Shown here piece by piece: positions 1 through 64,000 of a stretch of 64,000 nucleotides of DNA. The DNA comes from Polytrichum commune (lineage: Eukaryota; Streptophyta; Polytrichopsida; Polytrichales; Polytrichaceae), in contig OX485807.1 in assembly GCA_950295325.1 (NCBI GenBank), positions 2,854,501-2,918,500 on the forward strand, written 5' to 3'. Each line of letters starts with the position of its first letter. Position 1 is the stretch's first letter. The position numbers and the translations under genes are program-made. Below the pieces are notes generated by a model. The model did not search any database, was not told where the DNA came from, and saw only the letters and a program-made list of their open reading frames with translations.

Positions 1-2
1 CT

Positions 3-1616
3 ACACATACACACATAGACATCCACCCCATTAAACCCACACCCACACATTACAACGTTAAATTCTCTAACGCATGGAAAAATGCCCCTAAAACCACCCC
101 CCTCCAAACCATAAACACCCACATAATACCCCTACCAAGCACATTCACAAACACATACCCCCTTAAATTCCACCCACAACAGTGCACATATACGGATGGA
201 TCATTCATCCCCCCGACCAAAAACTCCGAAGGCCAAATAGAAGAAAACACTGCAGGATCGGGAGTATATAGCCCTAACAACAACACAAAAATCTCATAAA
301 GATTACCAGGCTACCAAAACATACTTAGAGCCGAACTAAATGCAATTCTCATTGCCGTTAAAAATATACAACTCACTAAAATAGACACACACATATTTAC
401 GGATAGCCTTAACAACATATACCTAATTAACAACCACATCCACCGCCCAACATCACAACACCACCACCCAGACAAACTACTCATAGCAGCAATAGTACGA
501 CATATATACTGGACCCCACACAAAATACACATACATAAAGTACGGGCTCATACAGGCATCACCGGAAATGAAATAGCAGATGAACTAGCAAACGAAGGAA
601 CTACCAAAGAAAAACCGGATACCACCCCACGTATACACACTGCCCACTCGACCCCATACTGGCTAGCAGGCTGCCCAACAGCCACACACGACGGAGCCAT
701 CCGTAACTTACGTACATTCATAACCAAAGAACACGAAACAAATGAAGCAAACCTAGCCAAACATAAATTCCCATACGTAGACAAATGGCTATCCAATACC
801 CAAATAAACCAAAAACTCTCCAACCATTTTTGGCAAGACGAGAAAATCCCGGATACCCAAATCATCCAAATACTCAAATTCAGATACGCCCAATATATGG
901 GTAACCACAGGAAAAACATATTTTGGCCTATCACACACCCAAACCCCAATTGCATGCTATGCCATAAAAATGAACGTGACACATGGCCTCACCTACTATC
1001 CACATGTGAGCACCCATTCCTTAAAGGACTCAGAATTGCACGACACAACAAAGCAGTACATCTCATCGCCCAAACATTACAAGCCAACAAGAATACCAGA
1101 TTCTTTACACTAACAAACGCAGGTCACTTTAATAACCAACCACAAGAACAAACAGTACCGGAATGGCTGCTCCAATGCACTTGCCACCCAAACCCATGCC
1201 AATGCCTCGCCAAACTAAGACCAGACATCCTATGCATACTCGGAGCACCAAAACAAATACAACCACCTATATCACCCTCTCCCAAACATACGATCCAATT
1301 CATTGAATTCACATACTACCATGATAGATTCCCAGAACAAGCCATCACACACAAACATGCCAAATATGACCCACTAAATAACATCATCCAAAACAACGGT
1401 TGGAAAACCAACCCCCTCATAACCATCACGGCAGGAGTAAGAGGAGCCATACACGAACACTCCATTGAAAATCTCACAAAAATAAACATCCCAAAATCAA
1501 ACATCAAAAAATTGATGAAAGACATACACCAAAACGCCATCAAATACCTTACCTACTTAGTATTAAATAAAAGAAAACTAGACAACAGACAAAAACCCGT
1601 ACCCCCTCCTAATTAA
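3..1616 (+). pseudogene. Non-LTR retrotransposon ORF2, C-terminal part (RNase H, zinc knuckle, C-terminal domain)
   Basis: One reading frame stays open from the window edge to a TAA at 1614-1616, except for a single in-frame TAA at 297-299. Its first part is a type I RNase H domain. Four catalytic acids are visible: Asp in YTDGS (codon at 195), Glu in RAELNA (about 330), Asp in TDSLNN (about 400) and Asp in GNEIADELA (about 570). A zinc-knuckle-like segment CMLCHKNERDTWPHLLSTC follows at about 952-1008, as in the C-terminus of LINE reverse transcriptases. A basic tail ends in VPPPN. The reverse transcriptase and endonuclease would lie left of the window. The coding strand is strikingly poor in G and rich in A and C. 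The lone stop suggests a young, recently inactivated copy; the ATG at 897 is internal and not a real start. A diverged relative lies at 48490-48820. Family assignment is firm; the exact clade is not determined. Confidence 0.85.
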
Positions 1617-1765
1617 AGATAGCTTGTTTGTATTAAAACCCTAGAGCCCACCTCCCCACAGGAGGCATAAAACCATACACTGCATCACGGAATACCGTGA
1701 TCAGTGCATGGCTAACGGGCTCGCATTCACGCTGGTATCATATACTAGCGTTACTTTTTCTTTTC
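1617..1765 (+). other. Structured 3' UTR of the LINE
   Basis: Directly after the ORF stop the sequence can form several helices. A closing stem pairs GAGCCC (1644-1649) with GGGCTC (1717-1722). Inside it CCTCC (1651-1655) pairs with GGAGG (1661-1665). A long hairpin pairs 1673-1690 with 1695-1711 around an AATA loop. A last hairpin pairs CGCTGGTAT (1730-1738) with ATACTAGCG (1742-1750). A pyrimidine-rich stretch follows. In some LINEs the reverse transcriptase recognises a 3' structure; that role here is inference. Confidence 0.7.
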
Positions 1766-1784
1766 TTTTCTTCCATATTTTACC

Positions 1785-1897
1785 AACAAAGATGACACTG
1801 GTAGTTTGGACATTATAGAACATTAGCATTTTTACTTGATAAAAGAACTACATCAATAGTAGAAAAATATATATAGCACTGTGTAATACAAATTCGA
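1785..1897 (+). mobile_element. Fragment of palindrome-ended MITE family
   Basis: The segment with TTTGGACATTATAGAACAT and the following TTACTTGATAAAA matches the interior of the MITE at 25617-25822. The left terminal repeat is absent, so this is a remnant next to the LINE end. Confidence 0.6.
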
Positions 1898-1929
1898 TGG
1901 AGAGAGTATGCCATGTAACACTCAGATTT

Positions 1930-3050
1930 GACCGCGATTGCTGCTGATGGTTAAATCTCATGTAGTAGCTGGAGCTTTGATAGCTACACCTGTAGATCCA
2001 CGAAGATACTTCTCACTCAAAACACAAGAAACTCCCTACTCAATTGAAAGGCAGAATCTCGTATATTATCAAGCAGTTACTTGTTCTTCAATTCTAAGTA
2101 ACGGGAGAGAAAGAAAAATCGATACAAGCAGTGAGGAATCTCCAACCTTCCATTCTTCACTTAACTTATGCCTTCACTCAGTATGAAGATTCAAGAAGCT
2201 TTAGAGATTTTTGTTGACTCATCGTAAAATGGTGTCCAATTTTACAACTTCCAAAGCAGCTCTAAGAGACACACTGACAGATGTGACCGCGGCAGTTACT
2301 GGTGATGCTTCAATCTCATGTAGTAGCTGGAGCTTTTATGGTTACACCTGTAGATCCACGAAGAGCAATCACTACTCTCAAACAAACATGTACTTATAGA
2401 CTCCCTATTCCATTTACAAGCAAGATCTTGCATATTATCAAACAATTACCTGTTCTACTTACTAAGTAACAGGAGAGAAAGCAAAATGGATACAAGCAAT
2501 GAAGAATCTCTAACCTTCTGTGCTTCACTTAACTTATGCCTTCAATCACACTACTCAATATGGAGTTTCAAGAAGCTTTAGAATCTCTATTGTCTCATCG
2601 CACAAAGTTGTCAATATTGCAACATCCAAGGCAACTATCAAAAAGACATTGCCAGAATGTTGTTCAAGCTCGAGCTCATGTTGTAGCTGGAGTTTTGATG
2701 CTTAAACTGTCAATCCACCAAGATACATCTCACACGAACATTTTAAAATACACTCCCCACTCAATTTAAAAGCGAAATCTGTATATTATTAAGTAATTAC
2801 TCGTTTTCCTATTCTAAGTAATGGGAGGGAAAGAAAAATCGATACAAGCAATGAAGAATCTCCAACCTTTCGTGCTTCACTTAACTCATGCCTTCATTCA
2901 CACTACTCAATATGGAGATTCAAGAAGCTTTAGAATCGTTATTGTCTCATTGTACAGAGGTGTTGATATTACAACTTCCAAAGCAGCTCTACGAGATAGA
3001 TTGGCAGAGGCTGTCACATGGATTTTGAATGAAAAGGAACGTCGCTGGAT
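1930..3050. repeat. Tandem repeat, period about 359 bp, just over three copies
   Basis: The anchor CATGTAGTAGCTGGAGCTT and its variants occur at about 1959, 2317 and 2677, spacings of 358 and 360 bp. Other shared blocks (around TCAAGAAGCTTTAGA and GGGAGAGAAAG) recur with the same period, and a fourth partial copy runs to about 3050. Copies differ by many substitutions. Reading frames shift between copies, so I do not call coding sequence. Confidence 0.8.
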
Positions 3051-3063
3051 TTTGTAGTACACA

Positions 3064-3575
3064 GTGCTAAGAAACTTCAGTTGCGACAAGAAAGCTTAGC
3101 TAAGAAACAAGAGTGATGGATGACCCTGTAACACCGTCTGCAGATAAAGGAACGGATGATGAGGAAAGAGACTCTGATGCACGACCTAAGGAAAATGTGG
3201 TGTCCGAACCTGAGAATGTTATCACAACCCAGATCACCGACAGAAAACCCAATAGAGCCTGAAATCAACGAAACCCAAGAACACCATAAGAGAACGGAGC
3301 ATTCCCCTTACCTGAAGGAGGAAGGAGCTGTTGAGGAGGAGCTCGAATAAGCCATAGCGCAGCAATGTCTCCATCGCCACCGAGGAGAAGGAAGTTGTAA
3401 CACTAAAAGCTTAGCTAAGAAACATCAGTTGCGACAAGAAAGCTTAGCTAAGAAACAAAAGTGATGGATGACCCTGTAACACCGTCTGCAGATAAAGGAA
3501 CGGATGATGAGGAAAGAGACTATGATGCACGACCTAAGGAAAATGTGGCTCCCAAACCTGAGAATGTTATCATGG
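3064..3575 (+). repeat. Direct duplication, offset 348 bp
   Basis: About 150-170 bp starting before ATGGATGACCCTGTAAC at 3116 recurs at 3464 with few differences. The second copy begins the acidic ORF at 3464-3823. The first copy reads the same first ~35 codons and then diverges to a stop. The phrase AGCTTAGCTAAGAAAC is repeated again just before the second copy. Confidence 0.8.
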
Positions 3576-3823
3576 CCGCGGACACATGTAAGGAAACATT
3601 TGGAGGAGTGGAGGATTTACGTGCTCAAGGTCAGGCAAAAGAGGTTATCATTGCTGATAATTCATCTACAGTTGGTAATGTGGAATCAGAGGCCGAAGTA
3701 ACAAACCTGAATGTCGAGGTAGCCACCACTGTTACTGAGGTCGAGGAAACGCTAATTGCAGCACCAGCTGCAGTGGTTAACCTTTCAGAAACAACTCAAC
3801 CCTCGAGAAGGACGAGGCTTTGA
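3464..3823 (+). CDS. Unidentified acidic ORF, possibly an exon or gene remnant
   Basis: The ATG at 3464 opens a frame of 119 codons ending in TGA. The predicted peptide starts MDDPVTPSADKG, is rich in Asp, Glu, Val and Thr, and ends SRRTRL. It has no membrane segment, signal peptide or domain I recognise. Its first third is duplicated upstream at 3116. The higher GC and long open frame stand out from the surrounding AT-rich DNA, which is the only argument for coding. It could be a terminal exon of a decayed gene or chance. I cannot find convincing upstream exons in the 359-bp repeats. Confidence 0.3.
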   Translation: MDDPVTPSADKGTDDEERDYDARPKENVAPKPENVIMAADTCKETFGGVEDLRAQGQAKEVIIADNSSTVGNVESEAEVTNLNVEVATTVTEVEETLIAAPAAVVNLSETTQPSRRTRL

Positions 3824-4184
3824 GGGTTGGGCTGGGTATTGGAGGAGGAATCGTTTTGTTGTCGTTTCTTGTGTTTTGAGGTGGTAATGGAAGATTCGGA
3901 TGTTTTCAACCATTGAAGAGGTTTCGTTGCATGCGAGGAGGGGAAGGTAAGTTGCAAGGTGGCATCATTCATAGTACTTCCTCCTTGAAGACAACATCAG
4001 AGATTCCGGAAAAGCAATGATAATTCAACACAAGCGAGAATCACAATTTCCACAGGAAATGAACCTTGATCAACAAGAATGGGAGTACTACGACGGACTG
4101 CAAGAAAACCCTACACCCGTGACACAAGATAGCCAGGTTGACGGGAGATGACGTATCGGTGAGCCCAACAGCCATGGCGTGGGC

Positions 4185-4420
4185 ATTAGGGGGATGGCAT
4201 GGCTGGGCATGGGCATGAGGGGGATGGCATGGCGATGGATGGGGCTAGTGTTTTGGCATTGCAGTGTTCCGGCGACTCAAGTTCGGGACACTGCACAGTG
4301 TCTCGGGCGTTAGCAAGGTACGACCGTACCCTAAACCCTGGGGGGTCAAATGGGCTAGGCACCGGCACGGGGCCCACGTGCCACGGTGGCCACACGTGAG
4401 CCAGCTGTGCGTTGCTACAG
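4185..4420. other. GC-rich island with short repeats and a hairpin
   Basis: The block GGGGGATGGCATGGC is repeated at about 4190 and 4220. A perfect 7-bp stem GACACTG/CAGTGTC with a 2-base loop lies at about 4287-4302. Overlapping short ORFs on both strands look like composition artefacts. Confidence 0.5.
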
Positions 4421-4644
4421 GGGATTTAGCCTTCCCCCTCTATGAGTCCCGTTTGTTGAAGTTTCAAAGTCTTCTGGCAGCAGTGATTGGTAATGCAAAA
4501 ATGAAAGATTGTTGTGTACTTCATACTTTAAGAGGTAAAATTCAAACTTGATGAATTTGGCAAGTCATAATGAATTCTGAAACCACAAAGCCTTTGGGGG
4601 GGTGATTGATGACGTTGTACATGATACGGATTTAAGATCAAAGC

Positions 4645-5222
4645 CAGGGTTGTTTATTGTGTCTTGACGGAGGCTAATCTTGGCATAATGGCGTGCCGTC
4701 ACGACACGTATCCGTCACGACATTATGCCGGATGCTGTCTTTATCCTGACGGACTTGAATTTTACCGAATTCTGTGTGTAATTACATTACCCCATTTCGG
4801 ACACGTAGGATGTAAGATGTCCACGTGTGATGACATGTCAGCAAAGTAGAGGTAAAGTGGGGGAAAAATTACTAGCCCCCGTCCGCCCCGTTCCCGCCCC
4901 GTTCCCACCCTACCCCCTTCCCCCCCCCCCCCCCCGTCCGCTCCACACACTCCTTAGTCATATTTTATTACTTTGATTTTAACAGAATGATAACAGAATG
5001 GCAAAATGGTTTACCTGGCGCTAGGCATATCCACGTCCACGTCGACCTTTTCTGCCACATAGGACGCCACCTTGGCAAGAAGGTAAGTATTTTACCCACC
5101 CTACTAGTTGCCCCCTAGGTTGACCCTACGTGGACCCTATTGTGTCGTGACGGAGGGGTCCGTCACGACACAACACGTCATGACGGCACGACACCGTCAT
5201 GACGTCGGGATAGACAACCCTG
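4645..5222. mobile_element. hAT-like non-autonomous DNA transposon, 578 bp
   Basis: The ends read CAGGGTTGTTTATT on the left and, reverse-complemented, CAGGGTTGTCTATC on the right. They are flanked by near-identical 8-bp sequences ATCAAAGC (4637-4644) and ATAAAAGC (5223-5230). Terminal CAGGG and an 8-bp target duplication are typical of hAT elements. Subterminal regions carry many copies of CGTCACGAC and CGTGACGG in both orientations, as expected of transposase binding sites. There is no transposase ORF. A run of 16 C lies at 4920-4935. Confidence 0.75.
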
Positions 5223-5244
5223 ATAAAAGCTATGTGATTTATAC

Positions 5245-5463
5245 CACTAAATATGATATTTAGTGTCACTTACTATTGGGAGTCACCCATTCTTTCTTTC
5301 TTTTAATATTGATGTTATTTCGTTTAGCAAGTAAAGATGACAATACTCTATACCATCCAAACAACCAATTGGAGCTTTGTTGGTAAAAAAGAAGATGAAC
5401 AATAAATAGTTATAGCGTTGCGTAATTCCAAGTAATAAGTGACACTGAATATCATATTCAGTG
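5245..5463. mobile_element. Palindrome-ended MITE, about 219 bp
   Basis: The left end begins CACTAAATATG and the right end is its imperfect reverse complement. The TIR extends about 35 bp through GTGTCACTTA. Each terminus is itself a perfect 10-bp inverted repeat around one central base. The interior matches copies at 25617, 46320 and the remnants at 1785 and 58212. The flanking target duplication is not clear here. Confidence 0.75.
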
Positions 5464-5469
5464 TAGTAT

Positions 5470-6260
5470 TCCATTGTTGGAGGTCAGATATTGGGATTAG
5501 TTCAATGCGCAAATGAAACTGGAGGCCTCTGCAAACAATTCACACAAACAATGCTTGTATTTGGAAACTACTAACTATCAAAACCATCTTCTATGGGTGG
5601 TATTTGATGATATCAACCTATATACTATGCAGCCATCTTATGTTGCAGTTTTCTCCGTAATAGTATAATGAGATGAAATGAAATTGAATTTAAAATCCGG
5701 GAAACCGAAAGGGCTTCATAATGTGTGCCACATAACATAGAACAACAAAGGAATATAAATATCACGACATGAATTGAAATCTACAATGTTACTTTAACAA
5801 TTGATCCTTTTTATATAATAATTTGACCTCCGCAAGTTTGCGATGAATGTTTCCTCCGTGCAAGTTCAACATATCTGTCGGGACTGAATGGTAGTAGAGA
5901 CCGCCTTTGACATGATGTAGTAACACTTGGCCCACACTAACCTGGCTCCGTAACTCCATGTTGAATTTACATAGTTTTATGTGCTCAGACTTTGCTCATG
6001 GGATGAAGATTTGGGCGAACCAACCCATACACTCGTTCTTTGTTGGAAGCCTAAACCCTTGCCTCCAAGGAAGCAATGTACGGGTTAATTCGTCCCAGCC
6101 ATGGAATGAAGCGTCAACCATTTGTCATCTCTCTCTCTCTCCTCACGGGCGGTTGAATTTTGATTAGGAGGTGAATTCTGTGAAGGAAAGTCTTGTTCAC
6201 CCCAACACATGAACTTGTGCATATATGCTCAATAGTTGCGCTTCCACCCACATTTTCTTG
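5470..6260. other. No gene recognised
   Basis: AT-rich sequence with only short open frames and no family resemblance I can support. Confidence 0.5.
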
Positions 6261-6264
6261 GCTC

Positions 6265-6730
6265 TGCCCTAGAATAGAGCTCTCGGTTTGCTCTCCATCT
6301 ATTTGGTCCATAAATTTGTCCCTAAATGAATGCATGCGGATGAATGGGGAAACTAGATAACTAATGTGGATGCAACTAAGTTTATTTTAGATAACTAGAA
6401 ATTCATGTAAGAAACTAGATAGAACTGTCTATAATCTAAGTTAACTCTCACTCTTGAGATAAGGCATAGGAAGGAGCAGAGCCTACCCTGCATAGCATCA
6501 TGTTTTCTTTTTCCTTTTATTGGTTCTATCCTAGAGCAGAGCTCTCGAGTTGCCCTTTTTTTTGCCCTAAATATATGCATGTGGATGAATGTAGATACTT
6601 AGAGTATATGAAACTAAGTTAACTTAAGATAACTAGAAATTCATGTATAAAACTAGGTAGAGCTATCTAGAACCTAAGTTAACTCCCATTCTTTAAGATA
6701 AGGCATGGGGGAGCTATAGACGAGGAGAGC
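6265..6730. repeat. Two-copy tandem repeat, about 240-260 bp
   Basis: The block around AGAGCTCTCG, ATGCATG.GGATGAATG and GATAACTAGAAATTCATGTA at 6265-6490 recurs at 6528-6730. Both copies end near GATAAGGCAT.GG. No coding potential. Confidence 0.7.
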
Positions 6731-7072
6731 GAGAGATCACAACCAATATTTATAATTTATAATTTACCAAATTATGTCACACGTTTTCATTCTCCTCAAC
6801 ATATTATAGCGCAACTACTTTCAACCAATCATCAATTCATCCAGTGAGCAAAGCCTTACGTGCATAGCACATTCTCCTCTTCATTTTTCCATCTTCATCA
6901 AGTGAATGTAAGACACCCATGATAACATCAAAAATTCTTGTATGTTTGTAAATGCAGCAAAATTTGGTGAGAGAGGGGTACCCAATCCATACATAGGTGC
7001 TCTTTGTCCCACGATTGGGGATTGGCAAAGGCAAGGGCGACGTACAACAAGAAAAGAATTGAAGATCCAGAT

Positions 7073-7475
7073 CTACCTTTCTAAGCCTTTTGACTAAGAT
7101 CATGTAAACTATATGTTCTTATCAATTTAATATTTGATACAAGGCTCATCAAGTCTTATGATATTGATCTATTTTTCCTTGGGTGTGGGTTCATCAAACA
7201 ACTTGTTGTCAAGACCCACAAGCGTCACATTGTTATTGCACTTACTGTAGTTTCCACGGGGAGGTCACTGTCAAATTTTTATTAAACCATGTGAGGAAAA
7301 AATATAGGGTATTTTTAATTCAGGATTAAACAAATTATTTTAATTGAATTTTGAAACTTCCTGATTTTGATATATTTATTCTAGGTTGCCTAACTATGTT
7401 GGTCACTTTAAATAATTATTTGGCAAAGACCTGCCCAAGCCGCTATGAAACTACAATACTTCCTTTTGCAGGCAC
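7073..7475 (+). pseudogene. U2 snRNA pseudogene, decayed and split by an insertion
   Basis: Colinear with the U2 copy at 9408. Differences are dominated by C-to-T and G-to-A changes, for example CTCGGCC to CTAAGCC and GGCTAAG to GACTAAG. The branch-site pairing region GTGTAGTATCTG has become GTAAACTATATG, so it cannot act as U2. Near its 3' end a 212-bp TIR element (7245-7456) is inserted. A USE-like GTCCCACGATT lies at 7006, about 67 bp upstream of the equivalent of +1. Confidence 0.85.
7245..7456. mobile_element. 212-bp TA-flanked TIR element inserted in the U2 pseudogene
   Basis: Left end CTGTAGTTTC and right end GAAACTACAA, flanked by TA at 7243-7244 and 7457-7458. Removing it plus one TA restores colinearity with the intact copy (GCACTACATCC.. 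at 9586), so the boundaries are certain. The right end reversed (TTGTAGTTTCATAGCGG) resembles the termini of the 942-bp elements at 46873 and 49947. Confidence 0.85.
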
Positions 7476-7659
7476 AACCCTAGTCTCCCTCTAGGGACCC
7501 AAAGAATCTTGAAACCGCACATGGGGATCAATTGACAAGTCTATACAAAGGCACTTTGCAGTTTAAGACTAAGGTAATCGGTCCCTAAATGGACACTTTT
7601 GCCTTTGCACTCACTTCTCGTAGGATATGAAACATGCAATTAGCGCAAGATGATTGACA

Positions 7660-7810
7660 TATCCAAATCATGGTTGTAGCCATTACCCTCATAATATTCA
7701 TAGCTCATATGAATATCTCATTCATCATCAAGTCAACGATTCTCAAGCTCATTGATTGTACATATAGGTCCTTCCAATTATGTCGACTATTGAGCCTAGA
7801 GTGGTCAACA
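7660..7810 (-). repeat. Dispersed repeat copy
   Basis: Reverse complement contains GAATGAGATATTCATATGAGC; the block CTTCCAATTATG..GACTATTGAGCCTAGA on the plus strand is also shared. Both match, in inverse order, the sequence at 57880-58045. A further partial copy lies at 48935-49030. Unclassified. Confidence 0.55.
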
Positions 7811-8000
7811 AAGTTTGAGCATGTAGTCCAATCTCTTTGAAACACATGATGCCTTTTCAATGTCCATTCTTAGACCCACACCTAACCACACACAAATCAA
7901 ATACAAGTGTATGATTAAGAAAAGTGACCGAGTGAGGCCACACCCCTACCCATTAATCAAGATCATTGCCACTTATCGCACCTTGAATCCTACACTTGCC

Positions 8001-8520
8001 ATTGAAACTAGATAGAGGCCGACTATCCCTGTCTACAGAGAAAATAGATTATGCCACTCTTACTCTTATAATGCAACTAAAAACGAGGCACACTTTGTGT
8101 TGGAGTGTCCCCTATCTAACTCCTTTGGAGAATAAGTTTCAATCATTACTTGAGAATGCAATACTAGGGAGCCTTTGAAACTAGGCGGTGGCCGACTATC
8201 CTTATCTCTAAACATAATAGATTATGACACTTTTGCTCTTATAATGTAATTAAAAATAATGCACACTTTGTGTTGGAATGTCCCCTATCTAACTCCATTG
8301 GAGCATAAGTTTCAATCATCATTTGAGAATGTAGTATTAGGGAGTCTCAAATGCTTCCTTCAATTGGACCATCTAGTCGATGTTAGCCTCTATCTCACAG
8401 AGGCTACTGCACTCCGCCACTCTAGGGAATTAGCCGATTTGACACCATCCAAATGTACTTTTAGTCCCAGAAGGCTTTTGGTTTCCCAGACTTTTAAATC
8501 AATTTCATCTCATTTCATTA
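8001..8520 (+). pseudogene. LINE C-terminal zinc-knuckle remnant, tandemly duplicated
   Basis: Two tandem units with a 173-bp period (8001-8173, 8174-8345) each encode, in broken frames, an NEAHFVLECPLSNS-like segment. A Cys lies upstream, so the pattern resembles the zinc-binding C-terminus of LINE reverse transcriptases. The second unit continues, after a frame change, into an open stretch with FENVVLGSLKCFLQLDHLVD and then YLTEATALRHSRELADL. Stops and frameshifts show it is dead. The family is inferred from the C..HF..EC pattern only. Confidence 0.5.
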
Positions 8521-9336
8521 ACAAATCTCTTGGGAACCCATTTTCAAAAAACCGACAGGTAGACATGATGAACTGGAGGACCATGTTCAATGCGACATTG
8601 AGAATACCCACTTCAAGATGAGACAGTGCTTTGGAGTTCTTCCAATTGGGGCTTGCAAACCGGATTCTCTTGAAGTTCTGAAGCATTGTGGACGCTAAAT
8701 TCCAGGAAATTTGTAATGCAGGTAGTTTCTGTCTACACCCTTCACAATTTATATTCCGAGGCCCTGTTTACAGCATTTTGGTTCCATGTGGAAAGATGCA
8801 AGCATGAGGGATGGAATACTCACTTCTGTTTGTTGAGCTTTAGAACGGTACCTTCTCACGGCGAAGCGAGAGAATTGGAGCTTCCATGATGGAACAGATC
8901 CCCAGAAACTCCTATATCTTCCCCTCAGATCAGCACATAAAAGGCACGAACTGTGCTGTAGACATTCTCGGTGGTAAAGAACGTAATCAAGAGAAATAAA
9001 ATTCAAAAGCTCTCGTGGAAACCTCAACACAAAGCATATTGGTGCCTACTTACATGTATCGAGTGATGAGGAGGTTCTAAAGCATTAGCTGTACTGAAAG
9101 ATCACAAAGCCTCGAACGCACTCGATTGACGAGCTCTATAAGTTAATGTTTTTGTTTACATATTGCCAGGCACGGCGGTATGCACACTCATGTGGCTATT
9201 AGGGCAGCTCATTCAACATCCAAGCATTGCACAACTCACACGGTATTCGGTGCGACCTAGAAACGAACCTTGGAGATTTTGACAAATCAAGGTGCCTGTT
9301 CAAGTGAGTTGTTTCAAACAACAAATTAGACGATTT

Positions 9337-9350
9337 GTCCCATACACTCG
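9337..9350 (+). promoter_or_regulatory. USE-like upstream element of the U2 gene
   Basis: GTCCCATACACTCG starts 71 bp before the predicted +1. Plant snRNA genes carry an Upstream Sequence Element, consensus RTCCCACATCG, near -70. The equivalent in the downstream pseudogene is at 10378, also 71 bp upstream. I do not see a clear TATA box near -30. Confidence 0.6.
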
Positions 9351-9407
9351 GGGATCCCAAGGGACGAAGGAGACATACAGAAAGCGAAGGATGGCGCAAT
9401 TAGAGGC

Positions 9408-9602
9408 ATACCTTTCTCGGCCTTTTGGCTAAGATCAAGTGTAGTATCTGTTCTTATCAGTTTAATATCTGATACGAGACTCATCGAGTCTCATGATATT
9501 AATCTAATTTTTCAAGGGCGCGGGTCCGTTCGGCAGCTTGCTGTCAGGCCCCGCAAGTGTCGTCTGGGTATTGCACTACATCCTTGGCAGGCACAACCCT
9601 CT
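9408..9602 (+). ncRNA. U2: U2 spliceosomal snRNA
   Basis: The 5' part from ATACCTTTCTCGGCC to ATATCTGATAC matches the highly conserved eukaryotic U2 5' region. It includes the branch-site recognition segment GTAGTA at about 9441. A stem-loop II follows (CGAGACTCATCGAGTCTCATG). Next is a U-rich, Sm-like AATTTTTC near 9510, then a stem with CGCGGGTCCG/CAGGCCCCGCA-type pairing, then ATTGCACTAC and a short 3' stem near 9590-9602. All functional landmarks are present, so this copy may be expressed. U2 base-pairs with the intron branch site in the spliceosome. The 3' end is approximate, set by the usual plant length near 196 nt. A minus-TATA promoter makes expression uncertain. Confidence 0.9.
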
Positions 9603-9685
9603 CCCTCTTGGGACCCAAACAATCTTGAAAACGCACGCAGGATTTATGAACAACTTAATACCTAGGCAGGATGCAGTTATCATCG

Positions 9686-9830
9686 CCAGGTTTTTGGAAA
9701 CTGATGTATCTGTGGAGAAACTTTTTGATCAGAGGCAGATGGAAATGATGAGCTGGAGAACCATATCCAAAGTGCGATTTAGGGCACCCGAAGAAGACAG
9801 TGCTTTCGAGTTCTTTCAATTGTGCGTGAG
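9686..9830 (+). pseudogene. Possible PPR-repeat fragment inside the U2 unit
   Basis: In one frame the peptide reads EKLFDQRQMEMMSWRTISK followed by EEDSAFEFFQL. This resembles the plant PPR pattern (LFD.M..R.MVSWNTMI...EEAL.LF..M). The equivalent in the previous unit (8555-8640) reads NRQVDMMNWRTMF then DSALEFFQL with a stop between. Neither continues as a gene. Assignment rests on this short pattern only. Confidence 0.35.
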
Positions 9831-10448
9831 CTTTGCAAACCAGATCTCTTTGAAGTTGAGGCATCAGAGAAATCTTGAATTGCGGACATTTGCAGTATTT
9901 GTCTCCTCATCTACAACCTTCTATAATTATATTCAGAAGCTTTGTTCACACTAATTTGGATGTATGTGGAAAAATGCGAGGATGAGAATGGGATCCTCAC
10001 CTGTGTTACTTGGGCTCTCGATCATGTTTTAGTGAGAATATTGAAGGTCCAAGATGGAACAGATCACCAACAGCTCCTACACCTTGGATGTGTGGCTCAA
10101 TTCTTCTTAGGTGCTCTGCTTGATCCCTTCTATGCATCCACTGGTCATTCCCAAGTATCCATCAAGTTGTAGCTCTTCAGGTTTTGGTAAAGTGAGTATA
10201 ATGTCTTGTTATTCATACTAGACCTGCAGCGAGCAACATCTCTGTCCTTCGCTTGACTGAAAATCCTAAACATTTCACAACTCATTGGGTATTCAGTCCG
10301 ACCTGGAAGTGGACCTTGGAGCTTTTGATAAACCACGGTACCTTTTCAAGTGAGTTGTTTCAAACAACAAATTATTTGTCCCATACACTCAGGGACCTCC
10401 AGGGGCGAAGGAGAGATAGACAATGGGAAGGATGGCACACTGAGAGGC

Positions 10449-10625
10449 ATACCTTACTCGGCCTTTTGTGGCTAAGATCAAGGGTAGTATCTGACATGAG
10501 ACTAACCGAATCTCATGACATTAATCTATTTTGTCTTGGGTGGGAGTCCGTTCGGCAGCTTCCTGTGAAGACCTGCAATCATCACCTTGGAATTGCACTA
10601 CCTTGGAGGCGCAATTCTTCCTCGT
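10449..10625 (+). pseudogene. U2 snRNA pseudogene with internal deletion
   Basis: Begins ATACCTTACTCGGCC and keeps GGGTAGTATCTG. It lacks the following ~27 bases corresponding to TTCTTATCAGTTTAATATCTG, which form part of the conserved 5' domain. It then resumes with ACATGAGACTAACCGAATCTCATG. The 3' half is recognisable to GAATTGCACTAC. An intact USE-like element lies 71 bp upstream. It cannot fold as normal U2. Confidence 0.85.
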
Positions 10626-10639
10626 CGGGGTGCCAAATA

Positions 10640-11577
10640 GTCTTAAAACTGGAATCAAGAATACTCTACTTTTGCTGCCAAATCTCTTCATCCGTATAGG
10701 AGAGGTCTTCAGATCCTAAGTAGCTACAATACAGAGAAGCCTCCACAGAAAGAAATTGATAATTGTAATTGCTGTTCATTTTGCATCGCATCAGCTGTCG
10801 CCTGATCGCCCGTTCAGATTCTTCCCTTCTTCACTGAACACCACAGAAGAACAAATCTCAGCACTGACACACTCCAATCATTTACTCCAGGACTTACACC
10901 CTTGGAACGCAAAATTTATTATTCTCTGATCACCTTGTGGACAATTTATAGACTTATTCCACAATCTCTGAAGCTACAGTGGGAGTCCTGGTCCTTGACA
11001 CCAATTGTTACGTCATTTAAAATTAGATACCTATTCCTGTTCGCAGGATGAATTATTTGCGCATCGTAGACTGTGCCAATGAGCCTCCTTTACAAGTTTT
11101 ATAGAGAAATGTGCCTCGAAGATTTCCATGATACACCAAGAATACTGTAGGTCAATTGACCTCCTTATGTCAAAAGGGGTAGACACCGTAGGACAGATTT
11201 ACACATACCCTCTTCACGTTAAGCCAGGTGGATGCATAATAGAATTTCACACAGCAAGAACAGAATTGCAAGGTTCAAATTCGAAACTGAGGACTCAATT
11301 TGTGTACAACATTTGTAAGCCATGAACGTCCACAACAGTAATGAATGAGTACTATAAATGCTAACAAGGAGCTAAGAATTTTAGGCAAGTTGGGGTAAAA
11401 GAAATTCATGCTGGATGCTTGTGAGTGAGCTTCATTAAGAATGTTACACCACGCAAGAACAATCCTTCTTAATTGAGCTTACAATGCTGGAGTATCGTCC
11501 CAAATATACACTGGGCTATGAGAGCTTATATATAAAGAAATAATGTAACAAGATTAGCCCCCACACATCACTGCGTA
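10640..11577. other. Intergenic; probable 3' UTR of the minus-strand gene
   Basis: No recognisable coding sequence. On the minus strand an AATAAA (plus-strand TTTATT near 10915) lies about 660 bp beyond the stop of the gene ending at 11578 and could be its poly(A) signal; this is weak. Confidence 0.3.
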
Positions 11578-14500
11578 TCAAACTTGTCGAATGCCATTAA
11601 TGGTGGCATGCCTGGGACTAGGGCTGCGCCCATACATTTGAGAGCTTTCCCGATTTTGAATCCCTGTTTGTGACATGAGGGGAAAGTGGTCTCTGTCATG
11701 GGCAGAAAATGATCTCCATTTAGCCCATGTTAAATTTCTGTTACTACCTGGTAGTGCTGCATCCAAAGACCTCCGACCATGCTCAAAATCATTCCCAGGC
11801 AGTGCCCTCTCCTCCGTTTCATCCACAGAATCAGCATCTACACAAAAGAAGTCGATTTAAGTCAAATCTGTCCGATTGCTGCAAACACATGAAGAACTTC
11901 ATTCAAGAGATCTCCAACGTTACTCTATCACAAATCAATTTCTGCCGGGGATAGAGATGACAGAATTTCCTATGATTTTCAGAATCTATAATTTGATCGA
12001 ACCATAAAACCACTAGCATCCTTCAAAACAGGATCAAACATTTCAAAGTCTCAGTACCAATCACGTACCAATCTATCTGATCAAATGCTGTCAAAAATTC
12101 CACAACCACGTTAAGATGTGAACAGTTTGCTTGTGATGGGACGGTATGGCGAATAAAAAACCCTTGGTTAACACTTCAGAAACGCAGGAAATGCAAAGTT
12201 TACTCACTTGGAGGTGAACTGACAGAATACGCTGTTGATAAACTAGGTGATGAGTGTAACATTGTATTGAGTCTCCACATTTTCTTGTCACCTGACCCAG
12301 ACGGTGTCTTCCCCGGAGTTCTTGGTTCAACACCATTCCTAGGAGTCACATATCCTCCAACACCTGATACACTTCTCTGGAGAGATGGAGTCTGCATACA
12401 TTCCTTCATGTCAACGTTCTGAACAATGATAAATCTCCTATTACCAAAAGATGGTCTCTCCGAGACTAATTCGTCAACCAACAGCATGCGTAACTCCTCA
12501 CCTAGATATCAGGTAAACTTGATAACAAATCTGAACTCCAGCAGTAGGTCAAAGGCTAAATACTTTGAAAATTTGGGAGCTGTAATTGTCTGAGAATACA
12601 AGAGAAATGCACCTGAATGCCTCTTTGGTGTTTGCTCGTAGTAGACTGTGTTATCCCACTATGCCCACTATGTGCTATTTGCTTAGATTGAGATGATGAG
12701 CACGTGGCCTCTTCATCTACCTCAGTTAGTTGATGAATTGTTGCTCCCTTGTACCGAACTTGAGGTTGTTTCTGTGACTTGCCAGTAGCCCCCGGCAAAG
12801 GGGGGCTACGTGTTACATTACCAAGAGGAGGGGGAGGAAGAGGGGAAGCATGCAGAGCAGGCGGTGGTTCAGGTCTGGGTAGAGGTGCCGAATGGGCAAT
12901 TAAACTTGTTGACGCTGCTACAGGTGAAGAGTTAGCACTAAGAGGTGGAGGGGGCAGTTTGTGAAGTTCATTAATTCGAGGTGGTGACATCTTTGTGGGG
13001 GTTCCAATGGGGGACATTCTAGGGGATACATACGTATGTCCTCGCGGTGACTTATGTCCTGAGCAGTAAGTGGCAGAAGAATGCGGCCAGAGGGGTCCAC
13101 TGCTGGGAACCTCTGAAATTGGTCTAGACACGGGTGCAGCAGTAGATATCAGAGGTCCCGAGTGGCTATATCTTTTCTTTTTAGAGGGTACAGTGTTTGT
13201 TGTGACAAAACCTCTTGGAGTCGAGGATAAAGAAGGTGCATCAAAGCACAAAACTGGGGGAGGGTCAGTTTTAGGGGGCAGAGGCATGGGCCAAGACTTG
13301 GGATTTGCTTCAAATGGTGGAAACATGGTCATAGGAACTCCCATTTTTGTAGTACGTCCATGTAGTCGGGGAGAACTTGCAGGCATGACATTGTGAAGAC
13401 GAGGACTTCGGGTAGGACTGCGCTCAGAAGTTGAGGAGTGATAATCATGAGGAAGTGTGTCAGAGTGGAATACACCCGACCGACCTCTATCTGAAGGGAT
13501 AGGAGGGGACCTTGTAGGAGCTGGCACAGCAGAATAGAATCTATGTGAAGGCCTGTCAACCTCTTGAATGTCGTGGACGCCTTCAGAAACAGAAATTGGA
13601 GAAGTGGGTGCTGATTTACTTCCTTTGATTATCCAACGTTGCACTGGAGATTCAAACCCCTCATTGGCAGAGGCGCCCTGTCTATCACTACCTGATGCTT
13701 CGAAAGAGGGGCTCCAAATCCGAGAACCATCCAGCTGTTCATTGGGTCCCTGCAAATCAGTCAACCCTCTAGACCTCAGCAACAGAGAGATTTCAGGCCA
13801 TGATGAACAATTCTCTCACAATCCCTCCTCCATAGTTCAGAATATGGACAAGCACTAGAATAATGGACCTACAACCAGCTGAACATTCTACAACCGAGCT
13901 GAATAATAGGCTGCAAGAACTTTGAACTTACATTTTCAGAGCTTTCAGAACCCATATCATCATGCTGTGCACGCCCTTGGTGCCTGTCTTGATCGGCTTC
14001 ATCAGAATCTGATAAGTCACCATCATCAATGATCTCTGTATTTGACAAGTCATCCTCATCCTCATCCTCAGAACTCAACCGACGGTCAATGTTTAATTCC
14101 CGAGCAGCCTGCTTCATATGGGGCTCAATGCCATGAAGGCATGTCAATCCTTTAGTCAAAAGTTGCATCTGCATCAACCACATCTGGCATTGTTCACGAG
14201 AGCACTACAAATATATATAATGGTCAACATATCTCATACTGACAACAAAAGGGAACCACAGAAAACAGAAAATAGAGTCAAGTTATCATCAATAGACAAC
14301 TTATCCAATCCAAAAAAAGTTGAATAACATTAAGATGTCTTTCATCCAAAGGGAAGCTTTAGTGAAAGTCTTCTTGGGTACTGTTGAAACAAGAATGGGC
14401 ATGACCGTGGTGGTAAGTAGAAATAATATGACAAACAGCAATTAAACCTCTTTGGAATGAAAACAACATCCAGATTTCAGCTTGCTGAGGAATCTAAGTG

Positions 14501-17500
14501 CTTGAGGATTATAGAAATGTAGTTGCATACCATGCACAACAATGCAATTGCTAGACAATAAGTATAAGCGCTGAGCAACAGAATATAACCAAATATAGGA
14601 AGTTAACCTATACAGTTCACATTTCAAATATAAGATTTGTATTTAAGAAAATGCATCTTATATGGGTAGTATTATGCTACCAAACCCAATTTTAATTATT
14701 CAATGCTGATTATCAAGTATTGATTTCAATGTTAAATATTCAACCCACAACCTAATAAACCTTAAGGGATTCAGGTATATTGATCCACCCTGCAATTCGT
14801 AAACTAGCCTGAAATCTTCAAACCTCAACATATGGGTTTACATAGCACACAGGTACCCTACTCTTCAAGAAGGCCTTACACATTTATCTGTACTCCAGTT
14901 GAACCAATGTTAACTTTGGCCTTTCTTACAAGTCGTCCCATGAATGAATTGACAACCACAATATGGTGGCTAATACCAGGAAGAAAAATCTATGCAAATT
15001 GCAGATAGGTTCAAGATGGAAATACACAGGTACTGCATGCAACCTGCAGGGCTTGAAATACCCTAAACCTTCGAATTCGTTCAACGCAAGATAAAGAGAG
15101 TGAGTATACCTGAGCTTTATGGTGGCGGGCAACCTGGCTTATGAGGTTACGGGAAAGGCCTTGTTGTACTGAAAGAAGTTGCCCTCCTAGACACCTGCTA
15201 ACTCCCTCAAACTCTTCCTTAGCAGCTTCTAACTGCTCATTGTCCTGGGAATCAGCTTTACCATTCCTAGGTCTCCCTCTTATATTACGTATCCGATGTT
15301 GATCGAAAGCCTGCCTGCATTATCAAAAGCTATCGATTTGATACTTAGAAGCTCATTAACAGGCAAGCATGTCGTGTACATGTGCAAACCTTGTCACTCT
15401 GGATGAATCCTATGAACACTCATCATTTATGTCTACATCATTTCCATGCACCGATTATCTGGCCACAAATTTTCTCACTGCGAAGGCCAGAGCTAGTGCA
15501 AGGTGCCACAAGCTCTCATTGGTCACATTTGTTACCCAAGAATTCGTAACCGCGATATTTCATGGCAAGTTACTTGAAATCATCACCTGAACTCACTACA
15601 CCCTAAAAGAGAGGGCAAAGATAAGAGAGATGATTGACTCCCAGGGAGTAGACCTTCACCCAGAGGTTAAATGACCTTCAAAGGTGGGTTAATTAGAAAG
15701 ACAAACCAACACACAAGGAAAAAACTACCTTAGGAAATGAACAAGGAGAAGGATAGGGGGTGTCAGGTACAAGGAGTTGAGAGGGTAGGGGAACTTATAA
15801 CACTGTAATGCTGAACCTGCCCAAGATATACAGGGGGCAGAAAAAGTACTCGAAGTACACCACCCCACAAAATGGGTGCTTGACATTTTAAAACCAACAA
15901 AAAATTTGCCAATGTAAGACAAGAAGCTGTTAAAATCTTTTAAAGTCTCACCTCTTTTCATCATACTCCTTTTTTGTCTCCTGCATAAGATACCAGACAT
16001 AGTTGCTGTGATTCAGCAAGGTGAAAAAAGGAACACATAATTCTTATTAGACATATGTAGAACAGAAGAGTCAATCATGCAGCTACACTGCTCAACCAGG
16101 GCATGTGATTGTTAGCTCTTTGAAAAACTGTTTGAATTTGATTGATACTTAGGGTTGAACTGACCATGACTTGTTGCACCTCGCTGAGAAGACTTTCTGT
16201 AGGTTCAGTTACAGTTTGAGTGACATGAGAGGCCTGAAATACATCATCCAGGTTTATTAGAATGGCATAGAACAAGCAACAAAAAATTGCACATAATAGA
16301 TGCAGGATCCTGAGACATTTTGCCTGTTCATGAACTCATACTTGACTACAGCCATGGCAACCTAGCAGCCCAGCAACGAGTTCCTTTATCAACTTCAACA
16401 GAAACCGAAATAGAAGACAGCCCCGAAAATATATAGAAGTTCAATTTAATTTTTTCTACTCTATTTTAATAGCCGAAATAACCACATTATAATTTCTCTG
16501 CCCCTCAAAAAAAGCTGCAGACACAAAATGAAAACAAATGCTTACATAGATCTCCAAAGCTTTTGAGATTTCAAATTGTACTTCTCCCGCAAGCTTATAT
16601 ATTTTACCTGTAAACAGAATGGATCTTGTCAGAAAACTGAAGCTCTTGCCGTATAACAAAATGATCTAAACATTCAGAATTTCCACAAGTTCGCTCTGAA
16701 ATTGGTGTGCAACATCCATACTACATTCAATACTTCCACAACTCCACTCTGACCTAGAGTACCCCTGAAGAGCAATTCTCAGCAACACGAAGTAGCTTCA
16801 AATTTACAAACTTCTAGTGCTCATCTAATGTCTGAGAAATATAATCTCAACTTGCAACGATCATTGCCCATGACTTACCAATCTCTCTGTCCTCTAAAAT
16901 CCCAAAGGTCATTGTAAAACAAGAGGCCATTTTCTCAACAGCTGTAGACAAGTCTGGAAGCACAACACCAACAATATATAGTTAGCAATTGTAGTAAGAC
17001 TCTACAATGCACCCCTATTTAGCCATGATGAACTCTCGCAAATTTCTCGCAAGAAACTGAGTCCCAGTACTCGAAGCCTTTTCCCATTTCCGCAAATAGG
17101 CATCCCTAACAACCTCCACCAGTGTATATCCATTTCAAGTGCAAAAGTGAGCTTATTATTTCAAGTGAAATCAGAATTTGGTATTTGATCAGCCCCAGCA
17201 AGAGCCAATTTAGTATCCCAAAGAAAGAACATAAAATGCAAGAGGAAATTGTTACAGGAGCTATTACCATTAGCATGTTTGGAAACTTCAGAAGAGACAT
17301 GGACAAGCCCCTCGTAGCGTTTTTGCATGCATCTAACATCCTGTACAGACATCAATCATTTAGATTGCAGGAATCTCACATCCAAACATTATTGCATCAA
17401 TTTTGATCCTTAAGCAAGAATGGAAGGACAAGGAGACAATTGTTCTAGCAATAACATAACCTACATATAGCACAAGCCTTCCGCGAAGGATCCTCTGTAA

Positions 17501-18934
17501 GAAAGGAATTCAGATAGTATATTGCAAAAGGCATTCTGCAATTTAGGGGAACATACGCAACCTACAATAAATACTACTTTGATTGGTGCACCCAAATCAT
17601 GTCATTCAAAGTGATCGCTAGTATAACACAACCCCTGAAGAAGATACCTAGTCCTTCTATTTACCAAAGTTTAAAATTCCTAATCTATCCGATGTTTCAA
17701 GGACACATCAATTAGGTATGAGAAGCTTCGCTAAAATCTATTTCATGGTATTGCAATGCGCTATAAAGTAATAACCATAAATTCCAAGAACCTCTGCTGC
17801 TGTGTCCAACCTTTTAGAGTAGAATAACACACCTGTGCTCTAACCTTGATTGTAAGTTGTAAGAAAGTGTAATTGACTTCGGACATTCTTAGGTCACGAG
17901 TTTTTCCACAGCGAGACAGCACTTAAATAGGTGTGTGAACATTCGATTACTACTTTCTAAATGGTGGAAAGTAATGTTACCAATCTCTAGGGCGATATTG
18001 TACATGAAACCAGTTTAGTATGCGAAAACCATGGCCCAGCTTGCATCTCGTATACAGAGTACCTAGTATGCGATATTCCATGCAGGTTTCAGGTCTTTGA
18101 ATCCTCTTTACCAGTAAAAGCTCTGCTAGTAGAACTGCTGCCTCATGGCGACAATAAAAAAAACCAGTCCAACAAAAGCCGGGAATGATCAAACATGGTC
18201 TCGCCATGATCGCACGTTGGTTGACCATGTGGTCCGACTATAATGCAGTTTTTCTCTCCTATACAGAAATGCACGGTTCAATCCTTATAACCACACCACT
18301 TCGCTGCTGCTTTGCTGCAGACGTCGATGCCCAAACGCAATCGAAAAATATCAAAAGCATGTTAAGTGTTCTTGGCGGGGGGAGGGGGGCCAACTACGTA
18401 GAAAACCTCGAAACTCTGAAAAGCTCTCTGGAGCTACAAAGCTCCACTCACTCCAACCAGAGAGGCGGATCTAAGCGCTCGGATATCCACCGATTTTCCC
18501 TCTAGTTAGTGGAGGTGAAGAAGAGTCCTCCTGCACAAACCCCTGCATTCGCAAATTTCTATGCGAAAAACTAGCACACACTAACAAATGCCGTAGGATG
18601 GTGATGCATTCCCGGTTCTAACAAAGACGAATCAAGAAAGTACTCCATATGCACTCCATATCATTTTTATCTTGACATGAAGCCTCCCTTTAGAATCGCC
18701 GGATCATTCTAATAAACCACACTAACATCCCCCTTTGCTGGTGCCTCTTAAAAATGATGATCTCACCTTCATTCCCTTGGCCACTTTCGCGTCCTCCGAC
18801 GGCAGCGCATAGCTGGAGTCATCTCCGCCTTCCTGCTGATGATGATGATGATGCTGAGGCGGATTGTGATGATGCTTCTCCTTGCTCCTACTGCCCTGCC
18901 GCGCGAAGTCCCGCAGCTTCTTGAACGACTTCAT
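11578..18934 (-). CDS. At2g33490-like protein: AH/BAR-like domain with proline-rich C-terminus (11 exons)
   Basis: Model: complement of 11578-11837, 12208-12496, 12613-13749, 13932-14204, 15110-15314, 15952-15980, 16165-16233, 16546-16607, 16879-16953, 17268-17340, 18767-18934. All junctions are GT-AG and all phases agree, giving 879 residues. It belongs to the plant family of Arabidopsis At2g33490 (described as hydroxyproline-rich; N-terminus predicted AH/BAR-type, so probably membrane binding; function unknown). Residues 1-56 are basic then His-rich (HHHHH from a GAT-type microsatellite). Residues 45-270 align with the family helical domain (KDVRCMQKRYEGL, GEVQFEISKAL, SQVARHHKAQ). An acidic stretch SSEDEDEDD lies near 271-279. 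Residues 319-697, one exon, are Pro/Ser-rich with INELHKLPPPPL and SLIAHSAPLPR as in relatives. Residues 698-879 (last two exons) go beyond where angiosperm relatives usually end. The splice acceptor of the second-last exon is the least certain boundary (12496 or a few bases off). Confidence 0.85.
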
Positions 18935-19335
18935 CGTTCCGTCATCACCAGAGCACCATCATCATAATCATTGTCGTTGCTCTTAGCCTCGCTCTCTGTT
19001 GCCCCCGGCTGCCCCTTCCCCCCAGCTTTGCCCTCACTCCTCACTCCGAGCGAGCTTGTGAGCAGCGCCAGTTTGTTTGTTTTGGCTCGTTTCTTTATGC
19101 CTAGGATGCCTTAATCCACGCTTGTTAGCTCGTTGGAGAGCTCGTCAGTGTGACTACCGAGCATGTCCGGCCCCGAGGACGTTGGAGCTTCGTAGCTGCG
19201 GTCAAGGCCTCCGGTGCTCGCATGTGTTGTGTGCCTGTCTGTATTCGCAACAAGCTCGCCGGCTATGGCGTCTCTCGCTCTCCCCGGGCGGAAGACCGGG
19301 CCGGGCCGGGCCGGGCCGGGCAGGTCTTCCCAGAA
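18935..19335 (-). other. 5' UTR and upstream region of the At2g33490-like gene
   Basis: GC rises sharply, with CT-rich stretches on the transcribed strand and a GGGCC tandem (19299-19320) just upstream. This fits a promoter-proximal region, but no clear TATA box is visible. Overlapping ORFs on both strands at 19077-19475 look like GC-driven artefacts. Confidence 0.4.
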
Positions 19336-19336
19336 C

Positions 19337-20850
19337 GGGCCGGGTCATCAGTCAGGGGGACGGCTGCCACGGAGCATGGGTCGGGCGCGGTGCGAACAGC
19401 CAGTCTACAGCGGAACTGGGAGTCTTTCGTCCCTTTTCCTCTCTTCAAGCTTTTGACTTTCTAACTCGGTTATAATGTTTTCCCGTTTCCTAGAATCTTT
19501 CTATCTTTCTCATCAAACAAACCATTAAACAAACAACCAACCAACCAACCAACCAACTAGGCTCGCCATTACATGGTCCTATTCCTGTGGGCCACACTAA
19601 TTGCCAAGAGCCCATGTTAGTTCTGGTAACCAGACTCAATGTGGTCCACACTAATTCTCAACCCACGCTCATATTCTTAGTGTGGAATTAGTGTGGGTCA
19701 CACTAATTCTTTATTCGTCATGTAATTAATGTGTTTGTCGGAAGTCTTCATGAAGACGTAGGGGAAGATCCGGGGTCTTGGATCCACGTTAGTTCCACCT
19801 TGACTAGAAAATTAAATCTGACCCATATCAATGGTTTCCCACACTAACATGACTATTTCGTGTAGTTGGTGTTGCCACTCTTTTTGAAACACGGGATTCA
19901 TATTTTGGAATGAAACAATGGTCATCATGTACCGTGGTAATATTGAGTTGGGATTTTCCCATACCATGCGGACAGGGGTCATGCGCGGTCCGAACACGCC
20001 GTCTACATGGATTTGGGAGCTTTCCGTCCCTTCTTTTTCATTCAAACGTTTGACTTTTCACCTCTGTTATTTTTAGTTAGTTAGTTAGTTTACTAGAATC
20101 TTCCTGTCTTACTAGCAAATAAATACTCCACAATGCCACAATATGAGACTCCGCAATAAATATTTTGGAATGAAAATTTGGTTGTCGAGTGATCGTAGTA
20201 CTACTTAGTTGGGGTCAAGTTGGAGTTTCCTTGACCATGCGATTGAACATTCTACATGGAATGGGGAGTGACTTTCCAACTTGAATGTGTTTGTTTTTTG
20301 GGCTTTTTGTTTATTTTTGCACTTTTTTGGCGTGTTGACTGTACGAAGATCTTTCAAGCTTACTAACACATAAATAGTCAAGGTAACGTCATTTTTGAGA
20401 TTTTATACAAATCTTTCAAGAATGAGAAATTGGTTGTCTGGAATTCTCGTATTTTAGTTGGGGTTTCGAAGACCACGCGGATGGGGGGGGGGTGGCCACG
20501 GTGCAACACATGCAATCTACATGGAATTGGGAGTGTTTTGTCCCTTTTTCTCCTCTCTCCCCAAGCTTTTGACTTTCCGACTTGGTTCTCTTTTTCTATT
20601 TTTGCACTCTATGAGGTGTTGGGTTAACTAGGGGATCATTTTGTGTTAGTTAATTATTTATAAATAAATAAATAGTGTGTTGCTAAAGCCTTTGAAATAT
20701 GGAACTAATCATTTGAAATGGGAAAAATATTGGTTGTTGGGTACCGTAGTACTAAGTTTGAGGCAAAGGTGGGGTTCCCAGGATCATGCAGATGGGAGTC
20801 GGGCCCAATGCAACACATGCAATGTACATGGAATTGAGAGTTTCTAGGAT
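19337..20850. repeat. Degenerate tandem modules, period about 230-310 bp (one gap near 600 bp), at least five copies
   Basis: The module has, in order, GTACCGTAGTA-like text, CATGCGGA.GGG, GG..GCAACACATGCAATCTACATGGAATTGGGAG, then GTCCCTTTTTC and TTTTGACTTTC. Copies centre on about 19400, 20000, 20265, 20520 and 20825, with a faint further one near 22200. Copies are strongly diverged and carry no shared reading frame. Confidence 0.7.
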
Positions 20851-22185
20851 CATGTGGGAGGGGGCAAAGTGCATTGATAATGGATCAAGCATGTTGAAAG
20901 CATTTAGTCTACATGGGGGAGAAAATTTATGTCTTTTCAAAATCTGTACTTTTGGTCTCAATTTTGCTCCCTTCTTTTTCTTTTTTCCTATGTGTTGAGG
21001 TTAACATCTTCCTATCATCCCCTTCACAATAATAAATAAACGACAAAGGATAGAGTGCCACTAACCCACCATCGACGTCTTTTCTCTCCAAATGGTGAAG
21101 CTTGCATCAAAAATTTTATGTAAATTCAATATTATGCAGTGGATGATTTAGTTGTGGCCTGCAATAGTACAATGGTCAACTTCAAAGCTTTGGTTGTTAA
21201 ATTGTGATTTTTAGTGATATTTTAATTGTTTTGGAGGCTTCAACTAACCACTTTATGAGATGCAATACCCTACATTTTACTAATAGTTGATTTTTTATGC
21301 TACGGTGTTAATTTTCCCTTTGCATTATTTTCAACATTGTGTTAATTGTAAAAGAAATCACATGATTTGAGTTTGAGAGAGAGAGAGAGATGCAAGTTCA
21401 TATGTATACTCATGATGGATTTACAAATAGAATTAGTGAATATTAAAGTAGACCAAGGTGACATAGAGTAGGCATGGAGTCCTTTGCCCATATTCTCTTA
21501 TTGAGACTTTTCGCATTCCACTTTAGTTTTATCCCCTGTGTTTCTTGAATGGTTAGCCTAGAAAATTTGGATCTTACAACTTGTGTTAGAAAACAAAGAC
21601 ATTGTTTGCAAATTATAGTCGGCGTTGCACCAAGTTTAAAATGTGACATTACCTTGAAACAATATGTGTAGGCATTTAGGTACTCTACTTTCCTCGTTGT
21701 TTTAGTTTTGACAACATCAGATCAAATACATTGAAGCAAATAATTATTGAACATGTGGACACCCCCCCCCCCCCACACACACAACCGTTTTTCTTTCAGT
21801 TTTAGTAAACAACAAAAATGTGGGTAAAAGGTCGGATTTGCCGAATGGGCCGAGTTGCAACAAGGTGCACCAATTATGGTCAAGAGCAATGCAAGCTACA
21901 CTAAATAGTTCTATTAGTGTGGGTGGAAAATTAGTGTGAAAACAATTAGTGCGGGTTGCTCTCCTTATATAGTCTGGGTGGACATAATGTGAGTCCCTGA
22001 CCCAAGGTTCTCCCACTCATTCTTTCTTGAGACATAAATCAATGCCTTACATAAAATCAATTGATATTCATGTATCAAAAGTAGCGTAGAAATTATATTC
22101 ACCCACATCGAGTTTTTAGAAAAACTAGTAATGTGGCCCACATTATTCCTCCATATGAGAATTATTGTGGCCCACACTAATAAGG
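19585..22185. repeat. Cluster of CCCACACTAAT motifs
   Basis: CCACACTAAT or ATTAGTGTGG occurs at about 19590, 19647, 19690, 19838, 21915 and 22168. Near variants occur at 21932, 21945 and 22132. They are in both orientations and partly outside the tandem modules. An AGTGTGTGTGGG variant is near 27100. Confidence 0.6.
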
Positions 22186-22299
22186 GTATTAGTGTATCTA
22201 TCTACATGGAGTCTTTCACCTTTTCCCCACTTTGAGGTTATTAACTTTGCACCTTGATTTTCCCTAGTAGACGAACTTAGATTTTTTCCATCTCACCAA

Positions 22300-25200
22300 T
22301 TACTATGATAATAGCTACAATAAATTTGTTCTATTAGTAGTCCATTAAATTTGAGATGGGATACTAACTTGGAGTGGAAAATTGGCCCATCTTTTTTGTC
22401 TCGTTTGACTTTATTCTCAAACTCGATTCATATCCTTAATTCCATAATCATTGAAAACTAGTGTAAATTCCATCTTGCACTTCCTTGTATTGATTTTCTC
22501 CTAGACTTGCATATAATAACTTGTTCAATGCATATTTAACTTGAATCCCCCATGGTCAAACATTTTATTTTCTTTCTTTCTCAAATCCATGTCATGAATC
22601 ATCGAGAAAACATCATACACATATTTCATCATGGGTGAAATTGCTTGGAAATGGGAAGGAAAACAATGGCATCACAAACTTATGTCATTCTAGATCAAGG
22701 TTAAAAAATTCTTGATGGCATTATCTATTAACAACAATCATGGTTTCACATCAAGCATGTTTTACCAAAGTATATATGTATATCATTCAGTTGGCTAAAC
22801 ACAAGATAAAAGCATGAGCCTTGTATGATAGCAGTAATCACTTGATAATGTACATGTTTATTTTGAGTCAAACACCTTTTAGATTTTGGACTTCATACAC
22901 CTACTCTAAATGTGGATCAAAGTTCATTGACCCGATGGTGTGTGTCTCTCTTTTTGGGCTTGATTGGCTTAGAGTTTTGACCCTAATGCTTAAACTAGCT
23001 TCTTCTCATAAATAAATAAATAAATAAACCAGCCAATCAAACATGCCTCCAACATGCAGCCTCAATGACCTCTCAAGAATTCCAACCACACACGGGAGGA
23101 TTATTCTCCTTCTTCTCAAAGTCAAATCACATTAAGCCTTCATGAACTCAAAGGAATATATATATGTCTCAAAAGAGGTGCCAACCTGACCGCATGATGA
23201 GGCCATGAGGTGGATTCCCTCACGAAAAGAAGAGATCGGAGATTCAAACGCAAACTCCCGTCTTAGTCGAAAGAGTAGAATAGAAAGGAAAACAAAAAAA
23301 AAACTTGTGTGTTTCCTTAAGTGGGTTTCTCAAAATGTTCGCCATCACATATGTGTCCTCTTCAATACCCAAGATTCAACGATTCAAACCCACCAATCAT
23401 TAATGGCTCCCTAATAGAAACTCAATAATAATAATAATAACGATGGACAAATTCGTACCTATAAACTTCTAAGTAGTAGTCACCTAACCATGAAGAAAAT
23501 TGCATTCTTTCAACACCACCTCTAGATTCTCCCCTCGCCTCCAAAAGAGTAGAGTTAGTGCCGTATGCAAGAGCTCGAGTGTTGACTCTCTCTTTCTCTC
23601 AAATTGATTCAAAGAGCGGTGGATGCAAGTCAACAATCCCACATGACATGGACATCATTGTTTCTTGTGTTCGTATCTATCTCATCACAACCCTCTCGTA
23701 ATCAACTTATAGTTTATGGAGCCCTCATTTAGTTGGGAAGTGGCCGAGAGTGAGAATCGGGGTCCACTTCATCAAAGCTTGTGGAAAGTCAAAATGGAGG
23801 CAAAGGTGGGTGGTAAGGTATGTGTAGCGAGTCAATTTGTGTTGGCACGAATGGGACATTAAATATTAGTATTGTGTGAAGCTTGGGGTCGTTATTTCAA
23901 CCGGTAGCGTTGACACGCCAACTTCACCTATTTTAGAAACATCTAAGTTAGCTTTGATTTGCAAGCCTTTGAATTCCAAATACACTAGCTCCGTTCTAAG
24001 GTCTAAGATGGGCCGTGAATAGTTACGTAATCTTTGGACCGGCTCACTTCTTCTAGGATACGAAAACTCGTGATTAGTGAGGAGATGGTTAACAAAACCC
24101 AAATTGAGGCCGTAGCCACTCTCCTCATCGTATTCGGAGCCCGTATGAGTATTTTATTGAGCATCAACGTGAATATTTGTGTGCTCATTAAATGGTCATA
24201 CATGTCATCTGATTATGTTGATAAAAGAGCCTAGAATGGTTATCATATTTTTTTAACATGTAGTACAATCTTTACGAGACACATGTCTTTTTTATATCTT
24301 GCGTTTTTGGATTCACAATAAACCACATACCACTCAAATATAGGTGTCCAATTAAGAGAAGTAACCTCGTCTACCTTATGCACAATTAGATCCAAACACA
24401 CGGCCTTGTAATTAAAGGAGGGTTGCAAGCAAGTATTAGCTTCCTGAAGCAAAGTTGTTGATTTTACTATAGAGATCACACTCATGTAATTGGTGTCATC
24501 AAACAACTTTATGATCTCCATGTAAGTGATATAAAGTTTAATAATCAATAGAATAATCATGAATAAAGATTACAAGGGTGCAAGCATGATAAAGTGGACC
24601 AAAATTGTGCTCTAGTATCTTAAAACCATAGTTTATTTTATCAAACGCCTAAAAATATTATAAAGTTGTTGTTTTTATTGAATGTTTGTCTGTGGTGACT
24701 TCTATTGTTGTGTTAAATACTCAAATGAACCTTATGGCGGGACATTAACGACCCATAATACACCGGTTAAACCCTAAAGTCCATGTCGACATCAAAAAAT
24801 TGTCAGTTGAAGGCAATCAAAGAGGCGTTGAGATTATCTAGACGTCATGTATACTAGGCTCTAATGTTCAAAGTTGGTTTTTATTTTTGATCACTTACAA
24901 CCACAAAACCAATAACCAAGGAGGCTTTGATTTATTTAGGACATTGGTGTCCCGCCATGAGGTTCAAATGTAGAATACCAAGATGATATTTTCAAAACTT
25001 ATCATTAAAAGTTGTGCTCAAAAGAAAATGGCTATATTTGGTTTTGGACATAAATTTCATGACCATCACGATATTGAGCTTTTTTTTTCATATTCCTTTA
25101 ATTTATCATACACTTGAAATCATTGTCAAATATTTTGTGGAAATCATCAATTCGATGTAATTTTATCCTATTTTGAACAAATTTTACTTGTTCAATATCC

Positions 25201-25490
25201 TCACTTGCACACCCACTTGCATTGTCATCTAAAAGATGTAGACTTTTTTGAGATTTTTTTCGTCAACATAAATTGCTTGGCTTTGTATACCAATGTGTGT
25301 CCTAAAGGTTTATGATCTTTTTTTCCCAAAAGTCAAAGTTAGTGTATTGTTTTGAATCGCTTTCACTTAAACATGTGCGAGGATCAAAAGTTGTCCACTT
25401 TACCGTACTTGCACCGACATATGTTTGAGTTCCAAGTTTCTAGGTATGATGAGCACATATAGGTTTGCATTGTGCCAAGAGGCGTGAGCA
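22300..25490. other. No gene recognised
   Basis: AT-rich DNA with an (AATA)n run at 23009-23030 and an (AAT)n run near 23425. Short ORFs show no family features. Confidence 0.5.
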
Positions 25491-25497
25491 AATCATG

Positions 25498-25521
25498 AGA
25501 GAGAGAGAGAGAGAGAGAGAG
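25498..25521. repeat. (GA)n microsatellite
   Basis: GA dinucleotide run followed by TTCACATTGATCATAG, a diverged relative of the 275-bp duplication that begins near 26003. Confidence 0.8.
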
Positions 25522-25616
25522 TTCACATTGATCATAGCCAGGAGCTCATTTGTGAACACGAGATGGGTGAACTCATTTTGTAAATATGGAACTTAAGTTT
25601 TACTCACAAATAACTA

Positions 25617-25822
25617 CACTGAACATTGTATTTAACGCCACTTACTATTTGGAATTACGCAATGCATTAACTATTTGTTGTATATCTTGTTTTTCCCCAC
25701 AAAGGTCAAATTGGTTGTTTGGACATTATAGAACATAAACATCTTCACTTGATAAAATTACATTAATAGTAAAAAGATATAGCATTTTGTAACTCCAAAT
25801 AGTAAGTGACACTGATTCAATG
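25617..25822. mobile_element. Palindrome-ended MITE, about 206 bp
   Basis: Left end CACTGAACATTGTATTTAAC and right end matching in reverse (CATTGAATCAGTGTCAC), both followed inward by CACTTACTATTTGG. Interior shared with the copies at 1785 and 46320. Confidence 0.75.
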
Positions 25823-26002
25823 TAGATATGCCAACTTTTATAAGATTTTTTGGGGTTGGAATGAACTGGCTCCAATTGCATTCTCATCTACCCTTCCAAA
25901 CACCTTCCAAAAAAAATCCACTCAAACAAAAAAAGAGGTTATAGTGAGGTTGTTGGACTTAAGATTAAATTGGATGTAAGCTGCAATCAAACTCTCCGCT
26001 TG

Positions 26003-26269
26003 GAGAGAGAGAGAGAGAGAGAGATTCACCATGATCATAGCTGCAAGGTCATATATGAACCCGGAAAAGGTTCAACGAGCAAGGCTACGGGTCAAGTGCC
26101 AATATAAAAATACAACCACCACCAACAAATCCATCAAGTGCCTACCACTTGTGTTTGCAATAAATCCAAAGCTTATAATTATATGGCTCCATATGCCTTC
26201 CCGTCCACCCTTCCACAAAAATCTCTCACTCAAACAAACATAAATTATATTACATCAAACTCTACGCTT

Positions 26270-26300
<31 letters not shown>

Positions 26301-26520
26301 TCACCGTGATCATAGCTGCAAGGTCATATGTGAACCCGGAAAAGGTTCAACGAGCAGGGCTACGAGTCAAGTGCCAATATAAAAATACAACCACCACCAA
26401 CAAATCCATCAAGTGCCTACCATTTGTGTTTGCAATAAATCCAAAGCTTATAATTATATGGCTCCATATGCCTTCCCGGCCACCCTTCCACAAAAACCTC
26501 TCACTCAAACAAACATAATT
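26003..26520. repeat. Two-copy tandem duplication, 275 bp, each starting with (GA)n
   Basis: GATCATAGCTGCAAGGTCAT at 26033 recurs at 26308. About 240 bp are over 95% identical, including AACCCGGAAAAGGTTCAACG and GGCTCCATATGCCTTCCCG. Diverged pieces lie at 25500-25560, 25850-25930 and 26605-26650. The ORFs reported across it simply follow the duplication. Confidence 0.85.
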
Positions 26521-26930
26521 TACATTGTGGACTTTTTTAATTGAAGAGTAAATTGGATGTCAAAATAGTATTCTACGCTCGTTTTGTATCCGGTGCAATG
26601 CGACGTAAGATAAAAATACAACCACCACCAACAAATTCCATCGAGTGCCTCCCATTTTTGCGCAAAAGATGATTCAATGCTCGTTCGGTCAAGATGGCTT
26701 CATAAACCTTTTGTCACGCACTTTTTCTTTGGCGTACCACTTAGTCCACCTCCTCAAAACCCATCCACCATGGGCTTTGCTATTAAATGTGGGTCAAGGT
26801 GGAATCCCGGAGAGTCTCAAACGGTTCAAAGTTTTAAATGCTATTTCAAAGCTTCCCGTCCCCGGACACAAAAGCGGTCAAATTAAATTTTGAGTCGACA
26901 AACCATACGTGGCCCCACCCGTATAAAGTG

Positions 26931-26948
26931 CCCCCCCCCCCCCCCCCC
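26931..26948. repeat. Poly-C run, 18 bases
   Basis: Uninterrupted C run followed by TGCGGCGCCACGG. Similar runs of 13 C or G occur at 21762, 30083 and 48387. Confidence 0.9.
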
Positions 26949-27209
26949 TGCGGCGCCACGGGCGGTAAAACTAGTTAGTCAAAAGGTCATGCCCCTTCGA
27001 GGGATTTCTTGGCCGACTTAAATCCAAAGGCCAAGAGAAGTAGTAAGAAGCTCCATTTACTCCTTCGTTGATTATTATCCCACGTAGCGAGGGTGGGCTA
27101 ATAGTGTGTGTGGGAAATTAGTGAAGGTGTTATTAAATTCCTCTATGCTATGAAATTAGTGTCACTAGAAGATCTAGGGTTTTGGGAGTTTGAAGTGTCA
27201 AAGTGCCAG

Positions 27210-27567
27210 ATTCAAATCTCAATGCAAGCTCTCTTCAGTCTCTTAGTGTTAGGAGATGTCTTAGGAATAAGTGGCGCTACCTTCAACTCTCAATGCAAAC
27301 TCTCTTCAGATTCTCAGTGTTAGGAGATGCCTTAGGAATAAGTGGCGCTACCTTCAACTCTCAATGCAAACTCTCTTCAGATTCTCAGTGTTAGGAGATG
27401 CCTTAGGAATAAGTGGCGCTACCTTCAACTCTCAATGCAAGCTCTCTTCAGTCTCTTAGTGTTAGGAGATGCCTTAGGAATAAGTGGCGCTACCTCCAAC
27501 TCTCAATGCAAGCTCTCTTCAGTCTCTAAGTGTTAGGAGATGCCTTAGGAATAAGTGGCGCTACCTG
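27210..27567 (+). repeat. 71-bp minisatellite, five copies
   Basis: TAGGAGATG begins at 27250, 27321, 27392, 27463 and 27534, exactly 71 bp apart each time. Units contain AAGTGGCGCTACC and CTCAATGCAA.CTCTCTTCAG and differ at only a few sites. Because 71 is not a multiple of three, the same text appears in three frames, which explains the overlapping ORFs. A GAA microsatellite follows at 27569-27586. Confidence 0.95.
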
Positions 27568-27589
27568 GGAAGAAGAAGAAGAAGAAGCC

Positions 27590-30500
27590 TCTTTGAATAC
27601 AACAAAAAAAATTATGCACTCTGCAAACACCCAAGAGCATGCACTGATTTTCTTGAAATGTATGGTGAATGGGCATGAATTTAGTGTCACTCAGTAAAAA
27701 TTCTAGCACTCACTAATTTTGAGATTTGACAAAATAGTATGGGTTTCCGGAAATACGTACCACATCCATCGATTGAGATAATCAACGTACTTAGGCATGT
27801 CACCAAATTTAAATTTGTTTCATGTTACATTATTAGCCATGCAAATGGCAGACTTAGGGCACTTCACACATAATCCAAAGGTTGTGACCATGTAATTGTG
27901 AGGGCCCTTGATTCTCATCCAAGGGTTGTATCATTGGCATGGTTTGTTGGAATTTGCATCAAACCCACCTCTTGAAAGTGGGCTGGACGCAAATGCTGAC
28001 AAACCATGAAACATTATTTATAGTACATCATCTAGGAATCCATGTTGATTTTTCATCCACGATAATTTCTTTGGGCCCTACGCCTTCACCTTCTAGCGTG
28101 AAGTAAACTTGAAGTAGGCTTGACCTTTTCAACCAATAAGAGATCTTACTATGCAATGGTGAACGGCCCTTCGTTAGCATGTTAACTTACATCAAGAAAT
28201 CCGTTTTTTCTACGTTACATAAAAAGCAACCTCTTCAACATGCAAGTGAAATTAGATTTGAGTCTAAGTCTCGATAGTGTGGCCCACACACTATTTCCAA
28301 CACTCGGATCGCTCATTTAAAATACGCTCATGATTATTTTCTCGGGCAATCTGAGTCGCACTTGGTCTCTTTCCAACCGAGAATCGGGATGCAATTCCCT
28401 GGAATAACAAAGGTGAGATCATTTATTGCTCATCATTTCAAATAGAATCTAGTTTTTTCTTTCTCGATCCTTTTAAAGGACACATGTTCCCACTATATGG
28501 TAATATGCACGATTTAAACATGCCGCCTTGCCAAGTTCCATAATGCATTTTAAAACATTGTTTTATGGGTTTGAAACCTTATTTGAAGGAGAAAGTAGAA
28601 ACATGCTCATACATGACATTGGTGATCAAACTACAATGCATGTATTTGCATCGAAGGCACCTAGGTTGCATACATGAAATTAAATAATCCAATAACATCA
28701 AGATATTCAATTGATTCAAGTAATGCACTTAAAAAGAACAACGTCGTTTCAAATAAGGCCACTATGATAGAATTGCCTTACAATGGAAGTGTGTAACACA
28801 CATACATGTTCTTTTGGATGGGGAGGCACAGTATGGATGCTCGAGGTAAAGTTGTTTGTGAGCACACTTGATACTAGCTCAGGAAGAAAATAATTGCTTT
28901 TGAAATTGATATCGTTCATCTATTACGTCATTCCAAAAATTCATCAATAATTTTCACTAATTGCCTCAACTTGAAAGTTTCAACCAATGGGTCTTCTTCC
29001 TGTATGTGTGTTACGAGTTGGCTTTGGCATAAGAGTTGATGATCATTTATTAAGACCATCGATAAAAATGCTTAAAAAGTTCTTCAATCATCAATGAGAT
29101 AGGGAGTCGTTGGCCTTCTTCACTAACTTTTAGTGGGCTTGCGAGGTTTTGAACGTTGACCTTAATGTCGTACACACATTAGGAGAAATCATGTCCATTC
29201 CAACCATACATTGCAACTTGTTCACTATGATTCATGGCAAGAAAATGCATAATGAATCATTTCAGTTGCCAATCATAAGTTTTTGATTGCGGATTTGGGA
29301 GAATTGCCAACCTAAATGACTTCTTTATGCATAATCATGCCATGAGATGTAGTGAGCAAGTTGTAACAAATGGTTGGAATGAACAAGTTTTCTCCTAGTG
29401 ACACCTGATTCCTTGTCACCAACTTTTTCACACACCTCAAAGATACTAGAACAAGCCTCCAACCCTTTTCTCCCACCTCACCTGAACATTTTGAAGTCAA
29501 ATTCTTATAAACTGGATTTTGAAGTTCATGAAGATTTTTTTACATTATCGTCATATGGATATGATTTTAGCAATAATCATTCACAACTTTGTAGATATAA
29601 AATACTTATTGAAACCAACATATATATTTATATTTATATATTAAAAAAATGACTTGGGCACCTAGAGGTCAATACCTAGTTATTGGTGCCTTGGGTAAAG
29701 CCCACCTCTAAAAGGGCACAATCTATGTACAATGGAGTTGGTGGCAATGGTATTGGTCATCATTTCCCCTTCGAGATTGTTCCCCACCATTCCACAATGA
29801 GCATGTCAAAAACAATACACACACTTTGAATTGAAAATGGGCCAAGAGGGCAAGTGGCAAGGAAGAGGGAGGAGGGACATGGGTGTGTTAGAAGCGTGCG
29901 ACATGGTGGTGGTAGTGGCCATTGCCCCACCAATCCCCATTTTTCCAACCACTTGTATTATGTTGAAATCAATTAGTCTCAATTAATATTATTTTTTGAT
30001 TATTAAGATGACGATTTTGAGGATACATGTGGCAAAAGGCATTGATGGGCCACGAGATAGGGCATGTGGCATGAAGGCGGAAGGGGGGGGGGGGGCGCAT
30101 GCCCGACAAGCAACAACTCCACTGCCAATGCCTGCTAGTGGTGGGGCCTACATGAGCTTGGGGGGGGGATGAAGGGATTGCGTTTCAAAGCACATACACA
30201 AAGTCAATGACTAATCACTAGCATGTACAACAATTGCTCAGACATTTCACTTGCTTTTGCACATCTTGATTTGCTTTAAGCAAAACCAATAGTTTACAAA
30301 CAAAGAGACTCTCTTAGGCTAGACACATGGCATGTGATTCCACAACCCAAGTGGTCCTTGGAGGATGTGACCACAAAAAATCTAAACACAATAATAAGAA
30401 TATAATGTTTAAGCACTTTTTAATTGTTGGGTAAAACACATACAATTGTCTATCTATCTATCCATCCATTTTGCTATGTAAACCCCACCCAGGTTCAAAT

Positions 30501-32680
30501 ATGAAAATTTTAATATGATAAAGGATGAGGTGTCTCTCATTCAAGCCAAACGTACGGTTGATGTAATCGCCTTCTTATATAAGAAATTTCCAAGTTCAAT
30601 CCCATCCTATTGCAATTTAGACTTAGAGTTAAAAACCTACCAAGAGGGAACCCAATTCTTTGTGCATGATTAGCATGGCTATTTCTAAACATAGGAAAGG
30701 TCCGATTAGATCATTAAACTCTATTGTCACTTTTCTATGGTGATAGGTAAACAAAGGCAAATGACGCCAAAAGTCACTTTTGTCTCACAGGCTTTTCCCC
30801 CCTCCCCGAGATACTTTCCGTTTTGGGATCATTCTTTGGGTTTTAGTCATATGGGGCAAGTTGACTCCATTGCCATTGTCGAGGTCGAGGTCTTCGGGGA
30901 TGAACGGATGCCGTCATCCACACATTGGATGAATGATTCTTAGACGGTATGAGAGTGGTCGCAATCCTCTTTCATCTTCAACATAATCCCTCGGGGGTGT
31001 ACTTTTTATTGGCATAAAGTAATGCGTATGCGTGACAAACTTTAATGATTTAATACCCATATCTATATATAGAATCTTGCATCAAGAATGACACTATAAT
31101 AGAGATTACACATCGCGTGAAGTACGTGTACTTGTGTATTTCTTTAATAAGATATATGTATCGCATATGTATGCAATAGAAATTATAGGGTGTACCAGAC
31201 AGGGCCATGGTATTCATATGCTAGATGAATGTTTTTTTAATTTCATAACCCTAATCTAAGTATATACTTTCTGGTCCTTCTGTGATAGCCCTTCTATACA
31301 TACAAACTTTAATTACTCTTTTGTGCATCCATGTGGTTATGTACGGTAACGTAAAACAATGCATTCCCTGGGCATAATCCATGAGTTTGGGTGGGTTTGT
31401 CGGAGGTTTTGTTCAGCCCCTGAAAGGAAGACACCTATCTAGTGTACATTTTTGGACATATATATTGGCATGGAATGAATGAGATGAAATTTCGATGTCC
31501 AAGAAGCCGAAAGGCTTGCATGAGCACATATACATGTCATTGGGTGTGACGATGAGTTTATAAAGACGGTGTGTATTTACCATCGTCCACTGGTGGTTCC
31601 GTTGTCAAATAATTGTTTTATTTTTGAGATTTCATCTAGACAAATAAAATACTTCGATGGATTCTCTTACAAAAGTGATGCTTTTCCCTTACAAAAGTGT
31701 GAGATTTGAATGATAGTAATTTCTTAAAATGATTCACAACCTAAATAATATGAATAATATAAATAATGCCAAAACCACCATGGTACTACAATAAATGGGA
31801 GCCCGAGGCCACAGTAAGTTGATTTCTCTAGATGATATTGATTAAGGCTTGTAGGAAAGTCAAGTTGGAAAAAATAATGAAAAAACAAGTATCTTGAAAT
31901 ACAATTTGAAAGACGATTTTCACCACAAGAGAGTTGTAAAAATTATGTTCTAGAACAAAACATTTGTTTAATAACTCATTTTTCTAGCGGAAACAACACG
32001 TTAAATATATTGTAGGGCACTTTCTCAAAAGTAAAATAAAATAAAATTGCACTATAAAATGTTTCAACATGTAAGTGTTCAAGAGGTCTGTATAGGACCC
32101 TCCATGTACAAAAACATGTATTTGAACTGATACTTCCATTTTCTAGTTAATCATGTCAAAGATGACCTCGTCGAAGGTTGACCTATTCTTCAAATGCAAT
32201 TTTCAAATTGAATGCATACCCTAATGTTATTGAAAGTTTTAGTTCAATATGCAGTTTGGATGCCCTTGAATGCAAATATCAAGTCCTCAAATATGTATGA
32301 CATGATTATTTTGAGCTTGGCGAGGCCCTTGTAAATTGTGCATATGATCGAGACCTTGCGTCCTTGAAGGGCAATGGGTAGGTTGGCAAATATGCATGAG
32401 GGATCAAAGGAATAAGGGTGGAAGCTCAAGTGAGGTCCCGATCTAAAATCTTCATAAGGATCAAAGCAATTTACTTTTTGAGAATAATATCATTATAAAT
32501 TGTAGTTGGTGAGAACTGAATTTATTTTTATTTCCACCAAATGGATGGATGAACATCCAAAACTTCAATCTAATAGATGCAAGACTAAGGGGATTTTGCT
32601 CACAAAGGTTGCTTGTCAAATTGTAAAAGGGAAATTAAGTCAAGTCTTTATGACATATTAAATTTTAATTATTGCATTTT
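27590..32680. other. No gene recognised
   Basis: AT-rich, low-complexity intergenic DNA. I see no RT, integrase or transposase motifs and no exon-like stretches on either strand. Short TATA/ATAT tracts occur near 29625. Confidence 0.5.
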
Positions 32681-32685
32681 TCATA

Positions 32686-32799
32686 ACATTATTAAGCAAC
32701 ATGCATATTAAGTTTGAATCTATACTAGGTTCGGGCATCTCATGGTTATATTCTTAGGGCCCACGTGAACGAACGCATGCTGCTTAACAATGTTATGTT
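32686..32799. mobile_element. Short inverted-repeat element, about 114 bp
   Basis: ATAACATTATTAAGCAACAT on the left is the imperfect reverse complement of ATGCTGCTTAACAATGTTAT on the right. The interior has TTAGGGCCCAC, also found inside the element at 46051. Likely a small foldback MITE. Confidence 0.5.
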
Positions 32800-35480
32800 A
32801 TACGGACTTGTGTATTGTAAGTAGCCAATCCATCACAAAAATACAAACATAGTTTCCAAATTTTGATGAATTTAGGGTTATTTATCTTAGAGAGTTCTCA
32901 CAATATGGTAAATTTTTTACTCTAAACATGATTTATGTTGATGTTTGTTGATATTTTGTTATAGGATGTTGGGTAGAGAAGGGGGTCACCTTGTACTCAT
33001 ATTCACTTCAACTCGAAACCACAAAGAACATGACATAATATCAAGATTGCAAAATTGTGTAGAGCTTTGTGGTCTAGTATGACCTCAACTTATTTTTTTG
33101 GACCTCAATTTCACATACAAGATGAACTTATGTGGAGTTGTATTCAACTAAGAAATGTGAGATAATCCAATATGTGTCCCCCCTAAAGAGAGTCTTGTGA
33201 TTTAAAGTCTTTACATGCCAAAGATATGAGCCTTAAACGAGTAAATTTCAACAAGTGTTTTCCAAGTGGTTAGGATGTTTGAAGAAGAAAATATGTTATG
33301 AACGAATTTTAGAGCTAGATTTTGCAAAGAATTGTATATATTTTTTGGATTTGTGTTCCACTGAAAAAATGTTGTATTATCAAGTATCATTCCACTTCCA
33401 ATTCTTTTTATGAGGTTGGTGTAATTTTGCACGAGTTATGCAAAAGTATACACACAAGGGGATTATTGGGGCTTCATCTCAAGTTCAATGATCCCACAGT
33501 GGACACTACTCCACACTACTCCCGTTCTACTTGTGATAAAAAAGAGGGCTTGATCCTCTTGAATGTTATAATTGAATCAAATGTTCACAATGAACACCCA
33601 AAACTTATTCATTGGGTAATGATGAACAAGAAAAATAAATAAATAAATAATCCACCTACCAATTTTTGACAGATCTGTAAATAATATTGGCAGAGGTGTG
33701 CCGAACCAACTATTAAACTACGACAGTCACCGACCTTACTCACAACTCTTTCACCCTAAAGTGGATCGGGACCAATCGGGACGAAATTACTATATCCAGT
33801 CAATGGATGGGTCCATGACCATACCTTTTGACATTCATCACACCTTACCCTTTTTGTGGCATTTGGACGATATATTCCAGTCATGTACATATGTGGTGGA
33901 ACAACATCATGTTGCTTCACGTTGAAGGAGTTGCAACCAACCGACATACTTAGACACTCACTACCACTACGCGAGCCCTCAATCATTGTAACATCTCCTT
34001 CCTCCCAAATACATACACCCCTTGTAAAAATCAAGCAAAATAATTGGTTCACCATGTCGGGCTTTTTGTTTGCACGACCAAAAAATCTAAAGTTTATTTG
34101 ACCACCTAACAATTGAAGTAGACAAAGCTAATTCGGTCACTCCCCTGAATCATACACATGAATTTGAGTGGTATATAACTTGCTTGTAGTTGTCAACAAA
34201 CACCCAAATTGTTGTGCGTGTTCCAATGGGATTGGACAACATGCTTACAAGAAAGACACCATTCTAGGCTCAATAGTGTACAAACATGGGAGGGCCTATG
34301 CGATTGTTTGACCTAGACTTATAGCCTTTGCATCTCAACTCTGATTATGAAACTTGGAATGATAACCTTCTTTGCTAATTGGTTGAGAAAAAATCCCTAG
34401 TTAAATCCATCGGTCGTAATGCTTGTGGAGTTGAAAGTGTCCACATTAACCATGTCTACCTTTAGTTACAAACTTTTGAGCCATTTTTTTGAACCTCTCT
34501 AAAGTAGAATGCAAACATACCATCCTCGAAAGGGGAGAGTAGTACTGTCCAAATTTCCCCTTGTCGGGCGGGCATCGAGTCATTTGACAATACGAACGGA
34601 CACTTCATTCACGCCGGCCCCTTAAATTGGGACCGGAGTTTCTATCTATCTATCTAGAATGCAAACAAAGAAGAAAACAAAAAAGAAGTTATTCGCAATA
34701 TCCTCCAAAGAGGCACCAAACATGGAGTGCAATGGCTCTTTGGAAGGAGTGCCTCCAAGCAATATGTTGTCAAAGTCAAAACTTGAAAGTTGCCCGAAAC
34801 TCCCATGGGCGAGGTGGTTTCTTTGAGGGATCGCATTTGGGGATAATGTTTGAGAGAAAATTGAGAAGAATCGGCCCATTGGAGGAGCTAAGCGCCGTGC
34901 TAAACTTTGCATTGACTTGTCAATTGCAGGTTGCCCGATACTTAATTTTAGCCAACCTTAAAAGTCAATAACGTCCCGAATAATCTTACCATCTCAAGAT
35001 TCAAGAAACCCATCATTTTGTTTCAAGTTCCACGTACAAAGTTTCTCGGGTATCCCTAATGTATCACTTCTTTGAAACTTCTTCCTTCCAAAGCTCCAAA
35101 TTTTGGTGGCTGGTCAACGCGACGGATAAAATGTCGTGGCACTCATGATCCGAGTCCAAGTTCTTTCCAAGTTCTTCAAACAACTCCGACCACGGAACCC
35201 GGAGCTGTGTCGCAAACAGGGGCTTAAAATAAAATAGACAAAGAATCAAGATAGGAGTGCAATAGCCTATCGCGAGTGATGGTGATGACGTCCACCAGTT
35301 TTTGTGAGTAGCTTATTAGTCATTTTCACTTCGTCATGATCTGCCGTATATAAACTTAGACTGGTCAAGGCGAGAAACGCAGACAATCTCCTTTGACTCC
35401 AATAGTTATCTTATCGTGTCTGTTAATAAATTTGCGCACTTTATCACACATGGCTTACCCAGCATCTGTGAAGCGGTGAA
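32800..35480. other. No gene recognised
   Basis: AT-rich intergenic DNA with scattered short ORFs. A (TCTA)n tract lies near 34640. Nothing supports a gene. Confidence 0.5.
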
Positions 35481-35486
35481 CAGGGA

Positions 35487-35571
35487 GAGTTTGGGCAAGA
35501 ATTGGTCGAGATCCCAGTGTTTCCAAATCCAACATGTTACATGTTGATGGTAAGTTATTCGGTTTTCCGTC
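35487..35571 (+). repeat. Dispersed repeat, copy 1
   Basis: Contains TTTGGGCAAGAATTGGTCGA, GTGTTTCCAAATCC and TTACATGTTGA, shared with copies at 35909, 36440 and 45826. Confidence 0.6.
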
Positions 35572-35908
35572 ATTAACGTAAGATATACACTCTAACCTCC
35601 CTAATTAATGCCACGTTTGTGGCAAATCAAAGTGCATGTGATATTAAAGAGGTTTGCGGTGTTAACATGGATGCGTGATAATAGAGGATTAGTGTTCGCA
35701 TGTGACAATATGGAATAATGCAAAGTCAACAATGCAATGTTGACAATATCGACGATGGTGACGATGATATCGTATTCTTCGGTCGGTGTGCATACTAACT
35801 ACTTACGTTATTTGGGTAAAAAAATGATGCTCTCAGTAGAAAGTTACAGCAATGCGTAACTCCAATTTTGGTAACCCACGCTAATTAGACAAAACAGTGT
35901 AGTGTCTG

Positions 35909-36066
35909 GGATGATTTTGGGCATCGTTGGTCAAGATCCTACTGTTTCTCCAAGTCCCAACTGGTTAAATGAGGACAACTTTCGGTTATTCGTGGAATTT
36001 TCCTGAAGTCTTGAACTTCAACTGTTTATTTCTTAAACTCATCTGTAACTAGCAGTCGGTTAATCC
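35909..36066 (+). repeat. Dispersed repeat, copy 2
   Basis: Shares TTTTGGGCATCGTTGGTCAAG, then GAAGTCTTGAACTTCAACTG and ATCTGTAACTAGC with copies 3 and 4. A MITE-like fragment (35830-35890) precedes it. Confidence 0.6.
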
Positions 36067-36439
36067 CATTAACCAGCTGTGAAGTGTTTAGCAATCCGAC
36101 CTTGAAACTTATACACCTTATTTCCCTGCCAGCAACTATAACTTCCTTGCCTGAGCCCAGGTTGTGATGATTTAGAATCAGTGAGCATTGCTTTAAGAAG
36201 CCTCCATGGCGAGTCTATGCGTCAAAGGTGCTGTCCTTGCTGAGCTTGTACCACCAAGCCCCTCAATTAGCTAGCTAGCCTGACAGTATGCAACACATTG
36301 CTTGTTCCTAACTTAGTGCTGACTGCCTTCAAGTGATGTTGAAGACGGCGGACACGCGGGGGTAGAGTTTACGATATGAGCAAGCTGGTCGGTTATGGCC
36401 ATGTCCGTATACATGTTCATGCATGTTTATTGTTTTTGT

Positions 36440-36662
36440 CAGTGTCCGGGGAGGTTTTGGGCACAATCGGTTGCGATCCAAGTGTTTCCAAGCCTGAGTG
36501 GCCGATTACATCTTGATATCTTCTGGTATTCCTTTATTAGTTTAAAGTCTATTCTAAAAATTCCTCTAAAATGATCGGCAATTTGCCTAAAGTCTACAAC
36601 TGGCACCGGCCACTTCTCAAACTCGACCGGCCTATCTGTAACTAACGATTGGATCTCCCTGT
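36440..36662 (+). repeat. Dispersed repeat, copy 3 (longest)
   Basis: Order of blocks: TTTTGGGCACAATCGGTTG, ATCCAAGTGTTTCCAA, TTACATCTTGATATCTTC, TTCCTCTAAAATGATC, then ATCTGTAACTAACG. A 154-codon minus-strand ORF (36439-36903) runs across it and is probably fortuitous. Confidence 0.65.
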
Positions 36663-36669
36663 TCCTAGT

Positions 36670-38620
36670 TTTCTTGTTATTGTTGTCACCGTTGTGTGAA
36701 ACATGAGATGCAGTTTTCTTGGGTTCATTATCCCAGCCGCGATCCTTGCGGAAATCATTGAAGTCTTGCAACGGAAGCACGGAACAGCCAAGGTACCCGA
36801 CTGGGTATAAATTTGGACACGTCAACATTCTCGGCTGATCTCTGAATTTGCTGAGCTGGCTCCACATTTTGTGCAGATTAAAAAAATAAAATGCCCAATT
36901 CACAAGAGCTCCCTTTGTACTCCTCCTTGTCAGTAATTTTATGCGGTCGGGGTATTGAGGAGATTTTGTTCGGACAGATAGTGTTCATTTGTGGAATTGA
37001 CTCTGATATACATTGTAGGTACCTATTATATTAGGTTATATTGTTCTGTGTCTGTATAAAGCCCACATGGACTGAGTTTGAAGTCACAGGCTCAGATTGA
37101 GCTGCGAAGTAGTATTGTTATTATTAATTTTGACAAGGGTTCATCTCCATCTTCCATTGGGTCCAAGTTTGACAATTAATTCTTTTTCTTTTGATGGTTT
37201 AGGGTTTAGTGCATTGATTGGAGACCTGAAATGGAAGTCGAATCTGATGTATAAGTATATGTTTATGTGGACCTGTGTACCAATGGCTTAGGATATGGAA
37301 TTCAAAAGGTGACCCAGATGCAAGTTTCAAGAATTTTAGGTCAAACGTCCATTGTGGCAAGTTGGAATTTTGATGTTGGTAGTCCAAGATCATCACCTCC
37401 ATGTTGCATGCCTTCTGCAAGTTTCCATTACTTGCTACTGACTTTGTCAGTCGCGTAACAGCAAGTACGCAGTGCGTTGTAAGAGTGTATCATTTGCGCA
37501 AGAATCTACGTACTGTCAGATATTTCGGATCCTAAAACACTGCTTAATTATCAGAAACTTTGAGGTCAAATTGCATATGCTGCAGACCTGACTTTAAGCA
37601 AATGTTGGAGAAACTACCTGGACCCACTGATTGCATGAAGAAAATATTGGAAGCTTGTGAAAGGCAGTGATTGTATATTGTACAGAAGACAACCCTAGTC
37701 ATGTTGGACTTCCGTTCTGTTTAAGTTTGTATGGGAGTTTTTGATGGTATATCCTTGTCTTTGTCGTTTTACCAATATGACTTAGCACTGATTGATGTAA
37801 TAGCAATCACAAGCACAAAATCAAAGCACAAAAGCAAAGTCCTAAAAACAATGGTGATTCTATTGTAGTGAATGGGATTACAGACAACTGAATAAAAAGA
37901 AGACAGAATGAATTTCTTTTCTTCACTTTGAAATGTAAACCTGTTCACTGGCATGCATTCTCTGCTGGCAAAGCCATCGAGAAATTTGTAAATTAGAAAG
38001 GCTGCTTGATGAGCATGTAAAGACCCTGCCCTACATTTGCCTTTGTTATTTGGTGAATCTTGTTAGACAGAAGAAGTCTTCCACTTTCGGAAGCCGGCTC
38101 TGTCAGCACATCCCCCACATTAATGTGGGAAATTAATGTCCGGCTTTAAAATGGATTAGAATGGCACCTCCTATCAACCCTTCTGAAATTTTAGGCCAGG
38201 ACATTTGGGCTACCGGCCTCCTTCATGTGACCCTTGATTTCTCAGGTAGCCTGAGTGACTTGGCCCAGAATTTCAAGATGCGCCATTCACCTAAACAAAT
38301 TGCATAATTAACTACTAATCATATTTCCCTAGGAATCCACATGCACAAAACACATCCAGCTCAAGTCAAGAAGACGAGAATCATACCCGAATAGTCAACA
38401 AGTGCTTAATAAAATTGAGTACACATTTGGAGAAGTTCCTATTAATTCAGGGCTGGAGCAGAACTTTGAGATTAAAATTTGTTACCAGCTCCAATTAATC
38501 CTACTTCATGTTTGGTCAATTTCGGGTTCTAAGTGGTCTCAACAAATGCATGAATCATGGCAAAGTCACACTGAGTGTCAAAGTCTAGCTTGACTATCTA
38601 TACTAGCTGGCTACTCATTT
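36670..38620. other. No gene recognised
   Basis: No supported exons. A hairpin region at 38092-38147 pairs AGCCGG with CCGGCT around the palindrome CCCACATTAATGTGGG; its meaning is unknown. Confidence 0.4.
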
Positions 38621-38636
38621 GCAGACACAAACCTAT

Positions 38637-38850
38637 TCATGAGATATTTGCAATTGACTTATCTTTTTGAGCTTCAACAGCAGCCTTCATGGCCTCTTTA
38701 TGTCGAGTGGTGGCGAGCAACTTCTGGTCATAAGCACTCAACCCTTTGTCTCCTCCTCCACCTTCTTCGCTTCTTCTGGAACTCGACTTGCACCTCCCAG
38801 CTGCTTCGGCTTTTGTCTGAGAAAACACACCCACAACTGTTGCTGAAGCT
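38637..38850 (-). CDS. Unidentified small basic ORF, possible terminal exon
   Basis: On the minus strand TTTTGTAG near 38850 could be a splice acceptor. The frame after it reads ASATVVGVFSQTKAEAAGR, a Ser/Arg and Gly-rich linker, then LSAYDQKLLATTRHKEAM and a Lys-rich helix, ending at TGA (38637). The start is hydrophobic and the end is a charged amphipathic helix. This is the only region between 23 and 51 kb whose composition and continuity look exon-like. I do not recognise the family, and no upstream exons are evident. It may be a gene fragment. Confidence 0.35.
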
Positions 38851-38879
38851 GCTACAAAACATTTGCAACATCAAGAAAA

Positions 38880-41178
38880 TCTTGTAACTAAGTTGGTATC
38901 CTCTTGTAAACGTGTCTGGGGTTCACATATGAGCCCATGGCTACAATCAAGGTGAAGTGTTCCTCATTCACGGCAACACATGTTGTTGACGTTGTCTCTC
39001 TTTGTCTCTCTCTAACTTGATATTTGAACAATGTGGCATTGCATGGGAAAACATCGTTACTTCTTTTTTAAGTGTATTTCAAGGGTTGTTTATTAAATGG
39101 CATTTTGGCACCGTAAGGGTTCCTTGATACGATTCCAATAAACGTTGCAACATGTGAGGAGATTATAATTTTTATTTCTTTTTTCTTTTTTGCACATCAT
39201 CAAGGTTCAACGTTGGCAATGACTGTGATGCCACACAGTTGAATCCTTCATCTTTAGAAGACACCAAAAAGAATGCCTTTGGTGTTTATGATGGGGAAGC
39301 CCCCCTCATGTGGGCTTCCTAGACTTCAATCCCCAAGACCTCAGTACCTACGTCCTGAGGTTTTATTCCAGAAAAATCCCTAAAGGAGGGGGACTTCTTC
39401 TAGACATTTAACTATTTTGCACATGAGGCGACGTGTTGGGGTTGGGGGAGAGGATGCCTTCCTGATAACATAACCCATACCCTCCCACGCCTGCAATCTA
39501 AACCGCCAATCTCCATGAATGAAGGGCCCAGAGAGGAGGATCCCAAAATGGTCATGTCCAGCAATCCCACTTGGGCCTGTCACCTAAGTTAGTTCATATG
39601 CGAGCACCAAATTTTTAGATGGCATAACATTTCACCTACGATCGAGACGCATCCGTTGCAGTGGTATCGTGTTGGCAAACCACCAATCTGTTTGGTGGGG
39701 TGCATTGCTTTGGTGCTGGCTGCCACTTGGTTTGACAGCAGGATTGTTGGGCAGAACAGCTGGCACGAAGACACACCTACGTGTACTGTTGTCGTGGCCA
39801 TGGCCCTCTCACAAAACCTGGCATGCAAACCATACCTGTTACAATTCTCTTTGACTCTCGAATCATGCGCAGCAAATCATGTTTACAGCATGCAATATCC
39901 TCCAAGAGCACCATGTTTAATCGATTGTGGTGTGGTGTGAACAGTTCTAGGTACATACTAATGGTGGACTTTCAAGCATTATGATTTGGCTCGTCATGAG
40001 AATCCCCCTTAATTTGTTCAATACCACACCCCTTTCACTTTGAGCAATGGTCACTTTACATTTGCAGATCAAACTCGCAATGAGAACTTCATGCAAGTTT
40101 GTTCAATCTCTCAGTTGTTTGAGCTTTGCATGTCAAATCCAAGGAAACTCCTGAGAATTGCAAGTGCGAGCTCACAAATTGAGCTCTACTGTAGGAGATA
40201 GCCTTACATTGCTTTCTTGGCTCTCTGCGCTTACTATGTTCTTCTATGTGATGTGATCAGTACATAAGTATATAGCTAGGGAGGAGACAATTAAGGCAAA
40301 TTTACCGTATAGACGAATGATTGACTTCCCACCTGATTGCGAAGTTGCCTCATCACTTGAATTGCAGATTTGTAAAAGACTCAAGTTCTGATTTTCATTT
40401 TGGGCGACTGCGATCTGAGGTCAATGGACAGAGCTGATGTCTTCCAACGCAACTACCCACATATATTGACGAATTCTGAAACTTTCTGAACTGCAAATGA
40501 ATTAATATGACAACCCACATCGGCACTGTCATCAAACTCACTGGAACAGACAGGAGGATCTCATGAGCAGGGGAAGAAATCTCGACTAGCACTCTACGTG
40601 TACCAAGTGCACTAATTGAAACAAGCACTCGATCCACGTTGAGGAGGCATGAATGTGGCAAGTCTAACGTCCACCTGATCAGGAATTCCTCGGTGCACAA
40701 CTGTGTGAAATATTGCACTGCCTCACCACGTCAGCGGCATGGGCCTTATCCGAAAGTTTGAAACATGCAAGAGTGTAGGAACTGATGAGAAAGTGGATCA
40801 TTGGAGTCTGGAGATCGAGTATAGGATTCTAGCCAAGCCCATCAAGCCCCTGCTCATGGGAGAGGAAGATTCGCTCCGTTGGCAATGGATAAAGATCCTC
40901 CTTTTTGTGGAGGGTGTAATCTACTCTGCACATGGTGCTATAAGTGTTGCTATAAGCGCCGATTCTATAAATAAATTGCTACTGTTGTAAATATCTCTCG
41001 TTAGCAATTGTGAGTGGATGTCCACGCACCAAAGTATGTCTTATTTGAATTTTGTATGCAACAGTTATAATTGTTCAAACTTTTGTTGGTGGATAACTCA
41101 AACTTGACATGAGAGCTTGATGTTAAGGTGGTGGATGTTCTCAAAATTAATATCCACGATAAAAGGTGATGTGTTGAT
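38880..41178. other. No gene recognised
   Basis: Moderate-GC intergenic DNA. Overlapping ORFs on both strands at 39380-39984 and 40395-40990 lack any motif I can name and have no consistent splice structure. Confidence 0.4.
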
Positions 41179-41607
41179 TTAGGGTGAGTTTCTATGTAGG
41201 CCACTTGCACACTAGATTCTAGATAATAATGGGTCGGAGGTGTTTGTATGTAGTGAAGCACAAGCCGCCATCCAACCACATTCTGGAGGTCCGCTAGAAT
41301 ATGGAGGGCTGTGGACACGGGCCGCTAGACTTCCATGCGCCCACTACATAATCTTTAACCTACAAGTGATGGTCACCAAAGGATTGAGACCCACTGAAGA
41401 CTCAAGAGAACCGATGATGGTCTAGAACTCCATCCTTCGCAAACTGGAGGAGGAGGTCAGTAGGTGGGCCCGGATTTGAGAAGATGGGAGTAGCTAGTTG
41501 GCACATATGAACCTTACCCCATCATATTCCCTCTACATTTGGGTGGGTTTGTCCTTATTCACACTAAAATCTGGTGGGCGAGCGGCCTCCATGGAAACCC
41601 ACTCTTA
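41179..41607 (+). mobile_element. TIR element family B, copy 1 (429 bp)
   Basis: Left end TTAGGGTGAGTTTC..TG.AGGCC and right end, reversed, TAAGAGTGGGTTTCCATGGAGGCC form imperfect TIRs of about 40 bp. No ORF of note. Related copies: 44732-45130 (opposite orientation) and 49048-49740 (interrupted by a MITE). Confidence 0.65.
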
Positions 41608-41684
41608 GCATGTTATATCTTAAGTACATTGTTTATAATAACTACCTTGGGCATACTTATAGTGTGACTTACCACCCTTCAATG

Positions 41685-43141
41685 GGCCGGGGATTCGTGG
41701 CACTCAAGTAAAGTCATCCGGTAACAAAAAACAGATGAGTCCATCAAGAAGCTCGGATGGAGCTTACTTTAGTGAAACGCCTCCGAGTTGGCATGTAAGA
41801 CCTATTTTCTCCCTCATAGCTATTGTGAACTACTAGTTATATTGTAAATATCAATTAGTTGGCAAGGGGCAATGATGCGCCTTGGATGCTCTAAGCCTAT
41901 TTTCTAAACTTCCATGAGTTGTTTCCAAGGCCATGATGTGGCTTTGACTTCCACATGGTTATTTTGATAAATATGACAAGATATCAACGTGTGCAACATA
42001 TAATTATGATGTGTTGTCATAGACATTTTTTTGTCCATACTTCATTTATTTTGCACGGGTGTGATTGCTCAAACCTTTATAATATGTCAAAATAATATAT
42101 ATCAACTTATGGTAAATTGGTGAACTCAAAAATAAAATAAAATAAAATAATTATTATTAACATATAATACAATTTATTTGAAAATAATCAATATACACTA
42201 TGTGATTTTAAAGATAATACAATATGTGATGAGGATAAAATATTACAATATTTCAGATAGGCTATAATCAGAAACTTATGATTTTCTGAGTATACCCCAT
42301 CCATAATGTTGTCCCACAAGTCTAATTCCAAATAACATACTATTTATTTATACCTCATATTATATTACCTAATTTAATTAATTAATTTATACTTAATTTT
42401 TTGTTGAATTTTTATATTCTATGTTCATTGTTGAATTTTGGTCATCTTATGAACATTTGCATTAATCTATCATTAAGATGACAAAGATAGTTTTAAATGG
42501 TAAGTCACAAAATTATAACCTCAATATTAATGAGGATTTTGTAATGTTTTTGACCTCCAACTTAATTACGTGCTTCATTGATGGTTTCACTTCCGGAATG
42601 AAATCCCAATCAATTGCTTAATTACTAATTGGAAGTGCACATATATATTGGATTTTAGACCTTGAAGGTGAGGTGCACTCAATATGGGATTTGTAGTCAA
42701 GCAGCCTTCAAGAATGCAAGGGCAATGTTTTTTTTCGAAGTTGGGCGGGATGGGCAACAATTTTCGATCGGGTTAACAAATTTCTTTAGAGGGTTGCCCT
42801 AGCCCAAATTTGAGACCCCGGAAAGTTTGTGAGGGGGTATTTAATGTCCGCCCATATTAATTTCTTAAAAATAACCGGACTAGTAATGATAGGTTGGCAA
42901 CGCATGATGCACCCACTTGTTTCTATATGAGGCATTTTTATTTTATCTAACTCCCTTTGTATTATTGCCTTAAGTATTAGATTAGACTAGGATTATTTAG
43001 AACTACTAAAACTTGGTATTTTTGTAACCCTTGAGACAAGGAGCCGACGACGTGAGGTAGTGTCTAAAGTGGTTCATCTCATCCGCAAAGATGAATGAAC
43101 TCTCACTAATGAAAATATATGAGTGCCACGAATCCCCGGCC
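41685..43141. mobile_element. Mutator-like non-autonomous element, 1,457 bp
   Basis: Perfect 22-bp TIRs start GGCCGGGGATTCGTGG and are flanked by identical 9-bp direct repeats CCTTCAATG at 41676-41684 and 43142-43150. A 9-bp target duplication is the mark of Mutator-like elements. A reading with 7-bp repeats and TIRs one base longer also fits. The AT-rich interior has no transposase. Confidence 0.85.
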
Positions 43142-43150
43142 CCTTCAATG

Positions 43151-44230
43151 CGCACTATACACCATCACGCATTAAAATAATGTGGAACTTTATACTTGAG
43201 GGAATTGCTTTTGCATCAATCTCTCCACACATCCAAAATTAATGTAATTTCTATTCAGATAGTAATATTTAACAAGGAAAATATGGGGAAATGGTTAATT
43301 TCCATTTGGTTGAAATCTGTTTTGGGAAATAGATTGAGCAATTTTATTTTATATTTTAAATCGTCCAAGTAGGATGCATATGAATAGGATCTCACTTTTG
43401 TTGGAAGTCTTGCAAATGCATACTATCTTCCATCTTATTGAAATGTCATGGCCTACAACACAACCCTCTGATGTTATATACTATGGGTTGGAATATATTG
43501 TCCACCTACAATATTATCCCCAATGATTTTGGTGTTGGCTTTCTCGTACATAGTGTGGCCCACAATATATACCCTGAACTATGTAGTTTACAAGAGGTTC
43601 TTACATATGGCAAAACATGTGTTTTCTATTTGTGGAATTTGTGCTCAAATCTATAAAAAATTAAATATCCACTGATACAATTTGAGACAAAAATCATGGA
43701 ATTTTATAACAATTCATACAACAAGTCAATAATAATGCATTTGATAATTTGACTCTTCATAAATTTAGTTGAAACAATCCGTATATCATCCAAAATGGTG
43801 TCAAAGGGGTCAAAGCAAATTTTTGGCAACCATATTGTGGTTGCATACGACATTAGGGGTTAAAGACTAGGGCAATGTATTGTGAAGTTATGCAACCCAT
43901 CAATTTCTAGTGCCTTGAGTAGGCCGATTTTTTTTGGTGAGGTATCAAAGTAGTGGAGATAGGCGAACAATCTCCTTGACAATGAAGATAATGGACATGA
44001 TTTGGTGAATAGCCGGTTTTGTATTGGAGGTCGGTTGAAAATCTCCTCAACATTGAAGATGATGGACATAGTGAAACAACCAAGATATATTTGAGAGATT
44101 CATGATTTCTAGGTAGTTCGTGGTAATACTTCTAGCTATACAAGACTGCACCTTTTGGTCACAACCATGTAAATAAAAAAGAATTGAGAGAATACAATAC
44201 ACTTTCTCTTCCTATTCAATTCAACCAATC
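43151..44230. other. No gene recognised
   Basis: AT-rich; only short ORFs without recognisable motifs. Confidence 0.5.
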
Positions 44231-44383
44231 CATAACATCATTCAAATCCATAACAATGTTCCGCGGGACTGTCAATATTCCAAAGAATATTCCCATATTC
44301 ATACTAATTACGGAATATATGGAATATTCTCTATAATATTGTCAGTCCCGCGGAACACTGTTATGAATATGAATAATGTTATG
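44231..44383. mobile_element. Foldback MITE, 153 bp with about 50-bp TIRs
   Basis: CATAACATCATTCA..TCCATAACA then TGTTCCGCGGGACTG and TCAATATTCC on the left recur as reverse complement on the right. Only about 50 bp separate the arms, so single-stranded DNA or RNA would form a long hairpin. A relative with the same outer TIR is at 61666. Confidence 0.8.
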
Positions 44384-44731
44384 TCCACCGAGTTTGTTGC
44401 AAAAGGACTAAATTCTAGACATTTTTGGTCTCTAATTAGTTAGATGTTAGTTGCAGCACTAGGGCACACCACATAAATGCATTGTTTCTAAAGTTCCCAC
44501 CTTGGGCACATTAAAAAGTTTGAAACTACACAATGTAAAAGTCGAGAATTGGATGGAAAGCACATGACTCTGGCCAAGCCCACAAAGGTCCCTTCACATT
44601 GAAAGAATATTAGCTCTTTGTTAAGGACCCAAATATTGTTTTGTTTTGTACAAGGAAATGTATCAGTCCAAATGCCCTTTCAAATTGTAAAACTATTGTT
44701 TTTGAGGGAATTTTGCGTTTTTCACAACTTC

Positions 44732-45130
44732 TAAGGGTTAGTTTTCATGTAGGCCACTTCGTCCACCACATTCTAGTGTGAATACATATCAACCTGTCCA
44801 AATGTGAAAGGAATCTTGTGAGGTAGGGTTCGTATGTCCCAACTAGTTACTCCCATCTTCTCAAATCCAGGCCTACATGGTAACCTTTTTCCCCCGGTTA
44901 CCAAGGATGGAGTATTAGACCAACATTGGTTCTTTTGAGTCTTCAATGAATCTTAATCCTTCGGTGACCAGCACTTGTAAGTTAAAGATTGTTTAGTGGG
45001 TGCATGGAAGTCTAGCAGCCCATGTCCAAGGCCCTCCACATTCTAACTGACCATCAAAATGTGATTGGATGACGGGTTGTGCTCAACCACGTGTGAACAC
45101 CTCTGATCCACCATTATCTAGAATATAGTT
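44732..45130 (-). mobile_element. TIR element family B, copy 2 (decayed end)
   Basis: Reverse-complement colinear with 41179-41607 over most of its length, for example AGATGGGAGTAACTAGTTGGG. The end nearest 45130 has lost its TIR. It shows an empty site where copy 3 carries a MITE. Confidence 0.6.
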
Positions 45131-45825
45131 ACCTTATAACAATTGCATAATTGCTTATGTGAATTGATGAAGATAAATTGCTACCCACACTATATTTAAT
45201 GATACCCTAATTAAGGTAGATAGTGTAATTGTGGAATTGACATTAATGTACTTCTAATGAGTATCGGTGATTACACCAAAAAGTTTGTACTTGAGAATCA
45301 CAATAATGTCCCCTTGTTAGAAGTGCTACAATAGATAGCCGCACACACACACACACCTATGAAAACCACATCAATTGTTGTACTCACTATTAAGCTATTT
45401 ATCTCTTTGTTTGTAGAACATCATCATGCGCACCGTGACATTAATCTAATATATGGTATTTAAAACACTAGTGTAGTGTATAACATGATTATCCATTCTA
45501 GTTAAACCCTTGTGACAAAAATTTGCAACTTCACATGTAATCAACCCCTAGAGAAGAGTCATCTAGGCGTTTGACAGTATAGTAGGTATTCCTTCTATGA
45601 AAAATGGAAGAACTACATCAATATGCCCAATTAGATTGCCTTTACAAGTAGGTTGCCTCTTTACCCATGCAATTCATCTTGCTTCAATACCATATTACAA
45701 AGACTTATAACTTTGGTTTCTCATCCATGTAGCATCTATAATAAACTAATAATTAATGTATTATGTTGCCGTGGTGGTAAATGTTGCACATATCAATGTA
45801 CAAACTAGTGCATGGGAAGTCTTTG

Positions 45826-46011
45826 GGTATAGTCGGTCAAGATCCAAGTGATTCTAAATCCATCCGGTTACATGTTGACATCTTCCAGGTTTGCTTCATT
45901 CATTTGAGGTATATTTTATAGATTCCTCTAAAATGATCAGTAATTCTCTTGAAGTCTCAAACTTCAACTGGTTATTTCAGTTCGTCTGTAACTAGCTGTC
46001 AACTCTCGTTG
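45826..46011 (+). repeat. Dispersed repeat, copy 4
   Basis: Carries GGTCAAGATCCAAGTG, TTACATGTTGACATCTTCC, TTCCTCTAAAATGATCAG and CGTCTGTAACTAGCTG in the same order as the copy at 36440, about 9 kb away. Confidence 0.65.
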
Positions 46012-46050
46012 TTCACTGTACAAACCCACTCTTTTGAGGTTCATAATATG

Positions 46051-46177
46051 ACTCAACATTGTAAATTTGTTTTGTGGGCCCCGGAATATAATCATGGAAT
46101 TTTGAGAGCTGAGTCTGAATCTGAGTCATCCCAAGGGTGTATCCTAGGGCCCACATAACAAAAGCACAATGTTGAGT
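46051..46177. mobile_element. Short TIR element, 127 bp
   Basis: ACTCAACATTGTAAATTTGT..GTGGGCCC on the left pairs with GGGCCCAC..ACAATGTTGAGT on the right (about 35-bp arms). Interior shares TAGGGCCCAC with the element at 32686. Confidence 0.65.
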
Positions 46178-46319
46178 AATGGTATGTTAATATTCCATAA
46201 TAGGCAAATACTATTGAAAAAATAATTACATGCTCCGAACAAAATAGAAACAAGAATCTAGTCACGTATAGCAATGATGACTAGATACACCGCATGTGGA
46301 CTCGTAACATCCAACACTA

Positions 46320-46538
46320 CACTACAATATGATATTCACTATCACTCACTATTTGGATTCACACAAAATGCTATATATTTATTATTGATGTAAGTTTTTT
46401 GCCAAGCAAAGTTGTTGATGTTTTATAATGTCCAATCAACCAATTAAACATTTTTTGGTGCAATATGAGATGTACAATAAGTAGATATGGCATTACATAA
46501 TTCCAAGTAGTAAGTGACATTAAGTATTATGTTTAGTT
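46320..46538. mobile_element. Palindrome-ended MITE, about 219 bp
   Basis: Left CACTACAATATGATATTCAC and right CATTAAGTATTATGTTTAG are imperfect reverse complements, both continuing inward as CACTYACTA.TTGGA. More decayed than the copies at 5245 and 49270. Confidence 0.65.
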
Positions 46539-46872
46539 AAGCATAATAACAAATTTCAAGTTCGGACCCCACTTGTTACACATTAACAAAGTCCATGTGT
46601 CAGGTTCACTAGATATTTTTGTCACATTAAAGGTGCAAGTGATGACCAAAGATACACAACATGTATTGTAATTCATACAATACATATACAAAATGGACCC
46701 TAAGTTTTGCTTGTTGGACATAAACCCTTAAATGCCTAAGCAATCCAAACGTGTTAAAATGGATGTGGTCTTTGTTAATTAAATATTTTTTAAATATTCT
46801 TGATATTTTAGTATGTTAGGTGGCATGAAATGGAATCCATAGGTGATGGAATTCAAACCTAATGTTCATATA

Positions 46873-47814
46873 CCATAGGTTCATAGCTGGTTCGACACAT
46901 GTTAGCCGAATAATTAATTAAATTTCAAAAAGTCGGTTCGGCACCTAAAAATAAAATATTCATATTTTCAGCAATTTTCTCTTTTAATTTTAAAATTTCG
47001 GCTTAAATTCATTTTTAATTTTCTATTTAAGCTTATATCTTGTACATCTCTCTTGCATTGAATGACAAGTAAGATGTGAGTGAAGAGTTGAGAATGCTCT
47101 GTGCTTTATGCAAGTAGAGTGGAGTTGTGTTCAACAATGCATATGGGATATGTTAACTTTGAGGTGAAGCACCGAGTTAGACTTCATTTTTATAACACGC
47201 ATAACTTTTTCATAGAGTCTTCAAATGACATAAAATTTGTTGGAGGTGAAAGATTACTTGATTTCTAAACTTTTCTTAGACCAACAAAATTCCAAAAAAG
47301 TTGATCTTCTATGCACAAATGAGCTCCGAAACACTGTTATGAATGCATTTTAATTTTTTGATCTTTACACGGCTGCAATGTTTTGTCCATATCTTTTGCA
47401 TAAAGACTTATTTTGACACAAAACTTGTTGGAGGTGGAAGAAGGATTTATTTCTCAACTTTTGTTAGTTGGACAAAATTCTATAAAACTTCATCTTCTAT
47501 GCTCAATTGGACTCCAAAAATTTGTGTACAACACATTTGAAAAACCTCACCTAGAGTCTTGCTACTTCTTAATCCATATTCTTTGTGGACTAATGTAAGT
47601 GAGCTTGATTACAAAAGGAGCACCTTCTCTCTTTCAAAATTCACATATGCTTCCACTGTAAGTAAAACTCTAGTGAGAAGTAAAAATTTCTTACTTTTCG
47701 GAAATTTTGAAAAATAATTAATTTTATATTCGGCAAAAAATGCCAATAATATTCCAAAATTTTCGGCATCTATTTTTAGAATTATTTTCTGTCGAACCAG
47801 CTATGAACCTACGG
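46873..47814 (+). mobile_element. TA-flanked TIR element, 942 bp, copy 1
   Basis: Ends CCATAGGTTCATAGCTGGTT and, reversed, CCGTAGGTTCATAGCTGGTT, with TIRs of about 25 bp flanked by TA at 46871-46872 and 47815-47816. An imperfect ~130-bp direct repeat lies inside (about 47205-47335 and 47390-47525; both contain GTTGGAGGTG and CATCTTCTATGC-like text). No transposase; the ORFs of about 60 codons are shadows. An inverted copy of identical length lies at 49947. Confidence 0.9.
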
Positions 47815-48489
47815 TAATCTTTCAAATGTACACCGATTAGGATTTCTAGTGTATTTGCCCCCCCCCTTGGATCTACTGGTTTAGAGGGCTTAAAATTGTA
47901 TATTGTTGGGGATCATATGTATTGTGGATTTAGAAATTTGTGCATCAAACATTTCCAAATCCGTCCTTATGTACATTATGCCACATCCATCATTGGGATT
48001 TAGATTCATCAGTGTCTAGGAGTCTATAGCAAGGACCCTCAAGAATTCAAAATTCGATATTTGTGGGAGTTATAAGTTGCAAATGGTTGGTATTATCAGT
48101 CACTTTCTAATGATTTGTTACTTAACTCCATACACCTAGCATAAAGTAGGGACATCAATAAGAAATAAAAGTGAAAAAAACTTCCTTTTTTGTGACACCT
48201 CACCAGAAGAAGAAGAAAAACTTCGGTCTCCGGAGGAGACCGACGTGAATGAAGTGTCTGTTCGATCCTCCTCCAATCCGATGCCCACATGACAAAGGTA
48301 TGGAGGTGAAGATCTACTCCTCCCTTTCGAGAGTAGACACTATAGTCACCAGTTACTAGTAACAAGAACCAAAATGGTTAGTTTTAGGGGGGGGGGGGGT
48401 TGTTGGTATGGTTTGGGTCGCCAAGTCTCTATTTCATTTGTTAGTGGATGGAGTAGAGTGGCTTAATTACCAAAGTTTTATGGCTTTGT

Positions 48490-48820
48490 CTATGGGGGGT
48501 CTAGTGTTTGGGGTAGGGGTTGGTGGTTTTCTATTCTTCTTTTGTGTAGGTGAATAGTCATGGCATATTTAATAGCGATAGTATTGATGTTTTTAAAAGT
48601 ATTTTTAATGATAGGCATAGGTATTTTAAATTTATTTTTGAGTGATTTCATTGAAGGAATGTGTGTAGTGGCTCTAGCGCCTGCGGTGATTATAATAAGG
48701 GGGTCAACTTTCCATCCTCTAGCAATAATACTATCGATTAATGGTTTATATTTGTTATTTTTTGCTTCGAGTGTTTCTGGAGAGAATCGACACCTCACCA
48801 CAAAACACATGAAAATAGTC
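48490..48820 (-). pseudogene. 5'-truncated LINE, C-terminal domain only
   Basis: The minus-strand frame of about 105 codons (PLIIITAGARATTH, KNTFKNINTIAIKYAM, HLHKRRIENHQPLP) aligns throughout with the last ~100 residues of the element at 3-1616 (PLITITAGVRGAIHE, KKLMKDIHQNAIKYL, VLNKRKLDNRQKPVP). Identity is moderate, so it is an older or different subfamily. The frame is still open to its stop. 5' truncation is normal for target-primed insertion. The structured 3' tail seen at 1644 is not evident here. Confidence 0.75.
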
Positions 48821-49047
48821 TAGCTAGAGATAATTGAGTAATTGGAAAGTTTTGAGATGGTTCTCACCGACCTGTTCTAAACATCTACACATATGGAATC
48901 CATAGGTGATGGAACTCAAACCTAATGTTCACTTTGATATTGAATAAGATATGCATATGAGCTCCAAAAATCATGAGCAAATTGGCTAGGATCTTGGTTT
49001 GAGTTTGCTAACCATCTCATACTAATCGCGTGTTTTGCATTCCAAGA

Positions 49048-49740
49048 GAAGTGGGCTAGTTCAAGCCGCCAACCAACTACATTTTGGTGGACTACTAGAT
49101 TGTGAAGGGCTATGGACATGGACAACTAGACTTCCATGTGCCCACTAAAGCACTTTTTAACCTACAAGTGTGGGTCGCCGAAGGTATTTGAAGACCAAGG
49201 AGGAGGAGGTTTTCACCTCGAGGAGGGGGTTACTAGGTGGGCTCATATTTGAGAAGATGAGAGTAGTTGCACTAAATATGATATTTAATGTCACCGATTC
49301 TAATTGTCTTGCTCAATACTAATCTAAAACCAGAATGTAGTGTCACCAACACAAATTGTTAAATCTAACATTATTTGTCATTCCTTGTAAACTTTTTTTT
49401 GGGATTATAGATTCACAATCATTGCAATTACTTTCGCTTACCGAATGATTTTTCATCCAAATTTGAATCACAAGTTGCCGACAAGAAGAAGGTAGGGGTT
49501 TAGCCAATGGATGAACTCATCCATCATCCATGATAATATTTGTTCACTTCTTCATAAGAAGTGTCACCCGAAAAGTTACCATAGCGACATAAAATACCAT
49601 ATGACATTAAATATCATGTATTTAATGTAGTTGGCACATTCGAACTCTATCCCCACTAGACGCCATCTATATTTGGATGAATTTGTCCTGATTTCCACTA
49701 GAATCCGGTAGGCGAGCAACCAACACGGAACCTCACCCTA
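49048..49740 (+). mobile_element. TIR element family B, copy 3, interrupted by a MITE
   Basis: Flanking parts 49048-49269 and 49628-49740 align with 41255-41607, for example TTTGAGAAGATG.GAGTAG and TTGGCACAT. The left end is missing. Confidence 0.65.
49270..49627. mobile_element. Palindrome-ended MITE, 358 bp, nested, with clear target duplication
   Basis: Left end CACTAAATATGATATTTAAT; right end its imperfect reverse complement. It is flanked by TAGTTG on both sides (49264-49269 and 49628-49633) and sits in family-B copy 3. Copies 1 and 2 show the uninterrupted site, so the boundaries are well supported. Confidence 0.8.
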
Positions 49741-49743
49741 AGA

Positions 49744-50980
49744 CACATCTACCATAGAGGTTAAACTACGTATTGTACCATGGCGGCCGGGGTTCAAACT
49801 TTGATTACTCAACATTTTCCCCAACAAGTTGCACCTCACGCTTACCTCAATGCTTTCATCAACATTGCACGAAAAGGGTCACGTCCGGAGCTCACATCTA
49901 CCATAGAAATTAAACTATAGATTGTACCATATCGAGCTTTGGATTACTGTAGGTTCATAGCTGGTCCGACACTAAATAATTAAAAAAAAAAAAGTTGAAA
50001 ATTTTGGAATATTATTGGCATTTTTTACCGAATATAAAATTAATTATTTTTCAAAATTGCCGAAAAGTAAGAAATTTTTACTTCTCACTAGAGTTTTACT
50101 TACAATGGAAGCATATGTGAATTTTGAAAGAGAGAAGGTGCTCCTTTTGTAATCAAGCTAACTTACATTAGTCCACAAAGAATATGGGTTAAGAAGTAGC
50201 AAGACTCTAGGTGAGGTTTTTCAAATGTGTTGCACACAAATGTTTGGAGTCCAATTGAGCATAGAAGATGAAGTTTTATAGAATTTTGTCCAACTAACAA
50301 AAGTTGAGAAATAAATCCTTCTTCCACCTCCAACAAGTTTTGTGTCAAAATAAGTCTTTATGCAAAAGATATGGACAAAACATTGCAGCCGTGTAAAGAT
50401 CAAAAAATTAAAATGCGTTCATAACAGTTTTTCGGAGCTCATTTGTGCATAGAAGATCAACTTTTTTGGAATTTTTTTGGTCTAAGAAAAGTTTAGAAAT
50501 CAAGTAATCTTTCACCTCCAACAGATTTTATGTCATTTGAAGACTCTATGCAAAAGTTATGCGTGTTATAAAAATGAAGTTAACTCGGTGCTTCACCTCA
50601 AAGTTTACATATCCCATATGCATTGTTGAACACAACTCCACTCTACTTGCATAAAGCACAGAGCATTCTCAACTCTTCACTCACATCTTACTTGTCATTC
50701 AATGCAAGAGAGATGTACAAGATATAAGCTTAAATAGAAAATTAAAAATGAATTTAAGTTGAGTTTTTAAAAATTAAAAGAGAAAATTGCTGAAAATATG
50801 AATATTTTATTTTTAGGTGCCGAACCTATTTTTTGAAATTTAATTAATTATTCGGCTAACATGTGTCGAACCAGCTATGAACCTACGGTACTCAACAATT
50901 TTCCCCAACAAGTTGCACCTTACGCTTACCTTAGTGCTTTCATCAACATTGCACGAAAAGGGTCATTTCCGGAGGTGCTC
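49744..50980 (+). repeat. Two-copy tandem repeat, 150-bp offset, second copy split by the 942-bp element
   Basis: ACATCTACCATAGA at 49744 and 49894 starts each copy. The second continues after the element, at 50889, with CTCAACAATTTTCCCCAACA, matching 49808 onward. The first copy therefore shows the pre-insertion site GATTACTCAAC. Confidence 0.9.
49947..50888 (-). mobile_element. TA-flanked TIR element, 942 bp, copy 2 (inverted)
   Basis: Reverse-complement of 46873-47814 at high identity and identical length. It is flanked by TA at 49945-49946 and 50889-50890. Comparison with the empty site at 49806-49807 proves a TA target duplication and exact ends CTGTAGGTTC..GAACCTACGG. It lies about 280 bp upstream of the TATA box of the cysteine synthase gene. 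Confidence 0.93.
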
Positions 50981-51165
50981 TTTCTTCGTGTTGGTTGTCA
51001 CCAACTTCTCACCGGCCAACAATTTTCCTTACAAGCCCTTTATCCCAAGGGACAACCCAAACTATGAAGAGCCTTCCCCAACATGCACCTTATACACCAT
51101 GTGAGACACCTACTATTCCAAGGCTACGTTGTCTACAAGCTCTAGTAAGTGTAAAGTAGGTCACC

Positions 51166-51173
51166 TATATAAG
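51166..51173 (+). promoter_or_regulatory. TATA box of the cysteine synthase gene
   Basis: TATATAAG lies 153 bp before the ATG, leaving room for a leader of about 120 bp that includes AACCCTAGC near 51240. Confidence 0.65.
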
Positions 51174-51318
51174 ATTGTCTATCCCCTAGGCTTGTGGGAT
51201 CTCTATAGGTGTGTCTTCATCCCAAGAACCCAAACCCCCAAACCCTAGCAGAGAATTCTCTCACCGCTTCCTCTCCGATTTGCGTCGGGTCCGAGCTTGT
51301 GCAGAGAGTTTCGTAGCG

Positions 51319-54300
51319 ATGGCGGCCTTTGTGCGGGCGCAGTGCGCAGTTGTGGGAAGCGGTGCTTCGGTCGCACCGGCTTCTTGGAAGGCTGCAGGAG
51401 GCGGAAATGGGAGCGTTGGGATGCCGTGTGTGGAATCGCAGGTTTCAGGATTGCAGCTGAAGGGAGTTCGGGCGGAGAAGAGCGTGGGGTTCGTGAAGAG
51501 GAGTGTGGTTTGTCAAGCTGTGTCTGTGGAGGCTGAGAAGGAGCTGGAAAGTTTGAACATTGCGGACGATGTGACGCAGGTATGGAGATTTGTGGAACTT
51601 GTGTGAGCGTCTCTCAGCATTCAACTCCCAACAATTTTTTTTTGTTTCTGTAATCCTCCACGGGGATGTTGAAAATTGAACGCAATTAGACTTCAGTTGT
51701 GTGACGTCTTCCACGGCGCACGTTCTGAAGGACATAGAATGCATTGAGAACGGTTGGTGTTGCAAGTCTGAGGGATGTCTTGATTTTTCTGTCAATAACA
51801 GAACGCATAGCGTATCATTATCTCCATGGCTACCAATGTGAGAGCACCTTGGCATGTGAGAGTTCCTCGTGTAAATGATAGCACAATGCGTTCTGTCTAC
51901 TGTTCGCATTCTTGCACATTGCGGACGACGTGACGCAGGTATGGAGATAGTGGAACTTGTTGAGCCTCTCAATATTTAATCTGACAATCTTTTCCTGTAA
52001 TCCTTTACGGGGTTTTTGAAGGCAATTAGATTCCAGTGTTTGAGTTCTACCACTGCACATTCTGAAAGACATAGAATGCAATGAGAACAATTGGTGTTCC
52101 GAGTTTGAGGGATGTCTTGATTCAAGAACATGGCCAAGGTGCTCTCACATTTGTAGCCAAGTCTTTAGACAACTGTCTTGATAAGAACTGAGGTCCACAA
52201 TGGGTCTTCAGGATTTTGATTGAACCTCTGACAATCACAAGGTTGCTAGTACATTCTTTCTTATGCTCAATTGTCAGTTCCTCCTGTAATGATATTATAC
52301 GTGGTCTGTTATTGTTCACAATTTTTGGGATTCCTCTGTGCAACTGAGATTGTAGCCGTTTTGCTTCTTAAGGGATGTTTAATATAAATCCTCATCAATA
52401 AATGTTGAGGAATAGGTTCACAAGTTGGATATTAGTAATTTTTTTTCTGACATGGGTTTGGTTTGTAACAGTTGATTGGAAAGACTCCAATGGTGTACCT
52501 CAATACAGTTGTGGAGGGCTGCGTTGCTAACATTGCTGCAAAGTTGGAGATCATGGAGCCGTGCTGCAGTGTCAAGGACAGGTGGATTTCTCTTTCATCA
52601 CACACTCGTTTTTCAAGTGGCAAGACAGCTTTGTTCTAGGGGTCAAAAAGTCCAGGCAAGAATATTTTGCGGAGGGGTGCTTCAAGTATTCTTCTGAAAT
52701 GCATTGGTTACTGAAATAAGTGAATGTCCTGGTGCTCGTGATTAAGTGAAATACATGAAATTTGTTTCATCTACAAGTAAGGACTTGAAGCACCTTTATC
52801 CTTGGTAGATTCTAAGTTTTGAGGTTGATCTCAGATATAGCTTTGGAAGTTATTTTTGCTGAGGAATTTTCTTGTGTGAATTGCAGAATTGGTTTCAGCA
52901 TGATCAGTGATGCAGAAGCCAAGGGTGCCATCACTCCTGGAAAGGTAAATGGGTCTTGGCCATCTTGTTCTTACTTGCTATAGCATGTTTTGTGGCTTCT
53001 TCCTGGTGTGCATTATCTGGCATGTTTGGGCTGTTGGTTTCACAGAGAGGACTGCAGTTGTGACAAATGTTGCACTTGTCAGTCTGTACGGAATCAAGGA
53101 ATTTCTGCAAGGCTTAGTACAAATTATTGACTACTGTACTAACACTTTCGAGATGACCATTTTTTCTGTATCTTTCTGTAAGCTCATGAAATTAAGAAGA
53201 CCTCAAGACCTCCTTGAGTGCCATTTCTTCTGTTTCACTCTCGAATCTATCAAATTCTTCATGCCATTTACTTACATATGCTCTTTATGTGTACAGAGTA
53301 TCCTTGTCGAGCCAACTAGTGGAAATACTGGTATCGGACTAGCTTTTATCGCTGCTGCCAAAGGTTACAAGCTCATCCTCACCATGCCTGCCTCCATGAG
53401 TTTGGAGAGAAGGATTCTCTTGAGGGCTTTTGGTGCCGAGCTTATCCTGACTGACCCAGCTAAGGGTATGAAGGGAGCTGTTCAGAAGGCAGAGGAGATT
53501 GTGAAGAAAACACAAAACTCTTACATGCTCCAACAATTTGAGAACCCTGCAAATCCCAAGGTAATCTGAACAGTTCATGCAAGCAAGATACAGTGTTGGT
53601 GTTTAGAAAGTTGTGTTATGGTATCTTGCTTATTCTTAGAGCAGGTGAAAGCAACAACCTTTTTCTAAATTCTCGTTCCATGGATGTGCACTTAAGTGAC
53701 AAGTTGGGGTGTGAAGTGCATCATATCAGTGGACTCACAGAGGAGCTATCCTTGCATTGTAGGTCCACTTTGAGACCACTGGTCCAGAGATCTGGGAAGA
53801 CACTGCTGGGAAGATTGATATTTTTGTTGCTGGCATTGGTACTGGTGGAACTGTTACTGGTGCTGGTCGATACTTGAAGAGCAAGAACCCCGACATCAAA
53901 GTGAGTCACAGATGCGATTGATACTTATTTGGGCAGTCTTCCCATTTGTGTTGTACAGTCTGATGTTGTTGTGGTCTAGGTGACTTTTGATCTATAGTTT
54001 TTCCCACCGGACTTGGAAACTGTTTAAGATGAGTCTGTTTTTTCTGTATGTTTAGTACCAAGTATTTCACTGGGATGTGCCATGCCACTACTGTCTTATC
54101 AGGGTTTGCATGGTATTTACAATGACAAATAGCTGCAGGCTGTGTTGGATTTGGATTTCTTTTCACAGTCTTATGAGTCAATTTAGCTGACTGACAACTG
54201 TTTTGTTCATCTGTAAATTGTGCCATTCTAAGTGTCGTTGAAAAAATTGCTACAGATTATTGGCGTGGAGCCAAGTGAAAGCAGTGTTCTTTCTGGGGGC

Positions 54301-55603
54301 AAGCCAGGTACATATTTATTGATGGCTTTCACAGGGTACCGGGTCAATATTTGTGAAGCACTAGTTATTCATCGGTTTGCAGGCTGCATAAACTTGTCAT
54401 GAAGTTTAAATCTGGCATTGAGTTTCTGTCATGCTTGGAAGTCTTTCTAATAACATTTTTCTAATAACAGTTGACTTTGTTGTTCCTCTTCTGATGATGA
54501 ACATGTTGAGGTTTCAACACAACCTTGCTGTCTTTAGTTTGGTTCAAGCTAGCCACTTGGGTAGTTCTATAACCTATGGATGTATTTGTGTTGAAAAGAT
54601 AGACCTTTCTGTGGAAAGGCTAAAAGCAAGGAATTAAGTAGGAAAGATAGGTGAATCCCATTGAGAGGAGCTGATCACGTTGGTTGAGTGCAGGACCTCA
54701 TAAGATTCAGGGGATAGGTGCAGGGTTTATTCCTGGTATTCTTGATGTTGATATTCTTGATGAGATCATTCAGGTGATCCTTTGCTCCAATTTGCTGTTG
54801 CACTTGTCTCATTTTTAAAAATATTTTCTTATTGCAGTATGATGCTGACAATTGTAGCTGGTAATGTGCCCTCCATTACTGACAGTGGTGATGCTATGTT
54901 CCAGATCTCTAGCAATGAAGCTGTGGAGATGGCGAAGCAGCTTGCCTTAAAGGAAGGATTGCTGGTAGGTCTACATAATAAAACTCACATGGTTTGAGCA
55001 TTTGGGTAGTAAGAGTCGACGGAAGGCTCATGGTAGGCATGTGAGATTGCCAAACCACATAGATCAAATATTTATTCTGCAGACTTCTGTATGGCTTGTT
55101 TATTCCTGGCAGCCTGTGACTTGAAAAATACAAAGGACATTGGCTACAGTAGGTGTTTATGACTTTTTTTTTCAAATTTGTGGTGCAGGTGGGAATCTCA
55201 TCTGGAGCTGCTACATCTGCTGCAATCCAAGTGGCCAAGAGGCCAGAGAACAAGGGAAAATTGATTGCTGTAAGTCACGCCCCACTTTTGTTTTCTGTAT
55301 TTTGAGAGCTTATTTGCATGTGGCATTCTTGCATATATGTAAAGCAAGCGTAAAAATGGAGGGTTTCATTGTACATTTGATTCACTGTACATATGATTCA
55401 ATCAAGATCGTAGTAATTGCATATTAGTTTCTGGAAGAGTGATTTCCACCGTATTCTGTTTGTTTACTGTAACAAATTTCTAGTAACTTAGAAGAATTTT
55501 CCTTGTGCAGGTCATCCTGCCCAGCTTTGGAGAGAGATACTTGTCATCAGTGCTGTTCCAGTCCATTCGGGAGGAAGCTGAAAAGATGCAGCCAGAGGCT
55601 TAA
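51319..55603 (+). CDS. Cysteine synthase / O-acetylserine (thiol)lyase, plastid type (10 exons)
   Basis: Model: join 51319-51579, 52472-52581, 52887-52944, 53297-53560, 53763-53900, 54256-54307, 54694-54773, 54905-54964, 55189-55269, 55511-55603. All introns are GT-AG, phases agree, 398 residues. The enzyme is PLP-dependent and condenses O-acetylserine with sulfide to cysteine and acetate. Residues 1 to about 66 are Ser/Ala/Val-rich, with few acidic residues, and end near RSVVCQA, a likely chloroplast transit peptide. PLP lysine K122 sits in CSVKDR. The substrate loop PTSGNTG is 149-155. The phosphate-binding GTGGT is 257-261. The loop [11 protein letters not shown] at 293-303 is where serine acetyltransferase docks in the cysteine synthase complex. 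GISSGAA at 343-349 supplies the serine facing the pyridine nitrogen. The C-terminus [12 protein letters not shown] is family-typical. All catalytic elements are intact, so it is probably functional. The ATG is the first in frame after the leader. Intron 1 contains a partial duplication of the end of exon 1. Confidence 0.95.
51556..52120 (+). repeat. Tandem duplication (offset 359 bp) of exon-1 end plus intron-1 start
   Basis: ATTGCGGACGA.GTGACGCAG with its GTATGG donor, at the end of exon 1, recurs at 51918-51944 inside intron 1. It is followed by about 200 bp of similar sequence (CTGTAATCC.. through GAGGGATGTCTTGATT). The second copy preserves a splice donor at 51939. A ~28-bp inverted repeat links 51824-51851 with 52131-52157. 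Confidence 0.85.
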
Positions 55604-55760
55604 ACTTAGTTTTGAAATTATGCAACAAACTTGTGAAGAATAGAGCCAACTCTTTTTGAACTATATTGACTGCAGTTGAGCTTATGAACAAAGGGGCAAA
55701 AAATACCTCACGTTTGTGATGGGCGGTGTGCATTATGTAATAAAAGATAAACCTGTCATT
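55604..55760 (+). terminator. 3' UTR with poly(A) signal
   Basis: AATAAA at 55739-55744, about 136 bp after the stop codon and preceded by T-rich sequence, is the best candidate poly(A) signal. Confidence 0.6.
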
Positions 55761-56129
55761 AAGTGTAGTCTTTCCCATATTGATTGCTCATTATGTAACC
55801 TTTTGGATTTCATATTGCCTCTGAACTTTTGTATGCATTGGCTATTTATAAATAGTTTCTCCCCCTTGCATTTATATCATTGGAGTGATGTGGTTGAGGC
55901 TAAGGTTGAATTCTTTTGTATGTGATGAGGGTTTTGTCCTGACAATGATGAAAGAGGAATGTCTTGTTACTATGAAAAGAAGGTGTTGCCTTTTACAAAA
56001 ACTTAAGGAAAGCTTCTGTGTCCATGATCTTGTGTCATTGGAGAGGATTGAGAATTCAGAAAGCACAGCAATTTTATTTATTTAGTATGGGTTATTCTTC
56101 AATTTAACATCAAAACATTGTACACTGTT

Positions 56130-56300
56130 TTGTTGCACTTTGTTGTTCCTTATCTGGTGGTGCACAAGTTGGTATTAGTACAATCTTGCTGGCTTTGTTG
56201 TGCTTTAAGCTGGTAAATTGGATCATTTCATAGCCTGTGGATGGGATTCGTAATGGGATTAACCTCTGTTTGAAGGCTGAAGTAAGGAATTAATTCATAA
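56130..56300 (+). repeat. Sequence related to intron 6 of the cysteine synthase gene
   Basis: CTTTGTTGTTCCT, ACAA.CTTGCTG.CTTT, ATA.CCT.TGGATG and AAGGAATTAA occur in the same order as at 54470-54640 in intron 6. Probably an old duplication or a dispersed repeat. Confidence 0.5.
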
Positions 56301-56971
56301 AAATATTGTTTGTAATTTTAATATATTTTGATGACGTGGCGACTCTGGTAGCCCTATTTCACTAATCAACATCTTGACAGCAAAGGACCAACACAAGAAA
56401 GCATGGGTGTTTCAGTTAAGATTTCATGTGCACACCATTTCTCTCCACTGGGGTCGGAAACAGTTTTGCCCTTACTTCCAATTTGCAAGTATTCTTCTGT
56501 AATGCCTATAGAGGTTGTCCAACGTCCAGTTGAAAGGAAGATAGATTGAACTCGAATTGCAAATAAAAGATCCATTTGAACCTTTTGGGTTCAGCTAAAT
56601 TTATAGATTTGGAAGTTCAGAACAATTGTCTTCTGTTTGGCACTCCTGCCATTAGTTTTGGGATTAGTGTTGTCTCCAAGTTGCTTCCTGGCGATGCCAT
56701 CAAACTAAGTTAAATGAATGTGCTTGATGCTTCTAGGTCTTGTGTCCGAATTGGGGTTGGTGTAAATAAATAGTTGCACAGATTATGGCCTCTTCCTCAC
56801 ACCATAAGGTAGATGTGCCTAATTTGTTGGATCTGTCTGTAGGACAGAGACTATGCATCAACCTTCTTCGTTTCAAGAGCAAATTTCCTAACCACTTTGC
56901 GTTCACACTTGGACGTTACTTGTTCTTGTTATTTTTGGTCCACTTTATTTAATGTGGATGTTAACTATAAT

Positions 56972-57003
<32 letters not shown>

Positions 57004-57376
57004 TATGTATATGTATATATAGAACTATAATTGCGCCCTAAAATGCATTGAAAGAAATCTAGTTAACTATAGTTATTTCGGCAGTTCTTGATTATTTATT
57101 CTAAAAATTTCGGGTGATATCAAAATCCTTGACCTGCATTTGAGAAGAAAGTGCACAAAATCCAAGAAAGGTTTGGTATAGTAAATAGCCATGGATTGGC
57201 ATGAGCAAAGTGGACAACTATAATTGTAGTCTTTCATAGTAAAGGACAGAGCCTCATGGTTCTACCGTTTTCTTGTTTATCTATCTTAACAGACACCCAT
57301 ATGTGAGTGGTTTGTAGTTAGGTGTGCATATGTGAATGAACACTGAAAAAATATGTGTCTAAAAGAGATTGGACTA
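56300..57376. other. No gene recognised; (TATG)n microsatellite at 56973-57020
   Basis: Intergenic sequence. The (ATGT)n/(TATATG)n run is the only clear structure. Confidence 0.6.
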
Positions 57377-57859
57377 CCGTAGCTCTCTAGCAGCTTCGAC
57401 ACCTTTCTTCCTAATAATTAATTAAAGTGGTAAGTTAGGCAACCCATAAAAATCGTATTCTAGCATAGGGAAGTTTCAAAAAGTAAGTAAATATAAGTTA
57501 GACATTCATCCAAGTCATTTTTGTAATTTATGGATGGTTTTCCTAATTTCATCTATGGCAGCTACGATCACCCTAAGCACTTCCCTTAACCAACATTCCT
57601 AAATTTGTCTTTTCCTTACCCTAAAGTTTGTCTTTTACTTGTATGTCAAGGTTTTGCTTGGCAACAAATTTTGCTTTGTATGAGAGTTATACGGAGTGGT
57701 CTTTGTGAGAGACTATGTCACTTGCATTATTATGATTTTAGGCACTCTTTATTTTTTATTTTTTTATTTTTTTTGGGACACTCAATGAAATTAATTTCCT
57801 AGAAATTTAGGCACCTTTAGAATTAATTAATTTTTGCCCAAGCTACTAGAGAGCTATGA
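57377..57859. mobile_element. TA-flanked TIR element, 483 bp
   Basis: Left CCGTAGCTCTCTAGCAGCTT and right, reversed, TCATAGCTCTCTAGTAGCTT, flanked by TA at 57375-57376 and 57860-57861. Subterminal AATAATTAATTAAA is shared with the 942-bp elements (46913) and, as AATAATTATTTAAA, with the 212-bp element. No transposase. Confidence 0.8.
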
Positions 57860-57879
57860 TAAGTGCTCAAACATGTTAC

Positions 57880-58045
57880 CCATTCTAGGCTCAATAGTCA
57901 ACATAATTGGAAGCCTTTGGGGATCTATATGAGCATTTAATGAACATGAGAATTGTCATTTTGACAATGAATAAGATATTTCTATGAGCTTCATAAATTC
58001 TGTGGAAAGTTACTATGGTCTTAGTTTAGATTTGCTAACCATCTT
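57880..58045 (+). repeat. Dispersed repeat copy
   Basis: Matches 7660-7810 (opposite strand) and 48935-49030 (same strand), for example GAATAAGATAT....ATGAGCT and GATTTGCTAACCATCT. Confidence 0.55.
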
Positions 58046-58211
58046 CCCAGGGGGTGGACTCTTCATTGGAAACCTAAATGACGTGCATGAGTCTTTATGA
58101 AATTAAACCCCCTAATATACGAGAAGTTTATAAAGAAGAAAAAAAATGTATACGTACTAATGGCATGCTAGAAAATGGGCTCACATAATTATATTGAATT
58201 TTTCACTTCAA

Positions 58212-58345
58212 TTCCACTACACCGTTTATGGTATTTAGTGTACTTATTATTCAGAGTTACGCAATGCTATAACTATATATTAAGAATGTAATACCAAGAA
58301 AGGTCATTTGTATTCTATAATATATGAACAACCATTTCAAGTATT
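58212..58345. mobile_element. Palindrome-ended MITE, right end lost
   Basis: Starts CACTACACCGTTTATGGTAT and continues TTTAGTGTACTTATTATTC.G..TTACGCAATGCTATAACTAT as in the copies at 5245 and 25617 (there CGTAATTCC in reverse). No matching right terminus found. Confidence 0.55.
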
Positions 58346-58349
58346 CTAA

Positions 58350-59785
58350 GTCATAATGTCAACAAAAAAAGTAGTGCAAAGAAAATGATTGATTTAATCT
58401 ATAAATCATAAATCACACCCATCCGATGAGATAATGAATAAATACACTATAACATTGATTTTTGTTTTTTGAAAAGTTGCACCTAGTTGAAGTAGTAAGA
58501 AATTTGTAATTTTACTTATTATGTATCATTTATTTTAATGTCATTTCAGCTACATTGGAGGTTATTTTTTTGAATGTTATCATTTGATTCTTTTCTTTAA
58601 AATAGATTCTAAAATGAGTATGAAAGGAACATTTCACAAGTTCAAGTCTTTTTTTGTGGCCTTTAATTTAATCCATCTAGAGACTTAAGCTAACATGGTA
58701 AAGTGTTTTTGCACATCCAAGAGGCCCAGGGAGGTCACTTTTGAAGAATATTAAAAATCGCATGGAAACAAGTATGGATTGGAATAAAATCCAAGAAATG
58801 CTAGATATTGGAATTTTACTTTGAGAATATATTGCGTAAATTTCAAGAATAAAAAAAAATATAGCTTCAAATAAATCTTGGATATGCACATTATTTTATA
58901 GCCGCCTTAGAAATTTCCCTTTATTTCACATTGTTCCTAATTCTACAAGCATGACAACACCCCTCCCGGGCCAAGTGATAACAAGATTGATAACATGCTC
59001 ACTAAGCTAATTTTTGCATCTTCTAATTTTGAAATTATGGCCATTATTGGCATTTTAACTTACTCTCAACTTATGATAGATTGGTTTATATCTTCTTAAT
59101 TTTTAAAAAAAAAATGCATTTATTGTGACATTTCGCAATTCAAATGAATGCGTATAAGTTTGGATAAATATATATAATGAAAATCTAAGATATATTTTTG
59201 ATGATAATTTTTTTATAAAGAGATAATAAATGAATTTAGTCAAGTCATGCAATGAATTTTCTCCAATAACTATGCCAATTTAAGAAAACCCACAAAAAAT
59301 TACTTCAATCATAAGGACCCAATTTTGGGGGGTGGACTCTTCATGCCATGTACGAACTAATGTGAGTATAGAAAGGGATATTATTAAAGACATTAGTGTA
59401 CATAAAACATATAAAAGAGAATTATTGTTTTCTTTAGTATGTACATTCAAAATGGCTATTAAGAATTTCCAACTAAAGGTAGATGTACAAAAGGGGTCCC
59501 TGAGGTTTAGAGAAAATTTGACAATAAATGTGCTAGTTCCATCCAATTTACCTTATTTCATTCAAATTACATGTGGTTTAGGGTCATATTATTACAAGTT
59601 ATATCCTATAGATGAAAACAAATCCTTCAATGTCTTTCTCATTGGAAGATGAAAGTGGATTATAGATTTATATATGTCATAAAGGCTCATTTATTTCATG
59701 ATTTATATAATGTTTATGTGGTGTAGGCATTTATCACATTAAATGAAAATGCTAGTATAAATATGGAAGTTCATTTTCTAGCCTA
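58350..59785. other. No gene recognised
   Basis: Very AT-rich. The 106-codon plus-strand ORF at 59332-59652 has no recognisable motif or exon context. Confidence 0.45.
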
Positions 59786-59788
59786 CTA

Positions 59789-61508
59789 CCTTTATTTCCA
59801 AAACGACTGTCATACTTTTTTGATCAATTTGTCCAAAAATGATTGTCTGGTTTATCTGTGATTTATTAAATGATATGTTTCGCTGCTTCAATGACGTCTG
59901 AAGGACACTCAAGATTCTCTAGCAACTGGCTTAGGGGAGCCAACTTACCCTTGCCCATATGTGGAAGTTTGTAGTTGCTACCGCCTTTGACTTTCATCAA
60001 CTCAATTAAGCAATTTTGCAGGGTGAGAAAAACGTTATTGATATTCTTGTTAGGCATTTTGTTGAAAGATTCAATGACGACCTTCACTAGTTCATCAACG
60101 TTACAAGGTGCCTTCTAGCGTTGGAGGGAGTGGATCGTTCTATCCCAAGTCCAGAACATCAAGATCCAGATTGTTGGAGGGTTGACAGACCATACGAATA
60201 CAAAATCCATCTTTGTCACCCTTACAAATGAGATCCGAGTCATTGGCCTTTGGATGCGGTTTCATGTTGTTTTGTTGGACAAAGACAGTTGTTGAACCTA
60301 GATCCAAATTTGAGGAAACAAAGAATGCATAGCAGGAAAGACGTGACAGATTAAGGAATCCTTCATGACCTCTGTGGTTATCAACGCGATAGGTTTGGTC
60401 TTCATTGTACCAACGAGTATGTTTTTACTGTTTCTCTTGGCTACTTCTTGAAAGGTCTTTAGAAAAATGCCAACCTTGTCTGACCAGTCCTCATTGATCC
60501 TATAATCAAATTGAGGGCGCACTACTGTGGCCAAAAATATGACCTTATCAATAAAACTCTTGTTTCCCCTCAATCGATGCGGCTCCTCTTCATCTGTAGC
60601 TAGGTTAAATGTGCCACTCTCTTCTGTCAAATGAAATCATTGTTCGTCGATGTGAATGCAGTCGAATTGAGACTTGAACGTTGGCGAATCCATGTCCACA
60701 GACGTTTGAAATATCATGGAAAGTGCAAACTTGAGTCTTTTGATTTTGTTGTTTTTTTTGTCAAGAGTGGCTTCAAAACGTTTGTATGTTGTTTCACAAT
60801 GCCTTTGCAATTCGTTAATGCAATGTTGATTTGGGAACACCCAGGGTGTGTGCCATTGATTGAATGTTTTTACGTCGGCGAAGTATAATTTCCTTGATCT
60901 TCATTGCGTAATCAAAATATTTACGCTTCCATCTTACCTTGAATTCGGGCAAACACATCGGCATCAATCATTCTATTCGTGATGGAGTATTTTTTGCGAT
61001 GTGAAGTTCGACTAATGATTCGTGTTTTTCACTCAATGTGGTTGGCAAATTCATATTTCAATTCGTATCAAGGTTTCCTTCATCACTACAAGCCAGTAGG
61101 AAATCAAATGTTGCATGACATTGCATATCGCTTAAGTTGAATATTTTTCGGCTGTTGGCTTGGGGTTTGTAGACGGTTTGTTCATCTTGCGATTTAAACT
61201 TTAAAGATTTCTAACCAATTGGAAACCATTAAGGGACATTTCACAATGGACTGATGAAGCGTCAACATGCAACGAAGTTTGTGAATTGCCAACTAGTGGG
61301 GGCTAAAAATTTGAGGTTCAAAGTCAAATATTCTCGAGAATGAAAGTCATCATCAATTTTTTTTTGACATTGCAACTTCTGGAGGAGTTTCGGAGTAGTT
61401 GTTGTTTCCTATTTTAAGGGTCATGCTTACAACTACTCGGTCAATGGTTAGCGGGCCTTAATATCACCAGAGTTAGCAACACGGACAATCATTTTGAGAC
61501 GGAGAAAG
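59789..61508 (-). mobile_element. Full-length mariner-like element, 1.72 kb
   Basis: The right end, reversed, reads CTTTCTCCGTCTCAAAATGA; the left end reads CCTTTATTTCCAAAACGACTG. Both are decayed versions of the plant mariner/Stowaway terminus CTCCCTCCGT..CAAAATGATTGTC. TA lies on each side (59787-59788 and 61509-61510). Inside is a transposase pseudogene. Confidence 0.85.
59866..61130 (-). pseudogene. Mariner-like transposase pseudogene
   Basis: Fragments in several minus-strand frames follow plant mariner (IS630/Tc1 superfamily) transposase order. First comes a helix-turn-helix region with NIQSMAHTLGVPKSTLH (about 60830-60900). Next is CIHIDEQ with the first catalytic Asp (about 60640), then DEEEPHR and NKSFIDKVIFLATVVRPQFD (about 60520-60590). 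Then comes VQQNNMKPH (about 60280), where the second catalytic Asp is Asn, and NNLDLDVLDLG with the third Asp (about 60155). The C-terminal segment NNVFLTLQNCLIELMKVKGG and YKLPHMGKGKL ends near 59866. Several frameshifts, stops and the Asp-to-Asn change make it inactive. The terminal ~75 codons remain open. Confidence 0.9.
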
Positions 61509-61665
61509 TAATAGTACTTATCCAATTTTATTTTTTATAAATATCATGTATATAATTTTTTTATTTCATAATCACCCATGCACGTCATTTAGGTGTTTAA
61601 TGTAGAGTCCATCCCCACGGGTCCAATGCATTGGATTTTAAAATTTTGAACCTGAAATTTTAAAT

Positions 61666-61804
61666 ATAACATTATTCAAGTGGGATTGACAATATTCCAT
61701 AGAATATTCCGAGATATTTCTTACATTCAATCTAAATGTGGGAAATATTATGTGGAATATTGATAGTCCCACATAATTCTATTATGGATATGAATAATGT
61801 TATG
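61666..61804. mobile_element. Foldback MITE, 139 bp
   Basis: ATAACATTATTCA..GTGGGATTGACAATATTCC on the left pairs with GGAATATTGATAGTCCCAC..TGAATAATGTTAT on the right. The outer TIR equals that of the element at 44231, but the GC-rich block differs (GTGGGA versus CCGCGGGA). The left arm has lost ~14 bp. Confidence 0.75.
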
Positions 61805-64000
61805 AAGTGGCTTGTGAGCACTTCTAAAGTGGAAAATATAAGCGTGACTTGTTCACTAGCCAACCAATACAATAGGCGTGTCACAAATACAAATAGGTTG
61901 AAACTAAAAATTAAAAATGTATTGGATTAAAGATGTCAAAAATAATAATTATGATGACAAACCTTCAAAAAATTAGCTCAAAAGTGAATGTAGTCAATAG
62001 AATGATGTATGTAGCTTTGCATTGTTGGCCAAATTTAAAAATTATATACTCATTATGTAATCATATTAAGTCAATCGTATGGGTACTATTTTTGATTTAT
62101 GATGTTAAATCAAATAATTTATTGCACCACCTTGTTTTTTGACATTTGTGACTTTAAATGTTTGTAATCACTGTCTCAAACAATTAGGATTTTATGGAAA
62201 GTTTCTCATAAAAAATGATTTTATTTCAACCAAGGCAACCCTACAATTATTTGGATTTTATTGCATACATTTACTATGTGCTCGAATAATTTAGCCATTT
62301 TAACTACAATTGGCTTACACTCAAGATTGTCCTACTAGAATGGACAATTGACTTTGCCATCAATTGTCTTGACCTTATGTCACACATGATGGAAAAAAAT
62401 TGAAGAATAAAATATCATTTGACCGGTTGACTTTAGTGGTTCACCTGAAAATTCAAGTCACCTTGTCTAATTGATTGGTCAACTTGAATTGGTATAGTCA
62501 ACTAGTTGAGGGGTTTTATTTGAATAATTTTTTATTTTCTTAAAATTGGGTTAAAAATTTGACTAAAATTTGAATTGGTCGAGTTGATGTGCTGTACTCT
62601 TATTTACAATTTTATCAGTCAATCAAAAAATTATAGTGACTTGAAGATCAATTAGTCTATTCAATAAAAAAAATTGATTTATTAGCAATTTTAAAGCAAT
62701 TTTATTCTTTAAAATAAAAAACAAACCGGTTTGGTCGACTGCTAGGCAAACCGGTCTGCTTCCATGGGCATTTTGATTGGTCAATTTAGACTCTAAAAGG
62801 AAAAAAAACATTTACCCCATTATGATTGAATGTACGGCGAAGTCCATGTCCCGTCTTTTGCTAGGACAATGACGGATATGATGGTGACAACGTTGTATAC
62901 AATTGGGAGGACCTCTATGATCTCTTAAAGACATTAAAATATTAATAAAATAATTAACATTTTCATTAGTTTTTTATCAGTGTGAACTTGTTCAGAAATA
63001 CCCAATTAATACGGAGCCCTAAGAGACAAGGTTAGGACTGTGTGGCGCGGTGCTGCCCAACGGTTAAAGTGGTGGAGCTCCGATCTGTTGCTCCCCCCAG
63101 CAGTGCCCCCACAAACTTCCAAGAGCCAAAGGACGTGCAACTAACCTACACAATGTCTATTGCATCAACCAACAACTAATTCAGCTTATTCTAGGTTGGC
63201 ACATGTTGTCGTTCCACCCAATCTTACACCCTAAGCTCTGCAAACTTTGCCTTATGAATACTAATTAATAAGGAAGTTTCCACCCTCAACATCACTCTTA
63301 TCTACACATTCACGCACAAAAACTATAGTGACAACGTTGAGATGTTGAAGTGATGAGTTGCATAGCCGAAGCTAAGGTGATGAGCTATGAAGCTGATGTG
63401 AGGAAACATGAACTGTTATTGCAACCCACGATCTGTAAAGCAAAGTGAGACTCACACATATAAGCCAATACAATAGAGCAGGAAGTGTTATAATAGTGGG
63501 CCTTGAGTTCGGGGATTTTGAATGAATGCCACTCCCCCTAAGAAAACTACCCGATTGCATTTTTTTTCTTGTACTTCATGGCACATAATGTAACACGTAT
63601 GAAGTCAAGACAAGAAAATCATTGTTCAAGGGCCCAAACATGGTCAAGTACACAACTCCATTACCCTACATTAATTAGGTTAAATGAAAGTGATTCAAAA
63701 CTATATACCAACTTTGAATTATTCAAAAAAAACAATCATAAGCATTTGATAGATACATTGATCTGCAAGCCAAGCAATTTAAGTTGACAAATTTTTTTTT
63801 CAAGAAAATCATATTCTAGAATATTCTGCAAGTAGTGTGCAAGTAGGTATATTGAACACGTAATTTTTTTTAAAATGCTAAGATTAGATTAAATAATTTT
63901 TTTTTTCTATTTTTTTTGTAACGGTGCCCTCAAGTTGATAATGTGTTCAAGGAATTTAAAAAATCCAACTTCAAAATATTTAAGGTCATGAAATGTACGT
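61805..64000. other. No gene recognised
   Basis: AT-rich DNA. Around 62400-62780 there are repeated GGTCAACTTGAATTGGT, GTCAACTAG and CAAACCGGT motifs suggestive of a degraded repeat, but I cannot define ends. Confidence 0.45.

Follow-up and report, generated by a model that had tools for sequence, protein, structure and literature searches.

MITEs derived from pogo-type transposons are a known kind of element. Emigrant MITEs, with ends of the CAGT type, and the pogo-type element Lemi1 of Arabidopsis were reportedly described by Feschotte and Mouches (2000). For the pogo superfamily, the published ranges are TIRs of up to ~40 bp, elements of 1.2-5.2 kb, transposases of 300-977 aa and a DDxD spacing of 29-59, while for land plants the published account gives only Lemi, found in 23 eudicots and without significant amplification. 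PMC7325037 reports two clades of pogo from plants, clade 38 in Selaginella and clade 52 in dicots. Here we describe four TA-flanked elements from Polytrichum commune, located in a window of 64,000 nucleotides (the whole stretch of DNA analysed), which very probably derive, as MITE-like elements that are non-autonomous, from a divergent pogo-type lineage (IS630-Tc1-mariner) residing in the same genome. Like the Emigrant/Lemi1 pair, these are non-autonomous TA-flanked elements whose ends are common with a pogo-type element of the same genome. Unlike Emigrant, they end in CCGTA rather than in a CAGT-type sequence, and the transposase is set apart by N[TS]DQ and QPADV motifs, a DD37D triad and an AT-hook. 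The first-pass annotation had left the group unnamed; ends common with longer, transposase-bearing elements assign it to a well-known class of transposons, of which it is an uncommon branch.

Table 1. Elements, insertion-site paralogues and putative transposase sites in the window.
Feature	Position	Strand	Details
Element A	7245..7456	-	212 bp; L-type (left) end at 7456, right end at 7245 degenerate; TA at 7243-7244 and 7457-7458
Element B1	46873..47814	+	942 bp; young MITE family; TA at 46871-46872 and 47815-47816
Element B2	49947..50888	-	942 bp; inverted relative to B1; L end at 50888
Element C	57377..57859	+	483 bp; older MITE family; TA at 57375-57376 and 57860-57861
Degraded fifth L-type end	33674..33723	-	25-bp consensus and end profile; outer dinucleotide no longer TA
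Uninterrupted paralogue of B2 insertion site	49799..49881	+	junction alignment
Uninterrupted paralogue of A insertion site, U2 copy	9465..9616	+	junction alignment
Uninterrupted paralogue of C insertion site	7771..7920	-	junction alignment
B1 left-end paired half-sites, putative transposase site	46891..46910	+	TTCGACA-N6-AGCCGAA; palindrome axis applied to copy
B2 left-end paired half-sites, putative transposase site	50851..50870	-	palindrome axis applied to copy
C left-end paired half-sites, putative	57395..57414	+	TTCGACA-N6-TTCCTAA; decayed relative to family consensus
A left-end paired half-sites, putative	7419..7438	-	TTGGGCA-N6-TGCCAAA

All four elements were found exactly where the first-pass annotation had placed them, each with TA on either side. 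A 25-bp end consensus, allowing up to three mismatches, recovered 7/8 element ends and one additional site in the window (33723), while giving no match in five Markov-simulated 128-kb controls; the single end missed, the left-hand boundary of element A (7245), is too degenerate. Because this consensus was derived from the very ends on which it was scored, a better test is provided by a profile built solely from 12 ends that are linked to transposases in other parts of the genome. With this profile the top ranks in the window fell to the L ends of all four elements (53.5, 48.2, 46.6 and 33.3 bits; next 15.9), and no score exceeded 8 bits on the reversed window. The termini are thus alike beyond chance, as had been proposed, and neither of the contrary outcomes that the annotation had named (ends aligning at the level of shuffled sequence, or a different superfamily for each element) was seen. 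The additional site is a degraded fifth end, inside which positions 33094-33228 show ~70% similarity to the 942-bp interior.

Across the genome, the exact end pattern occurs at 143 forward and 131 reverse sites, and the reversed pattern at none in either orientation. Among 28 copies of the 942-bp family, 27 have TA at each side and 49/56 ends read CCGTA, showing that termini earlier written as YYR do follow a common pattern but are truly CCG, changed mostly by C-to-T and G-to-A. The AATAATTAATTAAA block, previously taken to be common to the ends, is present but confined to left ends; right ends have their own layout, similar in each of the two MITE families and in the long elements described below.

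The elements had also been grouped as one family in three sizes. While they are related to each other, they form two subfamilies, one of 942 bp and one of 483 bp with the 212-bp element as a shorter relative (75% identity to the 483 consensus across 116 bp). The 942 subfamily, represented in the window by two copies of ~96% identity, is young and present in high copy number in the genome. The left ends of the two subfamilies are nearest to different transposase elements, with the 942 L end identical at 56/60 positions to the L end of its long element and the 483 L end at 51/60 to the end of transposase copy L072; the 212 L end reached 44/60, where the best of 3000 shuffles in these L-end comparisons gave 31-32. 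The 483/212 subfamily may be tied to a transposase through its ends alone.

To reconstruct empty sites, the element flanks were joined with one TA or with two, and the joined sequence was aligned over the junction with a paralogue in the window that has no interruption. Such a paralogue was found for B2, for C and for A, which lies inside a U2 snRNA-like copy; none was found within the window for B1. The one-TA model beat the two-TA model in 3/3 cases (B2, A and C, by 7, 4 and 2 points, respectively, the margins for A and C being small). The empty sites of three of the four elements therefore fit a 2-bp TA target duplication, which, with the TA flanks of 27/28 genomic copies, agrees with that of pogo elements. 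TA-targeting Mutator-like elements also occupy TA-rich plant sites, as PMC4486113 describes; by the same account, however, the MuTAnT, TAFT and Micron kind sit in (TA)n microsatellites, and MuTAnT has 9-bp duplications and GGGG ends, whereas the present elements target a single TA and their empty sites agree with a duplication of 2 bp. Since the transposase reported below is moreover of the DDE_1 type, the chance that the four elements belong to this Mutator-like group is close to nil.

The annotation had suggested looking for a longer element in which these ends enclose a DDE transposase, and such elements are present in the same genome. Five elements of 3.1-4.2 kb (5/5 of the inverted-end pairs fetched) have ends of the 942 type, are flanked by TA and contain a transposase gene that is broken. 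Their own ends match each other over ~25-32 bp, and they have 48-86 bp in common with the 942 consensus at one end and 34-70 bp at the other, with unrelated interiors. Searching the genome at the protein level with the cognate transposase returned 104 matches, which fall into several subfamilies; eight lie in open frames of 609-631 aa. None of the 104 lies inside the window, consistent with the annotated view that the four elements are non-autonomous and their transposase is located elsewhere. In the subfamily nearest to the 942 ends, no stop-free full-length copy was present among the genome matches.

In the transposase relatives, open frames of ~600 aa (full-length proteins of the lineage 596-613 aa) encode a DDE_1 domain and its DD37D triad, and an AT-hook lies close to the N terminus. 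Pfam DDE_1 (PF03184) exceeded the cut-off in 5/5 relatives scanned (E 1.2e-9 to 4.7e-16). All of these belong to other subfamilies: the 942-cognate copies L061 and L064 gave two pieces marginally below the cut-off, and L063 gave no DDE_1 match, either with its first 406 aa or with the whole frame and X at stops. The D2-D3 spacing is 37 in 8/11 alignment rows, which are all those where both residues are readable; the third D reads N in one row (L112). GRP[KR] is present in 8/8 rows containing the N-terminal part, and N[TS]DQ, WLIDCWSVH-like and QPADV motifs were observed. At the N terminus, HTH_Tnp_Tc5 gave weak, sub-cut-off matches (E 0.008, 0.036 and 0.14). TA duplication, TIRs, triad spacing, and element and protein sizes all lie within the published pogo ranges; the AT-hook goes unmentioned in that account. 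On spacing alone, the DD29-42D range of the plant pogo element Lemi accommodates DD37D.

These properties bear on whether the elements could instead be plant mariners of the Stowaway/DD39D branch, with ends that are a divergent CTCCCTCCGT variant. The elements resemble Stowaway/PlantMar in their TA target and in their short, non-autonomous copies of high number; a mariner-type element was reported in the same window by the first-pass annotation, and weak DDE_3 matches were obtained. In the same 5/5 relatives, however, DDE_1 scored 38-59 bits (cut-off 22) and DDE_3 14-24 bits (cut-off 28.6), the triad spacing is 37 rather than 39, and the CCGTA ends lack the CTCCCTCCGT motif, as the annotation had noted in setting them apart. 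We consider a place in the mariner branch extremely unlikely. The annotated separate group is TA-targeting but not unrelated to mariner, its transposase being of the DDE_1/pogo type, which is a sister branch within IS630-Tc1-mariner.

A further question is whether the long elements are unrelated transposons whose ends were captured by recombination, the MITEs being moved by another enzyme. MITE and long-element interiors are unrelated, there are many further DDE_1 genes in the genome, and the outer ~47 bp of the B2 right end are closer to the 3′ end of a long element than to the 942 consensus, so end exchange does seem to occur. Yet a CCGTA-type end is recognisable upstream of the gene in 30 of 40 other, divergent transposase copies (26 above the maximum of 200 shuffles, using a scoring pattern defined after some ends had been inspected), and in all but one of the 30 it lies 269-351 bp from the gene; the other 10 upstream pieces have no clear end. 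Ends also vary by subfamily yet retain a palindrome. Capture of the ends is therefore very unlikely, and a pogo-type origin of the four elements is preferred.

This palindrome, TTCGGCA-N6-TGCCGAA, is imperfect and conserved in left ends. On one axis 82/105 positions are complementary (next axis 41), a value reached by 0/2000 shuffles. By end type, 4-7 of 7 positions are paired, one type being perfect, and from one subfamily to another the two half-sites appear to change in step. From its sequence, we propose that the palindrome is a transposase site. In such a model, transposase from an intact relative would bind the ends via the palindrome and an adjoining AT-rich block, excise the element and join it at a TA, which would become duplicated. 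The MITEs would have lost or replaced their interior, retaining ~35-85 bp per end, and could have multiplied because the enzyme needs just the ends.

A genome-wide DDE_1 search of 984 candidates gave 150 matches, all rows over the cut-off, with none in 14 control genomes; the lineage transposase is only 25% identical, across 163 aa, to another protein from this genome that scores highly for DDE_1. A PDB sequence search returned nothing for L063 and, for the transposase alignment, only a chance-level match (E 0.42), and NCBIfam gave sub-cut-off matches alone, in 1/3 proteins (including IS630 at E 0.0064). Pattern matches to the transposase in viral contigs (56) and prokaryote genome contigs (34) yielded no confirmed relative. 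A literature search by end sequences retrieved papers with unrelated titles and no transposon paper. A MITE survey said to cover 207 plant genomes (PMC12550479) may include these families. It is possible, though we suggest it only tentatively, that this is a deep, undescribed branch of pogo/IS630-Tc1-mariner with ~600-aa AT-hook transposases, N[TS]DQ, WLIDCWSVH-like and QPADV motifs, DD37D and covarying half-sites in the left ends, and that within one genome it has given rise to at least two families of MITEs and to end types numbering about a dozen.

If true, such a branch in a land-plant host would contradict the published picture of pogo hardly amplifying in land plants. Previously unlabelled repeats gain a named enzyme type, and MITE annotation that labels every TA-flanked element as Stowaway would misfile this family. 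Moreover, the many subfamilies with identifiable end types, some with long open frames, would provide a natural set for studying pogo end recognition, because the half-sites appear to covary among these subfamilies.

The four TA-flanked elements of the window lie exactly where the first-pass annotation had placed them, and the two 942-bp elements, B1 and B2, represent a single element in opposite orientations, with ~96% similarity between the copies. Element flanks were joined with either one or two TA dinucleotides and aligned to a paralogue in the same window. An uninterrupted paralogue aligned across the single-TA junction for B2, the 212-bp element A and the 483-bp element C (three of the four elements); for the joined flanks of B1 none was found in the window. 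The one-TA model outscored the two-TA model in all three cases, by 7, 4 and 2 points for B2, A and C, respectively, the margins for A and C being small. The element boundaries can be read from the same uninterrupted paralogues: the outermost CCG-type bases are part of the element and TA is the target. The second boundary of a degraded fifth member was not found in the window.

Features of the window and their positions
Feature	Positions	Strand	Remarks
Element A	7245-7456	-	212 bp
Element B1	46873-47814	+	942 bp
Element B2	49947-50888	-	942 bp
Element C	57377-57859	+	483 bp
Degraded fifth group member	33094-33723		one left-type end
B2 right end	49947-50006		
Internal direct duplication of the 942-bp element	47200-47541		~150 bp, ~75% alike; 942 consensus 328-481 and 516-669
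U2 snRNA match	7073-7266		100 bits; interrupted near 3′ end by A
U2 snRNA match	9408-9601		175.6 bits
U2 snRNA match	10449-10619		51 bits; diverged
Tandem array	27211-27637		71-bp units
ORF	52949-53569		terminal stretch resembles cysteine synthase

Genome-wide, the 942-bp element belongs to a high-copy family. The best 40 of 694 first-look candidates match at 96-100%, and both ends were recognisable in 28 of 30 fetched loci. Among these 28 copies, TA lies on both sides in 27, the length is exactly 942 bp in 19, and CCGTA was read at 49 of the 56 ends. Averaged over 29 copies, divergence from the consensus amounts to 1.7%, a value that dates the young part of the family only, because the copies are the best-scoring ones. 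For the 483-bp element (785 candidates, 40 scored, 30 fetched), the 27 two-ended copies average 10.3% from their consensus and the family therefore looks much older. The 212-bp element shares 75% identity with the 483 consensus over 116 bp.

Across the 408-Mb assembly, the exact 942-type end pattern has 143 sites in forward and 131 in reverse orientation, and its reversed form has none. Among the sites listed on one contig and part of a second, five inverted pairs are spaced 3.1-4.2 kb apart; all five were fetched, and each contains remnants of one transposase gene (one 1.4-kb and one 18-kb pair were left out of the set). These long elements are ~88-96% alike across their main common blocks; a long element and a MITE have only the outer parts in common, and their interiors are unrelated. 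A protein search with a 406-aa piece of L063, a long-element cognate of the 942 ends, yielded 104 matches, with 102 candidates scored. A cluster showing 84-100% identity comprises the cognates of the 942 ends, with no stop-free full-length copy seen among its matches; the remainder show 33-62% identity, except one fragment at 73%. Eight of the 104 lie within stop-free frames of 609-631 aa, four of which (L066, L067, L068 and L109) were examined.

To locate ends, 750 bp upstream of the gene was surveyed for 40 matches outside the 942 cluster that reached the N-terminal part, using a pattern drawn after some ends had been seen. A recognisable end was present in 30, 26 of which exceeded the best of 200 shuffles, and 29 of which lie 269-351 bp upstream of the gene; the other 10 showed no clear end. 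The left ends align without gaps across nearly 60 bp, in the order CCGTA, variable core, GC, TTCGGCA, six bases, TGCCGAA and AATAATTAATTAAA, the last being the subterminal block singled out from the window alone and now recovered in the aligned transposase-linked left ends. A profile of 12 transposase-linked ends (one from a 942-cognate element, none from 483 or 212 elements) gave its four highest scores in the window to the left ends of the elements (B2, 53.5 bits; B1, 48.2; C, 46.6; A, 33.3), with subsequent matches at 15.9 bits or less and nothing above 8 bits in the reversed window. The nearest transposase-linked end to the 942 end is that of its own long element (56/60), and to the 483 and 212 ends that of L072 (51/60 and 44/60, respectively); shuffles reached at most 32/60. 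Ends, TA target and transposase gene are directly observed, as is their linkage.

Across 15 end types (12 transposase-linked and 3 MITE-like, one per group by eye with near-duplicates dropped), the half-sites flanking the 6-base spacer show complementarity between them at 82 out of 105 positions, with 4 to 7 of 7 per type and 7/7 in one. The next best axis gave 41, and none of 2000 shuffled sets attained 82. Re-pairing half-sites among types attained the observed value in 0.5% of 20,000 permutations, a figure that is optimistic because the types are related. The readable right ends (942, 483, L063 and L067) lack the half-site spacing of left ends and carry an AATAATT-like stretch directly after the first half-site; the ends therefore seem asymmetric, with left and right preserved. 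In the 630-aa transposase subfamily, a 3′ end of the CCCTAC..GGCAGGTTCGGCC type adjoins TA as a further end variant (L067:3103, L068:3094).

The enzyme type was read from relatives. The first 406 aa of L063 gave no meaningful Pfam match and its whole frame, with X at stops, no DDE_1 match. C-terminal pieces of two other 942 cognates matched DDE_1 just below the cut-off (E 2.3e-4 and 7.6e-4). A match of an N-terminal piece to HTH_Tnp_Tc5 (E 0.008) was likewise below the cut-off. DDE_1 was above the cut-off in all five relatives scanned (E 1.2e-9 to 4.7e-16; L066, L067 and L109 full-length and open, L110 ending at a stop, L111 without its first residues), with DDE_3 below its own. The aligned transposases contain triad motifs N[TS]DQ, WLIDCW-like and QPAD, the latter two triad positions being separated by 37 residues in 8 of 11 rows, which are those readable for both and include L068, which differs little from L067. 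In one piece of L112 the third D is replaced by N. All 8 rows that cover the N-terminal part contain the AT-hook core GRP[KR]. A sequence search for a relative of solved structure found none.

The best supported mechanism is one in which the transposase of an intact relative would recognise the end with its paired half-sites, excise the element and insert it at TA; we infer that the MITEs would be mobilised by this enzyme. At the right end of B2, the outer ~47 bp match the 3′ end of L063 and not the 942 consensus, and the inner part is 942-type. This end looks chimeric, as would be expected if ends were exchanged by template switching or conversion.

A DDE_1 search of the genome gave at least 150 matches apart from the low-scoring ones of the CCGTA-ended lineage, every listed one over the cut-off (150 scored of 984 candidates), and 0 of 14 control genomes had a match. 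Many of the 150 combine an open frame with an almost equal score. Among them, L113 (C3:20791975-20792523; 124 bits) shares only 25% identity over 163 aa with the transposase of the CCGTA-ended lineage, and 21 of the listed matches have a stop-free 397-aa frame in common, which suggests that another pogo-type family has recently undergone a burst. The ends of this family were not found.

Pogo-derived MITEs have been a known kind since Emigrant/Lemi1. In one survey, land-plant pogo is reported as Lemi only, in 23 eudicots and without significant amplification (PMC7386202); another gives one Selaginella and one dicot clade (PMC7325037), and pogo is absent from the main text of a four-grass survey (PMC3579700). 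No description of CCGTA-ended TA elements was found in the literature searched, outside which lie Repbase, Dfam and most subscription journals. It is well supported that the four elements and their partners constitute a divergent lineage of pogo type that has MITEs of its own; pogo-derived MITEs as a kind are already known, and it is the lineage that may be new.
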